Source of the DNA: Earliella scabrosa
Lineage: Eukaryota; Basidiomycota; Agaricomycetes; Polyporales; Polyporaceae
Direction of reading: 5' to 3'
NCBI GenBank assembly: GCA_022605405.1
Contig: JABYQQ010000021.1
Coordinates: forward strand, 62,001-126,000
DNA length: 64,000 bases
The notes under the pieces: model-generated
Seen by the model: the letters and a program-made list of their open reading frames with translations, nothing else
The model's database searches: none
What the model was told of the DNA's origin: nothing
Position numbers and translations under genes: made by a program
In this document: piece after piece, positions 1-64,000 of the stretch
How positions within the stretch are numbered: position 1 is the first letter of the stretch
How the letters are laid out: each line of letters begins with the position of its first letter

Positions 1-147
1 CATTCCACGCCATGAATCCAGCTCTGAAGCTAACCAACCTGGAACCCAAGATCTCGCAGATCTAGAGGCATCGATGCACGGTGCAAGCCAACGCGAGAAG
101 ACCCCGTCGGCATCGTCGTCGATGGCGGACGCGCGCGTGCAGCTGAC

Positions 148-776
148 GTCGACAGATAGTCTCGTAACCAGCCGATTAGGGCCCGTCCAAAAGAGGCAAC
201 GAGAAACGAGACAAGGAAGAGACGGGCCCTAATCGTCTGGTGAATTTCGTATAGGCGGGTAGTGGATAGTCACGCCCACGTGCACTCAGCACGTCATCGA
301 GCCCCAAACGGAGTGGTCTCTTCGTCACAGCGTCCCGTTCTGCGCCCTGTCTGTGACCCCCGCCCTCCCCCGCCCCTGCCAGTACGGGGGTTGGAGGTGA
401 CTATATGCGCCTCCAGCCGGCGAGACGTGGATGCAAGAGAAGGCGGTGCCGAGCCTGACGCACGTCCCATGCTAACCCATGCGAAATGTGAGTTACAGCG
501 CCGCCGCAATTTCAGCTCTGTTTACGACTGCAGCTGCCTGTATGCGGGCGGCGGGCGGCGAGCGACAGCGGCGAGGTGGTGTGGCAGAGCAGGGAGTCCT
601 TCCATCCCGGTGGGGAGGAGTCACGAGGCTGTCACAGTGACTATCCCACACCCGTCTATACGAAAGTCACCAGACGTTATAGGCCAGTCTCTCCCGGTCT
701 TCTCGTTTCCCCTGCCTTTTTTGGACCGGGTGAGACTGTAAGCCTATAGCGGCTGGTTACGAGACTAGTCGACAGA
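148..776. mobile_element. MULE-like non-autonomous TIR element (MITE) with 9-bp TSD
   Basis: A 9-bp direct repeat, GTCGACAGA, lies at 148-156 and 768-776. Immediately inside are perfect 18-bp inverted ends (157-174 TAGTCTCGTAACCAGCCG; complement at 750-767), so the element proper is 157-767 (611 bp). Each end continues into a subterminal hairpin followed by the shared motif CGTCTGGTGA (234-243) or its complement (667-676). The left hairpin stem is a perfect 13-bp pair at 175-187/221-233. A 9-bp duplication with structured inverted ends fits Mutator-like elements. No transposase-like protein is inside; the open frames it contains look fortuitous, so it would need an enzyme supplied elsewhere. 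Confidence 0.8.
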
Positions 777-3518
777 GGCACCTTCGCCGCCTAACGCCTC
801 CCTCGAGTCAATCTAATTCGGTCTGAACTCGGAGTGACGAGATCTGGACGCAGACAAGCGTGCGTGTCGGTGCCGCGGCGATCGCGCATCGACGTCATCC
901 GTCCGAACCTTCCTCTCCTGTCACCCTGTCAGTGCGTCAATGTCAACGGCGGGGGTTATCCTTCGGTGCCTGGAAGCGCGCGCCGGGAGACAGGCGGCGA
1001 GCGTGGATCCGCCGCACACCGACAGCGACTCGCCGTGACAGGGCGCGCACGATCGGCGGGCTGCGACTCCGCCCGAGCGCGATGGCGCGCGGCCGCCCCA
1101 TCGCCTGTCGCGGGCGACTTTGTTTGCGCGCGCGTGTCGTGTCGTCTGTCCTCGTCGGGCTACAGGATGCAGTGAGGTTAGACTTGGAGGATATGATGTT
1201 AGGGCACCGCCAGTACCAGTGACACTGGCGGGTGTCCCTGTTCGGTATGCTTTCCGTCGTATGCTCTGTCCGACCGTCGCGCTGCCGCGCGAACCTTGGG
1301 AGCCCGAGGAGAGCTAGCAAGCGTTCTAGTCTGCTCGTCTGAGTCAAAGCTCGAGAAGTAGACGGGCATCCATCAGGTCCTCGTGATACACGTTTTCGCA
1401 CAGCACCGAACCCTGAGCTCGAACCTCGAGCCTCGAGCTCCGAGCTCCGTTATCGCCGAGCGGACGACCTGACGTGCCATTACGGCATCTGCGCGACCCA
1501 GAACTGAATAGACGCAGCAAGAACGTGTAGAACACGAACGCACGCATCTCGACATGCTCGTATAATCGCCTTCAGGTCTGAAGCCTCAGGGCCACGACCG
1601 GTGTCTACGGAGCTTGCGTTTGTCGGCGAGGAGCCAGTCGACCTGTGGGTGCCGCCCGACATGTGAGTGCCTCACAGCTACGCGTATCACGAATACACAA
1701 ACGCACCTCCTGCCCTACTCGCCTCGCGGGTGGCACAGTCCACAACTAGTGTGGACCCCACATCAGCACGCCCGCTCGGGCGTATCGTCAAAGGGGCCTT
1801 TGTCTGTTCCTCGCTCACACTGGCGCCACTGTCGCCTCCGACGTGGCAAGACGCGTAAACGCTGCGACGCCTGCCCGCACGCACACGGCTGGCAGCCTGT
1901 TCGGCCTCGGTCAGTCGGAGGTACGGCATCTGCGAGTTGCGGGTCGCGAGCACTCACCGACGTCCTGCTTAACGTTACCGCACATCACGCCCTGCCGGCG
2001 ATTTTCGTCATACTGGGGACCCTGGAGGCTGGCGTGACGCGTGTGCATAGAGACACACTGACATACTGCACCGCATCACACGGCCGGACGCAGGACGGGC
2101 AGCTGGCGCGCTGCTGCTGCTGCCACTGTCCCGTCCCAGGACGATTGTGCTGTTTGTGGCTTCTCCTCTCGTCCTAGGCTGCCCTTCTTTGTGTGTCCAA
2201 CGGGGAAGGTCCGCCCACCAGCTCGTGTGCGCGGGCTTTATGAGCGCAGCTCCGGGCTGTCATTTCGGTTCTGTACCTTTTGCCTCTCACCAGAGCCACA
2301 TTCTGACCTTTTACGCTTTTACGCCCCCCTATCCTGGGTCCCGCCATGTGCGAACACGAACTGTCAGTGCCCCGGGTTTCGTTGCGAACGGAGAGCCTGA
2401 CTCGGAGCTCACCTCCTTTGTCGCAGGATCGGCGACTACTACCGGGGATGCGGAGCACGTACCCTTCCCCCCACAAGAGCAAAACAACGACTGACGCGTG
2501 TGCCACCTCTCCAGCACTTCCACGGCCGCTACTACTCCGGGGAGCGCGTCGACTGCGGGTCCTCCAAGTGCAAGACGAGCGCCGCGCACGCGCACGCGCC
2601 CACCGTGTCCTGTCGCTGCATCGCGGTACGTCTTTATCTCTATCGTTCTGGGGCTGGGTTGGAAAGCTCGGTGTGTGTGCGTGTGGCTGAGGACGCGCTG
2701 CAGGTCGTGAAGGACAGGAACAAGCCGCAGAACATGTTCCAGGGCAAACATCCGGACTGCGTCTGATGCCGGAGCGCCCGCCGACGGACTTCTTTTGGGC
2801 GCTCCGAGATGCCCTGCCACGTTGCGCCGCTTCTCCGGCGACAGCCATGATCTCTCCTCCTGCTCCTCCTAGCCTCTTCCTCTTCCTCTTCCGCTTCCTT
2901 CGTCTTGAGCCTCATCTGCGCGACTACTTATATGTACTGTAACCATATACTCGCTACTGTAATCCAGCCTTGAATCTTGATTATGATATGACTCAGCTCG
3001 TTTTGCATTTACTGCGCCGCCAGCCTCAGGAGCCTCCTGACGGCACCCCGGGAAACAGCCCACACCGCCGCGTGGTATCACGGAGAGGAAGGGGAGGAGA
3101 GAGTGGCTGACGATTTGAGTCTAGGTAACAATTTTACACAGGGCCCAAAGTGTCCTCGACGGAGAGCGATAACTAGTACTGGGCGGTGAGTGGTTCGCTC
3201 GACGCTGCGGGCTTTACTTGGACAGGTGCTGATGAGGGTCCGAGTCGCCGCTCCAGATGCCGTCTTGTGAAATATTGTTTATGTATCCCCTTTTTTTTGA
3301 ATCAGCCACGTTGAGCCATTGGTAGCGCTGTTCACATGTGGTAAGTGTTACCTCACTGCCCTGTGAGTGTCAGCGGGTTGGCATGCCGCGTGGCGATCGC
3401 ATGTATACATGTGCTCCAGCCATCTGTCTTACTAACTCCTTGCAGTCGCGTCTCCGACCTGTCTCGCTGCCTCTAGTCTTATCTCTACGAGCTACGGTTG
3501 AACTGACGTGCCTCTGTG
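777..3518. other. Gene-poor GC-rich stretch, no confident gene
   Basis: Overlapping open frames occur on both strands but show no recognisable domain and little splice support, so I leave them out. Around 1414-1449 there is a short CTCGAG/GAGCTC-rich simple repeat. The best coding hint, at about 2513-2765, is listed separately. Confidence 0.6.
2513..2765 (+). CDS. Possible Cys/His-rich gene fragment
   Basis: A reading frame after a plausible acceptor near 2512 gives a short protein with ordered cysteines and histidines (residues CGSSKCKTSAAHAHA, then SCRC). An apparent donor GTACGT at about 2627, an intron ending CTGCAG near 2703, and a last exon ending at a TGA (2763-2765) would complete it. 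The spacing looks like a small metal-binding module, but I cannot name the family and no clear 5' exon with a start codon is visible. It could be a gene remnant or chance. Confidence 0.25.
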
Positions 3519-3725
3519 ATGACGCACTCAGTCATCCCGCCACCCTACGACGTTATCATCAAGATCTTCCGCTGGCTTGACGACGACTACAGGACGCTCT
3601 ACCGCTGCTCGCTCGTGAGCAGAGAGTTCAGCGAGGCTGCTGCGCGATTTCTGTACCGGGACGTGCACTATCGCGGTGAATGTCACTTTGGGAAACCGCC
3701 GCTGGCGCAGTATGATCCGTTCATG
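3519..3725 (+). pseudogene. F-box/LRR-like protein, exon 1 (5' fragment of transposon-split gene)
   Basis: An ATG at 3519 opens 69 codons encoding an F-box-like segment (PPYDVIIKIFRW ... YRTLYRCSLVSREFS). It is closely similar to exon 1 of the paralogue at 37840 (PYDVVI/PYDIVV, DDDYRTLYRCSLVS). The exon ends in DPFM directly before a GT at 3726, matching the paralogue, which ends DPFQ followed by GTATGT. F-box proteins recruit substrates to SCF ubiquitin ligases. The rest of this gene is not adjacent: its intron 1 and exon 2 start lie at 10888-10993 and the remainder at 31481-33058, because two transposons occupy 3726-10891 and 10992-31482. The 5' part is still open. Confidence 0.8.
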
Positions 3726-4191
3726 GTACATCAGGAAACCGGTCCAGCTCTGCCGGTGCTGTGCAAGCGTGTAGCGAGCCACAGAGATCACAGAGACGGG
3801 TTGGTTCTACAGAGCCACCGGATCTGTAATGTGATCTCACAGAGGCAAGTTGCTCTGTCGGGAGTCGCATCTTCTGTGGTGCTGCGTCTAGATCCTCTGT
3901 GCTCAGTCTAGTATAATAGATGTATGTAGCAAGAGAGTTCGGCGCCGAGGAGCAAGGATATCGAGCGTCTATTATGCATGGCTCACGGATCGAATTGTGT
4001 GGCGTCGTACTGAGGTCTGACGGCGGATTAGATGTATTGACTACACTCTAATGGATGTACACGATATGCGGAAATCGTTTGGGGGAGATCAACGGCACAT
4101 ATGAAATGTATCCGACAGATTTTGTACCTGCATACTGCTACGGCGGATCGTCCGACTCGGATCCCGGGCCCCTGTTGGAACCGCCCAGAGT

Positions 4192-6408
4192 TCACTGCGA
4201 CATACCTCCATTACTGGGTGCAGTAGACTCGGTGGCTTCCGATGCGGACGATGCCGGAGCTTGGATGTCCCAGTCTGCTAAAGGGTTGGAGAATGCATCG
4301 AGCCCAAGTTCTTCGTTCAGCGCGGCTAGCTCCCGGTCGATGCGCGAAGGAGACAACGGCGCGAGTTCAGGTTGCGTAGCCTTGGCAGTTAACGCACCAC
4401 ACCCGCTGCTGCAATGCATAGATGAGTGCTGTAATGGATGATAAGACATGAGAGAGTGGTACATACAGTCCATCAATGAACATCTTCTTCCGGAGTATTG
4501 CCCAAGGGCCCGCCAACTTCCCGGTCTCCATCGGTATGAGCTCCTTACCGAAGATGTCGTACTGGGTGTACATGCTGTTCCGGAAGAGATCCTTGACGTA
4601 GAAGCCCTGGCTCCAACACGAGAGACAATGGTATACCTAGGGCGAATTGAAATGCAAGGTAAGTGAGAGATCCGGGATACTATGTCAATATATGAACGCA
4701 CCACCGTTGCAACCAGAGCGATGGCTGGGAAGGGAATGGGGTTGAAGTTGGCCTGGTAGACAGCCCCGAGACTGCTACTAGTCTTGAAGAACGCTTGATG
4801 TAGCACATGAGCCAGGATTGGATGACGGTAGAGCTTCTCGTCGACTTGAGGGTTCTACACAAGACATGATACTAATGAGCGACCGGCATGAAGGGAAATG
4901 TTGTGGACAAGTCGAAACTGCATCGGCTGAACTCACTGCACGTTGAAAGGGATATTTCTCTTTCTCGCTGAGCAGAAAGGTCACCTTGTCGCGGTTACGT
5001 GTGGTTGCCTGTGGGTCGCGACGGAGGTCATAATACTGCTCAATCGCTGCAAGGGCGATAGTCTTCAATGAGGTGCGGACATTATTCTCTTCCTTGGCAA
5101 GCTGGATTGACAAGCAGAGGTCAGTTTCGGACACTTGTAGCGACAGCCCAACCCGATGGAGTGCATATGCACTTACCAATGACTTGACCGCGTTCGTGAA
5201 GGGGTATGCGTTGGAGTCGCCGAAGTGTTGCTCTAGCGCTTCCCGGAATTTCTGCTCGAGCATATTGTCCTTCTCCTTGCCGCTCGGATAGGCGTTGACA
5301 GTGACGAGGTAACATTTGACAAGAGATGACGCTGTAGAGACGGCCTTCTGGAAAGGTGGATCGTCACCTAGAGAGGTATGCGTTGGACGCTTTGCGTTTT
5401 GAGCTGCCTTCTTTGCACGTCGTCTGGCCTGTTTCTCTTCTTCGGTCTCAGAATCGGGGGCTGCGCGCTTGCGGGTGTTTGTCACGGTGGCATCCGCCAG
5501 CGCAGGGGAAGGGGATAAGCCGAGAGAGGGCGAGGTAGCTGACGCAGCGGAACCAGGAGAAGGTTGACTAAGGAGTGGGGAGGGATTTGACGCATGGAAG
5601 GGGGAAGAATGATAAGGGAAGCCGGAAGAGAATAGAAGCGTGCGAAGTTGTTCGATAGATGGCATACCAGCAAGCGTAGGTGAGGGTGACGGCGGTGGTT
5701 GATGTGGCATAAGTGGAGGAAGCGGGGTGTTGGATGATGAGCGCGAGTACGGGCCACGTACAACATCGAGACGTGACCCAATGGGGGTTGATGTCCTTGT
5801 GTTGGCTGGTGCAGCGCCTTGCGTGGCAGCGAACTGTGGATTCGTGTCAGTAAACATAGGATAATGAGCACGAGCGGGCCCTATTATGCATACATTAGAG
5901 GGCGGTATCGCTCGGGCTTGGATGTTGGTACTAGTTGCATTGGGTGAGAGACTGTCGCTCGTCAGGGCAGCTGACGCAGCCGTTGCAGGCTGAGAGGGGA
6001 GAGGATTGGCTCGTGATCTTGCCCGTTCTTCATAGTTGTCATCACCGCCATCGTTCCACTCTCCTGTCTGTCGCTCGAAGTCCTCAATGGTGTTCTCCTC
6101 TTCCTCAGGCTGGCTGTCGCGTTGTATGACACTGCTGGGTGCTTGAGGGCGTGTAGGGACATCCTTGCGCATGTTCTGCACCAGCTCTACGAAACCCAGA
6201 CATTAGGGGAAACGGTGACAGGGACCCATTGCCCCTACATACCAGGATCGGCTCGGGTACTTGGTCGCAGAGCGCGGCGCTCTCGTTGAGGATGGGAGGC
6301 ATCCGAATCTGCCTGGGAAGTAGCCGGATTGTGATTCTCCTTGTCTGCTGTTTCAGAGACAGAGGCAGCGAAGGACGGGGGGTCAGGTCGCCGCTTTCGC
6401 ATGGCCAT
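4192..6408 (-). CDS. DUF6532-type protein of the Plavaka element
   Basis: A multi-exon gene read leftward. I place the start at the ATG at 6408 (first exon to about 6243, second from 6186). The N-terminal half is long, Ser/Pro-rich and probably disordered, with a basic stretch (TRKRAAPDSETEEEKQARRR, then AKKAAQNAKRP) that could be a nuclear signal. The C-terminal half has the pattern I associate with agaric DUF6532 proteins: a helical block around YPFTNAVKSLV and then LYRHPILAHVLHQAFF ... FNPIPFPAIALVATVV. Several introns are needed near 5175, 4950 and 4700, so the last exons are uncertain. It is divergent from the transposase gene with 187 bp between starts, suggesting an accessory DNA-binding or mobility role (inference). 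Confidence 0.7.
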
Positions 6409-6595
6409 GCTAGGGCAGAGCGAGATGTCTAAGGGGTTGGGACGAGTCAGACGTTAGAAAAGGAGGGCGTATACCAAGTGGCAGGGTTCCGTATCCGTCG
6501 CATCCGCCGGAATTTCCCGGATGCACTCACAATCTCCATGATCGTCCTCTTCACAATCGAAGACTCACTTTTGTCTGTGTCACACTGCTGGAAAC
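6409..6595. promoter_or_regulatory. Divergent promoter region between DUF6532 and Plavaka genes
   Basis: Only 187 bp separate the two start codons, so both transposon genes must be transcribed from this interval. No TATA box is obvious. The arrangement suggests coordinated expression of the two element genes. Confidence 0.5.
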
Positions 6596-9500
6596 ATGTC
6601 AACCCACTGTCTGAACTGTCAGCTCTCTTGCATCTCGCAAGCGGTGTTGGAATCTCACCTTCTGGAACGAGCCCATTGCCGTGAGGCTCATCGATCTCTA
6701 TCTGCCGTTGCATGGTCATGCCTTGACGGACGAAGTCCTGAGCTCCCCAAATTCAAGTTTCAAACTCGATTTCCTCTGGCTGGTACAGCTATAGAGGCAC
6801 GCCTTACCATCTATGAGACCCACCGGCTCGAGCAGCAGTTGGCTCGCCAGGAAGCGTGGGCACCGTTTGCAAGTGAGGAGGAGTGGGAGTTTGCAGAGTT
6901 TATGGCGACGAGTGGTCTTTCGGAGGAGAAGATTGACAAACTGTTGAAAACACGCATGGTGAGCTACAATCCAAGGCGCCATACATACAGTAGGAAATCT
7001 GACCTGAGGAGTAGTTCCGTCGAACCTCCACCGCTGCAGAGTATGGGTCATTCCACGACAAGAAGTCCTTCATGAAGACGCTCGATTCGCTTCCTGGACC
7101 TCGAGGATCATGGAAGCTAATCGACATCACCGTAACCGGGAACGTACCGGACGCTAAAGGCAATGTACGCACCGAAAGCCTCGAACTCTGGGCGCGGGAC
7201 CCTGTTGAAGTCATCCGCGAGCTTATTGGTAACCCTCGCTTTCGGGGAGAGATCCATTTTGGCCCTATCTACACGACAGCAGGAGACGACGATGAAGACG
7301 AGCGGGTCTTTGGAGAGATGCATGAGTCCGAGTGGTGGGAACAGATCCAGGTATGCCTGTGCTATCCATGTACGTCAGCGTTACGTGTAAGTTAACCAAC
7401 GGATGACTGAAGGGCGCACCCGGCATTCCTGATCATGCTACAATCGCTCCGGTGCTGATAGCCTCAGACAAGACTCAATTGTCGACGTTCAGCGGCGATA
7501 AGTCTGCGTGGCCCGTCTATCTGACAATCGGAAATATCGACAAGGCAGTCCGTCGTCAGCCATCACGCAATGCCACAGTGCTCCTCGGATATCTACCTGT
7601 GTCGAAGCTCGAATGCTTCCGCAAAGCAGATCGCTCTCTTGAAGGCTATCGGCTCTTCCACTTCGCGATGCGCAAGCTCCTCGAACCGCTCATCGAGGCA
7701 GGTACCCACGGTGTCGAGATGGTTTGCGCGGATGGCTACCTTCGTCTCGTGTTTCCCATTCTTGCCGGCTACATCGCGGACTATCCTGAGCAGTGTCTTG
7801 TATGCTGCAACAAGGAGAACCGCTGCCCAACATGCCTCGTCGACCCGCACAGTCGAGGAGAGCCTGTTGAATCATGCTATCGCGATATCACAGAGCTTCG
7901 GTCTGTCTTCGAAGATCCATCAGCACCGCAGTTTGAGGAATTCGGACTCCGGGACATACCTGAGCCGTTCTGGCTGGACCTTCCTCATGCGAATATCTTC
8001 CGCTGTATCACCCCCGATCTTCTGCATCAGCTCCACAAGGGCGTCTTCAAAGACCATCTAGTGAAATGGTCAACGCAAGACTACACCGAGGAGGTCGACG
8101 CACGCTTCATCCGTATCCCCCCCTTCGAGAATCTCCGCCAATTCCGCAAGGGAATCTCAACCATCACCCAATGGACCGGCAACGAATTCCGCGAGATGGA
8201 GAAGGTCTTCGTAGGCATTCTCTGCGGCCTTCATGATGACCGCCGCGTGGTGGCTGCTGCACGTGCCGTCCTAGACTTCATCTACCTCGCCCATCTCCCC
8301 GCGCACACCACATCTTCCCTCGAGCGCATGAAGAAGGCCCTAGCACGCTTTCATCAGCACAAAGCCGTCTTCGTGGATCTCAACATCCGTACGCACTTCA
8401 ACATTCATAAGTTGCACTGGATGAACCACTACGTTGCATCGATTATCGACTTCGGTTCCTGTGATGGTGTCAGCACCGAGATCTCCGAGCGGCTGCACAT
8501 CGACTTTGCCAAACTGGGATATCGTGCAAGCAACCGCAAGGCATATATCCAGCAAATGGTCGTGTGGCTTACCCGTCGTGAGAAGGTTCGCTGGATGGCG
8601 GATTACCTTGACTGGGTGGCAACGGCTCAAGCTCGCGCGATCGAGACGCAGGCTCCACACTGGCAGGTCACTACGGGTCTAGGTCAGCCTGTCACGGATA
8701 CCGGCACAAGTCAGAGGACATACGTGGACAACCCGGACCCGGTTGGACAAGGTATCAGCGAAGACGAACATGATGAATCGGATGCATTTGAAGGCGCTGG
8801 ACCCGTTACGACTCCTCCGACGTCCGACGACTTGATGGATCTTGACATCCGTGAGACGGCCCACACCTTTGCGGCTGAGCTGAGCGCCCTCGAGTCGCTA
8901 GAGGAGCCGGAGGAAGGGGACCTGCTAGACACCAACAACATGGAGGAAGAAGAGCTCGAATATGAACTCTCCGCCAGCGATCCCATCGACAAGGTCCTAC
9001 CTCGTTCGGTGAGAGTTTCGGTCACGCGCGCCTTGGGTAGAACACTCACTTCTGCAACCTTTGCAGATGCGACGGTTTGGGCGTTGTCTCTTCGCACAAA
9101 GACCCACACTAGGTGAGCTGAGTGGGCACACGATCTCGCGAGAGTTCGCAGCAGCATCCTTTGAAGAAGCGTTATCCACGTACCTCCGCCGTGAATGTCC
9201 CAATGTGGGTCAACGTCTTCTCGGTTCGCTTTTGGACTACAACTTCGGAGTCTTCAAGCACTTTCGTCGAGTCCTTCCCTCGCTGCGAGGCATCAAAGAC
9301 GACTACGTCAGCACACGCATGCGGGCTTATCCTGACTCACTCGATCCGAAGCGACCCCAGGCCAAAGAAGGTCTGTGTACAGGCAAGTTCGACACGGTTC
9401 TGTATGTAGAGGACGAAAGCCGTGCAAACCTTACCGGTGTGAATGGTGCGTCACTGCATGCCGCGCGTCTACTACTCATCGGCTAAAGTCGAGCTTCGAC

Positions 9501-10614
9501 GCTCACTTTTTGTACGTGCTAACAGGTTACCGAGTCGGTCAAATCCGTTGCATATTCTCATTGCCTCCAGAGCTGCAACGACTCCGGTCTGATCCCGTAT
9601 ACCAACACTCCAAGCTAGCATACATAGAGTTGTTCACACCCTTTACCGAGCCCGAGGCGGACAGTCTATTCTACAGGTTACGTCGTTACTTCGTCTCTAT
9701 GCGCCGCAAGGCGATCGTTATCCCCACTGATCTCATATTCCGTACCTGTCACCTTATGCCAGACTGGGGTCCTGAGGCAGACCGCACATGGACGGCGGAC
9801 ACAGTGTTGGAGGAATGTGATACATTTGTACTGAACGCCTTCTCCATCACCATATGTACGCATTCTTGGAATAGATACAGACAGACTCTAGGCGTGGGAG
9901 AGCATCCGATCAGGCAACAGTCCGATAATCCACGAAAATTGAACTCACCACGGACTATCTCCTGCCAGTTGCCATGCACACATCTGTGATCGTCGAGCCC
10001 AGTCCCCAGCTTCGGGAATGCGAAGTCGGGCATGGGAGCAATATGACCAGTGTCAGATTGGTGCTTCAGGCATTGGGGGGTGACACACTAGTACGTATAC
10101 AGCCAAAGAACCACGATGACATACTCACCTTGATACCAGATCGTCAAGGTCTCCCTGTCCGGCACCAGCTCTGACACTCCAGTTTGCCTCCGTATCCAAG
10201 CAGCTGCCGGCTTGGATAACGTGGACTGGTCGGCTGTTCCACGTGCGCAAGGCCGGAGGAACGACGGCAGCGAAGTAGCCGCACAAGAGGAGTCCGAGAC
10301 TGAAAGTGAGATGACAGAGGCGGATAGACTTACATTCCACCCCTCACCACCACAAATGGATGATGATGAACATAATCCGTTTGTAAGTACGCCAACATAC
10401 ATTCACTGCAACGCTAGTGAACGCAAGACTTACCATGACTGACCAGACCACGCCTCACATCAACCGCTTTGAACAAGTCCATCGGCCGTCGACCATCCAA
10501 CGGGACCCGAAGTGGTATGATGGTGCTCCTCCAGATCGGGAGGAAAGTCCGTCTGCGCGTCGTCAGGCTTTGTACGAGCGGCGAAGAGAGGCAAAGGTCG
10601 AGGGAGACAAGTAG
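6596..10614 (+). CDS. Plavaka transposase
   Basis: The ATG at 6596 begins with a C2H2-like knuckle (CLNCQLSCISQAVLESH..H). Exons: 6596-6958, 7042-7350, 7413-9008, 9067-9445, 9526 to about 9855, and probably further exons up to a stop near 10614. Exon 3 carries the diagnostic Plavaka core: LIASDKTQLSTFSGDKSAW followed by PVYLTIGNIDK.VRR, a CNKENRCPTCLV cysteine cluster, and PDLLHQLHKGVFKDH. Later parts match the C-terminal region (LAYIELFTPF, then RTCHLMPDWG). The reading frame survives across all introns I tested, so the core looks intact. Plavaka enzymes are DDE-type transposases distantly related to CACTA/En-Spm. The last two exons (about 10140-10614) are acidic, low in complexity and uncertain. 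Confidence 0.85.
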
Positions 10615-10887
10615 AGTAATTGTTGAGCGCTGAGCCGCCGAGCAACCTCCTTTGATGCAGCGTGCCGCGGGCCCGGGATCGGTGAGACAGACTCTCTACA
10701 CAGACGAGCACAGAGAGAGAGCATGCTGGAAGAGACATGAGATCCGTACAGAGCCAACGCCTCGCATAGGAGACGCGCGTCTCGCAGGGGATTCCCACAT
10801 CAAGGCCCGACTCCGTCCCGGGATCCGAGAGCGTCAGAGATACCTCTCTCGGAACAGAGCGCGACAGAGAATCCCTGGTTTCCTGAT

Positions 10888-10993
10888 GTACTTATCATTA
10901 TCATCGTCGTCACTGAGAAGTTGCACATGGCTGATACATCCCGGCCCCCTGTCTAATAGCAAGGATTCTTTGCTTCCGCACGACTGCCACATA
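10888..10993 (+). pseudogene. Island of host F-box gene: intron 1 and start of exon 2
   Basis: This 106-bp strip lies between the two transposons. 10888-10959 reads as an intron (GTAC... to CTAATAG); 10960-10993 is the first 34 nt of exon 2. Read across the second element to 31483 it gives GFFASARLPHNASLVRRFKC, aligned with GSFASGRLRHNAPFVREVEL in the paralogue's exon 2 (38129-38195). Confidence 0.85.
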
Positions 10994-11115
10994 CTGTACC
11001 ATTTAAATCTATTCGACCAGTCACGCGTAACCACGCGTCACTTTGGTCGAATTTTGGGCGCTTGTAACATGTCACATACCGGTTGGTCGAAACGAGCCAC
11101 GGGTCGAAATTTCCG
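10994..11115. repeat. Left terminal inverted repeat and subterminal GGTCGAA motifs
   Basis: The 27-bp terminal repeat spans 10994-11020. Inside it, TTCGACC/GGTCGAA words recur at about 11012, 11045, 11085 and 11102. The stretch 11012-11051 is an imperfect palindrome containing two ACGCGT sites. Such iterated motifs next to an end are typical of transposase-binding sites. Confidence 0.8.
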
Positions 11116-11212
11116 CAGATTTCAGCTACCAGAGCTCTCTGTAGTACCATGTAGACCTCGTTGCATCGTCCGATAGCAGAATAACATCAATACGATCCGC
11201 TCTCGGCCTCAA

Positions 11213-14200
11213 TCAGTGCTTCCAGAAGTGCTCCCCATTGTAGTGTGCCAGGTCACGCTTTACCCTCTTCCGCTTCCCCCGTCCCAACTCCTCCTCGTTC
11301 TCCGGCTCATCCACAACAGCAGCGCCCCCCTCCTCGAAGTCTAGAGACTCGGCTTGTGTTGACGGCACGAGGCGACCTGTTGATCTGACTTGCGTACCCG
11401 TGGGAGTCTTCCCACGAAGAACATGTTCAATGACGGCTTCGCAGGGTATCGCACTGTCATCCGACTCGTCCTCACCCTCATCGCTCACCTCCTCATCCTC
11501 TTGTACTGAGCTCCCGCTTGCTGGGAGGTCCTTGCTCTGATCAAACCGTGTCAGTTCATGCCACAGCTCGGGTTCTTTCTCCTTCAGCTGCCTTAGCTCC
11601 TCCCGTGCCTCGAAGCTAGTCAAGCTCTTGTAGGAAAGGTTGAAGCCGGCGGCCTCGCACTTCTCGAATGCCTGCAGGCTTGACAGTGAGTATCCGATCC
11701 TTGTTTGCTGCTTATGCTGGGTAGTCACTAACCTTCAGAACGATCTCCGCCTTGTTCAACGTGTTGTATGCCTTCCAGATCCACCCCACTGTCCGATCTC
11801 GCAGTGTACCGACGTTCTTCGCGATCGTGATCGACGGCGCTCCCTTGTCCAACTGGTCCAAGATCTCGCCAACAACGTCTTCATGGTACGACCGCTTCAA
11901 CGAATGCTTCAAGACACGCTGAATACCGACGTCACAAGCCTGGAGAACAGGAGTGCAGCCTGCAGGGACGAAGTGGAGGAGGATGTTCGTGTGTTTGGTG
12001 CGCATCCATGTCCGGAACTCTTCAGAGCGATGTACTGACCAGACGTCGATCTGCCAGATGGCTTTCTGTGTCGGAGGCAGTGGGGGAACGGCTTCCCGAC
12101 GCATCTGGTCGAAGTACGGGGCGATGATGTCGTCGACCAGGGCCTGCATGGTGCGTTGAGTCGACCAATACGACGAACGTGTGCCATACTCATAGCGTAT
12201 GCCAGCTTTGTGGGTCTCCTCATAATGATCGGCGGTCTTCTTGGGTGTTGACTGATAGGTTCCACCCATGTAGACCGCCTGAAAAGGCAGGAGGACCCCA
12301 TTGTTGGCGACGGATACGCACAGCGTGATGGCGCGCTTCTCTTCAGTTCCGACGACGGAGACCTGCTTGCTACCCACCGGAGCCCAGGTAAGCTTGCTCC
12401 CCTGCACATACACCATATTCGTCTGATCGGTGTTGACATAGAGAGACGACGGGATGTCGTACTCTTTGATGTCGTGGACAATACGAAGGATGGCCTTCCG
12501 ACACTGGGCTTCCCAATCGGTAGGTAGCTTGTGCGCATCCCGGGTGGCACGACGCTCTGACCAGTGCAGATGCTCACGCAGGAAGTAGCGCAAGAACGAG
12601 TCGGAGCAGCGGAAGCGGCCGCCGTCAGGAGCCGATCTCTCGAAGACATCAGGCGACATCCGCAAGATTGTGGCTGTAACGACACCACGGATTGAAACCA
12701 ACGTCAGCGGAGCTCCGGCCTCTCGCAGCACTTCGAGGCGTCGTGTGATGGCTTCGACAACGTCTGGATAGGCGGCCAGCACCCCTTTACGACCACCCTG
12801 CCCTCCTTGGATGTAGCCCTTGCGTGCCATCTCCAGGGCGCGCTGTGACCAACACGGGCGAGGACCAGTGCGGTCGATCCAACCTTCGATGGTTGTGTGG
12901 CTGAGCATGTGGTACGTGTTCCAGTCGATGGTTTCCAGAACTGCTTTGATGCGACGTGACGACATGGCAGGGCCAACTGATGGGTGCTTCGCCGCGTTCT
13001 CGATTTTCGGCCAGAGCAAGGGGCCATGCCAGTTGACGTATCTAGCTGGCTGCGCTTCGCGCTGTCGCTTTCGTCCTTGAGGCTTCTTGGACGAGTCGTG
13101 GATTGCTAACGCGATCTGACGCTTCGGGCGGGAACTCTCCGCAAGCTCCGTTCGGGCACGTTTGTTTGGAGGACCGGATACGTCACTGAGCATATCTTGA
13201 AGCTGCTTCGGAGCAGGAGCCTTTGTGCCATCCTGATTCCTCTCTCCCCGGGCGATCTCTTCCTGACGTCGCTTCTCACGATGTCTCCGCTGACGTTCGT
13301 TCTGGGAGGCCTTGCGTCGCTCACCCTCACGTAGCTTCAACCGCACGGTGGAGTCCTTCTCCTGCTCTCTCCATGTGGCGACTTCATCGTCTGCTCGGTG
13401 CAGCTGGGCGGAGTACTGCTCGGGTGTCGCCTGGCTGAAGAACTTCATAAGTCCGTTCTTACTGTTGTTGACGAGCGCTCGCCGGATGGCTGACGTCATG
13501 ACAATTTTTCCGTTCTTCAAGGTGCCAGGCTCGGACGACTCTTCGGAGGAGGCAGACGGTTGTGGTGGGGTAGAGTTCTGGATAGGGAAAGCAGACGCGG
13601 GCGGAGACGCTGCATGTACGTCATCCAGCATGTCTTCAGGCACTGACATTGACGATGAGGTTCTATCACTAGCCACAGAGCGTGCAGGCGATGCTGAGCG
13701 CGAGGAGTAGAGATCCGTTCCAGGCACAGAGGTCGCATACGAAGAAGACGCGGCCTCGGAGGGGTCTGGGGACACGTCCCGCTGTACAGCTTTGCCTTTT
13801 GCATCGGGTGATAGGGACAGACTGTCCGATGCGAGTGGAGACGGCCACCGGAACGTGAATTGAGCATCCGTGCTGATGATGTCGAAGCTCTGGGAATGGT
13901 ACGTCAGGATTCGGACTTATTGCTGGCTGATGAGAGTCGCTTACATGATCTCGATGGCGCTGCACCACGTCAATGAACATGGACAGTCTCTGGTGGTCGA
14001 TCTCGTGCTTGCTAGGGCCCGAGAGGGGATGGGTGTCAGGGAGAAGATGGTGCGCTAGGGCGTTCCAACTCAAGATTCCACACGAAAACTCATCCTCTTG
14101 TTGTGTGATCGCCAGGGCTCCCCACTCGAATTGTTTGTCCGAGTGCCGCTGGATCCACCAGTTCAAGACATCTACGACGTGCTGGTCTGGACTGTGACCA

Positions 14201-15078
14201 AGCGAGTCCCCGTACAAGATCTTCGCGCGGTCGAACATGACGACAACCGCAATCCAGTGCGTATTCCTGAGATTGACAAGGAGTCCCAACTCTGTTCGCT
14301 CTCCAGCCTCGAGAGCTTCTCCGATGCCACGAAGTCTTGCGTAGACGCGGTCCGCCTTGTACGATGTTGGATCACCGGCACGATAGGCTGATTCGAGATG
14401 TTTCCAGATGTAAGTGTTCTCGACTACCGCGAAGAGGCCTTCTGGCTGACGGAGCAGGTTTGTTCGCAGGATGTCGAGCATCTGATTTTCGTGGACGTCG
14501 CTGAGCCAGGCGTGTGAGGTGTACGTGACGAGACTGCTTGTGAGCTCGCTATTGGAGAAACCGGAAAGGGGGTAGGAGTAAGGAAGGGTTGCGAGGGCCA
14601 CAAGAGCTTGATCAACAAGCTGGTGAGTCGTCTTCGGTACATTGGGATGCCATGCCTGTCTCCGCTGATGCAACCATCCCTCCGCCTGTAGCCACTTGGT
14701 ATAGGCTCCATCCCCCACCCGTAAACTGATCACCTCCATCCAGTACGTGATGACCCACAGCGGGAGGCGCAACCTCGTCTTCTGGGGAACGTGGATTGGC
14801 GAGACAGAGGCCTCCTGATCCGGTATGTTGGCAGTATGGTGCATCATCTTGACGAGCTTGCTGACCGTGTCCAGGCCTGGCGTCGGAATCTTGCAGATGA
14901 CAGCCGGGTCATCTGTGGTTGCTGGTTGTTGCATACATATGAACTGCGCTATGTCGACCTCACGGACAGCGGTGGCTGCGATGGTAGGTAGGGGGAACCG
15001 GAGCAGCGAGAGGACAGAGATATTCGGGCGGGGAAGGATTTTGTCCCGTAGTGCTGTAGGAATTTGCATCGACGTCAT
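11213..15078 (-). CDS. Ulp1-like cysteine protease fused to pogo-like DDE transposase
   Basis: Three exons (15078-13945, 13889-11733, 11671-11213; introns of 55 and 61 nt) join in frame to about 1249 aa. I chose ATG 15078. Residues around 270-370 show an Ulp1/C48 catalytic order: His in NTHWIAVVV, Asp in YGDSLG, Gln/Cys in ITQQEDEFSCGILSW. The middle has a Ser-rich and basic linker and an HTH-like region (TTIEGWIDRTG). Then comes a DDE_1 domain with Asp in VNTDQTNMVYV, Asp in IDVWSVHRSEEF and Asp in TPVLQACDVGIQ. The C-terminus is acidic with GKRKRVKR. All catalytic residues are present, so it is predicted to mobilise the 20.5-kb element; the protease may process SUMO or the transposase itself (inference). 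Confidence 0.85.
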
Positions 15079-16064
15079 GGCAGATGGTGTAGGCAAATGG
15101 CATAGAGAACTGGGCAGTAGCGAGTCGCGACGACTCGAAGAGCTGTACAGGGGCCAAATCGCATGTGCAACTCTTTCTCCTTACAAATTTGCGTGATTCA
15201 ATGACTGCGTGACAGTGTACTTATTGATGTTCTTAGTAGCGATGCTAGAGACGTGAAGTACACTATAGTAAGCAATCTAAGTATCCGAGAAAACCATGTC
15301 ACAGCGCCTATGCGGGTTGGTCGAATATTGACCAATGTCACTGGTCACACACAATCTTATGACGGGATTCATTGGACTTAATTACATGACGAAGACCTCA
15401 CACCGATGTAGGGCATCGATGACAATCATGAACAAACATTGTAGTTAGATGCAGAACATTGCACACAATTGCTGACCAATACCATCAAATTTTGTATTCG
15501 CCTCCTGCACAGCACTCCACCCATGCGAATGTTATCTGATGCCATCGCTCAGAGCATGGCTTCAATCTGTGCTTTTCTTTGCGAAACTTTGCAACGATCT
15601 GCCTGAAGTCTTGCACCGGTGTTCGTGCCTTGAAGCGCCCGTCTGCACGAGGTGTGGCACCGCCACCGCGCTCCCGCCAACTCTGCGCTCTCGAACTTGT
15701 GCACTCTTGCTACGACTTGCTTCGGCGAGTACCATCTGCCGACCCCTCCGCTTGATCTGCCTATGATTCAGCCGACTCTGTTCCTAGTCCGAATGGCCGA
15801 CGTCCACCTCTTGTCCTTCGCCAAGGCAATCTCGACGACTTGTGCACAAATTTCTCCGGCCCGCCCCAACAGCCCTCGGATTTATAAGTCCTCTCGTCCG
15901 CCTCCCTCCTCCTCCAGCTCTAGCCCCTCCGCCTTTTCCATTCGCAGTCCGTCCCCGCGCTTGCGGGACTTGCTCTCGTAGGCTCTGGTCTACACTCGGG
16001 CTTCCTTAGCCGTCCCTCTTCGCGCTCTGCACAGCGTGCGCGTCATCCTCTCTCACTCCCCTCG
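15079..16064. promoter_or_regulatory. Divergent intergenic region with internal transposon-end-like motifs
   Basis: AT-rich spacer between the transposase and the HECT-like gene. It holds a near-palindrome TTGGTCGAATATTGACCAA at 15317-15335 carrying the same GGTCGAA word as the element ends, followed by sequence weakly resembling the inner right end. A 9-bp stem (15214-15222/15256-15264) is also present. It may be an operator for the transposase or a relic end. No gene is seen. Confidence 0.5.
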
Positions 16065-19000
16065 ATGCCCGCGTTCGACATCCGCGCACTCTGCGTTGCC
16101 CCAGCGTGCGTCGGCAGCTCCCATGGCGCCTGTGGAGGGTTCATCGTCATCAGCAATGGTGAAGCGCGCTATGTGAGTACCTCGTTCATACCTTCCAAGG
16201 CTCCCGGCCAACGCCGATGATCCCCATCCAGATCCCGATCGAAGCCTCAGAGGCATGCTCCTCCTGTTCGCATGCGTGGTACTCGCACACGATCACTCCG
16301 CGCGAGATTGCAGCACAGCCCATCGTCTACCAGCGCGGCGGCTGTGGATACTCTGCATGTGGCGGGTTTCATTCAGTAAGCAGCAGTCACGGTTGGGGCC
16401 CCTCCATGTGTTCACTTCTTCGCCCTACAGGATCTGCCCCACAACGCCTGGGATCTCGAGAGCGTGTGCGCGTGCAGCATGGTCCTCCGCGTTCACGAGT
16501 TCTCACCCTATCTGGTTCAAAACGGACGCGGGTAAGAGACTTCCATTGAGGCATGTGCGTATATGCTAACCGGCACTCAGCGCTGGTCTGGTCTATGAAG
16601 TACCGTTGATACCTTCACGCACTACCGGCGTCGCGCAACTCCCACCTCTGGCCGGGCTACAGGTGGACCCCCATGCCCCACTTAGGGCCCCTCCCTTTCA
16701 CGGTCCTGGCGCCTCTATGGGACCGCCTGTCGCATCGACTCCGCCAATTGCTGCGTACACAGGCTTGCGCCCGGCTGAAGAAGGCTCCACGAACGCTCGT
16801 CGCATGGCCAGCGCCGAACGCGCTCGTCAGAGTACAGCGTCCAGCTCCAGAAGCACTAACGCGCAGCGCACTCGCGGCGCACTGCCCCTTCAAGGTCAAG
16901 CTGAGGGCTCGCCGACCTATGTCATTCCTTCTTCGTCTTCCTATGCTTCATCAAGTCGGCCTCAGGCCGGACCGTCGTCGGCATCGCATGCCTCGTCAAG
17001 TCGCCCTCAGGCAGGACTGTCGTCGGCGATCGCGCAGGTGGCTATGATATCGTTTCTCTTTGCTCTATATCCCTGGCGTGTAAGTACACCTGCGCCCTGT
17101 CCCGGTGTCTTCACTAAGCGGCCCATCGTTATCAGGTCAGAGCTCTTCCGCGGCGCCGCGGGCACGGCACCAGGGGAAACTACCCTGAGACTGAATTTGC
17201 CTGGTCGAGTGCTGAGTATACGATCGTTGTTGGCTCACTGTATGACTGGTGTCTCGTGTTCGTCATCGAACTTCCTGCGACCGGATCAGTTTGGCGCGAC
17301 CTCGGCAAGAAGGTCGTAGACCACCTCACGGGCCTTGGTTACTCCTTTCCTGGCTATGACCCATCGACTCCGCTGGACTCTCCCACTCAACTTCCGTTTG
17401 TTCTGCTGAGCACCTCTCCTCGTTCTCGTGCTGTTGTTAAGGTCCATGCTCCGTACGATGATCTCACACCCGCTTCTTTCACCGCAGCGGCACTGCAGGA
17501 CAAACGCTTCACTTGCGTACCCTATCCCCTCGAGAATGAACATACACATCGGGGATTGCCCTACATCAAGCTCGGTGAGTCCATCTCGTCTCCATCGATG
17601 AGCTGTTCCGTGACTCACCGCGCGTTCGCGCCAGCCTGTCGCGATGGTGATCTCCTCGGCTCCTTGGATCGCCGCGAGCCCATCCGTTACAAGGCTCCTG
17701 GTCTTCGCAATTGGACGTCGATCCTGCAGCGCGCAGCTCAACACCACTGCATTCCTCAACGCATGTGGGCAGTGCTACCGGGGTTTGAAGCGGCATGTCT
17801 CCCAGATTGCCCACAGACAGACGCGCCAGAAGTTGAACCCGTTCCCGCCCCGGCAGCGGTCCCCCCTCCTGCTCAACAACAATCCTTCGGCGGTGAGTGC
17901 GATCCGTTGCAAGACGACGAACACGACGTCTCGTCCGACTCCGATGGGGTGGCCTCCCCGCGCACATTCCTCCATGAATTATGCGAACCCGGCTCGTCCG
18001 CACGCTCTCCTGTCCGACCAGTCGCTTCGGGTAGCCGGTCCCTTGGCCCCCAGCCGTCACGGCTGTCGCCGTTGGGAGACGTGAGTGTTGCGCGGCTTGT
18101 TGCTGTCGTTTGTGTTGGCTCAACACCGCTGTCGCAGTCGAATGCCCGTGGGGTCACGCGGCGCTTCACCGGTCGGATGTCGACTGGCAGTAGGGCACCC
18201 CCCGCTCGCGCACGCATTGGAGGTCCGACGGGCAGCAGTAGTGCAAGCTCTGTATGTGTTCATCCATACCGTCACGATCCTCGTCTTGCATGACTCACTC
18301 GCCTTCCAAACAGTCATATCGCGCGCAAAGTCCGGCAGGGCTGCCCGGACCCTGCAGCCTTGACACGCGCGGCGATCATGAATCGCCCGACCAAAATAGC
18401 GACAGCGGGTCCGACGTCGAAGGGCGCCCAGCCATCAGACAGCGCACGGATTCGCGGGTCATGGATCCAGCGAACCGACTGCCACATCAGGTATGTCTCA
18501 TGCGTCGCTGCCATGTCCCGACGCCTGATATATAGTTCGGCCGGCATCATGTAGATTTTCCGACCGCTACGCAGCCTCCGGGGTAAAGCGTTACAAGCGT
18601 GGGCGGAACGCGCAATTTATTCTGCCCCCGCTCCTCCCCCAAACGTCCCCCCGCCGCGCTTAGTGGCGGCCAACTTGACGTTGGCGGCCGAGGTCCTTCT
18701 GTTCCTCATCCATTGGAACTTTGAGCACGTCGCTCTCACGTATGCCCCCTCTGACTGTCTGGTTTTCCGACAAGCCTTGCTATCCCGCTTCGGCAATGGT
18801 CCCGAATGCGAGCTGACATCGCTCTCCCAACTCATCCGTTGTACACGCCCGGGGTTGAATGTCCGCGTGTATGTACTCTGTCTGGTTCCTCCTGTGAGCA
18901 GATCACTCATTACTGACGTATCGGGCCACCGTCACAGGGGCGAAGCTGTCGGGTTGGGCGCGATGCGTAGCGTGCTCCGTCGGGCCGTGGAAATCACACT

Positions 19001-20381
19001 TGCCGACAAGTCTCTCTGGCAGGCGCGTGGCCGGTACTACACGATCCGGTGGCACGTCGGAGGGGCTCAAGGGTTGCGTTCGCGCCAAGTGGCGATGAAG
19101 ACCTCTGGCTTCCTCGCGCTGCTTCACATGGTCGTCCTGCACACCGCCCCCGACCCCATCTCGCCTTGGGTCCTACGCTACGCTATCGAGGGCTTGAATG
19201 GCGCATGCGTCATCGATCACGCGTTCATGCAGCTCATAGACCCTGATCTGTACAAGACGCTGCGCCCATGGCGCCTTCACGATCGTGGCAGCGCCTTGCC
19301 CGAGGATCCTCTGAATGGCCTGTTCCAACTCTTGACAGCAGCAGATGTAGATGTGAGTCGCCTTGGTCTGGCGTTCGATCTCTACTCATTCGTTGTTTGT
19401 TAGCTGCAGGCGGTGTCTTCTCCGCCTTGCGTCGAGGAGCTGCTGTGGATAGAGCTCGCGCTCGTGGCCGCTAGCGCGTTTGGGATCGCGAAAGTGGACA
19501 CTAACGCTGACATCAACGCCTTCACGGATGGCATGGCGTGTGCGTTGGCCCCTGGTAGTCTGTTGGGGGTGAGTAGTACTCGTACTCGATATTCTCCAGC
19601 CTTGACTTGACCTATTACACCTACAGTCGTTCCGGGGCCGAACGCGCGACTTCATCGCGGCTATGTGCAGCAAACGTGTAAGTGCGGTCTCCGAGGTCGT
19701 CAAGTTGCTCGACTACGTTACACAAAGCAGCGAGCCTCCTCCGGACGACGAGGACGATTCCTCATCTGAGGCCTCTGAGGCCTCTGCCGACGAATCAGAC
19801 ACCGAAAATGTGGATCCAGCGCAGTCGATGAAGTTGCGACCTGAAGAGTGGGACCAGATCTACCAACAGGATTTCCAGGCAAGGCTCGAGTGCTACCTCG
19901 CTGGAGTGGGCCACCCGAACCATCCTGACGTGCGCGCTGCGGTTGGAGAAGAGCAGTTCACAGCAGATGAAGGGGATCCGTTGCTCCGCGCGCGGCTTTT
20001 GCTGCAAATGGTGACGGGATCGGATCTTCTACCTCCCGAACCTGACGCGACGCTGATGGTGAGCGGTCTGACACGTTGTCATCTAGTCGCTGATCTCATA
20101 GGCACAGTTCGCCTTCCATCATATAGGCATGCGCGAGGCCCCCAAGAGTAAACGCGCCGTCATCCCAATTCCCGCCGCAGTAAGTGTGTTGCTTGCGCGT
20201 CGCCACCATGTATCTCACGAGTCTCCGCAAACAGGTAAATGTGCGCGCGTGCTTCTACACATGCACCGTTACGTGTGATGCTGGCTTGCGCAACCTGCTC
20301 CGCGAGCCTCTGCCCGCGATGTCGTTCCAAGCATGGTTCCATGGTGCAGTTCTTGCCCCGGAGGAGTTTAACCAGCTGTAG
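16065..20381 (+). CDS. HECT-like multi-exon protein with N-terminal Cys-rich module (transposon cargo)
   Basis: ATG 16065 (MPAFDIRALCVAPACVG). Early exons 16065-16172, 16232-16375, 16431-16531 and 16581 to about 17079 encode paired cysteine motifs (CSSCSHAWYSH; GGCGYSACGGF; VCACS), probably zinc-binding. A Ser-rich linker with an imperfect tandem repeat (SSRPQAG twice) follows. Middle exons give a conserved-looking region (PATGSVWRDLGKKVVDHL). Later exons give GLGAMRSVLRRAV, then RYYTIRWHVGGAQGL, then an acidic tract and LLRARLLLQMVTGSDLLP. The final exon has CFYTCTVT before LRNLLREPLP, resembling the HECT C-lobe around the catalytic Cys. I recognise the overall pattern from agaric HECT-annotated proteins, but the assignment rests mainly on that C-terminus. 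It ends 205 bp from the convergent TET/JBP gene. Confidence 0.65.
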
Positions 20382-20586
20382 GCTGTGCATGGCCGTGTCG
20401 GTTCTCACCTGTATTACGCTCAGCACCTGTCCGTCAATGCAATATGTCCCCGCGTATCCACACTCTTGATTTGCTCGCGCACGATTTGGGCTCCCTATTT
20501 CCTAGCGTGTTGTGAAGACGCTGAATTACTTCGTGTTGGTATCGTAAATTTTGCGACGTCTGAGCCAGGTACATGCCGTGATCGCC

Positions 20587-22284
20587 TCAAGCAACGCTGG
20601 GTGGCGCCGCGCATAGGTCCAGCAATTCGTTCCACGTCGACCACGTCTTCAGCCCTTCCTTCCATCGCTCTTCGGGAGTCTGGCTCGCCTGCATGCCCGC
20701 CGCGTCAAAGCTTTTCTGGGATTGGAGGCCGCATTCCACCCATCGAAAGAGCCCCCCGGCTGTGTACTGGGTAAGCGAGTAGCGGGTCTCGCCAGGCTGG
20801 ATGGCAGCGTTCGAGTGCGCGAGGATGGCTGAGGGTATCAAAATGGTTGCCCCCGGTGGAAACTCGAATGCAATACCCAGATCCCATAGGATGAGGTGCC
20901 CTCCTTGCTTGTAGTCGTACGTCCCGAAAGCAGTGATTGCGCACCATCCCCAGGGAACGTTGAGGTGGTCCGTATGACGGCTTGTGACGGTGTTCGGGCC
21001 TAGATTCAGCGTCATGCATGCGAAGTGGTTGCCGTGGAAGTTACGTCGCAGCCGGGAGTCTTGCTGGAGCAGGACGTCCAGAGTGAGGCCATAGCGACAG
21101 AACATGCGCGGCGCATACATCTTCATGCAGTCTAAAAGGGCTGTCGTCAGCCGCTCCAGCCCAGCAAGTTGCTTACAGGTAGGGTGCGACGTACGGCTAC
21201 CGAAGTTCGCAATGCGATGCACGGCCTCGTGTGACAGAATCGCGTCCACCACATCCATGTTCTGCGGAGCGTGAGACAGGTTCTTCACAACCTGAGAGCA
21301 ATGGGGTGAATTGGGGCTTATGGCAGGGAGCGAAACGCACGCACCGTTTGACCTCCCCCAAAGGACACGCCAATGGAAACCGAGCGATACTCGCCTCGGC
21401 GGTTGGCTTTCGCGTTCGGGTTGAATGCATACGCCCCGCGAATCTCCTCGCAGATCTGGCTCATAGTGTTGACGTCGCGGTCGTACCGCTCGCACGTAGG
21501 GCGTCCCGCCGCGATAACGGGGATGAGACCTTCCGGCGTTACTACGGGACGGGTATCGCTGCAGTCAGGCCGTTAGGAGAGAGGCAGTAAGTGAGAAATG
21601 ACTGAGGAGCGGTACTCACCGGCCGTCCCAATGAACGACCTGGATGCCTAGTCGCTCAAGATCTTCTAGCCGTATTGATGCGCGGTCTTCAGAGCCAGCG
21701 GGCATCCGTGCACCAACGTGAGCTGTCGAAGCGACGGGGACGTCCTTCATAGACGTATCCAGGTCAACAACGACTATGCCGCGCCCAGGATCTGGCTCTC
21801 CTGACTCTCGATCTCCTCGGTCCAGGGAGCCGCTGGCCTGAGCATGTCGTATGGCGCCCTGGAACTTGGTCCAAGCCTGCGGTTTGACGTTTGGGCGAAG
21901 GCCCGAAGGGTCGCGTTCGTAGGGCGCCGTGCCGGAGCGACGGGCCTTGCGCATTGCCCGCCGATGCTTCTTGTGGAACTGTTCCCTACTCATGCCATCC
22001 TCGGCCTTCTCAGCATGGACTCTGGGCAGCGTGGTCGCGATAGCCGCTGCCGTGAGGTTCGGATGTCGCTTCGATGCGGATCCAAATAACGTCGGCGCAC
22101 GTTCAGCCTTATCTACTGACGCGAGTGTGGCTGGGAGCAAGATAGAGCCCTCTGTGGGCGCGTCTTCCTCGTCGTCATCGGACTCGTCAAGTTGGTTGCA
22201 CGCCGCCTCCTCGTCCAACTGCGTGATCCTCTGAGTCGCTGCCTGGACGTCAAAGTTGACCAGGACCGCTTCTCCTAAGCTCAT
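20587..22284 (-). CDS. TET/JBP-type 2-oxoglutarate/Fe(II) dioxygenase (transposon cargo)
   Basis: Exons 22284-21620, 21558-21345 and 21291-20587 join in frame to 527 aa from ATG 22284. The N-terminus is acidic then basic (SREQFHKKHRRAMRKARRSG). The catalytic domain has the fungal TET/JBP signature: IPVIAAGRP, SIGVSFGGGQ, the metal-binding HxD in RHTDHLNVPWGWCAITAFG, then GGHLILWDLGIAFEFPPGA, distal His in ILAHSNAAI, the 2-oxoglutarate Arg in ETRYSLTQYTAGGLFRW. All key residues are present, so it is predicted to oxidise 5-methylcytosine or thymine-like bases in nuclear DNA. Basidiomycete TET/JBP genes are known to be expanded in association with transposons. Upstream exons with a Cys cluster (CCECHQGTQ, about 22460-22700) may extend the N-terminus. 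Confidence 0.9.
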
Positions 22285-22786
22285 TTCGTACAGTCCAAAC
22301 TCCCGCCCACTTCGCGTCTGAGTTCGTCGGGAACGGTAAGCGGGGGGCTCTCTAATGGCCGGTAGAGCTTCTCACCTTTTTCCAAGGGGAGGGCCGACGC
22401 CTGAGCCGAGATTGAGTGGGGATTGAGGCGGACGATGGGGCTCAAAAGAACTCACCTGCCTGCATCTTGCGCAGCGCGCGTCCAGAGGTTGGAGCGACTG
22501 GCGTCGACGGCGCGTCAGTGACCTTCGGAAGACAAGGCGGCCCACACGGCCCACTCCCATCCAGACCGAGGGCCGGCCGTACGACAGTAATCGTGCAGCC
22601 CGCGAACCCGCACTCGCGTGCAGACCCAAAGCCCGCACGCTGGGTACCTTGATGACACTCACAGCACGTCGAGGTCGTGCCACCCTCAGCTGGCAAAGGC
22701 ACCGCCTGCCTGATGCCCCACCTAACTCACACCCACGCGAACGCCTCTGCAGCAAGCTAAACCTCGAACACCCGGAGCCAATGTAC

Positions 22787-23013
22787 GCGAAGAGACGTTC
22801 GCTTCCAGGCACAGGGTGCGCGCCGTGCTAGTCGCCCATCCTTCGCGCACACGGACTCCGTGACGTACTACCGAGGCTGGCTTGCTCATACCGCATCTAC
22901 GAACGCAGACTGAGGCGGAGGCTTTCAATGCAGAGGCCACCCTGGGCGTAGGCAGGCAACGGATGCGAAGAGACGTTCGCTTCCAGGCACAGGGTGCGCG
23001 CCGTGCTAGTCGC
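22787..23013. repeat. 49-bp perfect direct repeat, two copies 178 bp apart
   Basis: 22787-22835 and 22965-23013 are identical (beginning GCGAAGAGACGTTCGCTTCC). Similarity continues for about 15 further bases. The unit contains the partial palindrome GCGAAGAGACGTTCGC. A protein-binding array or a duplicated coding segment are both possible. Confidence 0.9.
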
Positions 23014-23559
23014 TCGTCCTTCGCACACGTTGACAGGGAGAGGCGCACCAGACAGGCTACGGCATAGTTGGAACTGAAGACAGGGCCGAAAGGGCGGCGG
23101 CAAAACGTCGGCTACTCACCAGAACGCAGACTTCGGGCAGGATGTAGGGCGGCGGACAGCAGAGTTGCAACGTCACCCGCAGAGACTCGCGCCCTGCTGG
23201 CATTGAATCGCGTATAAGCCTGCCGTCGCGGTAAGCGACGGCCTCGCTAGCGAGGTCCGTGCGTCCCTTCGTATTTCAGCTAATCAAACATGTATACAGT
23301 CATAGAGTCTGACCTGCAGGTAGCGAATGACCTTGAAACGCCTGTTTTGCTTCTGTGGCACTGAAATGGCTGAGACTTACAATGACGTTACGTCCTCTCG
23401 GGGCGCTGCCGGCATCGACGTCATATGTCTATAACAGACCAGTGAAATTGCCTCTTCGGCCCGCAGTTAGACTTTGTCGTAGTATTGCTCCCGTTCCCAC
23501 CCTCTAACCTCTACCTGCGTGTGTTTTACTAGCACCGCGTCGCCTCCGTCAGTCGCCCC

Positions 23560-23631
23560 GGGGATACATCATCATCACGCCGATGGCCCATGGCGCTTCA
23601 AGCTTCATCGGCGTGACGATGATGTATCCCC
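23560..23631. repeat. Near-perfect inverted repeat (26-bp arms, 20-nt loop)
   Basis: Left arm 23560-23585 (GGGGATACATCATCATCACG...) pairs with 23606-23631 with one mismatch; the loop is 23586-23605. There are no long T-runs, so it is not a simple terminator. It could be a small fold-back element, a replication or recombination structure, or a remnant end of another transposon. Confidence 0.9.
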
Positions 23632-23838
23632 TCGGGAAAGCACGCTGAGCGAACACACAGGCAAGCCATCTATGGTATAATGACGATTCCGAGCTACTGA
23701 CATCAGTGGTAGCCTCATAGATATCCAGTTAGGGCATGAAGGTCGAACGACGTCCCTCAGCGCCCGTGCCAAGCCACATACACGTTCCGTTCGCCACGTC
23801 GAGGCGCCGAAAGCTTCATCTTGCCCACCTCCACCATC

Positions 23839-24455
23839 ATGGACGCCCGTCTTGATTCCTCGACGCCCCGCCACTTTACATGGGTCCCGGAGGCCCTATA
23901 CGACGCGCCCCCACCTAGTGGCACTGCAAGACCGTGGCCCAAGACCGAGATATGGCTCGCGGCAGGGTGTGAGTCGCTGCAGAACGGACGTGAGTGGCCG
24001 GTGTATGAGATACGCGTTTTGGGACCTCGCCCGGGCCACGGGGAGTTGATTCTGGCCAAGGTGAGTAGAAGTCCGTTGTTTCGCCCGGCATCCATCCGCA
24101 CATCGCAACTGTGCAGCTTCCCCTCCCGACCAGCGTCTTGTTTGTTGAAGGCAACGTCCTCCAATACCGGCGGTGGACCAGGGCGATTCAAGGGCGCGAC
24201 TATGAGTTCCCTGAGCTGCAGTCTGCGCAAGCCCACGCCTTGCGAGACATCACGCGATACCTGCGCGTCCTATCCCTACAAGACCGAGTCGACGTCACAG
24301 CAACCCGCTGGGAGGAGTTTAGGTCACGCATGCTGCACGGCTTCATCATGGGGCGCTGCGTGCGCGGCGAAGAACACCTCAAGGACGTTGCATCATGGCT
24401 GCGCGTCACCGTACCCGTAGGTGACCTACTCTCTTCAACACGCCCTGCTCGCTGA
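23839..24455 (+). CDS. Unknown protein of the large transposon
   Basis: ATG 23839. Exon 1 is 23839-24060 (74 codons, ending LILAK before GTGAGT). A 56-nt intron ends in GTGCAG. Exon 2, 24117-24455, stays in frame, giving about 186 aa. Visible features are an aromatic-rich start (FTWVPEALYD), an EIWLAAG segment and a helical C-terminal half (WEEFRSRMLHGFIMGR). I recognise no family. The splice signals and sustained composition argue that it is real. Further exons downstream are possible because a GTAGGT lies at 24418. Confidence 0.5.
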
Positions 24456-25404
24456 GGGGCCCAAACTAGGAAATATATCAATGACGGCGCCAGGCAGGGC
24501 GGGGTCGTACGTCGCCTGACCAAGCCGACACGGGGGGTTGGGTGGGGCGGCGATATACAACGATGGGTAGTACGTTCCTATACCATTCCAGAGACGCCGC
24601 GACGGCGTGACGGGCGTCCACGGAGGCCGAAGGCGGTTAGGTGACTGAATACCCATTGCTTGCGCTCGTTAACGATCGCTCGACGGACCGCGTGGTCAAG
24701 GAAACTGCGGAGTGCGAAAGATGATGCTGAGGCACCGATGGCGATCGATTTTTGTGCGGAGAGTGACCTGTGCGTCATGGATGTCGTCCAAGCGCGCCGC
24801 ACGCTCCGTGTGCCCACTCGCAACCCTTCGTACTGAGGCCGCTACTAGTACTGCTCGATGAAGCCGAGCTCATCAAATGTGAGCTGCACCAAGCCCGCGG
24901 TAGAGCTCACCTACGTTCCCCGGTATTGTCCGCATTCCAAAAGACTTCTTGATGGACGTTCTGATCGCAGCCAATCGAGATCCAACACTTAGCCACCTCC
25001 TGGAAGGTCCATCTGCGCATTTTTAAGGTTTCAGTCGCAACGCCACACATCTGATCGAGTACTCGCCCAGAGTTCGTTCCTCGGCATACGGTAGGTCGTT
25101 CAAAGTGAGCTTGCAACGGACAGGCAGACAGCATGTGCTGTCTGCCTCAATACGACGCTGTTGGGAGACTGAGGGCTTGCCTGTGAGTACCCCATGCGAC
25201 AATGGCTACAGCAAGAGACTCACGAGGGACAGCTTAAAGTCAACAGCCGAACGATCGAACCGTCGTTCTGATTAATTGGGCCTGGGCGAAACCTGACTGC
25301 GTCGGTCGCGAAGGCCCCTTCGACGTTGGCGCAGCCCCCGCCCCTACCTCCTGCCGTCATCTTCCACCGGCGACTGCTCCTGCTTCATCCTTTCCCAACT
25401 ACCA
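24456..25404. other. No supported gene
   Basis: Spacer inside the large element. Open frames here are short and lack convincing splice context or recognisable motifs. Confidence 0.5.
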
Positions 25405-26990
25405 ATGGAAGACGGGCTCGTCCGACGTGCCCGTCTGACCACAGAGCGACTACAGGATCGAGCCGCGAGGGCTGCGCGTCGTCAACAGCGATTCGACGAA
25501 CCCGGAGAGCCAGGACAGGGACCCCCGCACATCGAACGCGCCCACGATGCGACGAACTTGCCCTCGACCGACGACCCAGCCAGAACTACGCGGGTCGAAA
25601 CTATGGAAATGTGGCACGCCGTTGAAGAGCGCCGCACCGTCGAGCATTTCGCCGATGAAGCGGGCCCCTTGGCCCCAGCGGGGTACCACGCCGAGAGAGA
25701 GAGGGACGAGATGCCAGCTTGTGCGTTGAAGAGACTCGCACGACTGGCGGAACGGGCTGACGTCTGTCCCCCAGCCGTACATGCCATCAACAGCTCCGTG
25801 CCCATGACGGACGTGGAGATACGCAGGGCGCCACTCATCGAGCTCGTCAACGCCCACGGCGTCGAAACACGCATGAATGCAGGTGAGCAGTTCGCGAGCT
25901 CACTCCTGCAGGCAACCTCAACGCACGTCAAATAGGTCAGCAGCCAGAACCAGGCTATCCGGCTCGTCAAGACTCTGGGAGGTTCATTCGCCCAACCCAG
26001 AACCTGACGGCCGGTCACTGGCACGCGGTCGCTGAACAGGTAAGTCCTTGCTTTGCTTAAGCTTGGGGTGCGTGCCATCAACACCCCCTGGCAGCGCGCG
26101 GAGGTCATTCGTACCCAGGAGGGAATCAACATCCACGCGGCGGGTCCGCAAGATCGCCAGGCTAGGGAGCGCGACTTCAATCGAGCCAACGGACTGTCGG
26201 GGACGCGGGGTGTGTATCAGCCCTCCTGTATCAGCATGTCACTCTATTGACCGCGTGTGGGGCCACAGGACACGCCCCCGCTGCTCCAGTTCCAATCCCC
26301 GAAGAAGAGGAGCGCCCTGTCACCCCCGAGGGCACCCTCAGTTCCCCTAACGCTCATACGCACACCGCGCCCACTGAACCACGCCCGCTCGCCACGGCGC
26401 CACGTCGCGCTCAGCCTCTGCCCATCGACCAGCGAGTAGTCAACTACCTCGCCCGACAATGGCCCGCCAGAATGGAGGAGGCTCGCATCGTTGCCAATCT
26501 GCCCGCCCCCTTTGGTCCAGGATATCGCGACATCCGCCGCGTTAGGATCATAGGCGGCGTTTTCCGCGACCTGGGCATTGGAACTCGCAAGCAAGATCCG
26601 AAGGAATGCGACGTGAACGATGAGGGCAGGTACCTGACCGTGACCACCCAAGATGTCATGATCACGTTCGGCATTCTTCCGGTCACTTACGGAAGCCTGC
26701 GTTCCCGCCTCGACCTCATGAACGCAATGTACCTCTGGCTGGATGAGAATCGCGGCGCGTGGGATGCGGCAGGGCCCTCGTCAGAGGCGCACATGTTCTG
26801 GTCGGCCATGCGAGTGTTCTTCGCGCCCGAACGCCTGCCCAGCACACTCACGGGAGATATTCCGGCAGCGGTACGCGACGCAATCCAGAAGGGCACGTGG
26901 CACTGGTATAAAGTAGCGAAGCGCATCCATACTTCCCTAGGCATGTTGCGGGACACCGTTCCTGCGCCACACGTGCTTGTCGACAACTAG
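25405..26990 (+). CDS. Unknown protein of the large transposon (about 26.9-kb stop)
   Basis: ATG 25405 opens an Arg/Glu-rich helical N-terminus (RLQDRAARAARRQQRFDEPG). Three introns are suggested (about 25880-25933, 26040-26062, 26211-26269; the second is unusually short). The last exon gives IPEEEERPVTPEG, a Pro/Thr linker, and a folded-looking block (RIIGGVFRDLGIGTR ... RYLTVTTQDVMITFGILP ... HWYKVAKRIH) ending in LVDN. I do not recognise the family. Position between the dioxygenase and the integrase suggests element cargo. Splice sites in the middle are uncertain. Confidence 0.5.
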
Positions 26991-27222
26991 AGCCTGAGCA
27001 ACCTGTAATGCATTTCGTTGAGCATGCGACGTCTGCTATGACTGACAGAGTGCGAGCGCGGACTCTGTGAGGAACTTACAGAGTGATTGTCAACACGCGT
27101 GGACCGTGCCCACCACCCGGAACTTGCAAAGTGAAACAACGAGGTGCGCGTGAGCGAATGCGTCAACCATCCTGAAGCCCGCCGTTGGGTGCAATGTAGC
27201 TGAGCGCCGCAGAGAGACTCAC

Positions 27223-27645
27223 CTAGGCTTCACGCTCGCCCAACCTGCCCCGTGCAGGGAGAGACGCTACGCCATGAGGTGCGAGCGACGCGTCTACCCC
27301 GACTATGCGTTCCTCGACCATCTGCATCCGTGACGATCGGTGGTGCTCTTCACTCGTCTTGCGACGCTCCTCAAGCTGTCGGATCTGGGACTCTTCTTCA
27401 GGAGGAACGGGAGCACTTGCCTGCAGCTGCTGCTCCAGCTCGTGACACCTTTCCTCCAACCGTTGGATCTGCAGCGCCGTCGAGCGCACGACATGGTCCT
27501 TGACTGCCCGAAGGCGGGCGGTTTCCTGGATCTCCATTGGTACGCGGACCTTGTAAAACTTTTTCCACCGAGCACGTTCCTGGGAGTTGCCAGTCGTCGC
27601 CGCCTGCGTCGAAGCCCACGCCGCGTACTCTAAGTCGGTGTGCAT
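27223..27645 (-). CDS. Short coiled-coil protein
   Basis: A single exon of 140 codons from ATG 27645 (MHTDLEYAAWAS). The central part is strongly helical with heptad-like spacing (LQIQRLEERCHELEQQLQAS, then QIRQLEERRK), predicting a coiled coil, so it may dimerise or act as a DNA-binding partner. More 5' coding sequence is possible: a Pro/Ser-rich open frame continues upstream of the chosen Met. No enzymatic motif is seen. Confidence 0.45.
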   Translation of the reverse strand: MHTDLEYAAWASTQAATTGNSQERARWKKFYKVRVPMEIQETARLRAVKDHVVRSTALQIQRLEERCHELEQQLQASAPVPPEEESQIRQLEERRKTSEEHHRSSRMQMVEERIVGVDASLAPHGVASLPARGRLGEREA

Positions 27646-27950
27646 ATCGAAGGGCGGAGCAGAGGGAGAAGTCGAGCCCGATGTAGCGGGTGTTGGAGAG
27701 CTGTCCTCGGAGCCAGTGGGCGCGGGTGGTTGGGATGGATCCCCGGTTGGACTGCCCGTGGCTGTTTCGGATGGAGGAATATGGACTGTACAAGGAGTGG
27801 CAGCGCACAAGTAACCCCGAGACGCCCGATGTTGCGCCCGCCATACGTCTGCGCGCCTCTTGGCGTGCAAGACCGCGTCCCGGAATTGGCGCTGGAGAAT
27901 CAACTCTCCACCTGACTGTCTTCCCGCCTGCCACGTCGCCACCGCTCGCA

Positions 27951-28770
27951 ATGCTCGCGCCCACCCGTCTGTGCACCCGGCTTCCGCACGTTCTCGACTA
28001 CACCCACCTCTCCGACGACGCTTGGCCCGAATGGGACGCCGGCAAGCAGGAGTGGAGCCTGCCTCCAGGGGCCACGCGTCAATGGGATCGCCAATGGCGG
28101 ATGTGGTGCACTTACTGGCCCTCGACTCCTCCCCAGAAGCCCCGTCCTCGTCTAAGCCTGACGACAGACCCCAACTGGCCCGTCGGTGAGGTCTACGACC
28201 GGGTAGAGGAGATATGCGTTGAGGTTGCGAGGCCACTATTCAAGAGTGAGGGGGATGTCGAGCCCAGGGGCTGGGAGAGCGCTTTGGTGAGTACGCCCGT
28301 TGAGTGTCCCGAAGACCGCCTCGCGAATCGTCCGCAGACGCCATTCCCAAGAGATCGCGCAGCAGCAGCAGCCTGGACGATCGCGTATCCTGAGGGCATG
28401 TGCGAGGAGGACCTCCCAGAGGACCTTGCCGTGCTTGCCGCTGCCCTGCGCGACGTGATGCAGTACCTGGCTCACACCGTGGACGAGTTCGACGAGGACA
28501 TGTTGGAGGACGACTGGGTTCTTGTACACGAGGAGGGCACCCAGCTCATGAACATGTTCGGCTTGCGGGGTCCGGAGCGACTAGTGATTCTCCTGGACAC
28601 CTTGCGTAATATGCTACCGGTACGTCGCCTGTCTCTCGACCGCTCGTGCACGCTGACGGACAGTCTAGCGCGGTATCATCCAAAAGTGGCCCGACCGCTA
28701 CACCGCGGGAGCTGCTGAAGAGCGAGAGGTTTGGAGGTGCTCGGTGCAACGGCGGACCTACGAGCTCTGA
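27951..28770 (+). CDS. Unknown acidic protein of the large transposon
   Basis: ATG 27951. Exon 1 is 27951-28286 (112 codons). An intron starting GTGAGTACG ends at CCGCAG near 28336; exon 2 reaches about 28620, and after a short intron a final exon stops at 28770. It has Trp-rich segments (WDRQWRMWCTYW) and an acidic helical block (VDEFDEDMLEDDWVLVHEEG). No known family is recognised. It is convergent with the integrase gene (184 bp between stops). Good splice context and consistent frame use support a real gene. Confidence 0.5.
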
Positions 28771-28954
28771 GCGCAGCCCATGTGTGTATTGAGTGGTTGG
28801 TTATGTACTGCCGGTCGCCGTCTGTCCAAAGCCTGAGATGGTGTGTGGTTGAACGTCGATCGCACGCGCAGCACTCAAGCTTACAACACAACTTTGCATC
28901 ATGAGAGACGATTATCGATACCAACCGTATGTACATGTAAGTGCAACGTCAAGC

Positions 28955-30767
28955 TCAAAACCACGGTCGACAAAGATGGAGAGCGGTCGACCACACGAGG
29001 CGGCGCGCAAGCATATCACGGCTGGTGACGTCGCATTGTTGGGCAAGCTGGTGCTCAAGCCACAGGACTTGGGCGACGGAGAGGGGGCAGCGCGGCGGGT
29101 CGCATGTCACCGAAGACAGCTGCAAGGGTGTGCTGTCGGCAAGGGGCTGGTCGTCGGCGGGCCCGGTGACGACTGGGTTATGTTCAAAATGATGACGCAT
29201 CAGGTTAGCATCCCCGAGGACGTCCCAGTCCACGCCGTAGTTGCTCAGGTCGTCTACGACATCCTCCTGAGGCGCGATTGGGTCGATGCCCCGCGGGCCA
29301 TGCCGAACCATGCCGAACAGAAACAACTCGCGTGGACTAGCCCGAGGTTCGCCGTTGATGTGGATGAGATGAGCGTTCCAGGTCTCGGCCCACTCGGTGG
29401 CATCCTGGTTGATGGCAGGGAGAAACAAATGGTGGACGAGCCAGATGTGGGGTGCGTAGTCCGGATCGAGCCCATAGCTGTGTTCGAGGTCCAAGAAGAA
29501 GACCTTCCACTTGCCGCCGAAACCACAGGTGACGTCGAACCAGAGGCGCTCAATCCGTGTGTTATGGACGCTTCTGACATTGCAGGGGAGGTAGGTACGC
29601 GGTACACAAAGAATGGCGGTGGAGAATTCTCACCGGCCCCATATGTACGACCCCCGGTTCAACCCACGCGAGCGCTCCATCCACTCAGCAACTCTGACAT
29701 TCTCCGTTCCGTGGTCGCCACGCACGCGGCTGGGCACGCCATGACTGCGAGTGGCATCGAGGAAAAGGTCGAGGACGGTGTCGGCGCGGTTGTTGGTGTG
29801 GACTCGGATGCCAGTGACGTAGCGTGAGTGGCCGTCGACGAAACCGTGTATGACCATCTTCCAGCGGATCAACCCTGTGGAGGTTAGAGTTCATGAGTTG
29901 CGCGTCCGTCGGATCAAATTGAAGAAGAGTAGTACATACCATGTTGACCATCGTGGTGCCAAAGGGAGTTCGGGCCGGGGACCTGATACTTCTTACGCAG
30001 CACGCGACGCCGTCCGAAAGAGGGCGGGGCTCCACGGATGCGGAGGTAGGCGCGTCGAATACGAGAGTCCGGTACGCGATGCCCGCGAGAGGCGAGGTGG
30101 CCGGCGATCATGACGCGCCCGAAGTCAGGGAACACGGTGAGGATGTGGCGGACTTCCTCGTCAAGCTGGTCGTCTGAGAGCGTGGAGACCGGGGCCGTGA
30201 CCGTGGTATGAACACGATTGACCGTCCCGTCGGCTTGAATGACGGGTCGGAAGACGGGAGGGCCAGGTTGAGCAAGGCCAAGGCGGAGGGCTTCACGACG
30301 GACGGTGCGTGGACAGCAGTGAAGCAGTCGCGCGATGCGAACAGGCCCACGCATCTCGAGCGCATACTGGAGGAACGTACGGTCGATGACTTTGGGCGGT
30401 CGACCGCGGCGACCTGTGTGGAGAGTCTGGATAACAGGCAGGGCGGGACCATCGGCGGGGTCCATGGATTGGTGGCAGGCGGCGTCGAGATCTGCGATCA
30501 TGCGAGCGAGACTGTCCTGCAATGTACCGAACTCGAGAGGAGGGATGAGACGAAGGTTCTGCAGGCCACATGTTACGACTCCAGACGACGGCAAAGAAAG
30601 CGTAATCGAGTTAGACGAACCTGGCCCGAAGCAGTGCGAAGAGACAGCGCGCGCCGTCGCACTTCCTGAAGACGAGGCGCGTCCCCGACCTGTGTGCGAA
30701 GGGCTACGTTGACATCCCGGAGGAGCTCCGCATAGGCGGCACGGATGTTCTCGAGCTGGGTCGACAT
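28955..30767 (-). CDS. Integrase-core DDE protein (retroviral-integrase-like fold)
   Basis: Exons 30767-30621, 30558-29940, 29874-29634 and 29573-28955 join in frame to about 541 aa. The N-terminal half has a [11 protein letters not shown] basic turn and an HTH-like segment ([20 protein letters not shown]). A second HTH-like region (RRMIAGHL-type; here [18 protein letters not shown]) follows. The catalytic core shows the three acidic residues: Asp in LWHHDGQHG, Asp in VRGDHGTEN and Glu in [18 protein letters not shown]. It belongs to the integrase-core proteins common in Agaricomycetes. Intactness implies an active or recently active enzyme. Why an element with its own pogo-like transposase also carries this is unclear: it may be cargo, or the mark of a nested element. 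Confidence 0.85.
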
Positions 30768-31453
30768 GGGTGCGATGGAGGTGGACGAGCAAGGAGAACA
30801 GGAGGGAGCCGCGGGCGGAGGGCGGGGAGGGCGGCGGTCAGGTCAAAGTTTTCCAAAGTTCAGGCTGCGGGTAGCCCTCGGCCGACACAAATGTTGGGGA
30901 TGAGTCATACTGACGCTAAGCCTCTTGGGAGGCAGTGCCGAGAGCTCGCATGACTCAGAACATAGTCCTTGGCGTGATTGGGGGAGGAGCGGCCGGAGAC
31001 GGGGCCGCGACAAGTGCGCGAAAACGTTCGCAAGTGGGGAGCTCGCGTGGTGAGGAGAAGGGGCTGAACATATGCGTGACGAAGGGTTTGACGACAAATG
31101 CGGTAGTTTGTCACGCCTAACTGCACATGTGTCAGCCGGGAGTTGATATGCATGAGGGTGGCAAATGCATGCAAATGTCAATGTTTGCGGCGCAAAGATT
31201 TAGGCCTGCAGATGTCCTGTGGCGATGCACCTGAGAAGGATTGATAGTCAAGGGAGTGCAATTGTTGTCAATTACTGACAGAGGTGTGCAAAGCGAGGCC
31301 GGCATTTGCGGGGAACTATAACAATAGGCAAGGGATGACCAAAGCTATCAATTGCGAGCTAAAAAGATAGCCACGTTAATAAAGTCCTATAAACCGTCTC
31401 ATACAATCTGGTCGAATATGTTCATTCATATGGCGATGTCACGGGTCACAGGC
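30768..31453. other. Right subterminal region of the large transposon
   Basis: Contains the integrase promoter, then AT-richer sequence with no gene. A further GGTCGAATAT copy lies at about 31410-31419, close to the right inverted end. Confidence 0.6.
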
Positions 31454-31480
31454 CTGGTCGAATAGATTTAAATGGTACAG
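31454..31480. repeat. Right terminal inverted repeat of the 20.5-kb element
   Basis: Exact reverse complement of 10994-11020 (CTGGTCGAATAGATTTAAAT...), directly followed by the TA duplicate at 31481-31482. Confidence 0.95.
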
Positions 31481-33058
31481 TAATGCATCGCTTGTGCGAC
31501 GCTTCAAGTGCACAGGTGGGTGAACCCATCACTTGCTGTCAGCAGACGTTATACCATTGAGTGACTCTGGTACTACTAGGTGCTTTGCGGCAACAGAATG
31601 ACCCGACTGTAGAGGTCTTTATTGGACGACTCATCGCAGCAATAGCGTCCTGGCCCAACGTACAAACCGTCGCATTGAACTTCCACCATTCCCACGCGAG
31701 CATACTTCCAGCGGTATTGACTACCATGCTCAACCTTTCCTCGCTGAAGCATCTTGACATCAACGGCGCCGTCGTGAACGAACAGCATGCTTCTATCTTG
31801 GTCAAGCTCGGGGGGCTCGAAAAGGCCCAGATCTACTCGCCTAGCAAGGCTCTTGTACATGTGCTGCCGCAGTGGCTGGGTAATGATTCGAGGTCGCCAA
31901 CGATGCGACAACTCCACTTGACGGTATGCTAGTCTCCACACAACCGTCTCGGGAATATTCTATGCTAACGAACGGATTGCTCGTCCCACTAGGGCGACTG
32001 CCAAGTTCACTTGACTGAAGACGTTCTGGAGGCAATCGTGCCCGCTCTGAAGGAGACGACCGCGTTCACGCTCGGGGTGCTCGCCGCAAGCGGTCGGCTT
32101 CTGGACGATTCCGCGCTATCATCCTTGGCTCGCCTTCCCCAGCTCCGAACACTCTCGTTCCACTATCAAATGGTACGCTTGCCCTCTCAACGGCCCCCTC
32201 ACGCTTCATGCTGACAACATTCACGATACGTCTCTCATAGATATTGAACCCGCGATCCCTCTATCGCTTCCAGCACCTGCGCTCCCTCACGGTGGTGATC
32301 CATCAAGACCCAGAGACAACTGCCACATCTGTCGCACTGTACAGCTTCGTGTGCAACCTCGTCAGACACGCACCTCTGGAATCGCTCGCGCTGATCCCAG
32401 CTTATAAACTCGTTAGGGGAAGAGGCCCGTCTCCACACGTGAACCCGCTTCTGTCGTCGCTATGTGCACGCCACGCTCCGCGGCTGCGCGTACTCAAGAT
32501 GCCGTTCTTTTACGTCGGAAGGGCTGCTCTGAAGAACTTCTGCCGTGCATGCGCGCGGCTCGAAGAGATCGCGGTGACAGTCTCTAGAGACACGCTGGTA
32601 AGTCTCGCCGAGCGTTCGTAGTCCGGCGCATCGTCACGGTTGCTGATGCGCGCACCCGGGCCCTCTTGATGTAGGACGACTTCTGGTCGTACGCGCCAAA
32701 CATGCGCTGCCTTCGCTCGGTCGAGCTCTGGATCGCCAACTCGCACTTGCCGGCGGTTGTGATCCCCCAGGAGTTTGCGGAGAGGCTGCTGAACGAGTCG
32801 ACGGACATACGCTCTGTCATGGTCGACGGACGGCGTTTTCAGGTGAGCGAACAACGCGTCCGAGTCATCTATGAGCGTTGAGCGGGCCATTGATCATGAA
32901 CTGAGGATGCATCGAAATCATGGCAGGGAACGCGCGTCCGTGGCTCGGACGGCACCTTGCAGCCTCTGGTGGTGGAGAAGTTCGCGTCTCTGGAAGAACA
33001 GTTTCTGCGGGTTCAAGCTCCGCCTTTCCGTATCAAACATCCGTACGAATGGGATTGA
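31481..33058 (+). pseudogene. F-box/LRR-like protein, 3' part of transposon-split gene
   Basis: 31483-31515 is the last 33 nt of exon 2 (donor GTGGGT at 31516), followed by exons 31580-31923, 31993-32172, 32241-32597, 32675-32842 and 32927-33058 (stop TGA). All are open, phases match, and they align with the paralogue at 37840-39550 (LVRHAPLESLALIP / VVRHAPLESLTVRH; RVLKMPFFYVGRAALKNFCR / RVLWMPMCYVGRKALAEFCR). LRR-like repeats would bind the substrate of an SCF ligase. Joined to the fragments at 3519-3725 and 10960-10993, the coding sequence is 1455 nt. No stop or frameshift has accumulated, so disruption is recent or another allele is intact. Confidence 0.85.
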
Positions 33059-33396
33059 AACAACGTGTTTTTTTTGGCGCGATGCAAGTGGATTTCGAGC
33101 CTGTAGTGCTGGCCCTTCCGAGTGCTGGCAGTCGTGCTAGTGTCCGGGCCGGTGAGGCCCGGAGCGCTCTCCTCGGAACATGGATGGCGAGCGCTCCGCC
33201 GTAGCCTGTGCCACGAGTCTGGAGTTCGCGTTGTTCAGTTCCTCCATGTTCCTCAACGTTCAACCTTCCGATTCCAACGCTTCTCTCGGACCTCGCTCCT
33301 ACTGTCTTGTGCTACTAAGTATTTTTGCAAAGGCACCTGCAAAATCCCAGTCAATGCCATCAATTTCGTTCACTCTCATCACGTTCGCTCATCCTC

Positions 33397-34290
33397 ATGA
33401 GTCAGCCCCATGCTACGAACACGTCACGAGAAGACTTTGCCGCCACCGAATTGGATGCTAGCCTGCAGCCCTTCGCACACTTCTTGAACCAATGTCACCC
33501 AGATGCCCATCGATGCGCACAAGGAGTCGTCTTCGGCCTCACGACTGTCAACCCAAGCACAAACGTCCCGTTCACACGCGTCATCTACTATGTCCACGTC
33601 GACTCGGACGCGGCGTTGGGCATGAGCAGTGCTATCCAGGTGAGTCTTCAGTTTTCGGAAACAACTACCTATGAGCTCAACGCTCCAGTGATGGCGTCGA
33701 GGATGTTTCCGTGAGCAGATACTACGGAAACGCTCTTCCGCTGGCGCGATTCGCAAATCGCGAATCGCTCGTTGTGCCAAGACATCCTGCTGAATGCGCG
33801 TCTCCGCGCTTTGCTCCCGGGGATGATTCTGACTTCGGCTTCCCTGTACTTGCAGCGCGTTCTAGAATGGCCTCATGACCGCCAGTTGCAACCCGAGCAG
33901 TGTTTCTCACGACATTTGAACAGTCAAGGGCACTTGACTCCTCGACCGGTCCGCGACCTTGGATGGACACGGCGGGTTTGTCTCGGGCCACAACAAACCA
34001 CGCTGATCCTAGACCTTGGGGCAGTCACGGTCAAGACTCGACAGGCCCGTGCTTCTGGTGAGACTACTATTATCCAGATCCATCCCCTTGAGGTCGGTCA
34101 TCGTTCACTGCATGTTGCTCTTGATCTCGCTCAGGTTATGTTCTCAAGGCACAATATTCGATGCGCCAGCGTTGGTGACAGACGCGTGACGTCACGCGAA
34201 TGTCACGGTCTCAATCCAGCATCTCAACACCCTCTGTACGAGGATCTGACGTCGAAGCAGCTTCACTTAAATCGGCGCAAGCAGACATAG
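33397..34290 (+). CDS. Unknown short gene or gene remnant
   Basis: ATG 33397 opens 81 codons (MSQPHATNTSREDF ... TTVNPSTNVPFTRVIYYVHV) ending at a strong donor GTGAGT (33640). A second open stretch, about 33716-33915, reads like coding sequence (ETLFRWRDSQIANRSLCQD, then LLNARLRALLPGM), but no single intron joins it to exon 1 in frame without a problem, so either an extra small exon or a frameshift exists. Beyond about 33920 the frame stays open to 34290 but contains the regulatory-type palindrome near 34183, so that part is doubtful. No family is recognised. Confidence 0.4.
34183..34203. promoter_or_regulatory. ACGCGTGACGTCACGCG CRE/MluI palindrome
   Basis: Same palindrome as upstream of the BTB genes: TGACGTCA (ATF/CREB-type bZIP site) embedded in ACGCGT sites. 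Here it is about 570 bp upstream of the alpha/beta hydrolase start. Confidence 0.5.
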
Positions 34291-34765
34291 ACGGCATACA
34301 GCTGACTGCGCGGACCGCTACACGATCTCAAAATGTCTCACGTCCTCACACCTGACCCGGATTCGCCACCCTGCTACATAGGCGTATGGTATGACCAAGG
34401 TTCTTAGCAGCGTCTGCAGAGAATTGATGTTCTCTACTTTCTGTAAGTACAGGCAACCAGCAGAACACACCTTGCGCGACTACGACGCCATTCATCTACT
34501 TCTCGCCAAGACCCTGTTCGGACCGGGCGATCAATACGAGAACTGAAGCTTACCATTCAGAACGGTACGAAGCTCGAACGTCCATCATCATGTGTGCATT
34601 ACGGCAAATTAAACCCTAGACTTTGCAGCCGCCGTCCGCGCAATTTCCGTCAACGCTGTGATGTACAAAAGTCCTCTGCTTCGCCGTCGCTCCACTTGGA
34701 CCGTTCTCTGCCGTCGCTTCGCCATACGTTGCACTTGTCCCTCGAAAGACACACGCTTGACTATC

Positions 34766-36033
34766 ATGAATACCCTCACCAAAGTTGCTGTCATGGCCGC
34801 CATACTCCTGCGCTTCACCCTCGCTGCCAGTGGGTCCGTGTACCAACGGGCCAATGACATCGTCAGCCATGAGACGCTCGCTCAGGTGGCGGCCGCCAAC
34901 AAGGGCAGGTCGCCCAACGGAGAGACCCCTTACACCCGGTCGTACTTCTACATTGGCGGGGAGTATGTCGATGACGGATCCGGCAACCACATCTTTCGCG
35001 ACCAGATGTATGTCGAGAAGTTGACACCCATTTCCGGCGCTACCCAGCGAGTTCCTGTTGTGATCATCCATGGTCTAGGGCAAACCGGTACGGTAAGTTC
35101 AACAGAATCATCACTCGCATGTGTTAACACTTACCCGACGTTCGTCCATACAGAACTTTCTCAACAAGCCCGACGGCGGCCGAGGCTGGGCGTCACGCTT
35201 CATCAGCCAGGGATACGAATTGTACATAGTCGACCAGCCCTCCCGTGGCCGCTCAGCCTGGCAGCCCGGCGCCGGAGCAAGCTCCCCATCCACGTTCACC
35301 GCCGAGCTTGTCGAGCGGAGCTTCACCGCGGTCGAGAAGTACAACCTCTGGCCCCAGGCTTCCAAGCACACTCAGTGGCCCGGATCCGGCCTCATTGGCG
35401 ACCCCATCTTCGACGCCTTCTACAGCTCCAACGTTCAGTTCATCAACAACGATACGTATCAGGAGTACGCGGTGCAGGCCGCGGGAGCCATGCTCCTCGA
35501 CAGGATTGGCAAGCCCGTGATCCAGCCAGGGTGGTCCCATGCCCCTCATCATCGCCGACGCTCGCCCGAGCCTCGCAAAGGCGCTCATTCTGCTCGAGCC
35601 CGCTGGCCCTCCGTTCCGCGTCTTCAACAACGATTCTGCCAGCGCCTACGGCGTGAGCAGCATCCCGCTCACCTACCACCCCGCCGTCATGGATCCGTCC
35701 GTCGATCTCGTGCAGCAGGTCTACCCGGCTCGTGGCGCGGACTTCGTCAAGTGCACGCTTCAGGCGGAGTACCCCGAGCCGCGCAAGCTCGTCAACCTGG
35801 CGAGCAAGCCGATTCTGGTGGTCACCTCGGAGGCGTCGTCCAACAGCGCGTCCGACTACTGCACTGTCCGGTACCTCCGGCAGGCAGGCTGCGCCCGGAC
35901 GCAGGGGCTGGAGCTTGCTGATATTGGCGTCCATGGCAATGGGCACATGTTCTTCATGGAGAAGAACAGCGACCAGATCCAGGCTGTGTTGCACGCGTGG
36001 ATATCAGCGGTAGACAAGGGGTTCGAACTGTAA
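34766..36033 (+). pseudogene. Secreted alpha/beta hydrolase with a frameshifting deletion at the nucleophile elbow
   Basis: Exon 1 34766-35092 begins with a clear signal peptide ([20 protein letters not shown]). It has an oxyanion-type HGLGQTGT just before a 61-nt intron (35093-35153). Exon 2 is open to about 35523, then coding potential moves to another frame ([20 protein letters not shown]) and continues to the stop at 36033 with an acid-region candidate (PILVVTSEASS) and the late His in GVHGNGHMFF. Comparison with a normal GHSQGG elbow implies that about 11 nt (most of LVGH) are missing at 35521-35524. No intron fits there. Either the gene is freshly inactivated or the assembly has an error; otherwise it would be an extracellular esterase- or lipase-like enzyme. 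Confidence 0.8.
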
Positions 36034-36407
36034 AAATCCTCGACAGTACTATGTCGCTATCAGGCTCGGTGAGGAAGCTGGCTGCTGTATGAACATACAT
36101 ATTGACGACGATCACAAATTGAGTTTGCACGAAGCAAGTCGGCACGCGCGCTCCCTGCTATCTGACACGTGGGTAAGTACGCGTATTGTCAGGCGGCTTG
36201 TCTCCCTGCAACCACCACGAGTTTTCTCGCCTCTGACAAGTTCACCAGAATGTGAGCCACGCCAGATACTTTCATCAAGGGAAGTTGACTCACATCATAG
36301 ATTGTACGAATCGGACATTCTTACGGATCTAAAGAGGTGACAAACTCGTGCAACTTTCAAGAGGAACCTTGTCATAGCGCCACTGATATTCCGACCTCCT
36401 CCTGGCC

Positions 36408-37524
36408 ATGTCCACTCCCATGGGTCGTAAAAGAGTTCGAACGAGTTCCGAAGCCGTTGCGGAACCCCAGGTAGGTGGTGCGCCACGTCCTGTACATGAA
36501 GAGAGAGATGAAGCTCCGGCTGGATAGGCTCACAAGAAGGACGAAGAGTTCTGGTTCGAAGACGGCAATATTATCCTGGTGGCCGCGGATATCAAGTTCC
36601 GAGTCTACCGAGGCCTGCTGGCAGCTCACTCTCCTGTGTTTCACGACATGTTCTCCTTGCCACAGCCCGCGACGCGAACGGACGCGGACGCCTGTCATGA
36701 TGACACGTGTCCCGTCGTGCATCTCACGGACGCTCCTGAAGATCTACGACACATACTACGGGCATATATGCCACAGGACAACACAATGTGAGCTACGCTC
36801 GCATATCAAGCATGGTTATTGTCTAATTGTGCGATTAATAGGAGGCTATACGACGCGAAGGCTCCGTCCTTTCACGCGGTCTCAGCTTGTATCCGTCTTG
36901 GTCACAAGTATGAGATGACGGCAGTGTACGAACAATCCCTTGAATTCCTCAAACGCCACTACACAAGCGACTTCAAAGTCTGGCAACGATTGGGCTCCCA
37001 AAGGCTGGGATGTTGCGCAAGTCATCGGCGTCGTGAACCTCGCGCGCTTCATTGAAGAACCCCTCATACTCCCGACCGCGCTCATGGCGTGTACCCAACT
37101 GGAAGGACGCATTCTCGACGGGTACATGCGCGAGGATGGTACCACCGAGCATCTCAGCCGACAGGATCTTGCGCTCTGTGTGAGGGCCAAGACGGACATT
37201 CAAAAAGCGAACGCCGCTGTCATACTCCGCACGCTGTCCTTGCCACTGTCTTCGCGCTGCACCTCCCCTACCATGTGTAAAGCCCAGGTACAGGCGGCCT
37301 TTCATCGTCTTCACCTCCATGCGGACGATCTGGTTGGCGGAAGCCCGTTCCTATCCTACGTCACTTGCGTCAAGAATGAGGACCTCGGAGTATGCACCGT
37401 ATGCACGAAGTACCTCAATAAGACGAACTGGGCTGAACGCCAGGACATGTGGAATCGATTGCCGGAGATTCTCCAGATCGAAGTTCCCGGCTGGGTCCCG
37501 CCCGCGGAACCGACTGGTGCATAG
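36408..37524 (+). pseudogene. BTB/POZ family protein, copy 1 (stop + frameshift)
   Basis: ATG 36408 (MSTPMGRKRVRTSSEAVAEP) gives the basic N-terminus typical of the array, but an in-frame TAG at 36525-36527 precedes the BTB domain. The BTB core follows (KKDEEFWFEDGNIILVAADI, FRVYRGLLAAHSPVFHDMF, PVVHLTDAPEDLRHILRAYM). An intron occupies about 36788-36841. Exon 2 starts RLYDAKAPSF; near 36984 one extra base shifts the frame (the sequence should read W-N-D-W-A-P-K-G-W). After that it is open to 37524 and ends with the family CTVC and LPEILQIEVPGW signature. BTB domains dimerise and often link substrates to CUL3 ligases or act in nuclear regulation. Two lesions make inactivation likely. Confidence 0.85.
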
Positions 37525-37839
37525 CGAGGCGTTGTCGTGGGGCCCCGGGGGCTCCGAGTCTCACCATAGTAGGGATCTGTTCGCATATCCTCTTTCTTGT
37601 TGGCTTCTGGTTGTGGGTCCGTACAGTGGCTTTTAGGGGGTACGTCGTCTTGAAACACATTGAATGTTGAATGCGCCGTAAATTGAGATCCCTACGACGA
37701 ATCCAGCTTTCCCAAATCTCGGGCGCCTCAGGGAGCGTGGCTGCCACGTGAGGCGGAGTTCTCCGTCGCGGTTCGTTCGACTGACGTTGACGGCTGCTCT
37801 GAGTAACTCTCTCGAATCTCAACAGCTCATGCTCATCTC

Positions 37840-39550
37840 ATGGATGCCGTGAAGTCTACCGGTCGTGTGGAAGTGCCTTATGACATAGTCGTCCAGATTT
37901 TGTGTTGGGTCGATGGTGATTATCGGACGCTATATCGCTGCTCGCTCGTCAGCAAAGCATTCAGTGGGGCGTCGGCACAATATCTCTACCACAAGGTGCG
38001 ATACCAGGTTGCGGGCAGGCTTTCCAGTGGGCTCGGCTGCGGCGACCCGTTTCAGGTATGTGATGACCGTCTGGCGTACAGGCACTGCTCATAACAGCTA
38101 AATACGTTTGACCCGCCTCGACCGCCAGAGAGGATCTTTTGCTTCGGGAAGGCTGCGGCACAATGCCCCATTCGTTAGAGAGGTTGAACTCCTTGGTAAG
38201 TGTGATGGATCTTGTCACCAAGTGGAGTTCTGAGTCGTTCCGCCAGGTTACTTGCCTACGGACATCCCGGATGCGAAAGCATTCGCTCGTGAATTCACTG
38301 CCACGCTTGAGTCATGGAGTAAACTCCATCGCATCGTTCTCAACCCTTTTCAATACACTCAGAGCACGCTGGCCACTATCGTGACGGCGGTGGTGGAGCT
38401 CTATTCAAGGTCTCTGCAACATCTGACGATCAAGGCAGACCTCCTGAAGGACGAAGACATCCAGCAGCTCATCAAGCTACGAGGTCTGACGAGCCTCCAT
38501 GTTCTATCGCCGAGACAGGAGGTCATAGAGATGCTGCCTCAGTGGCTGGGTGCATTGCCCTTATCGCTGCACTCGTTCGAAGTGGTAGGTCGACCCGCGT
38601 TCGTCCAACGTGCATCCAGTGGCTGACAACCATTCATGCTTACCGGGACAGCAAATCTCCAACCGCTACGATAGAGACATACTGAAAGCCATCGTCTCTG
38701 CATTGGGACAGGCAACGTCGGTCTCATTCGGCTCCTCGCCAACATCAATCAACGGGATGCGATCGGTAGCCGAGGCCGTCACACTATGCTCTCAAATGCC
38801 CAATCTTACTAAGCTGCAATTCTATCACCTCACCGTAAGCTCGCATGTAATCCACGCGCAGTTTCCTCATACTCATATTGACCGGCTGACTTCGCCCAGA
38901 CTCGTCAGCCCTGGAGTCAAGCCACTTGCTACTTATCCAAACTCCGGTCATTGACCGTCACGCAATATGAGTTGTACACGAGATCTAACGCAGTCGCTCT
39001 AATCACCTTCCTGTGTCGTGTAGTGAGGCACGCGCCACTCGAGTCGCTCACCGTGCGCCACCCTGACTGGGAATATGGAGTACGGTGCACTCCGACGAAC
39101 ATCAATGATCTCCTCGCGTCGCTGGGAGCGCGGCATGCTTCGAGACTGCGCGTGTTGTGGATGCCGATGTGCTATGTCGGGAGGAAGGCGCTTGCAGAGT
39201 TCTGCCGTAACTGCACAGGGCTCGAGGAGCTCTCTGTTGCGGTCATGCGGGAGACATTGGTGAGCCCGCAGCACACTGTCGCTTCGCATTGATACAATTT
39301 GACCTCACCACGTTCTAGGATAACTTTGCATCGTACGGGGCGCAACACCCTCGTCTTCGCGCTGTTGCATTCTCCCTCACGTACATGAAGTTCAAGCATC
39401 GGGTCCCCGTCACGCAAGAATTCGCTCAGAAACTGATCAATGAGGCATCCTCCATACGGTATCTGGCCGTCGACGAGGCACAGTTTCAAGTGAGCGTTAT
39501 CCGTGGTTGTCGAGGGATTACGCTCACCACAGATTTTACTGGCGCATTAG
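37840..39550 (+). CDS. F-box/LRR-like protein
   Basis: ATG 37840 (MDAVKSTGRVEVPYDIVVQI). Exons 37840-38055, 38129-38195 (67 nt), 38247-38584, 38652-38834, 38900-39259, 39319-39489 and a short last exon ending near 39550, all in frame. The F-box-like segment is residues 10-50; the rest holds degenerate LRR-like repeats (LKDEDIQQLIKLRGLTSLHV; SRLRVLWMPMCYVGRKALAE). It is predicted to be a substrate receptor of an SCF ubiquitin ligase. It is paralogous to the transposon-split gene at 3519-33058 and gives the reference exon structure that proves that split. The final exon is short compared with the paralogue, so the C-terminus may be truncated. Confidence 0.8.
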
Positions 39551-39751
39551 GGACGATATGTGTTGTCAGCCGATGGCGCGGTCCAACTTGTTGTAGAACG
39601 TGGAGAGCCTCGAGAAACATATATAAATTCTTGAAGGGCATCTTATTGTGCTATGACTTCTTGTGGACGTCACGGAATCGCGTCCAGTATTGTCTGTTCT
39701 CAGGCTTTCATGTACGCATCTGGCTCGGGTGGGCTCGTGACTGAGTAGGTT

Positions 39752-39773
39752 GGGCGGCTACGCGTGACATCAC
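39752..39773. promoter_or_regulatory. Shared BTB promoter motif, copy upstream of BTB-2
   Basis: GGGCGGCTACGCGTGACATC followed by AC, about 140 bp before the BTB-2 start. Nearly identical to 43332-43353. Confidence 0.6.
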
Positions 39774-39910
39774 AGCGCTTGCAATTACTCACCTTGTCGC
39801 CAACGCTGACCAGGGACCTTCGCCAATCTCGAGAGCCCATACCGCCTCATCACTTACTTCTGCTGTGGTTTTCTCTGCCGCTCAAACTCTTGCAATCTTC
39901 AACAATCCCG

Positions 39911-41046
39911 ATGTCAGCACGCGTAACGAGGAAGCGCGCTCGAACGGACGAAGACGCAGACGCAGAACTGGCACCGGCGTGCAAGCCTGAGGGAGAGGAG
40001 ATTCGAAGTGTTGAGGGCGAGGTTGAAGAGAGCGCATGTGAGAGGGACGGAGAGCTCTGGCTTGACGACGGGTCGGTAATTATCCTCGCGCGCAATGTCG
40101 AATTTCGCGTCTACAGCGGTCCTCTCGCGAGGCACTCGCCGGTCCTCAAGGAACTCTTCGCAAAGCCCCAATCTGTGCGTCGGGTGCCCAGTGTCGGCGG
40201 TGATGACATTTCCTGTCCCGTTGTGCATCTGTCGGACTCTCCGGTAGACCTGCGACACATCCTGCGCGCGTATATGCCGCCAGGAGATGAGCCGTACGTA
40301 ACGTCTCGTATATGAACTCATACGCGAAGAGGAAACATCTGAGCGGATGAAGCAGTCTCCTCTACGATGCCAAAGACCCATCATTCGACGTGATCTCCGC
40401 ACGCATCCGTCTTGGACAGAAGTACCAGATGTCGGCAGCATACGAGCAGTCTCTGAGGTTTCTGAAGAAGCGTTTCACCCATGATTTTGAGGTTTGGAAC
40501 GAGCTCAACCATTGGGTCCCCAATGGCTGGGTAGACCAAGAAGCCATTGGCGTGGTCAACCTCGCTCGCCTCATCGGAGAGCCGCTACTCTTACCCAGTG
40601 CTCTCCTGGTGTGCGCCGTCTTGGAGGAGGAGGTTGTCCACGGATTCACGCGCGAAGACGGCTCGCAAGAGAACCTCACCCTCGAGGAAATCGCCCTCTG
40701 CATCAAAGGGAGGAGAGAGCTCCAGATCGCCAACGCCGCCGTGGTGCTGCGCACTCTGTCGGCTGCGCCATCGCTGCGCTGCAAGGACCTGACATCCTGC
40801 AGGAGCTCAATACAGAAAGCACTGTCCGGGCTCCATCTCCACGTGGATTCTCTGGTTGCCGGGAGCCCGTTCAGGTCGTACCTTGACTGCGTTAAGGACG
40901 GGAAATTGGGACTGTGCAGTTTTTGTTCGAAGGCTCTTTCCGAACGGAACTCAGAAGAGCGTCTCAAAATGTGGAACCGCCTGCCGGAGTGCTTTGGAAT
41001 TGAGGTCCCTGGGTGGGGTCCGTTTACAGAACCGGCTGCCAACTGA
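39911..41046 (+). CDS. BTB/POZ family protein, copy 2
   Basis: ATG 39911 (MSARVTRKRARTDEDADAEL: basic, NLS-like). Exon 1 is 39911-40293 and exon 2 is 40356-41046, with one phase-2 intron. The BTB domain lies around residues 50-125 (ELWLDDGSVIILARNVEFRV, YSGPLARHSPVLKELFAKPQ, DLRHILRAYMP). Exon 2 encodes LYDAKDPSFDVISARIRLG, EAIGVVNLARLIGEPLLLP, the cysteine pair CKDLTSC, then CSFC, and LPECFGIEVPGW before the stop. It is open throughout, about 357 aa. Likely a nuclear adaptor or regulator; its function is unknown. It serves as a good reference copy for the array. Confidence 0.85.
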
Positions 41047-41791
41047 TGGTGCGTGCTCTTGATGTGTCATTCTTGATTGCGCTCACTCCGCCAATATTCT
41101 CTGCCATGTAGGAGTAAACCATCGCTGGACTTGATTGTCGCTGGTATGAACCCGGACACGGTGTACGCAATCATGCTCATGTATCATACTTGCGCCTCTT
41201 CCTGCCAACATATGGATGCGTCTTTGTGCATGCGCTTCCTCTGGTATGCGGACGTGATCTTGATACGCTGATCCAACACGAGACGCGTGGGGTAGGACAA
41301 ATCGCCACAAACGCTGCAACTGGTTCGACTAATACGGTGATGAGTCCACAGTCATCTGTTGCTACTATCGTTCTTATCTTCCCGGAACACAGATGATACT
41401 GATCTCAGCCTTTGCTAGGCAGTTTAACAGCTCGGTGACGTGCGCAAGCAACCTTCTACGCCATGTGACCGGTTACCGCAGCACACTCAAGTTCGCGCCT
41501 TCGAGGAACCCTTAGCCCAGCCCAGGTCACAAGCGGGTCGTGGCCACGGCTGCGTTGGGGTAAGTAGTTCCGAAGTGTCCGCTGGGATCGATGCAGACTC
41601 GAAGCTTGCTCGACATGTGTTTCCGGCGAGGTTGTCGTCAGGCACTATGCTGTTATTGACCAGCTCGCCTGAGCCCCTTTCCCTCGCCCCAACCGATACC
41701 GTATCACATACCCTGCGGTGAGGAGAGCCTCTTTGACTGTGTACGAGTAAGGCTGATTCCTGAACAGAAGTCCACTACGAGTCAAACGACC
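41047..41791. other. Intergenic, no gene seen
   Basis: Spacer between BTB-2 and BTB-3. A TGACGTGCGC half-site near 41435 is the only regulatory-looking word. Confidence 0.5.
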
Positions 41792-42901
41792 ATGTCCATC
41801 TTGCTTGAAAACACTTCCACCTCGACACTCATCACGGACCTACCAGAAGAGGGCAAACAGGAAGGCGTGAGCTCACGCAAACGAGACGCCGAGTTCTGGT
41901 TCGAGGATGGCACTATCATTCTCATCGCACAAGACATCGAATTTCGCGTCTACAAGGGGCTTCTCGCCAGTCGTTTCCCTGTCTTCAGCGACATGCTCTC
42001 TTTTCCCCAACCACTCACTGCCCAGGGAGACCTGCAGGAGGACCAAGGGTCCGTTCCGAGTCCATGCCCTACGGTCTATCTCTCTGGAGACTCTGCTCGG
42101 GATTGGAGGATGGTCTTTCGGCTGTTCATGCCAAAAGAGGACGACAGGTACGTCGTACAGATGTCAATGTCATGATGTCCTTGCACTCTTGTCGTTAACG
42201 ACAGGGATTTGTTTAGTTTCTTCAACAAGGAGCGCCCTCCCCCGTCCTTCGAGACCCTCGCCGCTTGTGTTCGTCTCGGGCACAAGTATCATATGAACCA
42301 TCTGAGCGATTGAGCCATGAGTGTTCTTCGCGCTCACTTCACCACTAATCACACTTCCTGGGAGAATATCAAGACCTGGTTACCCTCCGGATTCAAGCGG
42401 GCGGAGGTCATTGGGGTTGTCAACCTCGCGCGCCTTACGGGAGATATATCGCTCTTACCAACCGCACTGTGGCTCTGCTGCATGCAAGGCGCAACCCTGT
42501 CAAAGGGGATGACACATAGCGACGGAGAACAAGAGACGCTATCTCCAGAGGACCTCGCATTGTGCGTTGAAGGGAGCCGGAAGCTCATGCACAGCGCCTT
42601 CACCACTGTCATGCGCAGCTTCTCTCCTCCGCTATCAGAGAGTTGCAAATCCTTAGTGGGGGTTGACTCCTGGACTTGTAGACACATTGATCTAGCCAAT
42701 ACCACACTCGATATGATCACTTCCACAACAAGACAACCCAATCCCATGATCACAAACGGCCCGATCCTACTTCGGAAATTACTCCCTGGCGTCTGCAAGG
42801 GCTGTATCGCGACAATCGCGGAGCGTCAACGAGAAGCTAGGCACAAAGCCTGGATGCTCTTACCATCACACTTTGGTCTGAATATACAGGGCTGGTCATG
42901 A
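41792..42901 (+). pseudogene. BTB/POZ family protein, copy 3 (in-frame stop)
   Basis: ATG 41792, exon 1 41792-42147, exon 2 42217-42901. The BTB core is present (AEFWFEDGTIILIAQDIEFR, VYKGLLASRFPVFSDML), but this copy lacks the basic leader and is the most divergent. In exon 2 the order FETLAACVRLGHKYHMNHLS is followed by an in-frame TGA at 42311-42313, where other copies have YEQSL-like residues. The frame is otherwise open to the end (VIGVVNLARLTGD, CKSLVG..TC, CKGCIATI, LPSHFGLNIQGW). One nonsense change would remove the C-terminal two thirds, so it is probably inactivated unless recoded or a sequencing error. Confidence 0.8.
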
Positions 42902-43521
42902 GGTCGAGGTGCGTGTATTACCACGGCGAAATGTTGTGTTATCCTCTGATTCAAGTTGGATGCTACAGCGAACCGGAGGGACTCCGAGGGAGCATTGTCC
43001 TAAGCTGTTGCCAGTGAGCTGTCGGGTCTCACTCACCCTTCTACTCCCGCTCACCACGATTCAGAAGATCTGTTACCGTGACCCTGCAATGTCGGTAACT
43101 TACTAGTGAAGTGTCATGTTCATCATATCGTAGCATCGAAATTTCAAGTTCTAGAGAGTCAATTGATGCAACACCCCGTCAAATGGATTGTCGTTGGGCA
43201 GTTGTCAGTATATCTGAGCCGCCGAGCTTTGCCTCCTTTATGTTAGCCATTAAGCGTACGGACTTACCGAAGGGTCCTGCGACCCGTCGTTGAACTTCCT
43301 TCAAGAACTCGAAGAGGAGCTTACCGTGACTGGGCGGCTACGCGTGACGTCACACATGGTCGTGATTCTCTGAGTGCTCTTCCTCGAGTCAGTAGAGCTG
43401 GTTTTGCACTGATCCCCGACGTTGTCCACCTATCTATCTCTATGCATTCGCTCTAACTATACGCTTTGGACTCCTCACTACTCACTACTCAATCTCGCTC
43501 TCAACGACTTGGCCAACGGGA
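42902..43521. promoter_or_regulatory. Intergenic, contains the BTB-4 promoter
   Basis: No gene. The shared motif GGGCGGCTACGCGTGACGTC followed by AC lies at 43332-43353, about 170 bp upstream of the BTB-4 ATG. Confidence 0.6.
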
Positions 43522-44635
43522 ATGTCCGACGTACGCGTAACCTACCCGAGGAAGCGTGCTCGGTCAGACTCAGTGGAGGAACAGGATCTACCAGCAACGG
43601 CAACGGTACGCTCTTTACTTTATATGCTACAGGCGCGGAGGCTTATCTTACTGCAGAAGGATGAGGAGTTCTGGCTTGAGGATGGCACGGTGATTCTCGT
43701 CACAGGCTATGTCCAATTTCGCGTCTACAGCGGCATCCTTGCCAACCATTCAACGGTGTTCAAGGAGATATTCTCTGAGCCTCATTTCGTGCGGCATGTC
43801 TCCGTTCACGGCGGTCACGACTTTCCTTGCCCTGTCGTCCGTCTCTCCGACTCCCCGCACGATCTACGACACCTCTTGCGCGTGTACATGCCACACGAAG
43901 ACTCCTCGTACGCTTCATCCGTTCATGGGCTCTTGCGAGTTGTTGACACACTACCCCGGTAGCCTCTACAAGTCTAAATCGCCGTCTTTTGCCGCTCTCT
44001 CAGCCCGCATTCGTCTTGGCCGAAAGTATCAGATGACGGCAGCGTACGAGCAATCGCTTCAATACCTCAAGAGCTTCTTCACGCACGATTTTGATATTTG
44101 GAACAAACACACGAGGTGGACTCCGGATGGATGGAAGTCTGGGGAGGCTATAGGCGTCGTGAATCTTGCCCAACTCATCGGTGAGCCACTGCTCCTGCCG
44201 ACCGCCCTACTTGCATGCGTCCAGCTCGGTTCCGACGTTGTGGCCGGCTTCACGCGCGAGGACGGCTCACAAGAGCATCTGACCCTGCAAGACTTGGGAC
44301 TTTGCATCGAAGCGACGACGGAGATCCACAAAGCAAGAGTGGCCGCCGTCTTGAGTACGTTTACCCACCCTCTTCCGACAACGTGCCAGGACCAGCGAAA
44401 TTGCAAGATCGCTGTGCGCAAGGCGCTGTCAGAGCTACATACGTTCCATGATGAGATCATCGCGGGTGACCCGTTAGGGCCGCACTTGAAGTTCGTGAAG
44501 AACGAGAAGCTCCCGGTTTGCAAGACTTGCGCTCAGGCGATGGATAGACGGCATCGGCAAACGCGCCTCGAGATGTGGAACCGTCTGCCTGAGCTCTTGA
44601 ATATCGACGTTCCGGGTTGGGTTCCTGCACCATAA
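43522..44635 (+). CDS. BTB/POZ family protein, copy 4
   Basis: ATG 43522 (MSDVRVTYPRKRARSDSVEE). Exon 1 43522-43907, exon 2 43963-44635. The BTB core reads KDEEFWLEDGTVILVTGYVQ, FRVYSGILANHSTVFKEIF and DLRHLLRVYMPHEDSS. Exon 2 gives ARIRLGRKYQMTAAYEQSLQ, IGVVNLAQLIGEPLLLPTAL, REDGSQEHLTLQDLGLC, CQDQRNC, CKTC and LPELLNIDVPGW. It is open throughout. The N-terminal segment between the basic leader and the BTB domain differs from the other copies (YMLQARRLILL), possibly because an intron there is retained in my model. Confidence 0.8.
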
Positions 44636-45943
44636 CGTCAATTAAGGTACGTCTCCCCAATCTCCTATCATCTATCTACCACTCTAATCCTTCTCACCGT
44701 GACAGCGTAGATTAGTCGAGTCGGAAGGGTGTAGGGTCAACGTTCAACACCGACGCGACAGCGTTATGCACGGTCCTTGTGAGTCCTCCGGTCATTGCGT
44801 TGTGTCGTCTTTGCTGTACCGATGTTCCAAATACATCAGGTTGTTGCTTGTACTGCTGCAATGTATTCTCGCGTCTATGCCACACGACTACGGTCCAACC
44901 TCGCGCATAGTCCCTCGCATGATTGCTCCCGTACGGGACTAGGAGGGATGACCTCGTCTCATTGTCGAAAGAGACTCCGTCCCCTCTGCCTGGGCATACT
45001 GCTCTTTACTAACCGGCTGGATTTTCCGGTCTCTGTCTGACAGAACGCGAACCAGCATTTGTGGGGTCAAGTCTCACGACGCTGCTCAATAGCCCACACT
45101 CAGTAGCCTTGACAGAGTAACCCACTCCAGAGTAAGTGTGAGTCTTGTGTTCTGGCGATCATATGCGACATGCGATGCTCATGAACATCCTATTGCAATC
45201 CATTTACAATTACAGCACTCGAGACGCGCCCACTGTCTACCCAGCCTATCGCGCCTCTCCGAGATCGTCATCCGTAGAGTTGGACCTCCGTCACCCTTGT
45301 CTTCTATTCGTCATTTCGTCTTTCTGCACCACGACGGTTATGATGTGGATGTTGTCATAATCATCACGCCGAACCAGCTTCTGCCAGGGCAATTATCACT
45401 TCGTCGCCGCAGGGTTGGAAGAGAACGTGGAATATAAGCAATATCCTGGCTCACTCAGCATGCTTTCCCACTATCCGTGAGTGTTGACCGAGACCCTTCA
45501 CTCAGTGTTGAGCACCGACAAAAATCCAGATCGTCCTTACTGATTTTTGCGGACAGGAGCGGCAGCAATGGATCCGCATGCAAGCCTAGAGCTGGCCGTT
45601 GCCGCTTGTGTTGCGCCGACTTTGGAAGCGATTACGTCATCACTCAGGTGCGAGCATAAAAACGCGTGTTGACTGCGGCTCTCACCATACACACGCTCTC
45701 TCTCAGAGGTAACGGACCTTATTGACGCGTTCATATCCCTCTGCTGACATCATGCTAACAGGTCTCGCCCGCGACATCGGGGTGGCGTGCCGCGTTGACA
45801 CGTCCTGGGCCTCCTCGCCTCTCGCGCCCTCTCCGAGTCAGAGCCACCGTCACGCGATCCAAGAGAGCTCCCTTGTTGGACGGGTTTCGTGAGCAACACA
45901 CGACAACCAGTACTCGCCCCAGCTTGTCCTTCCCTGACCTCCA
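44636..45943. other. Intergenic region, no supported gene
   Basis: About 1.3 kb between BTB-4 and the MFS gene. Only short open frames without motifs or splice support are visible. Confidence 0.5.
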
Positions 45944-47967
45944 ATGGCGGACGACACCCAAGAAGCCCTACCTCGCGGCGTGCGCAAAGGCTCCGCGTTC
46001 TGGCTCTCCTTCCTCGCAATCATCGTCTGCACCTTTGTCAGCGCCCTCGACGTGACCGCCATCTCGGTCGCACTCCCAACAATAACAGACGAGCTCCAAG
46101 GGCGGAATTTGTTCGTCTGGGTCGGTGCGGCGTACGGCCTCGCGAGTACCGCGATTCTGCCCCTCTCCGGGCGGCTCGCGGATGCCTTCGGACGACGGCC
46201 GGTCATGCTCACGGCCGTTGCGCTCTTCGTTGTTGGGAGCGCGCTCTCGGGCGCGGCGCGGAATATGAACATGCTCATCGCCGCACGCAGTACGTCTGTG
46301 TCTGGCTAGACTTGTTCGAGGCTGGTACTGATGCTCCTCCAGCGGTTCAGGGAATAGGCGGTGGCGCCATCTTGAATTTGTCGGACATCATCGTGGCCGA
46401 CCTGGTCCCACTGGCAGAACGAGGGATGTACATGGGCATCTTCTCGTTCACTTGGGCGTTGGCGTCCGGAGTGGGACCTCCGATCGTATGGACTTCTTTG
46501 CGCGCACGCTATTGTTGTTGCTCATTGCTCATGCTCTCAGGGTGGTGCTCTCGCCCAAGCGTCGGCATGGCGTTGGATCTTCTGTATGTACGCCACTCTT
46601 CTCGGGTGTGCACGCTGACTTGGATCGCATAGACCTCAACATACCGCTCACCGGTGTTGCATTCTTCCTCGTCTTGATCTTCTTGCGCGTGCGGACGCCT
46701 CCCGGTACTGTGAAGGAGAAGATCTCTCGTCTCGATACCTTGTACGTGTGCCTGCCAGCCAACCGTAAGAAACTCATACTCACATCTGCTTGTAGCGGCA
46801 ACGCGATCGTAATCACAGGGACAACACTTGCTCTCATCGGACTGGCGTGGGGCGGCGTGAGCTATGCATGGTCGGACGTGCACGTCCTAGCAACTCTGAT
46901 CATTGGCTGCGTCCTCATCGGCCTCTTCTTCGTGTATGAGTGGCTGGTACCCAAGGAGGCCAGCATACCATGGGAGGTCGTCAGCAACCGGACAACCGTT
47001 GGAGCGTGCGTACAACCTCTGAAGTGATCATACTGCATCCTGACGACGACGTTATGCTTAGCTACGTCGGAACGCTCTTCCATGGCATCGCGAGCTCCGC
47101 TATATTCTGTGAGTCACTAACTGTGATACTATGCTCCTCTCTCTCATACATGCTGATCCTGTCATAGACTATCTCCCTGTCTACTTGCAAGCGTGCCTCG
47201 GCTCATCGCCACTTCGCTCGAGCGTGCAGCTCCTGCCCACTTCGTTGATCATATCCCCGTTCGCCTTTGGTGCTGGTACCCTGGTCCAAGTGTTCCAGAA
47301 ATACCGCTGGGTCAACGTCCTCGGATGGTCGGTCTGCCTCATCGGTTTCGGCCTGCTCTCCACCTTGCATGCCGACGGTACAACCGGTCAGTGGGTCGGG
47401 TACCAAGTAATCACGGCAGCCGGACTAGGCATCATGGTACGCATCTCCCACGCCTCCTGCAGACCTCGCGTTCTGACCGCGCCGCCATCCCAGTTCGTCG
47501 CGACCGTCTTCCCCGTCCTCGCGCCGCTGCCCGTATCGCGCACAGCTGCCGCGCTCGCCTTCTACGCCTTCTCGCGCGCCTTCGCGCAGGTGTGGGGCGT
47601 GACCATCGGGAGCGCGATCCTGCAGAACCGCCTGCAGAAGACCCTCCCGCCCGAGTTCTTCGCGCGGTTCCCCGCAGGGGCGGAGATCGCCTACGCCGCG
47701 ATCCCCGTCATTGAGACACTCCCGGAACCGCTGCAGGGGCAGGTGCGCGAGGCGTTCGCGCAGAGCTTGGCGGTCGTGTGGCAGACGATGATCGGGATGA
47801 GCGGCGCGGGGCTGCTTTCGGTCGCCTTGATGCGTGAGGTGAAGATGGTGAAGACGACGGATGAGACGTATGGACTGGAGCGGAGGGAGGAGAGGGCGGA
47901 TTCGGATGCGTCTCGCATTGAAGAGACCGCAGAGGCCGCCAGATCACGTATGAACGGCAAGGAGTGA
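45944..47967 (+). CDS. MFS drug:H+ antiporter-type transporter (DHA2-like, 14 TM)
   Basis: ATG 45944 (MADDTQEALPRGVRKGSAFW). Exons 45944-46289, 46343-46485, 46541-46583, 46633 to about 46741 and onward, through several 45-60-nt introns, to the stop at 47967. The sequence shows about 14 hydrophobic segments, an ALDVTAISVALPTI first-helix motif, motif A (GRLADAFGRRPVM), the motif B region (AVQGIGGGAI) and the antiporter motif C split by an intron (ASGVGPPI / GGALAQ). It also has FVATVFPVLAPLPVSRTAAA and a charged cytosolic C-terminus. Predicted to export small toxic molecules from the plasma membrane or vacuole. No break was seen, though I did not verify every junction. It is a single-copy gene inside the BTB array. 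Confidence 0.85.
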
Positions 47968-48253
47968 CACAGTGCGAGGAGTGGCACGGTAGTGTGGGTA
48001 GAACAACCGGTCGGCGGTATGGCTGCCGTGGTGCGTTGGGCTCATGATCCGAGGGCAGGATAACTCGCGAGGATGACCCGAGGTGCTGCTAGTCGCGGTG
48101 TCGGGCGATAGCAGGGCAGGTGAGCTAAAGGAAGAGGACTACAGCGTCCCTCGCTGATAGCTCACAAAGACGCATTGGTACCCATCTATGTGAGATGAAC
48201 CAGTCGTTCAGGGATCGGTACAAGATGCAGTGGTAGCGTACGTACATCGGTGT

Positions 48254-49415
48254 CTAACCGGCATTCGCGTGCGCAGTTGGTTCTCCCCACCCCGGAACCT
48301 CTATTCCCAACAACTCCGGCAGGCTGTCCCACAGCTCCGTAGCTTCTGCGTGATGTTTGTCGTCGAGCATATCTTCGCACACAGTACATAAGTCGTGATA
48401 TATTTCATCCTTGACGTAGCCGGTCCACCTTCCGAACAGGTTGCCACTGATGAGTCGAGGGGTGAAAAGATGGAGACCACGAAGGCCCTTCCGAAGAGCC
48501 CGCTGACATTGCGACGACTGCTCGCATTTCGGGGAGACCGCCGAGGAGAGCGTGCGCAAGACGGCGGCGATGCCTGCCTCCCAGAGCGCCGTCTTCGCCT
48601 TGAAGCATAAACCGATGTCGTCCATGGTCAGGTTCTCCTCAGCGAGCCGTCCTCACGCGTGAAACCATGGACAATGTCTTCCTCCAGATATATACACGAG
48701 AGAAGCGCGGTTGGGAGAAGGGTGGGTTCGCCTATGAGTCTGGCGAGATTGACGACGCCGATGACTTCTTCGTCGCACCAGTTCCTCGGGACAGCCAGGG
48801 CGAGCTGTTTCCAAGAGTCGTAGTTGCTGGGGTAGTGATCTTTGAGGTACTGTACAGATCGAGCGTATAAGGCCGTCATTTGGTATTTGCGGCCGAGACG
48901 AATGAATGCGGATACGCGCTCGAAGGACGGATGAGGGTCATCGTATGGTCTACAGATACGCTCTTGAGCTAGCGTCATCTCTATACCGCAGCAGGCATGC
49001 GCGACTGTACTTACGTGGTATCCACTCCTGGCATGTACGCTCGCAAGATGTGTCGTAGATCCTCCGGCGAGTCCGACAGGCGAACAACGGGACACTGGAT
49101 GTCAAGACTTCCGTGTATCGAAAGCGCGCGCAGCTCGTGCGGCTGGGCTAGGAGGTCCTGAAATACGGTAGAGAGACTGACCAAAAGTCCGCTGTAGACC
49201 CTGAACTCGACATCCCTGGCCACGAGTATCACCGTCCCGTCGTCCAGCCAGAACTCGTCGTCTCGCTTGAGTGGATGTGCTTCAAGACCCCCATGCTCTC
49301 CGGCTCCCGCACCTCCTCGCAATGCCTCCCCGTCCGTCCGAGCTCGTTTCCTGGATGATGCGGGGTGACTCGACTCCGGAGCCAAGGCCGACTCCGTCGC
49401 AGACATGGTTGCCAT
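48254..49415 (-). pseudogene. BTB/POZ family protein, copy 5 (frameshift)
   Basis: Start ATG 49415 (MATMSATESALAPESSHPAS) or 49406. Exon 1 49415-49015 holds a basic motif (SRKRARTDG) and an intact BTB core (RDDEFWLDDGTVILVARDVE, FRVYSGLLVSLSTVFQDLL). Exon 2 begins at 48949 (PYDDPHPSFERVSAFIRLG) and keeps the family order as far as GFTREDGS. Near 48640 one base is missing relative to REDGSQENLT, so the frame moves; the remainder (MDDIGLCFKAKT, CEQSSQC, CTVC, LPELLGIEVPGW) is open in the other frame to 48254. It is probably inactivated, or the assembly has a one-base error. Confidence 0.8.
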
Positions 49416-50115
49416 CAGGGACTGCGACGAGAAGATGTTCAAGCTTGAGCGTGTAGCTAAGAAGGTCAGATGCAGACGGCAAGAAGGGCCAGGGAAGCGA
49501 GCACTAAGAACTGAGTGTTGGTATGAAGGAGTCGGAGGACAACGACGGGTCGAGGACGTGAGGGATGTCACACCATCATGTCACACATCGCCCCTGCAAG
49601 TTGTGGTTTCCTATTGCCAAGGCTTGTTCTTCTACAGTACGACAGGAGGGTTACGTGAATAGAGCTGAGCTGACTTGGCTTGAGTCCAACGACGCTCTGA
49701 ATTAGATTCACCGTATTGGAGCCACAGACGAGTAGTACGAGCCCTGGCAGCTAGTAAGTAGCAAGTACCACGCAACCGCCTGAACTTGAAGTTCGTCACA
49801 CACCCGATTTAAGGGAGAGAAACGGTGTTGCACATTTTGTGGGCAGGCTATGCCAGCGAAAATGAGAGTTATAAGGCAGTGATGGGAAAATGTAGTAGAC
49901 GACATAGACGGTAGGTCAATCCGTGGTGTGGACAGCGTGTGGGTGGGTGAGGGGCTATGACCGTCGGTAGATCAGAGTCGGTTTGGGTTCGAATCATGGC
50001 AGGTGAAACCCAGTGAACCAACTAGTCGAACCTACGCACCAGAGCATGTCATCTAAAGTAGCATCACGGTTACTAGCTAGCGTTGAACAAGGATTGACTC
50101 AGTAACTCACGGAAA
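49416..50115. other. Intergenic, no gene
   Basis: A GGTTCGAATC word near 49984-49994 resembles a pol III B box, but no tRNA cloverleaf can be drawn. Confidence 0.4.
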
Positions 50116-51252
50116 TTAGTCGTTACGCAGTTGTCCAGGTTGACCCCAACCAGGAACCTCGATCTGTAGAAGTTGCGGCAGAATATCCCACAGCGCCTGA
50201 CGAGAATCCCAGTGTCGATCCTGCAGCGCCTTCTGGCAATGGTTGCACATTTTGAAGACTCCGTCCTTCACGTATTCTTCAAGCGACGCGAATGGATCGC
50301 CGTCGACCAGAGCGTTTGTGAAGTTGTGGAGTCTGGTGGACATTTTCCGCATCGCGCGGTTGCATATCGGCCCTTCCGTACATTGGGGTGAGGGGGGCGC
50401 AGCCAGGGTGGCCAGAACGATTCTGATGCTCGCCTTCCGGATGCTCGACTTGGCCTTCAGACATAGCCCGAGGTCTTGAAGGGTGAGATTTTCCTGGGTG
50501 CCATCCTCGCGTGTGAACCCGTCGACAAGATCGTGATCGAGGAGGGCGCATGTCATGAGAGCCGTGGGCAACAGTGACGGCTCACCGATGAGGCGAGCGA
50601 GATTGACGACGCCAATGGCTTCGAGCGAGCCCCAGCCTTCAGGCTGCCAATTGTCTATGCCGTCCCATACGCGGAAGTCGTGCGTGTAGTGACTTTTGAG
50701 ATACTTGAGGGACTGTTCGTACGAGGCCGTCAGTTGATACTTGTGCCCGAGTCGGATGCAGGCAGAGATGACGCTAAAGGACGGTTTCTTCTCATCATAG
50801 AGTCTACGGCAGTGCGCGTGAGGGAAGCTAGGCTGAGCTTTACGCTAGTAGAATGATACGTACGTCGCGTTTGGGCCTTGACCGCCTGTCGGCACGTATG
50901 CACGCAAGATGTGTCGCAGGTCTTGCGGAGAGTCCGACAGATGGACAACGGGGCACTGGAGGATCTGATCTCCGTGCATAGATACAGGACGCGAGGATTG
51001 TGGACGGGCGAACAGATCCTTGAACACCGGCGAATGGTTCGCGAGCAGGCCACCGTAGATGCGGAACTCGACGTTGCGTGCAATGAGAATGACTGTACCG
51101 TCCTCGAGCCAAAATTCTTCATCTCGTGTCAGCCCCTCCACCTCACCTCCAGCTCCTCCATTCGCGATCTGCGGTCCGTTCCCTGCTGGCTCAGCGGCTG
51201 AGGAATCCGCGCCGTCCGTCCGAGGTCGTTTCCTTGTAGCGTTTGTAGACAT
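50116..51252 (-). CDS. BTB/POZ family protein, copy 6
   Basis: ATG 51252 (MSTNATRKRPRTDGADSSAA). Exon 1 51252-50864, exon 2 50803-50116, with the same phase-2 intron as the other copies. The BTB core is RDEEFWLEDGTVILIARNVE, FRIYGGLLANHSPVFKDLFA, DLRHILRAYVP. Exon 2 encodes LYDEKKPSFSVISACIRLGH, EAIGVVNLARLIGEPSLLPT, CTEGPIC, CNHC and LPQLLQIEVPGW. It is fully open, about 358 aa. A perfect-style ACGCGTGACATCACGCGT site lies 135 bp upstream (51387-51406). Confidence 0.85.
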
Positions 51253-51386
51253 GGTTGGAGAACAAGATGACTGACAGGACTGCGAAGTGGCGAGTACGAT
51301 AGAGGCGAGGAGGAGAGGTCTGGACAGCAGTAGTACGCGGACGGGGTGCGACTGAGTAGCCGCCGTATAGCCAGTGTCACGCTCAG

Positions 51387-51406
51387 ACGCGTGACATCAC
51401 GCGTCT
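51387..51406. promoter_or_regulatory. CRE/MluI-type palindrome upstream of BTB-6
   Basis: GACGCGTGACATCACGCGTC, about 135 bp before the BTB-6 start. The companion GCGGCTA word occurs in complement at about 51356-51362. Confidence 0.65.
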
Positions 51407-51623
51407 TCATAGTTGCGCGTCACGGCTCGGCGTCGGTGACGAGAACGAACCTGAAAGCCAGGGCAATAGAAGTACGCGCACGGATACCGAAAAGAATACA
51501 AGGTACTCTAACGCCGGACCGTCACCACGGTATGTGACCTCAGGCTCGATCTACACAACCTCCCGTCTTCGATTGTGCCTACTAACCCCCAACGTCAACA
51601 GCCGCTCCCCGACGGCCCCTCTC

Positions 51624-52886
51624 CTAGACCTTCGAGCCCATGGACAAGCGCGCTTGGAGTGGAGTAGCAGGCCCAGGAGAGACGTGAGCCGGCGCTGCCT
51701 GAACTGCTGGTGGGGGTGGCGGGGCTTTCGGCGGTACGGACGGCCAGCCAGGGACTTGAATGCCCAAAAGCTCCGGAAGACGTCCCCAGATCTCCCGCTG
51801 TTCCTCCTTCTCTCGTTCCTGCAGCGTCTCCAGGCACGAATTGCACAGCTCGAGCTTTCCCTCTCTGACGAAGTGCGTGTACGGCAGGAACGGGCTTCCC
51901 GCCGCCACCGCGTCCGCACGGTCCTTCGAGATGAGGTCCAGCACCGCGCCCCGCATCTTCTCCTTGCACCGCGTGTTGTAGCCCAAGCACGAGCGGTATT
52001 GATCGGGGTGGAAGATGCGCATGAGCGCAGCGATGGTCGCGCCGGTCAAGCGCGTCTTCGCAGCGAAGCAGAGCGCGAGATCGTTGAGGGCGAGACTCTC
52101 TTGCGTGCCGTCCTCGCGCGTGTAGCCGTGCACGACCGTAGAGCCGACCGCAAAGATGCACGCGAGCAAGGCGGTGGGAAGGATGGAGGCCTCGCCCGTG
52201 AGGCGTGCGAGGTTGACGACTCCGACCGCGTGACTCGCTGTGAATCCGGCGGGCGGCCAGCTTTTGTACCGCTTCCAGCGGTCGAAGTCAGTTGTGAAGT
52301 GAGTCTTGAGGTGCTGGAGGGATTGCGTATACAGCTTGGCCATCTCGTACTTGTGGCCCAACCGTATCAACGCGGAGAGCATATGGAAGGTGGGCTTCGG
52401 GGCGACAAAGTAGCTGTCAGTACAGACGGAGTCAAAGTCAGCTCCCTTACTACATGCAGCGGGTAGATTGGTCTCAGGAAGATGGATGTGTGCTCACTTC
52501 AGTTCCTTGCGAGGCATATAGACACGCAGGACATGCCGCAGGTCCTCCGGCGAGTCTGGAAGCTGCACCACAGGGCATGGCACAGTGTGCTCACCGCGGC
52601 CAACGACCATGCGGGTTGGGTGGGTCTGAGCGAACAGCTCTTTGAGGACGGGGGAGTGGTCCGCGAGGATCCCGCTGTAGACACGAAACTCCACGTGGCG
52701 TGCGACGAGGATGAGAGTGCCGTCGTCGTACCAGAACTCTTGGTCTTTGTGCCACTCGATGTACTCTGGAGGAGGAAGTGGAGGAGGAATGGGTGGTGGC
52801 GAGCGCTCTTCGCGTTTCCTGGGCCGTTCGACTTCGTCCTTGTAGTCTGGAGGCGCTCGTTTTTTCGGACGCGGAGGAGCAGACAT
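51624..52886 (-). CDS. BTB/POZ family protein, copy 7
   Basis: ATG 52886 (MSAPPRPKKRAPPDYKDEVE). Exon 1 52886-52498, exon 2 52413-51624. After a Pro-rich linker (SPPPIPPPLPPPEY) the BTB core is KDQEFWYDDGTLILVARHVE, FRVYSGILADHSPVLKELFA. Exon 2 has PTFHMLSALIRLGHKYEMAK, AVGVVNLARLTGEASILPTA, CLGYNTRC, CNSC and LPELLGIQVPGW, then a Pro/Ala-rich tail of about 40 residues absent from most copies. It pairs most closely with copy 9. It is fully open, about 392 aa. Confidence 0.85.
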
Positions 52887-53599
52887 GGCGCTGAGAGCTT
52901 GAGGAGGAGTCCGACAAGTCCACTCGTCTTCGGGAGATTGATTGACTGAGTCGAGGCAAGAGGAAGGGAGAGTGTCGGATGAAGGGAGAACACGCGTGAG
53001 ATAAGTTCCGAGTTGGAAGATATTGAAGAGGTTAGAGGACGTAGAGGACGAATGATAGGAGCCATCAGGGGTGCCGGAAGCGACATAAGACGTGCGTGGC
53101 GAAGCATACTAGCCGCCGAGTCACAATGTCGCTCTGGTTCTTCGCTCCTGATATACCGAGTATCTGGCTCACAATCCAGTTGACTATAACACGTACACGA
53201 GCATTTCCGTGTTGTCGACATGAGAGAACTGTGAGTGATGCTACTGGTAGGTATGAGCGGCCGGCGCCGTCCACGACTTCCGAGGTCAGGGGGGCACGGG
53301 TATACAAAGCTATGAGAGTGCGTATGGGTACTTACAAGATCGAAGGGTGGACCATGAAGCAGTCTACGATGTTTCAGATGATCGGAGCCCAGAGAGGAAG
53401 CTTCCTCGCATTCTGACGCCGCGAGAGGATGTGGGCTTCGGGCACGTCCATCTTCTTCGGAGATCATGGAAGTGGCTAGACGCAGTCGACAAGAAGGTCT
53501 CAAAGCAATGTATTCATAACTAGGATAATAGACCTCAATCAACGAAATGACTCACAAGCCATCCCGATCACAACAACCCTATACTTTATGTGATGCGGT
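52887..53599. other. Intergenic upstream of BTB-7
   Basis: No gene supported. TAGCCGCCGAGTCAC at about 53110-53124 is the complement of a GTGACTCGGCGGCTA motif like those upstream of other BTB genes. Confidence 0.45.
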
Positions 53600-54010
53600 T
53601 AGACGCAAGAACGAAGGAAGGTCGTCGAGGATATGCACCATTCGACATTCGTGTCCGCAGGTAGGCCCGAAGGGACGGTCGAACGCCGCGGCCCGATGAT
53701 AGCTCGAAGAACCGGGCCTGAACGTGTGTGGGCCAGCCGATCCTTGAGCTTCGCCAGTGGTCACTTTGCGAACAAGATGGTATGGACAGCTTACTGTACA
53801 CCTGGAACTCGACGTCGAGCGCGTCGTTGCGCCAGAACTTGATCATCGTACTTCAGCACCTTCACCTCGCCCTCAGCCTCCCCATTCGAAGTCTCCGTCT
53901 GTCCTGCAGGCGCCGCTGAGCTGTCGTCTCGAGTCCGAGTCGTCTGCCGTCCGGAAGTCGCTGCCAGTGGCTAGGTACGTGTGCGGACATGGCTCCCGTA
54001 GGCGAGGGCA
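53600..54010 (-). pseudogene. BTB exon-1 relic
   Basis: On the minus strand, fragments corresponding to a BTB exon 1 are recognisable (IKFWRNDALDVEFQVYSKLS against FWLEDGTVILVARDVEFRVY) with several frame changes and no exon 2. The region upstream shares the palindrome at 54147-54164 with BTB-8. A decayed eleventh copy. Confidence 0.6.
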
Positions 54011-54146
54011 ACAGGACATACAGCTGTAGCATAATTCATCAGAACCCAATACACGGAAGGCCAAGTCAAGGAATTTGGAAAGGGGACAACGACTGAGAGA
54101 ACCAAACACGATGGGTGACCATAGGCGCCGTTGAGTCACTCCAGCG

Positions 54147-54164
54147 ACGCGTGACGTCACGCGT
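54147..54164. promoter_or_regulatory. Perfect 18-bp palindrome ACGCGTGACGTCACGCGT
   Basis: A full CRE (TGACGTCA) flanked by two MluI sites, lying between the BTB relic (minus) and BTB-8 (plus, start 54281). It was probably a bidirectional promoter element. Confidence 0.7.
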
Positions 54165-54280
54165 ATTGGCGTTCGTGATCCCCAACCATTGCTCTCTGTG
54201 TTTGCCATCTTGACCTCCTTCCTCTACCATCCTGCAGGAAGCCTCGCCCCCAAAACATCCTCTGACTTTACCGCCGTACT

Positions 54281-55420
54281 ATGTCTCTGCCCTCAACCAG
54301 GAAGAGAGCTCGAGTCTGCTCAGAAGATCCAGACGGCGGCGTTGCGAAACAAGAGGAGGATACGGCGGAAGGGGTGCTCAATAATGAAACGGATGTCCTT
54401 AAGCGCGACGAAGAATTCTGGTTTGACGACGGTACAGTGATTCTTGTCGCGCGTGATGTCGAGTTCCGCATCTATGGTGGGCTACTCGCCCATCATTCTC
54501 CAGTGTTCAAGGAGCTCCTCGCTCAGGCACATCCCCCACCCACCCCCTCTTCTGCCGGTGGCGACAGCTCCTCGTGCCAGGTGGTTCATCTCTCCGATTC
54601 TCCGGATGATCTGCGTCACCTTCTTCGCTCGTATATGCCGAGCAAGAAGGATACAACGTGAGTCCATCCGAATCCTCTCTGACGCTACACATATCAATAC
54701 ATCCGCACTTTCAGATTCTATGACGCGAAGGCCCCATCCTTCTCCTCCATATCAGCCTCAGTCCGACTCGGGAGCAAGTACAAGATCGAAGCGCTCTATG
54801 AACAGTCGCTCCGGTACCTCAAGAACTTCTACACTGACAGTCTCGATGTCTGGGTTGCTCACAGGAACTGGGTTCCCGCCGGCTGGCATCACGCAGACGT
54901 CATTGGCGTCGTCAACATCGCGCGTCTGATCGGTGAGCCCTCACTACTCCCTACTGCCCTAATCGACTGCACGCGACTCGGTGAGGCCATCGTGCACGGC
55001 GTGACTCGCGAAGACGGTTCCCAGGAGCACCTCACCCTGCACGACCTCGGTATATGCTTCAAGGCCAAGTCCGACGTCCGCAAGGCGAGCGCCGCCATGG
55101 TGCTCCGCACACTTACCTACGCGCCGAAGTGCAAGGACCAAACCTCGTGTCGTCGAGCGCTGAAGAAGGCGATCGCTGAGCTGCCGGACCACATGGACAT
55201 GCTCATCGACGGCGATCCGTTCCAGTCGTACGTATATTGTCTGAAAGACCACAAGGTTCCCGTGTGCGCTGCTTGCGAGACGGCACTCAACAAGAGCTTC
55301 GACGAGGAGCGCAGGCTGCTGTGGAAACGACTTCCGGAGCTGTTGGGTGTAGAGGTACCCGGCTGGTGCGAACCCGGACCGGATGGGGCCATTGAGGTAC
55401 GTTTGCTCATCACGACATGA
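54281..55420 (+). CDS. BTB/POZ family protein, copy 8
   Basis: ATG 54281 (MSLPSTRKRARVCSEDPDGG). Exon 1 54281-54657, exon 2 from 54715. The BTB core is RDEEFWFDDGTVILVARDVE, FRIYGGLLAHHSPVFKELLA, DLRHLLRSYMP. Exon 2 gives FYDAKAPSFSSISASVRLGS, VIGVVNIARLIGEPSLLPTA, CKDQTSC, CAAC and LPELLGVEVPGW. The frame runs to a TGA at 55420, but a GTACGT after GAIE near 55397 could be a donor to a further exon, as in copy 10. It is most similar to copy 10 and fully open. Confidence 0.85.
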
Positions 55421-55610
55421 ATGCAATACTGAGTACGCTCAATTCACCTCAGTGACATCCACGCTCTCTCTACTGTGTTGCACTTGTGTACGTAGTATGA
55501 CGCACTTATCCGCTGATGATCCTGAACTCATCGTCTACGAGTAGGTTTCTGCGCGCTGCTCCTCTGCTCCTCCTGTATTTGAACAACAGTGTATCAACTA
55601 GGTTATCGCC

Positions 55611-55787
55611 ATGTGCTGCGTGTTGAGACTCTCTCTTAAGGACCACAACTCTTCGCGCACGGATGGCGAGCTTACAGGGTTTCACACTTTCCCAGACGTC
55701 ACCAATCCCGCTGAGCTCGGCCGCCTCCTCCGCGAGGGCGGAACGAGATACTCGAATAAGCTGCGGACGGTCATACTACCCCCACTG
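55611..55787 (+). CDS. Short open frame, 58 codons, unknown
   Basis: A short frame from an ATG near 55611 (MCCVLRLSLKDHNSSRTDGE) to a TGA overlapping a good donor GTGAGTCG at about 55786. The segment TNPAELGRLLREGGTRYSNK looks protein-like. It may be the first exon or relic of an unrecognised gene; following frames are short and broken. Confidence 0.25.
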
Positions 55788-56184
55788 TGAGTCGTCGCGC
55801 GAGGGTTTTGCTGACCTAGTGGCACGGGGCGAACGCGACCCCTCGCTCTGTCGCACAGCACGAAGACACGCGGCATCGCATGTCACTCAACAGGCGAGCC
55901 CGTCGTCGTACCGCTCAACCCTAGCCCGTTGGATAAGGCATCGGCAACATCGGCAGCAAGCTTGCGGCTACCTCAGAACGTGGTCGGGCTCATAGAGAGC
56001 TTCATACGCCTCGAACATGATGCGGCAAGTCCGCAAGTGCTAGTGATACATCGCCAATATCGCAGACAAGTGAATACAAAGCTTCAACGGCTCCGGAACG
56101 CTTCGTCATCTCGTTTACACATCCACTCGTCCACACATCCACTGTGTTCGCGCGTCCTGACAAGCAACCCCTCCGACTCTCCAT

Positions 56185-57403
56185 CTAGCCTTTTCGTGGG
56201 TATATGCGGCCACGGCCTGACACATCGAGGGTGATCCTACGCACCGCTGGCGGCGGGGGCACAGGTGGCAGCGGGGGCACAGGCGGCACAGGCGGCACAG
56301 GCGGCCATCCAGGGATCTCGATGCCCAGATATTCGGGCAAGCGACCCCAGATCTCCCGTTGCTCCTGCTTCTCGCGTCCTTGAACCATCTCCGTGCATTT
56401 GGGGCACAGCTCGAGCGTTCCTTCTTGGACATAGCACGTGTACGGCACGAAGGGGCTCCGCGAGGCCATCGTCTCGGAGTGGTCCTTCAGACCCTGGAGC
56501 GCGTGCTGCAGCTTCTCCTTGCAGTACGAGGGGTGACTCACACACGCGTCGGACTTGACGGGGTGGAGGATGCGCAGGAGCGCGGCGATGCGTGCGCTGG
56601 TGAGACGCGTCTTCGTGGCGAAGCAGAGGGCGAGGTCGTCAGGAGAAAGGGTCTCTTGGGTGCCGTCCTCGCGGGTGAAGCCGTGGACGAGTGCGGAGCC
56701 GACGGTGAAGATGCACACGAGGAAGGCCGTGGGGAGGATGGATAGCTCGCCGGTGAGGCGGGCTAGGTTTACGACTCCGATCGCGTGGTTCGCCGCGAAC
56801 CCGGCGGGAGTCCAGTCTTTGAGCCGCTTCCAGCTGTCCAAGTTCGTCGTGTAGTGGATCTTCAGGTGCTGGAGGGCCTGCGTGTAGAGTTCGGTCATTT
56901 GGTACTTGTGGCCTAGTCTGATCGAGGCGGATATCATGTGGAACGCCGGATTCGAGGCACCGAAGTAGCTGAGGATGTGAATGCGCGAGTCGATCACCAC
57001 GATGATGAGATAGAATGAAGATACAGGCTCACCTGGACTCCTTGCGAGGCATGTAGACGCGGAGAACGTGCCGCAGGTCCTCCGGCGAGTCCGAGAGGTG
57101 TATCACAGGGAGCGGCACTGCGTGCTCACCATGAACAGCAAGCGTACGAGTGGGGTGGGCTTGAGCAAACAGGTCCTTGAGGACTGGGGAGTGGTCCGCG
57201 AGGAGCCCGCCGTAGACGCGGAACTCGACGTCGCGGGCGACGAGGATGATGGTGCCGTCTTCGAACCAGAACTCCTCGTCCTTGTGGTACTCGACGTACT
57301 CAGGAGGGACGGTTGAGGACTCGGAGGTCGCTTCGCGTTTTGCGGGGTGTTCTATGTCATCTTCTTCGTCCGTCCGCGTTCGCTTCCTCCGTGTGGACAC
57401 CAT
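56185..57403 (-). CDS. BTB/POZ family protein, copy 9
   Basis: ATG 57403 (MVSTRRKRTRTDEEDDIEHP). Exon 1 57403-57033, exon 2 56968-56185. The BTB core is KDEEFWFEDGTIILVARDVE, FRVYGGLLADHSPVLKDLFA. Exon 2 encodes PAFHMISASIRLGHKYQMTE, AIGVVNLARLTGELSILPTA, CVSHPSYC, CPKC and LPEYLGIEIPGW. It then has a low-complexity proline tail (PPVPPVPPVPPLPPVPPPPA) produced by a 9-bp GGCACAGGC-type simple repeat at about 56260-56305. It is closest to copy 7 and fully open, about 384 aa. Confidence 0.85.
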
Positions 57404-57964
57404 GATGGTGAGTTCGAGAGATGGTCAAGTCCGGCTTGAGCGAGGTAGGCCGAAAGAGCGCTAGCAAGGCTCACGGACAAGGTATTGAGAGCGAGCAAAC
57501 TCTGGTAGGCGAGATCAGCGAAGACGAGGACGAAGTCGAGTCGAGGTCGAGGTCGAGGTCAACTTTGAAGGAGGAAACGGAAGTTCCGTGACGTTACGAA
57601 CGCGACCAGTCACGCATGTCATCAGAGCCAGAAGAGTTCAACTGTGTGTCTCTTTGCTTAAAACAGTGCTGCATTACATATTAAAGCACATGACTACACC
57701 GCAATATACCCTGGGTACCTATACCGTTAATCTTGAACGCGAGGCATGACCAAGAAATATCGCTTGCGCGGGTGTTCGGGAAAATGTGACTTGGCGGCTA
57801 CACGTAGTGTCACAAGGAATTTGTCACATTCCGGAGCGAGTCGCTGCGCCGAGTCCTCTCTCTCTGTTCTCAAACTTCCAACTCTGTTGCATCTACATTC
57901 ATTGCTTTCTTGCTCTTGCTACTGGGTCTGACCTCCCTTGGTCAATCTCTCTCCAGTCAATATC
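57404..57964. promoter_or_regulatory. Shared upstream region of BTB-9 (minus) and BTB-10 (plus)
   Basis: Head-to-head spacing. Contains a GAGGTC simple repeat (57534-57561), a GTGACGTTAC half-site near 57590, and GGCGGCTACACGTAGTGTCA at 57793-57812, about 150 bp before the BTB-10 start. Confidence 0.5.
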
Positions 57965-59308
57965 ATGTCGGCGCGTGTCACCAGAAAAAGAGCTCGCCTA
58001 CTAGTAGCCGATACAGGGGATGACGCCGTCCGGGTCGATGGAAAGGCAGAGGATCCGGAGAAGCCGAGTGATGCTTTAGGCGACGGTGCTGTGGGTCAGG
58101 ACGGGGTCGAAGCTCAGAAAGACGAAGAGTTCTGGCTGCAAGACGGGACAGTAATTCTCGGAGCGCGAGACGTTGAGTTCCGCGTATATGCTGGACTCCT
58201 CGCCAATCATTCCCCTGTCTTCAAAGAAATCCTTGCCAGACCTCATCCTACCCGGTCTCTGCCTATGTCCGGAGGCGAAAACGTTCTGTGCCCTGTCGTC
58301 ACCCTCACCGACTCCCCCGAAGACCTACGCCATCTTCTACGCGCATATATGCCTACATCAGACATAACGTACGTCCATGTTACTTTGAATATTGTTGTCA
58401 ACAACCACAGGTGACAGACATGTATGTATGGCAGCTTCTACGACGCGAAGGCGCCGTCTTTCGCCTCCATCTCAGCCTCCATTCGACTTGGACACAAGTA
58501 CAAGGCAGCAGCACTCTACAATCAGTCGCTCCAGTACCTCAAAACCTGGTACACTACAGATCTCGATGTCTGGAATGGGCACCATCAGTGGGTGCCTCCT
58601 GGCTGGGATCGCTCGGACGTGATAGGTGTCGTCAACCTCGCACGGTTGGTTGGGGAGCCCTCTCTTCTCCCTACCGCACTCCTCGACTGTATCGCCCTCG
58701 GTGACGCTATCATCCAAGGCGCGGCGCGTGAAGACGGCACCCGAGAGCACCTCACTATTGAAGACCTGGGTATATGTTTCAAGGCCAGTTCCGCGCTCCA
58801 GAAGGCGAGCACGGCCATGGTGTTGCGCACGCTCACCTATGCCCCGAAGTGCAAGGACGGAGCCCCGTGTCGACACGCGCTGAAGAAGGCAGTGGCTGAT
58901 TTGGCCGAGCACATGGAGTCCACGAGTAACGGCGCGCCGTTCCTGTGGTACAATTTGTATTTTGGCACGGGGTACACGATTGTGGTGTGTACCCTCTGCA
59001 AAAGAGGGATGGATCGCGTCTTCAGGGATGAGCGCACCAAGATGTGGAGACGGCTACCGGAGCTCATGGGTGTGGAGGTTTCTGGTTGGTGCCAAGTCGA
59101 ATCCGTCGCTAATGCGGAAGTAAGTACGCCTTTTCTCTTGCGCGCGGTAGTCATTTCAACTGAGCGCGTGATTGCGCACAGCAGAACTGATTCGTTGACA
59201 TTCATGGAGTACGTGGAGATGCATCCTTCTGCTGCTCTTGTACAGAAGCTGATGACCCAGATACGCGCATTCAGGGGCTGTATTTCTGCTGTAGCGTTAC
59301 TATGTTGA
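57965..59308 (+). CDS. BTB/POZ family protein, copy 10
   Basis: ATG 57965 (MSARVTRKRARLLVADTGDD, nearly the same leader as copy 2). Exon 1 57965-58378, exon 2 from 58435. The BTB core is KDEEFWLQDGTVILGARDVE, FRVYAGLLANHSPVFKEILA, DLRHLLRAYMP. Exon 2 gives SFASISASIRLGHKYKAAAL, VIGVVNLARLVGEPSLLPTA, CKDGAPC, CTLC and LPELMGVEVSGW. The frame is open to 59308, but a GTAAGTACG after NAE (about 59119) suggests an intron to about 59181 and a third exon (LTFMEYVEMHPSAALVQKLM). The GW signature has S for P. Confidence 0.8.
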
Positions 59309-61354
59309 TCAATCTGCTCAGTGCGTTCCATACCATTGCCCTGCGACGTGTGCTGGCATATCTCAGAAAGAGGCCGCCTCTGTAAGGCTCGGAATTGCGA
59401 GCAAGCCGTGGAATGACTGATAGCTTGCCCAATTAGTATGCGGCCCGCATAGCAGATCACAGTTTCATTCCACAACTCCACCTCGCCCTCACATACAACG
59501 TCGTACTCAGGCTGGAGCACAAGTCGAGCGCGGATGGCGGTGAAAGTACAACCCGGGCCACCATCACCTTGCGCTATCTCCGGGATACGTGACAAACTTC
59601 CGATAGGGAGCGTGGCGAGACGCGGGAAGGCGTCAGCGAGCCACTGAGTCGCAGTACTCCTGCGCGAAGCCTACTTGAGAGCCCGAATGGATTACTGGCT
59701 ACCACAAGTGCAACTCGATGCAGCTGCGCGTGACGATGGCGGGTGGCGATGGAAGCTTGTGACGACAACTTTAAGCGGTGAGTGTACAGTCCGCTCCTAT
59801 TCAACGTCAACTCAGTATGTGCTAACTGCCCCTCGGCGATGCTTTTGTAATCATCCGCGCCCACTCAAGCTGCGGATGCTAGGAGGTGCGTCACGGGGAA
59901 CATTACCTTGTATGCAGAAGTCATTTCTTCTTATGTCCTCGTCGTCGTCTTGACTGTATAGATCCGCTCCATCACGGACAGGCTGAAGCTCAGCATCTGC
60001 CAAGGGCAGCGACTAGCGCAAGTCGAAGCCACCATGAGCTGACATCCCAGTATGCCAGACTCAGGCTATCGTTCAAATCGTTCTTACAGTGCCGAGAAAC
60101 TTTGACAAGACGTATCCGCATCAACTCTGAGCCAGTCTAAATCGTCGCGCAGTTGTTCTACCATGTCGCCGGACGCCACTAGATGCTGCGACTGCACGTG
60201 TCGTGGACAAGCAGGTTTACACCCTTCTCGTGGGACCTTAAAAGTGTCACTTATGGCGCCAATCCCAGCTGTCAAGCCACCTCCACCTCTGCACTGCGTA
60301 CTGGACACGACGTGCCTCGCGCAGATAGAGCGCAGGCGATACAGATCCGTCGGGCTGCTGCAGCTCGCGCCCGATCCCTCTCGCAGGTGCCGTGATCGAA
60401 CCACGATCCTGAGCGCCCATGAAGTTGAGTCGTTTTGTGCCGATTGCCAACTGCGTGTCCGTTCTGAAGCGACTGGTCCAGAGATGACCCGCACTTGACT
60501 ATTGCGCACGCGGCACTAGAGCGCCGCTTCAACAAAGTCGAGTTCAAGTTCACCCAGCGCAGTGTGGCTCTACGACGCTGAGAGCTACAAACTGACAGGT
60601 TCCGCAGACAAAGTACGAGGGGTCCGACTCTCAGCGGAGATGTCATTTTCCTTCCCCCATTTCTGCACCCAAGCTCGACCTCGCGTCCTGCGGGACCACG
60701 GCCTCAGCGATGCGCTCGACAGCCGCACGTCATCGTACGGAGGATGTATCTGCGCATTTGAATCTTGATGGATCGCTTGGCAGTGAGTGGGTCCGCCCCA
60801 TGGGGCGAGATGACCCTTGTTATCACATTAGGACCCTATTACCGATCCCCGCAAGTTTGTGCGCTCTCACACCCAAAGTTCCTATCGCTCTTCTCCCTTG
60901 ACGACTGGACGCTTGCGTCATCAACAAGTCAAGGATTGCAATTTGCGAATCGGTGCGTCCGAGCAGGCTACCTCATGCTGCGAGTCGTCAGCGACTAACC
61001 TTCATTGCCGTGTCACACGGGGCGATGGAAGTGGAAGCTCATTGCAGGCATCATCGTATCATTACGACGGGAGTACAGGCTAGACAACTAGGCACGGGTT
61101 ACCGGAAGCTAGGGGCTACGATCAAGCAACGAGGCGGGTGAGCAACGGGAGGGGTGTGGGCTCAAGGGCACAGGAGGTCGCAACACAGTACTGGTACAAA
61201 GGTACAACGGGAAGAACGAGGCGAGGGTGGACGGTAGGATAGCTTCAGGTTCCAAGAAGTACAGTATCATACACGGCGACGGTAATTTACAGCGGCGTAT
61301 TTGGAAGACTGTTCAAGGGGGCAGTGAGGGGATATGAATATAATGGGGGGACAA
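59309..61354. other. No confident gene
   Basis: Short open frames on both strands without motifs. A minus-strand piece at about 59428-59595 (MSRIPEIAQGDGGPGCTFTA) and a plus-strand piece at about 60765-60998 look weakly protein-like and may be relics. I assign no function. Confidence 0.45.
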
Positions 61355-63146
61355 TCAATGCGGGGCCACGACGCGCGGACTGAGGGACAGGACCGCGGCA
61401 AAAGTAGGGTAGCCGACGTAGAGAAGGCCAGCTAGCCCAGAGACAAGCAACAACGATAGAGGAAACTTGAACAACAATTTGGACGATAAAACCTTGATCG
61501 AAGGAAGACCAGAAGAGGCTTTAGCGGATGGCACCGGGGTTTTGGGATATGTGAGGGCGGAGGGCTCGTCGGCCACGGGTACGGTTCGCTCGTAGATAGG
61601 GACGATGACCTCCGGCTTGTTGAGGACCTCTTGGCCGCGGAAGTAGCCTAGATACGCACACGGGGATGCAGTCAAGGATGGCGAAGTGACATATTTCGTT
61701 GTCAGCGAGGATACATGAAACACGTTGACATCGCAATAGGCGAGGACTCACGCGGACTGTGGTAATACCAGACGACGGTGCCTTGAGTGTACTGCTCCAT
61801 GGCCGTGTTGTAGCGCGCGAGCTCAGCATCCACCTCGGGGCCGAAACTAGGGAGTTGCGACTTGTACCGAAGGTAGTCGGCAACGCGCTGTCTCTGCATA
61901 TCGACGAGAACGTCGATGGCGGTCTGGAGGTCGCAGTCGCGCTCGATCATGATGCAGAAGACCAGGTTCTGAAAGTCGCCATCCGCTTGCTCTTTCTGCG
62001 TTGTCTGTCAGTAATGGGCGCATCGCGACGAAACAACCAGATGCACGCACATTGGACGAGCAGAGATCCTGTGGTCGTCTCAGTCAGCTAGGCCGTATGT
62101 CACTGCGGTAGGAGTACGTACATTGGGCCAGGTCATGATGTCAATCACAGCCTTCGACATCTCCTGCAGGATCGGGTGGTCCCAAACGTACTCCGGAATC
62201 TGCAAATCCAAGGAGTACTCGACCATTGCTGCACGAAGATGAATTATGAGCTGCAAAGTGAGAATAGCGAGTGATTGAGCTGCATACCTTCCACGATGGG
62301 ACCGCCGATAGTTCGTCGCCGAAGGATGATGAAGTCCTCAACTGATGGGATTTCGTCCGTTGAGCGGTTGCGAGCTTGTTCCACCTGGGAGTTCATCCAG
62401 CTCTCGACCGCGCGGAAGAAACTATAGCGCAGCGATACGTCAGCCTCGACAGGTAAGCGACGTACGACCATGGAAACATATTCACCGATTGCATGCGCCT
62501 GGGCTCGCAGTAGACCGGAACCGTCTCCAGATGCTGTGAACCCGTTAGCGAGAGTGCGCAGTATAGTCCAGACCTCATGAACGCACTCGTGAAGCATAGC
62601 GGCATATGGGAAGTTCGGCGGAGGAGCGTCGGGGTTTCGGAGGACGTCCATCGAGATGTCGACGCCGACCTGCACCGCATCAGGCTTAGACTGGAGGGCA
62701 CCTTCGTCGGACAGATCATCGAACTAAGCCGCCAAGAGTGACACGGAAGCATGGACACACAAAGGTTCGCGGTCAAGGACAAAGAACGCGCGGAGATTGG
62801 CGGCCGCTTACCGAGAACGCCCACAGGAAGAACGCGATACAGGTTTCCAGGTGCGAGACGTCGGCGTCAGGAAAGCTCATCCCGGCATACGAATCGAACC
62901 GATGTGAAAGGAACCTCTTCTTCTTGAGCCCGTGATATACATTGCGCCTAGCCCGAAAGATGCCCATGACGTCGGGGTCACGATAGTAGCAACGGTGGCG
63001 ACGTACCTATCAAACCAAGCATATGTCGCCCGTGCGGCCTCCTGCTCGTGCGGGTTGAGCTTGTACTCGAAGAAGGGCGCGGAGATGGCGCAGAGATTCT
63101 TGAGACGGAAGTGCGAGGGGAATGGACGGAGTTGCTCGACGCTCAT
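61355..63146 (-). CDS. Class I terpene synthase (sesquiterpene-cyclase-like)
   Basis: ATG 63146 (MSVEQLRPFPSHFRLKNLCA). Exons 63146-63007, 62947-62812, 62723-62288, 62228-62122, 62051-62068 (18 nt), 61995-61752 and 61647-61355 join in frame to about 457 aa. Metal-binding motifs: an Asp-rich FDDLSDEG (about residue 93) at an exon start, and an NSE triad formed across three exons (N | DLCSSN | KEQADGDFQNLV). The family cyclises farnesyl or related diphosphates with Mg2+. The C-terminus is longer than typical (about 330-400 aa) and ends with a hydrophobic run (LLFKFPLSLLLVSGLAGLLY) that could anchor the enzyme in a membrane. All catalytic motifs are present. Confidence 0.85.
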
Positions 63147-64000
63147 ACTGGGTCGGGAACGTGAACACGGGAGGGAAGTTGAAGGTAATCGAACCTGCTC
63201 GCTTTGCGACCCTGGCTCGCATCTATTTGTACCTTGCCAGGCGGCTTCGCGTTCGCCATCTGGCCCACAGCGACAAACGGGATGATGGATCGGGAATTGC
63301 GGGCCAACCACGGTCTAGATCTCAAAGTGGCCCTCGTCTCCTCGAAAGACAGGTTTCCACATCCACAGACGCTAGCAAAATTTTGCTGGCCCTGCCGTCA
63401 TGCCTGTTGCGGTGCTGGACGATGGGCTTCTCCGGATGGCCTATTAATCGGGGTTGTGTTCACGATGACACGATTCCCAACACGGAGCCACGTACTATCT
63501 TGGCTGAGGAGGGCAAAATATTGGACCGGCGAGTAATCACCACGGTGGCTCGTTAAGTTATCAGGTCCGAGTTCCTGGAGCTCTTGCGGCACGGATGAAG
63601 ACTATTAGTAGCCTCGACCACTTACTACGATACTGCTGCTCCGAGTCAGCAATTGCGCTCAGCACAGTGATGAATACTGCACAGTTTAAGGACTAATCGA
63701 AGCTGCTAGCACTACGTTGAAGCAATGAGTTACGGGTGGAATAATCAAATGAGGACCAACCAGGTGCTCACCATTGAACTTGAAGAAGACGAGGAGGTTC
63801 CTTGGAGGGCTTACAGCCTTGCCAGAGGCGCCCGAGAACCTTCCAGATATGGCTGTTGGGACGCCGAAATGCCGAGCTTCCGACGACGGCTTCCTAGTAC
63901 ACCTATTAAGTATTGTCACTTCTCACGGCTCCTTCCCTTGCCATCCAGAGTCTTTAACCATGTTCTTCACAGTAGCAGCCAGACGTCAGCCCACGATCTC
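63147..64000. other. Terpene synthase upstream region; no gene seen
   Basis: Short open frames only. No recognisable protein or RNA gene up to the window end. Confidence 0.5.

What the first reader, a model, noticed from the sequence alone, without database searches (positions are those of the whole stretch)
10992..31482. 20.5-kb TA-flanked transposon carrying a Ulp1-DDE transposase, a TET/JBP dioxygenase, a HECT-like protein and a second DDE integrase
Perfect 27-bp inverted ends and TA target duplications delimit 20,487 bp. Tc1/mariner/pogo-type elements are normally a few kb. This one holds an intact pogo-like transposase fused to a SUMO-protease-like domain, plus genes predicted to oxidise methylated DNA, a ubiquitin-ligase-like protein and an integrase-core enzyme. 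A mobile unit that could both move and change the host's epigenetic or SUMO/ubiquitin state would be a notable system. Boundaries and domains are seen in sequence; joint function is inference.
Basis: partly seen in the sequence, partly recalled or inferred. Interest (0 to 1): 0.95.

Follow-up and report, generated by a model that had tools for sequence, protein, structure and literature searches.

The report
Demethylase-and-ligase transposon nested inside another transposon
In a wood-decay fungus, a 16-kb jumping gene that carries a DNA-demethylase-like enzyme and a ubiquitin-ligase-like protein has landed inside a smaller, unrelated jumping gene, so the apparent single giant element is really two, and the inner one is an unusual relative of elements reported so far mainly from rust fungi.

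Summary
The outer boundaries are real: perfect 27-bp inverted ends, TA duplications, miniature relatives with both ends, and a related empty site. But the 20.5 kb is not one element. At 15358-31403 lies a second transposon of 16,046 bp with its own ends (TATGA..TCATA), a 6-bp target duplication (CAATCT) and all the named genes except the Ulp1-DDE transposase. A collinear copy on another contig (18,106 bp, duplication CACTTC) lacks the pogo part. So an IS3EU-type element with a TET gene sits in a roughly 4.4-kb Ulp1-pogo element. The inner element is of interest: integrase with intact DDE, TET/JBP gene, and a protein whose homologue folds as a HECT ubiquitin ligase. Ten of 15 HECT loci lie within 30 kb of an integrase locus. 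A second TET+ family (two copies, about 15.5 kb, different 6-bp duplications) was confirmed by predicting its right ends. Rust TET+ IS3EU elements carry an alpha-kinase in that slot, and the one survey read does not report TET+ IS3EU from mushrooms. A tree needs at least two changes of carrier between KDZ and IS3EU transposons. Action against host silencing is inference.

The parts
10992..10993 (.). Left TA target-site duplication of the outer (pogo-type) element
10994..11020 (+). Left 27-bp terminal inverted repeat of the outer element
   Evidence: 29/29 with TA; 32 further left-end matches in the host genome
11213..15078 (-). Ulp1-pogo transposase gene of the outer element: ATG at 15078, inferred introns 13944-13890 and 11732-11672, about 1,250 aa (this exact combination was not translated; an alternative first intron gave 1,235 aa)
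   Evidence: only match in the host genome; of 7 database relatives 6 have a listed DDE_1 domain and none a listed Ulp1 domain
15352..15357 (.). Left copy of the 6-bp target duplication CAATCT of the inner element
15358..31403 (.). Inner IS3EU-type element, 16,046 bp, termini TATGA..TCATA
   Evidence: collinear copy C14:277967-296072
15358..15387 (+). Left inverted repeat of the inner element (imperfect: 20 of 30 bases match the right one)
16065..20381 (+). HECT-type ubiquitin-ligase-like gene, multi-exon model of 1,112 aa (middle exons 17893-18554 uncertain)
20587..22284 (-). TET/JBP dioxygenase gene, 4-exon model of 506 aa, H378-x-D380 .. H431
22776..23028 (.). Two 75-bp repeats (22776-22850, 22954-23028) upstream of the TET gene; 52-56 bp of them also occur upstream of three KDZ-linked TET genes
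23839..26978 (+). Coding sequence of unknown function conserved in the C14 copy (best pieces 23839-24420 and 26221-26978)
   Evidence: no Pfam match in the part scanned, 26166-26990
28955..30767 (-). IS3EU-type integrase/transposase gene, 4-exon model, 541 aa, D252 D309 E344
31374..31403 (-). Right inverted repeat of the inner element
31404..31409 (.). Right copy of CAATCT
31454..31480 (-). Right 27-bp inverted repeat of the outer element (its right-end sequence resumes after 31409)
31481..31482 (.). Right TA target-site duplication of the outer element

Best explanation
Two transposons, one inside the other. A pogo-type element of about 4.4 kb, encoding one protein with an Ulp1-like peptidase followed by a DDE transposase, inserted at a TA. 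Later a 16,046-bp IS3EU-type element inserted in its right end, about 275 bp upstream of the transposase start, and duplicated CAATCT. The inner element carries an integrase-type transposase, a TET/JBP dioxygenase in the same orientation, and a HECT-type ubiquitin-ligase-like gene facing them. Shown: ends, duplications, gene content, an independent copy, and a second TET+ family with two copies. Inferred: the integrase moves the element by cut and paste; TET oxidises methylated cytosine over copies to weaken silencing; the HECT protein ubiquitinates a host (silencing) factor or the transposition complex. The TET gene looks like an acquired cassette that has changed carrier between KDZ and IS3EU elements; the direction is not settled.
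Confidence: 0.93

Rival explanations
1. One reading: one 20.5-kb pogo-type transposon that natively carries TET, HECT and an integrase as cargo.
For: Perfect outer ends, TA duplication and a related empty site enclose the whole span.
Against: Inner ends with a 6-bp duplication; integrase, HECT and further conserved coding sequence without pogo on C14, with their own duplication; no second copy of the Ulp1-DDE gene.
Confidence: 0.03
2. Nested origin as above, but the composite can now move as one unit: the pogo ends are intact, so pogo transposase could carry the whole 20.5 kb, one transposon serving as vehicle for another.
For: Outer ends perfect, transposase readable in inferred exons, miniature relatives show that such ends have been mobilised.
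Against: Only one copy of the transposase gene, so no second site of the composite was seen.
Confidence: 0.1
3. TET and HECT genes are host genes trapped between unrelated insertions, not functional transposon genes.
For: TET is absent from the C14 copy and HECT from the C10 element as far as searched.
Against: HECT near integrase at 10 of 15 loci; TET near integrase at 4 of 21 against 0.30 expected, on the same strand each time; TET inside duplication-bounded copies of two families.
Confidence: 0.03

Closest known systems
TET+ IS3EU DNA transposons of rust fungi and Tuber (Kojima 2025, PMC12730594; abstract, Results and first of two parts of the Discussion read)
   Same: IS3EU-type transposase, TA..TA termini, 6-bp duplication, TET gene between the transposase and an oppositely oriented accessory gene
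   Different: Accessory gene here is HECT-like, not alpha-kinase; termini TATGA, not TAYGG; host is a polypore, an order for which that paper reports only TET+ Kyakuja; TET has HxD and is nearest to KDZ-linked TETs of the same genome
Kyakuja/KDZ transposons with TET (same paper; KDZ Pfam)
   Same: Nearest TET relatives (72.5-73.7% over the catalytic exon) lie 3.2-3.6 kb from a KDZ transposase match, with a shared upstream 52-56 bp
   Different: Transposase, ends and duplication of the window element are IS3EU-like; no KDZ match was listed inside it
Styx element of Zymoseptoria (PMC10853768; passages read)
   Same: IS3EU-related element with extra genes and 6-bp duplications
   Different: The words HECT and ubiquitin do not occur in its main text; no TET gene in the passages read
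pogo-type Tc1/mariner elements (recalled)
   Same: TA duplication, DDE_1 transposase, inverted ends, miniature relatives
   Different: Transposase appears fused to an Ulp1-like peptidase through an inferred intron

Membership tests
IS3EU superfamily | TA..TA termini | tested here: met
   TATGA..TCATA in window, C14, C10 and C1 copies
IS3EU superfamily | 6-bp target duplication | tested here: met
   CAATCT, CACTTC, CCGATC, GTACTT
IS3EU superfamily | rve/integrase-type DDD/E transposase | tested here: met
   rva_4 E 4.9e-63, D252 D309 E344 with 34 residues between the last two
IS3EU superfamily | Transposase groups with reference IS3EU in a tree | not tested
   No Repbase IS3EU sequences on hand
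TET+ IS3EU of rusts | Alpha-kinase gene opposite to the transposase | tested here: inconclusive
   No alpha-kinase among the window pieces scanned with Pfam; a HECT-like gene has that position; not every exon was scanned
TET/JBP dioxygenase | HxD..H iron triad | tested here: met
   H53, D55, H106 invariant in 14 of 14 aligned exons; 14 of 21 TET loci were aligned
TET/JBP dioxygenase | Pfam Tet_JBP above cut-off | tested here: not met
   19.1 bits against 34.9 on the exon frame, 15.7 on the spliced model; Foldseek puts CcTet in the best 12 rows
AG-type TET | Gly331 and Asp337 of CcTET | tested here: inconclusive
   Counted without gaps the sites read N and C, but no alignment to CcTET could be made
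HECT E3 ligase | HECT fold | tested here: met
HECT E3 ligase | Catalytic cysteine near the C-terminus | tested here: inconclusive
   C846-F847 invariant in 6 of 6 rows of A2, CF kept in the window model (by eye); the HTCF motif is recalled; not superposed on a known active site
pogo / Tc1-mariner | TA duplication, inverted ends, DDE_1 | tested here: met
Single 20.5-kb transposon | No second complete element inside | tested here: not met

The most novel reading that the evidence does not exclude
A lineage of IS3EU transposons in mushrooms runs a two-enzyme kit against silencing: a TET dioxygenase that erases DNA methylation and a HECT ligase that removes or alters a host silencing factor. The HECT gene takes the place that an alpha-kinase has in rusts, and the TET gene is a shared cassette traded between transposon superfamilies.
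Probability: 0.25. Interest if true: 0.8.

Novelty: new variant of a known kind. Interest (0 to 1): 0.55.

Why it matters
It replaces a striking but wrong unit with a better-defined one. TET+ IS3EU-type elements would extend to mushroom-forming fungi; a HECT ligase is a cargo that my paper searches did not find described; and one genome shows TET genes changing carrier between transposon superfamilies. Kojima 2025 reports no such transmission for the AG type (whether this TET is of AG type is open) but thinks transfer likely in Agaricomycotina. Two copies, 99.9% identical over the 6 kb compared, mark a recently mobile family on which a TET effect could be tested.

Tried and rejected
Rejected: the one-element reading (inner ends, C14 copy). 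A first automatic search for inner ends, allowing two mismatches, found nothing convincing; the ends came from reading the flanks and were then rescanned with fixed rules.

Weak or null: MITE healed-end test; PDB sequence searches with TET gave no TET chain; tRNA and Rfam scans gave no match; Plavaka as carrier of the 8 unassigned TET loci: by my reading of the table no near match except a weak one about 7 kb from C4:952449; Pfam on six HECT homologues, nothing; of the window's genes, C4:2985001-3005000 holds integrase fragments only; NCBIfam gave only an IS481 transposase match far below cut-off. VIA-align showed no TET chain among its 50 rows for the TET model. None of the 7 pogo homologues has a listed Ulp1 domain, so the fusion rests on an inferred intron.

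Rows left out before counts: I entered 17 of the 42 HECT matches (the other 25 are further exons of the same loci), all 26 integrase and all 23 TET matches. In the tree 20 of the 23 TET matches were used; two of the three left out are pieces of loci already in, one is a short fragment (C19:601799). KDZ labels were read by eye.

Literature: listings only, except PMC12730594 (sections named above) and passages of PMC10045372 and PMC10853768. Iyer et al. on KDZ and TET was not read.

Full report
Host and setting. The window is C21:62001-126000 of a 51.7-Mb, 48-contig genome. A database protein named from Earliella scabrosa (P0004) lies on a contig of 5,425,013 bases, the length of contig C1 here, so the host is most likely that polypore; this is inference.

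Outer element. The 29-bp arms at 10992-11020 and 31454-31482 are perfectly complementary. Left-end and right-end sequence recur together as 16 short elements of 270-282 bp; the 7 in fetched loci are TA-flanked. A related sequence on the same contig (C21:19201-19600) aligns across the joined flanks. Its gene reads as Ulp1-like peptidase plus DDE transposase through two inferred introns; the DDE frame has no other match in the genome. Without the insert and one duplication copy the element would be 4,435 bp.

Inner element. 15358-31403 starts TATGA and ends TCATA, between two copies of CAATCT. The two ends match at 20 of their first 30 bases. In a scan with fixed rules (14 of 20 matching) this is the only hit in window 9-34 kb; the other two parts of the window tested give none; 3 of 300 Markov sequences give one. 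The case does not rest on that scan alone. C14:277967-296072, found through its integrase, is collinear with window 16-30.9 kb, has the same kind of ends and a different duplication (CACTTC), and shows no match to the pogo region.

Independent test. Two further loci, C10 and C1, carry TET and a more distant integrase (28% identity over 374 residues, C10) and are 99.9% identical over 6,030 bp with unrelated left flanks. From the hexamer before each left end I predicted the right junction as TCATA plus that hexamer. Genome-wide there are 19 and 17 matches; one of each lies within 16 kb downstream, giving elements of 15,484 and 15,546 bp; the C10 ends match 38/40 as inverted repeats and the last 200 bases of the two copies are identical. 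About 7.8 kb (C10) and 9.3 kb (C1) of these elements was not read. Thus TET lies inside duplication-bounded IS3EU-type elements in two families.

Genes. Integrase: 541-aa model, rva_4, D/D/E; 388 relatives passed the cut-off, and of the 120 listed those with a name are, to my knowledge, Agaricomycetes. TET: 506-aa model, HxD..H invariant in 14 of 14 aligned exons; the low-confidence model matches CcTet best in Foldseek, while VIA does not single out TET. HECT: 7 database relatives from six genera that I know as polypores (the search scored only its 7,997 best candidates); the model of P0003 (mean pLDDT 56; ten-residue means from residue 400 on are 50-93) matches HECT-type ligases in all rows shown. 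Ten of 15 HECT loci lie within 30 kb of one of 25 integrase loci, 9 in the convergent order of the window; 0.44 expected under uniform placement. Some of these loci are near-copies of each other (C16/C17 score alike), three HECT matches are weak (C26, C42, C6), and at C26 and C28 the distances are 20-27 kb, so further nesting is possible. TET is near an integrase at 4 of 21 loci (0.30 expected), on the same strand each time; C1 and C10 are copies of one family.

TET traffic. The three nearest TETs (72.5-73.7%) lie 3.2-3.6 kb from KDZ transposase matches (distances read off the tables) and share a 52-56-bp upstream segment with the window. In a tree of 20 TET exons the window groups with these three (99/94), and the C10, C1 and C6 IS3EU-linked TETs with two KDZ-linked ones (98/99); the IS3EU label needs at least 2 changes. 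Eight loci have no assigned carrier. Labels rest on distance, except for the duplication-bounded copies; the ends of the C6 element and of the KDZ elements were not tested, and the direction of transfer is open.

Against the literature. Kojima 2025 (PMC12730594) describes TET+ IS3EU from rusts and Tuber, with TET between the transposase and an oppositely oriented alpha-kinase; it reports only TET+ Kyakuja from Polyporales, states that the AG type shows no transmission between superfamilies, and thinks transfer likely in Agaricomycotina. Its supplements and the second part of the Discussion were not read. IS3EU features (TA..TA, 6 bp) come from passages of PMC10045372. Searches for HECT with IS3EU or DNA transposons listed no relevant paper; the library holds open-licence papers only.

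Mechanism. Shown: structure, duplications, copies, linkage. Inferred: cut-and-paste by the integrase; TET as counter-silencing enzyme, as Kojima proposes for such elements; HECT acting on a host or element protein. No step of function was tested here.

Noticed in passing
window 7051-8069: Plavaka transposase (two matches, best E 1.7e-89) just left of the pogo element, so a third transposon type is adjacent.
   Followed up: partly
window 22776-22850 and 22954-23028: Two 91% identical 75-bp repeats upstream of TET; 52-56 bp of them recur upstream of three KDZ-linked TET genes at 85-87%, better kept than the coding DNA (67-74%). Possibly regulatory, part of a TET cassette.
   Followed up: partly
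window 23560-23631: 26-nt inverted repeat (96%) with a 20-nt loop in the inner element.
   Followed up: no
window 26221-26978: Conserved coding sequence of unknown function in the inner element; by eye, the Ganoderma relative P0007 carries a similar stretch behind its HECT part.
   Followed up: partly
window 36500-58700: Several families of 60-86% alike direct and inverted repeats, direct copies mostly 1.6 to 10.8 kb apart, probably a gene family right of the element.
   Followed up: no
G000 C24:608399-608553, C2:2580423-2580578, C4:2542964-2543119, C17:607856-608020, C1:1868897-1869055, C6:1221779-1221935: Six elements of about 155-165 bp with two left ends of the pogo family facing each other.
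   Followed up: no
G000 C7:475898, C4:952449, C14:392493, C29:84331, C1:99656, C11:1567984, C12:1400985, C19:120305: Eight TET loci that form one clade without a KDZ transposase match within 5 kb or an integrase locus within 15 kb; carrier unknown (C19 has a KDZ match about 9 kb away).
   Followed up: partly
G000 C4:2985001-3005000: Integrase fragments beside Plavaka-type transposase pieces; a broken inner-element relative.
   Followed up: partly
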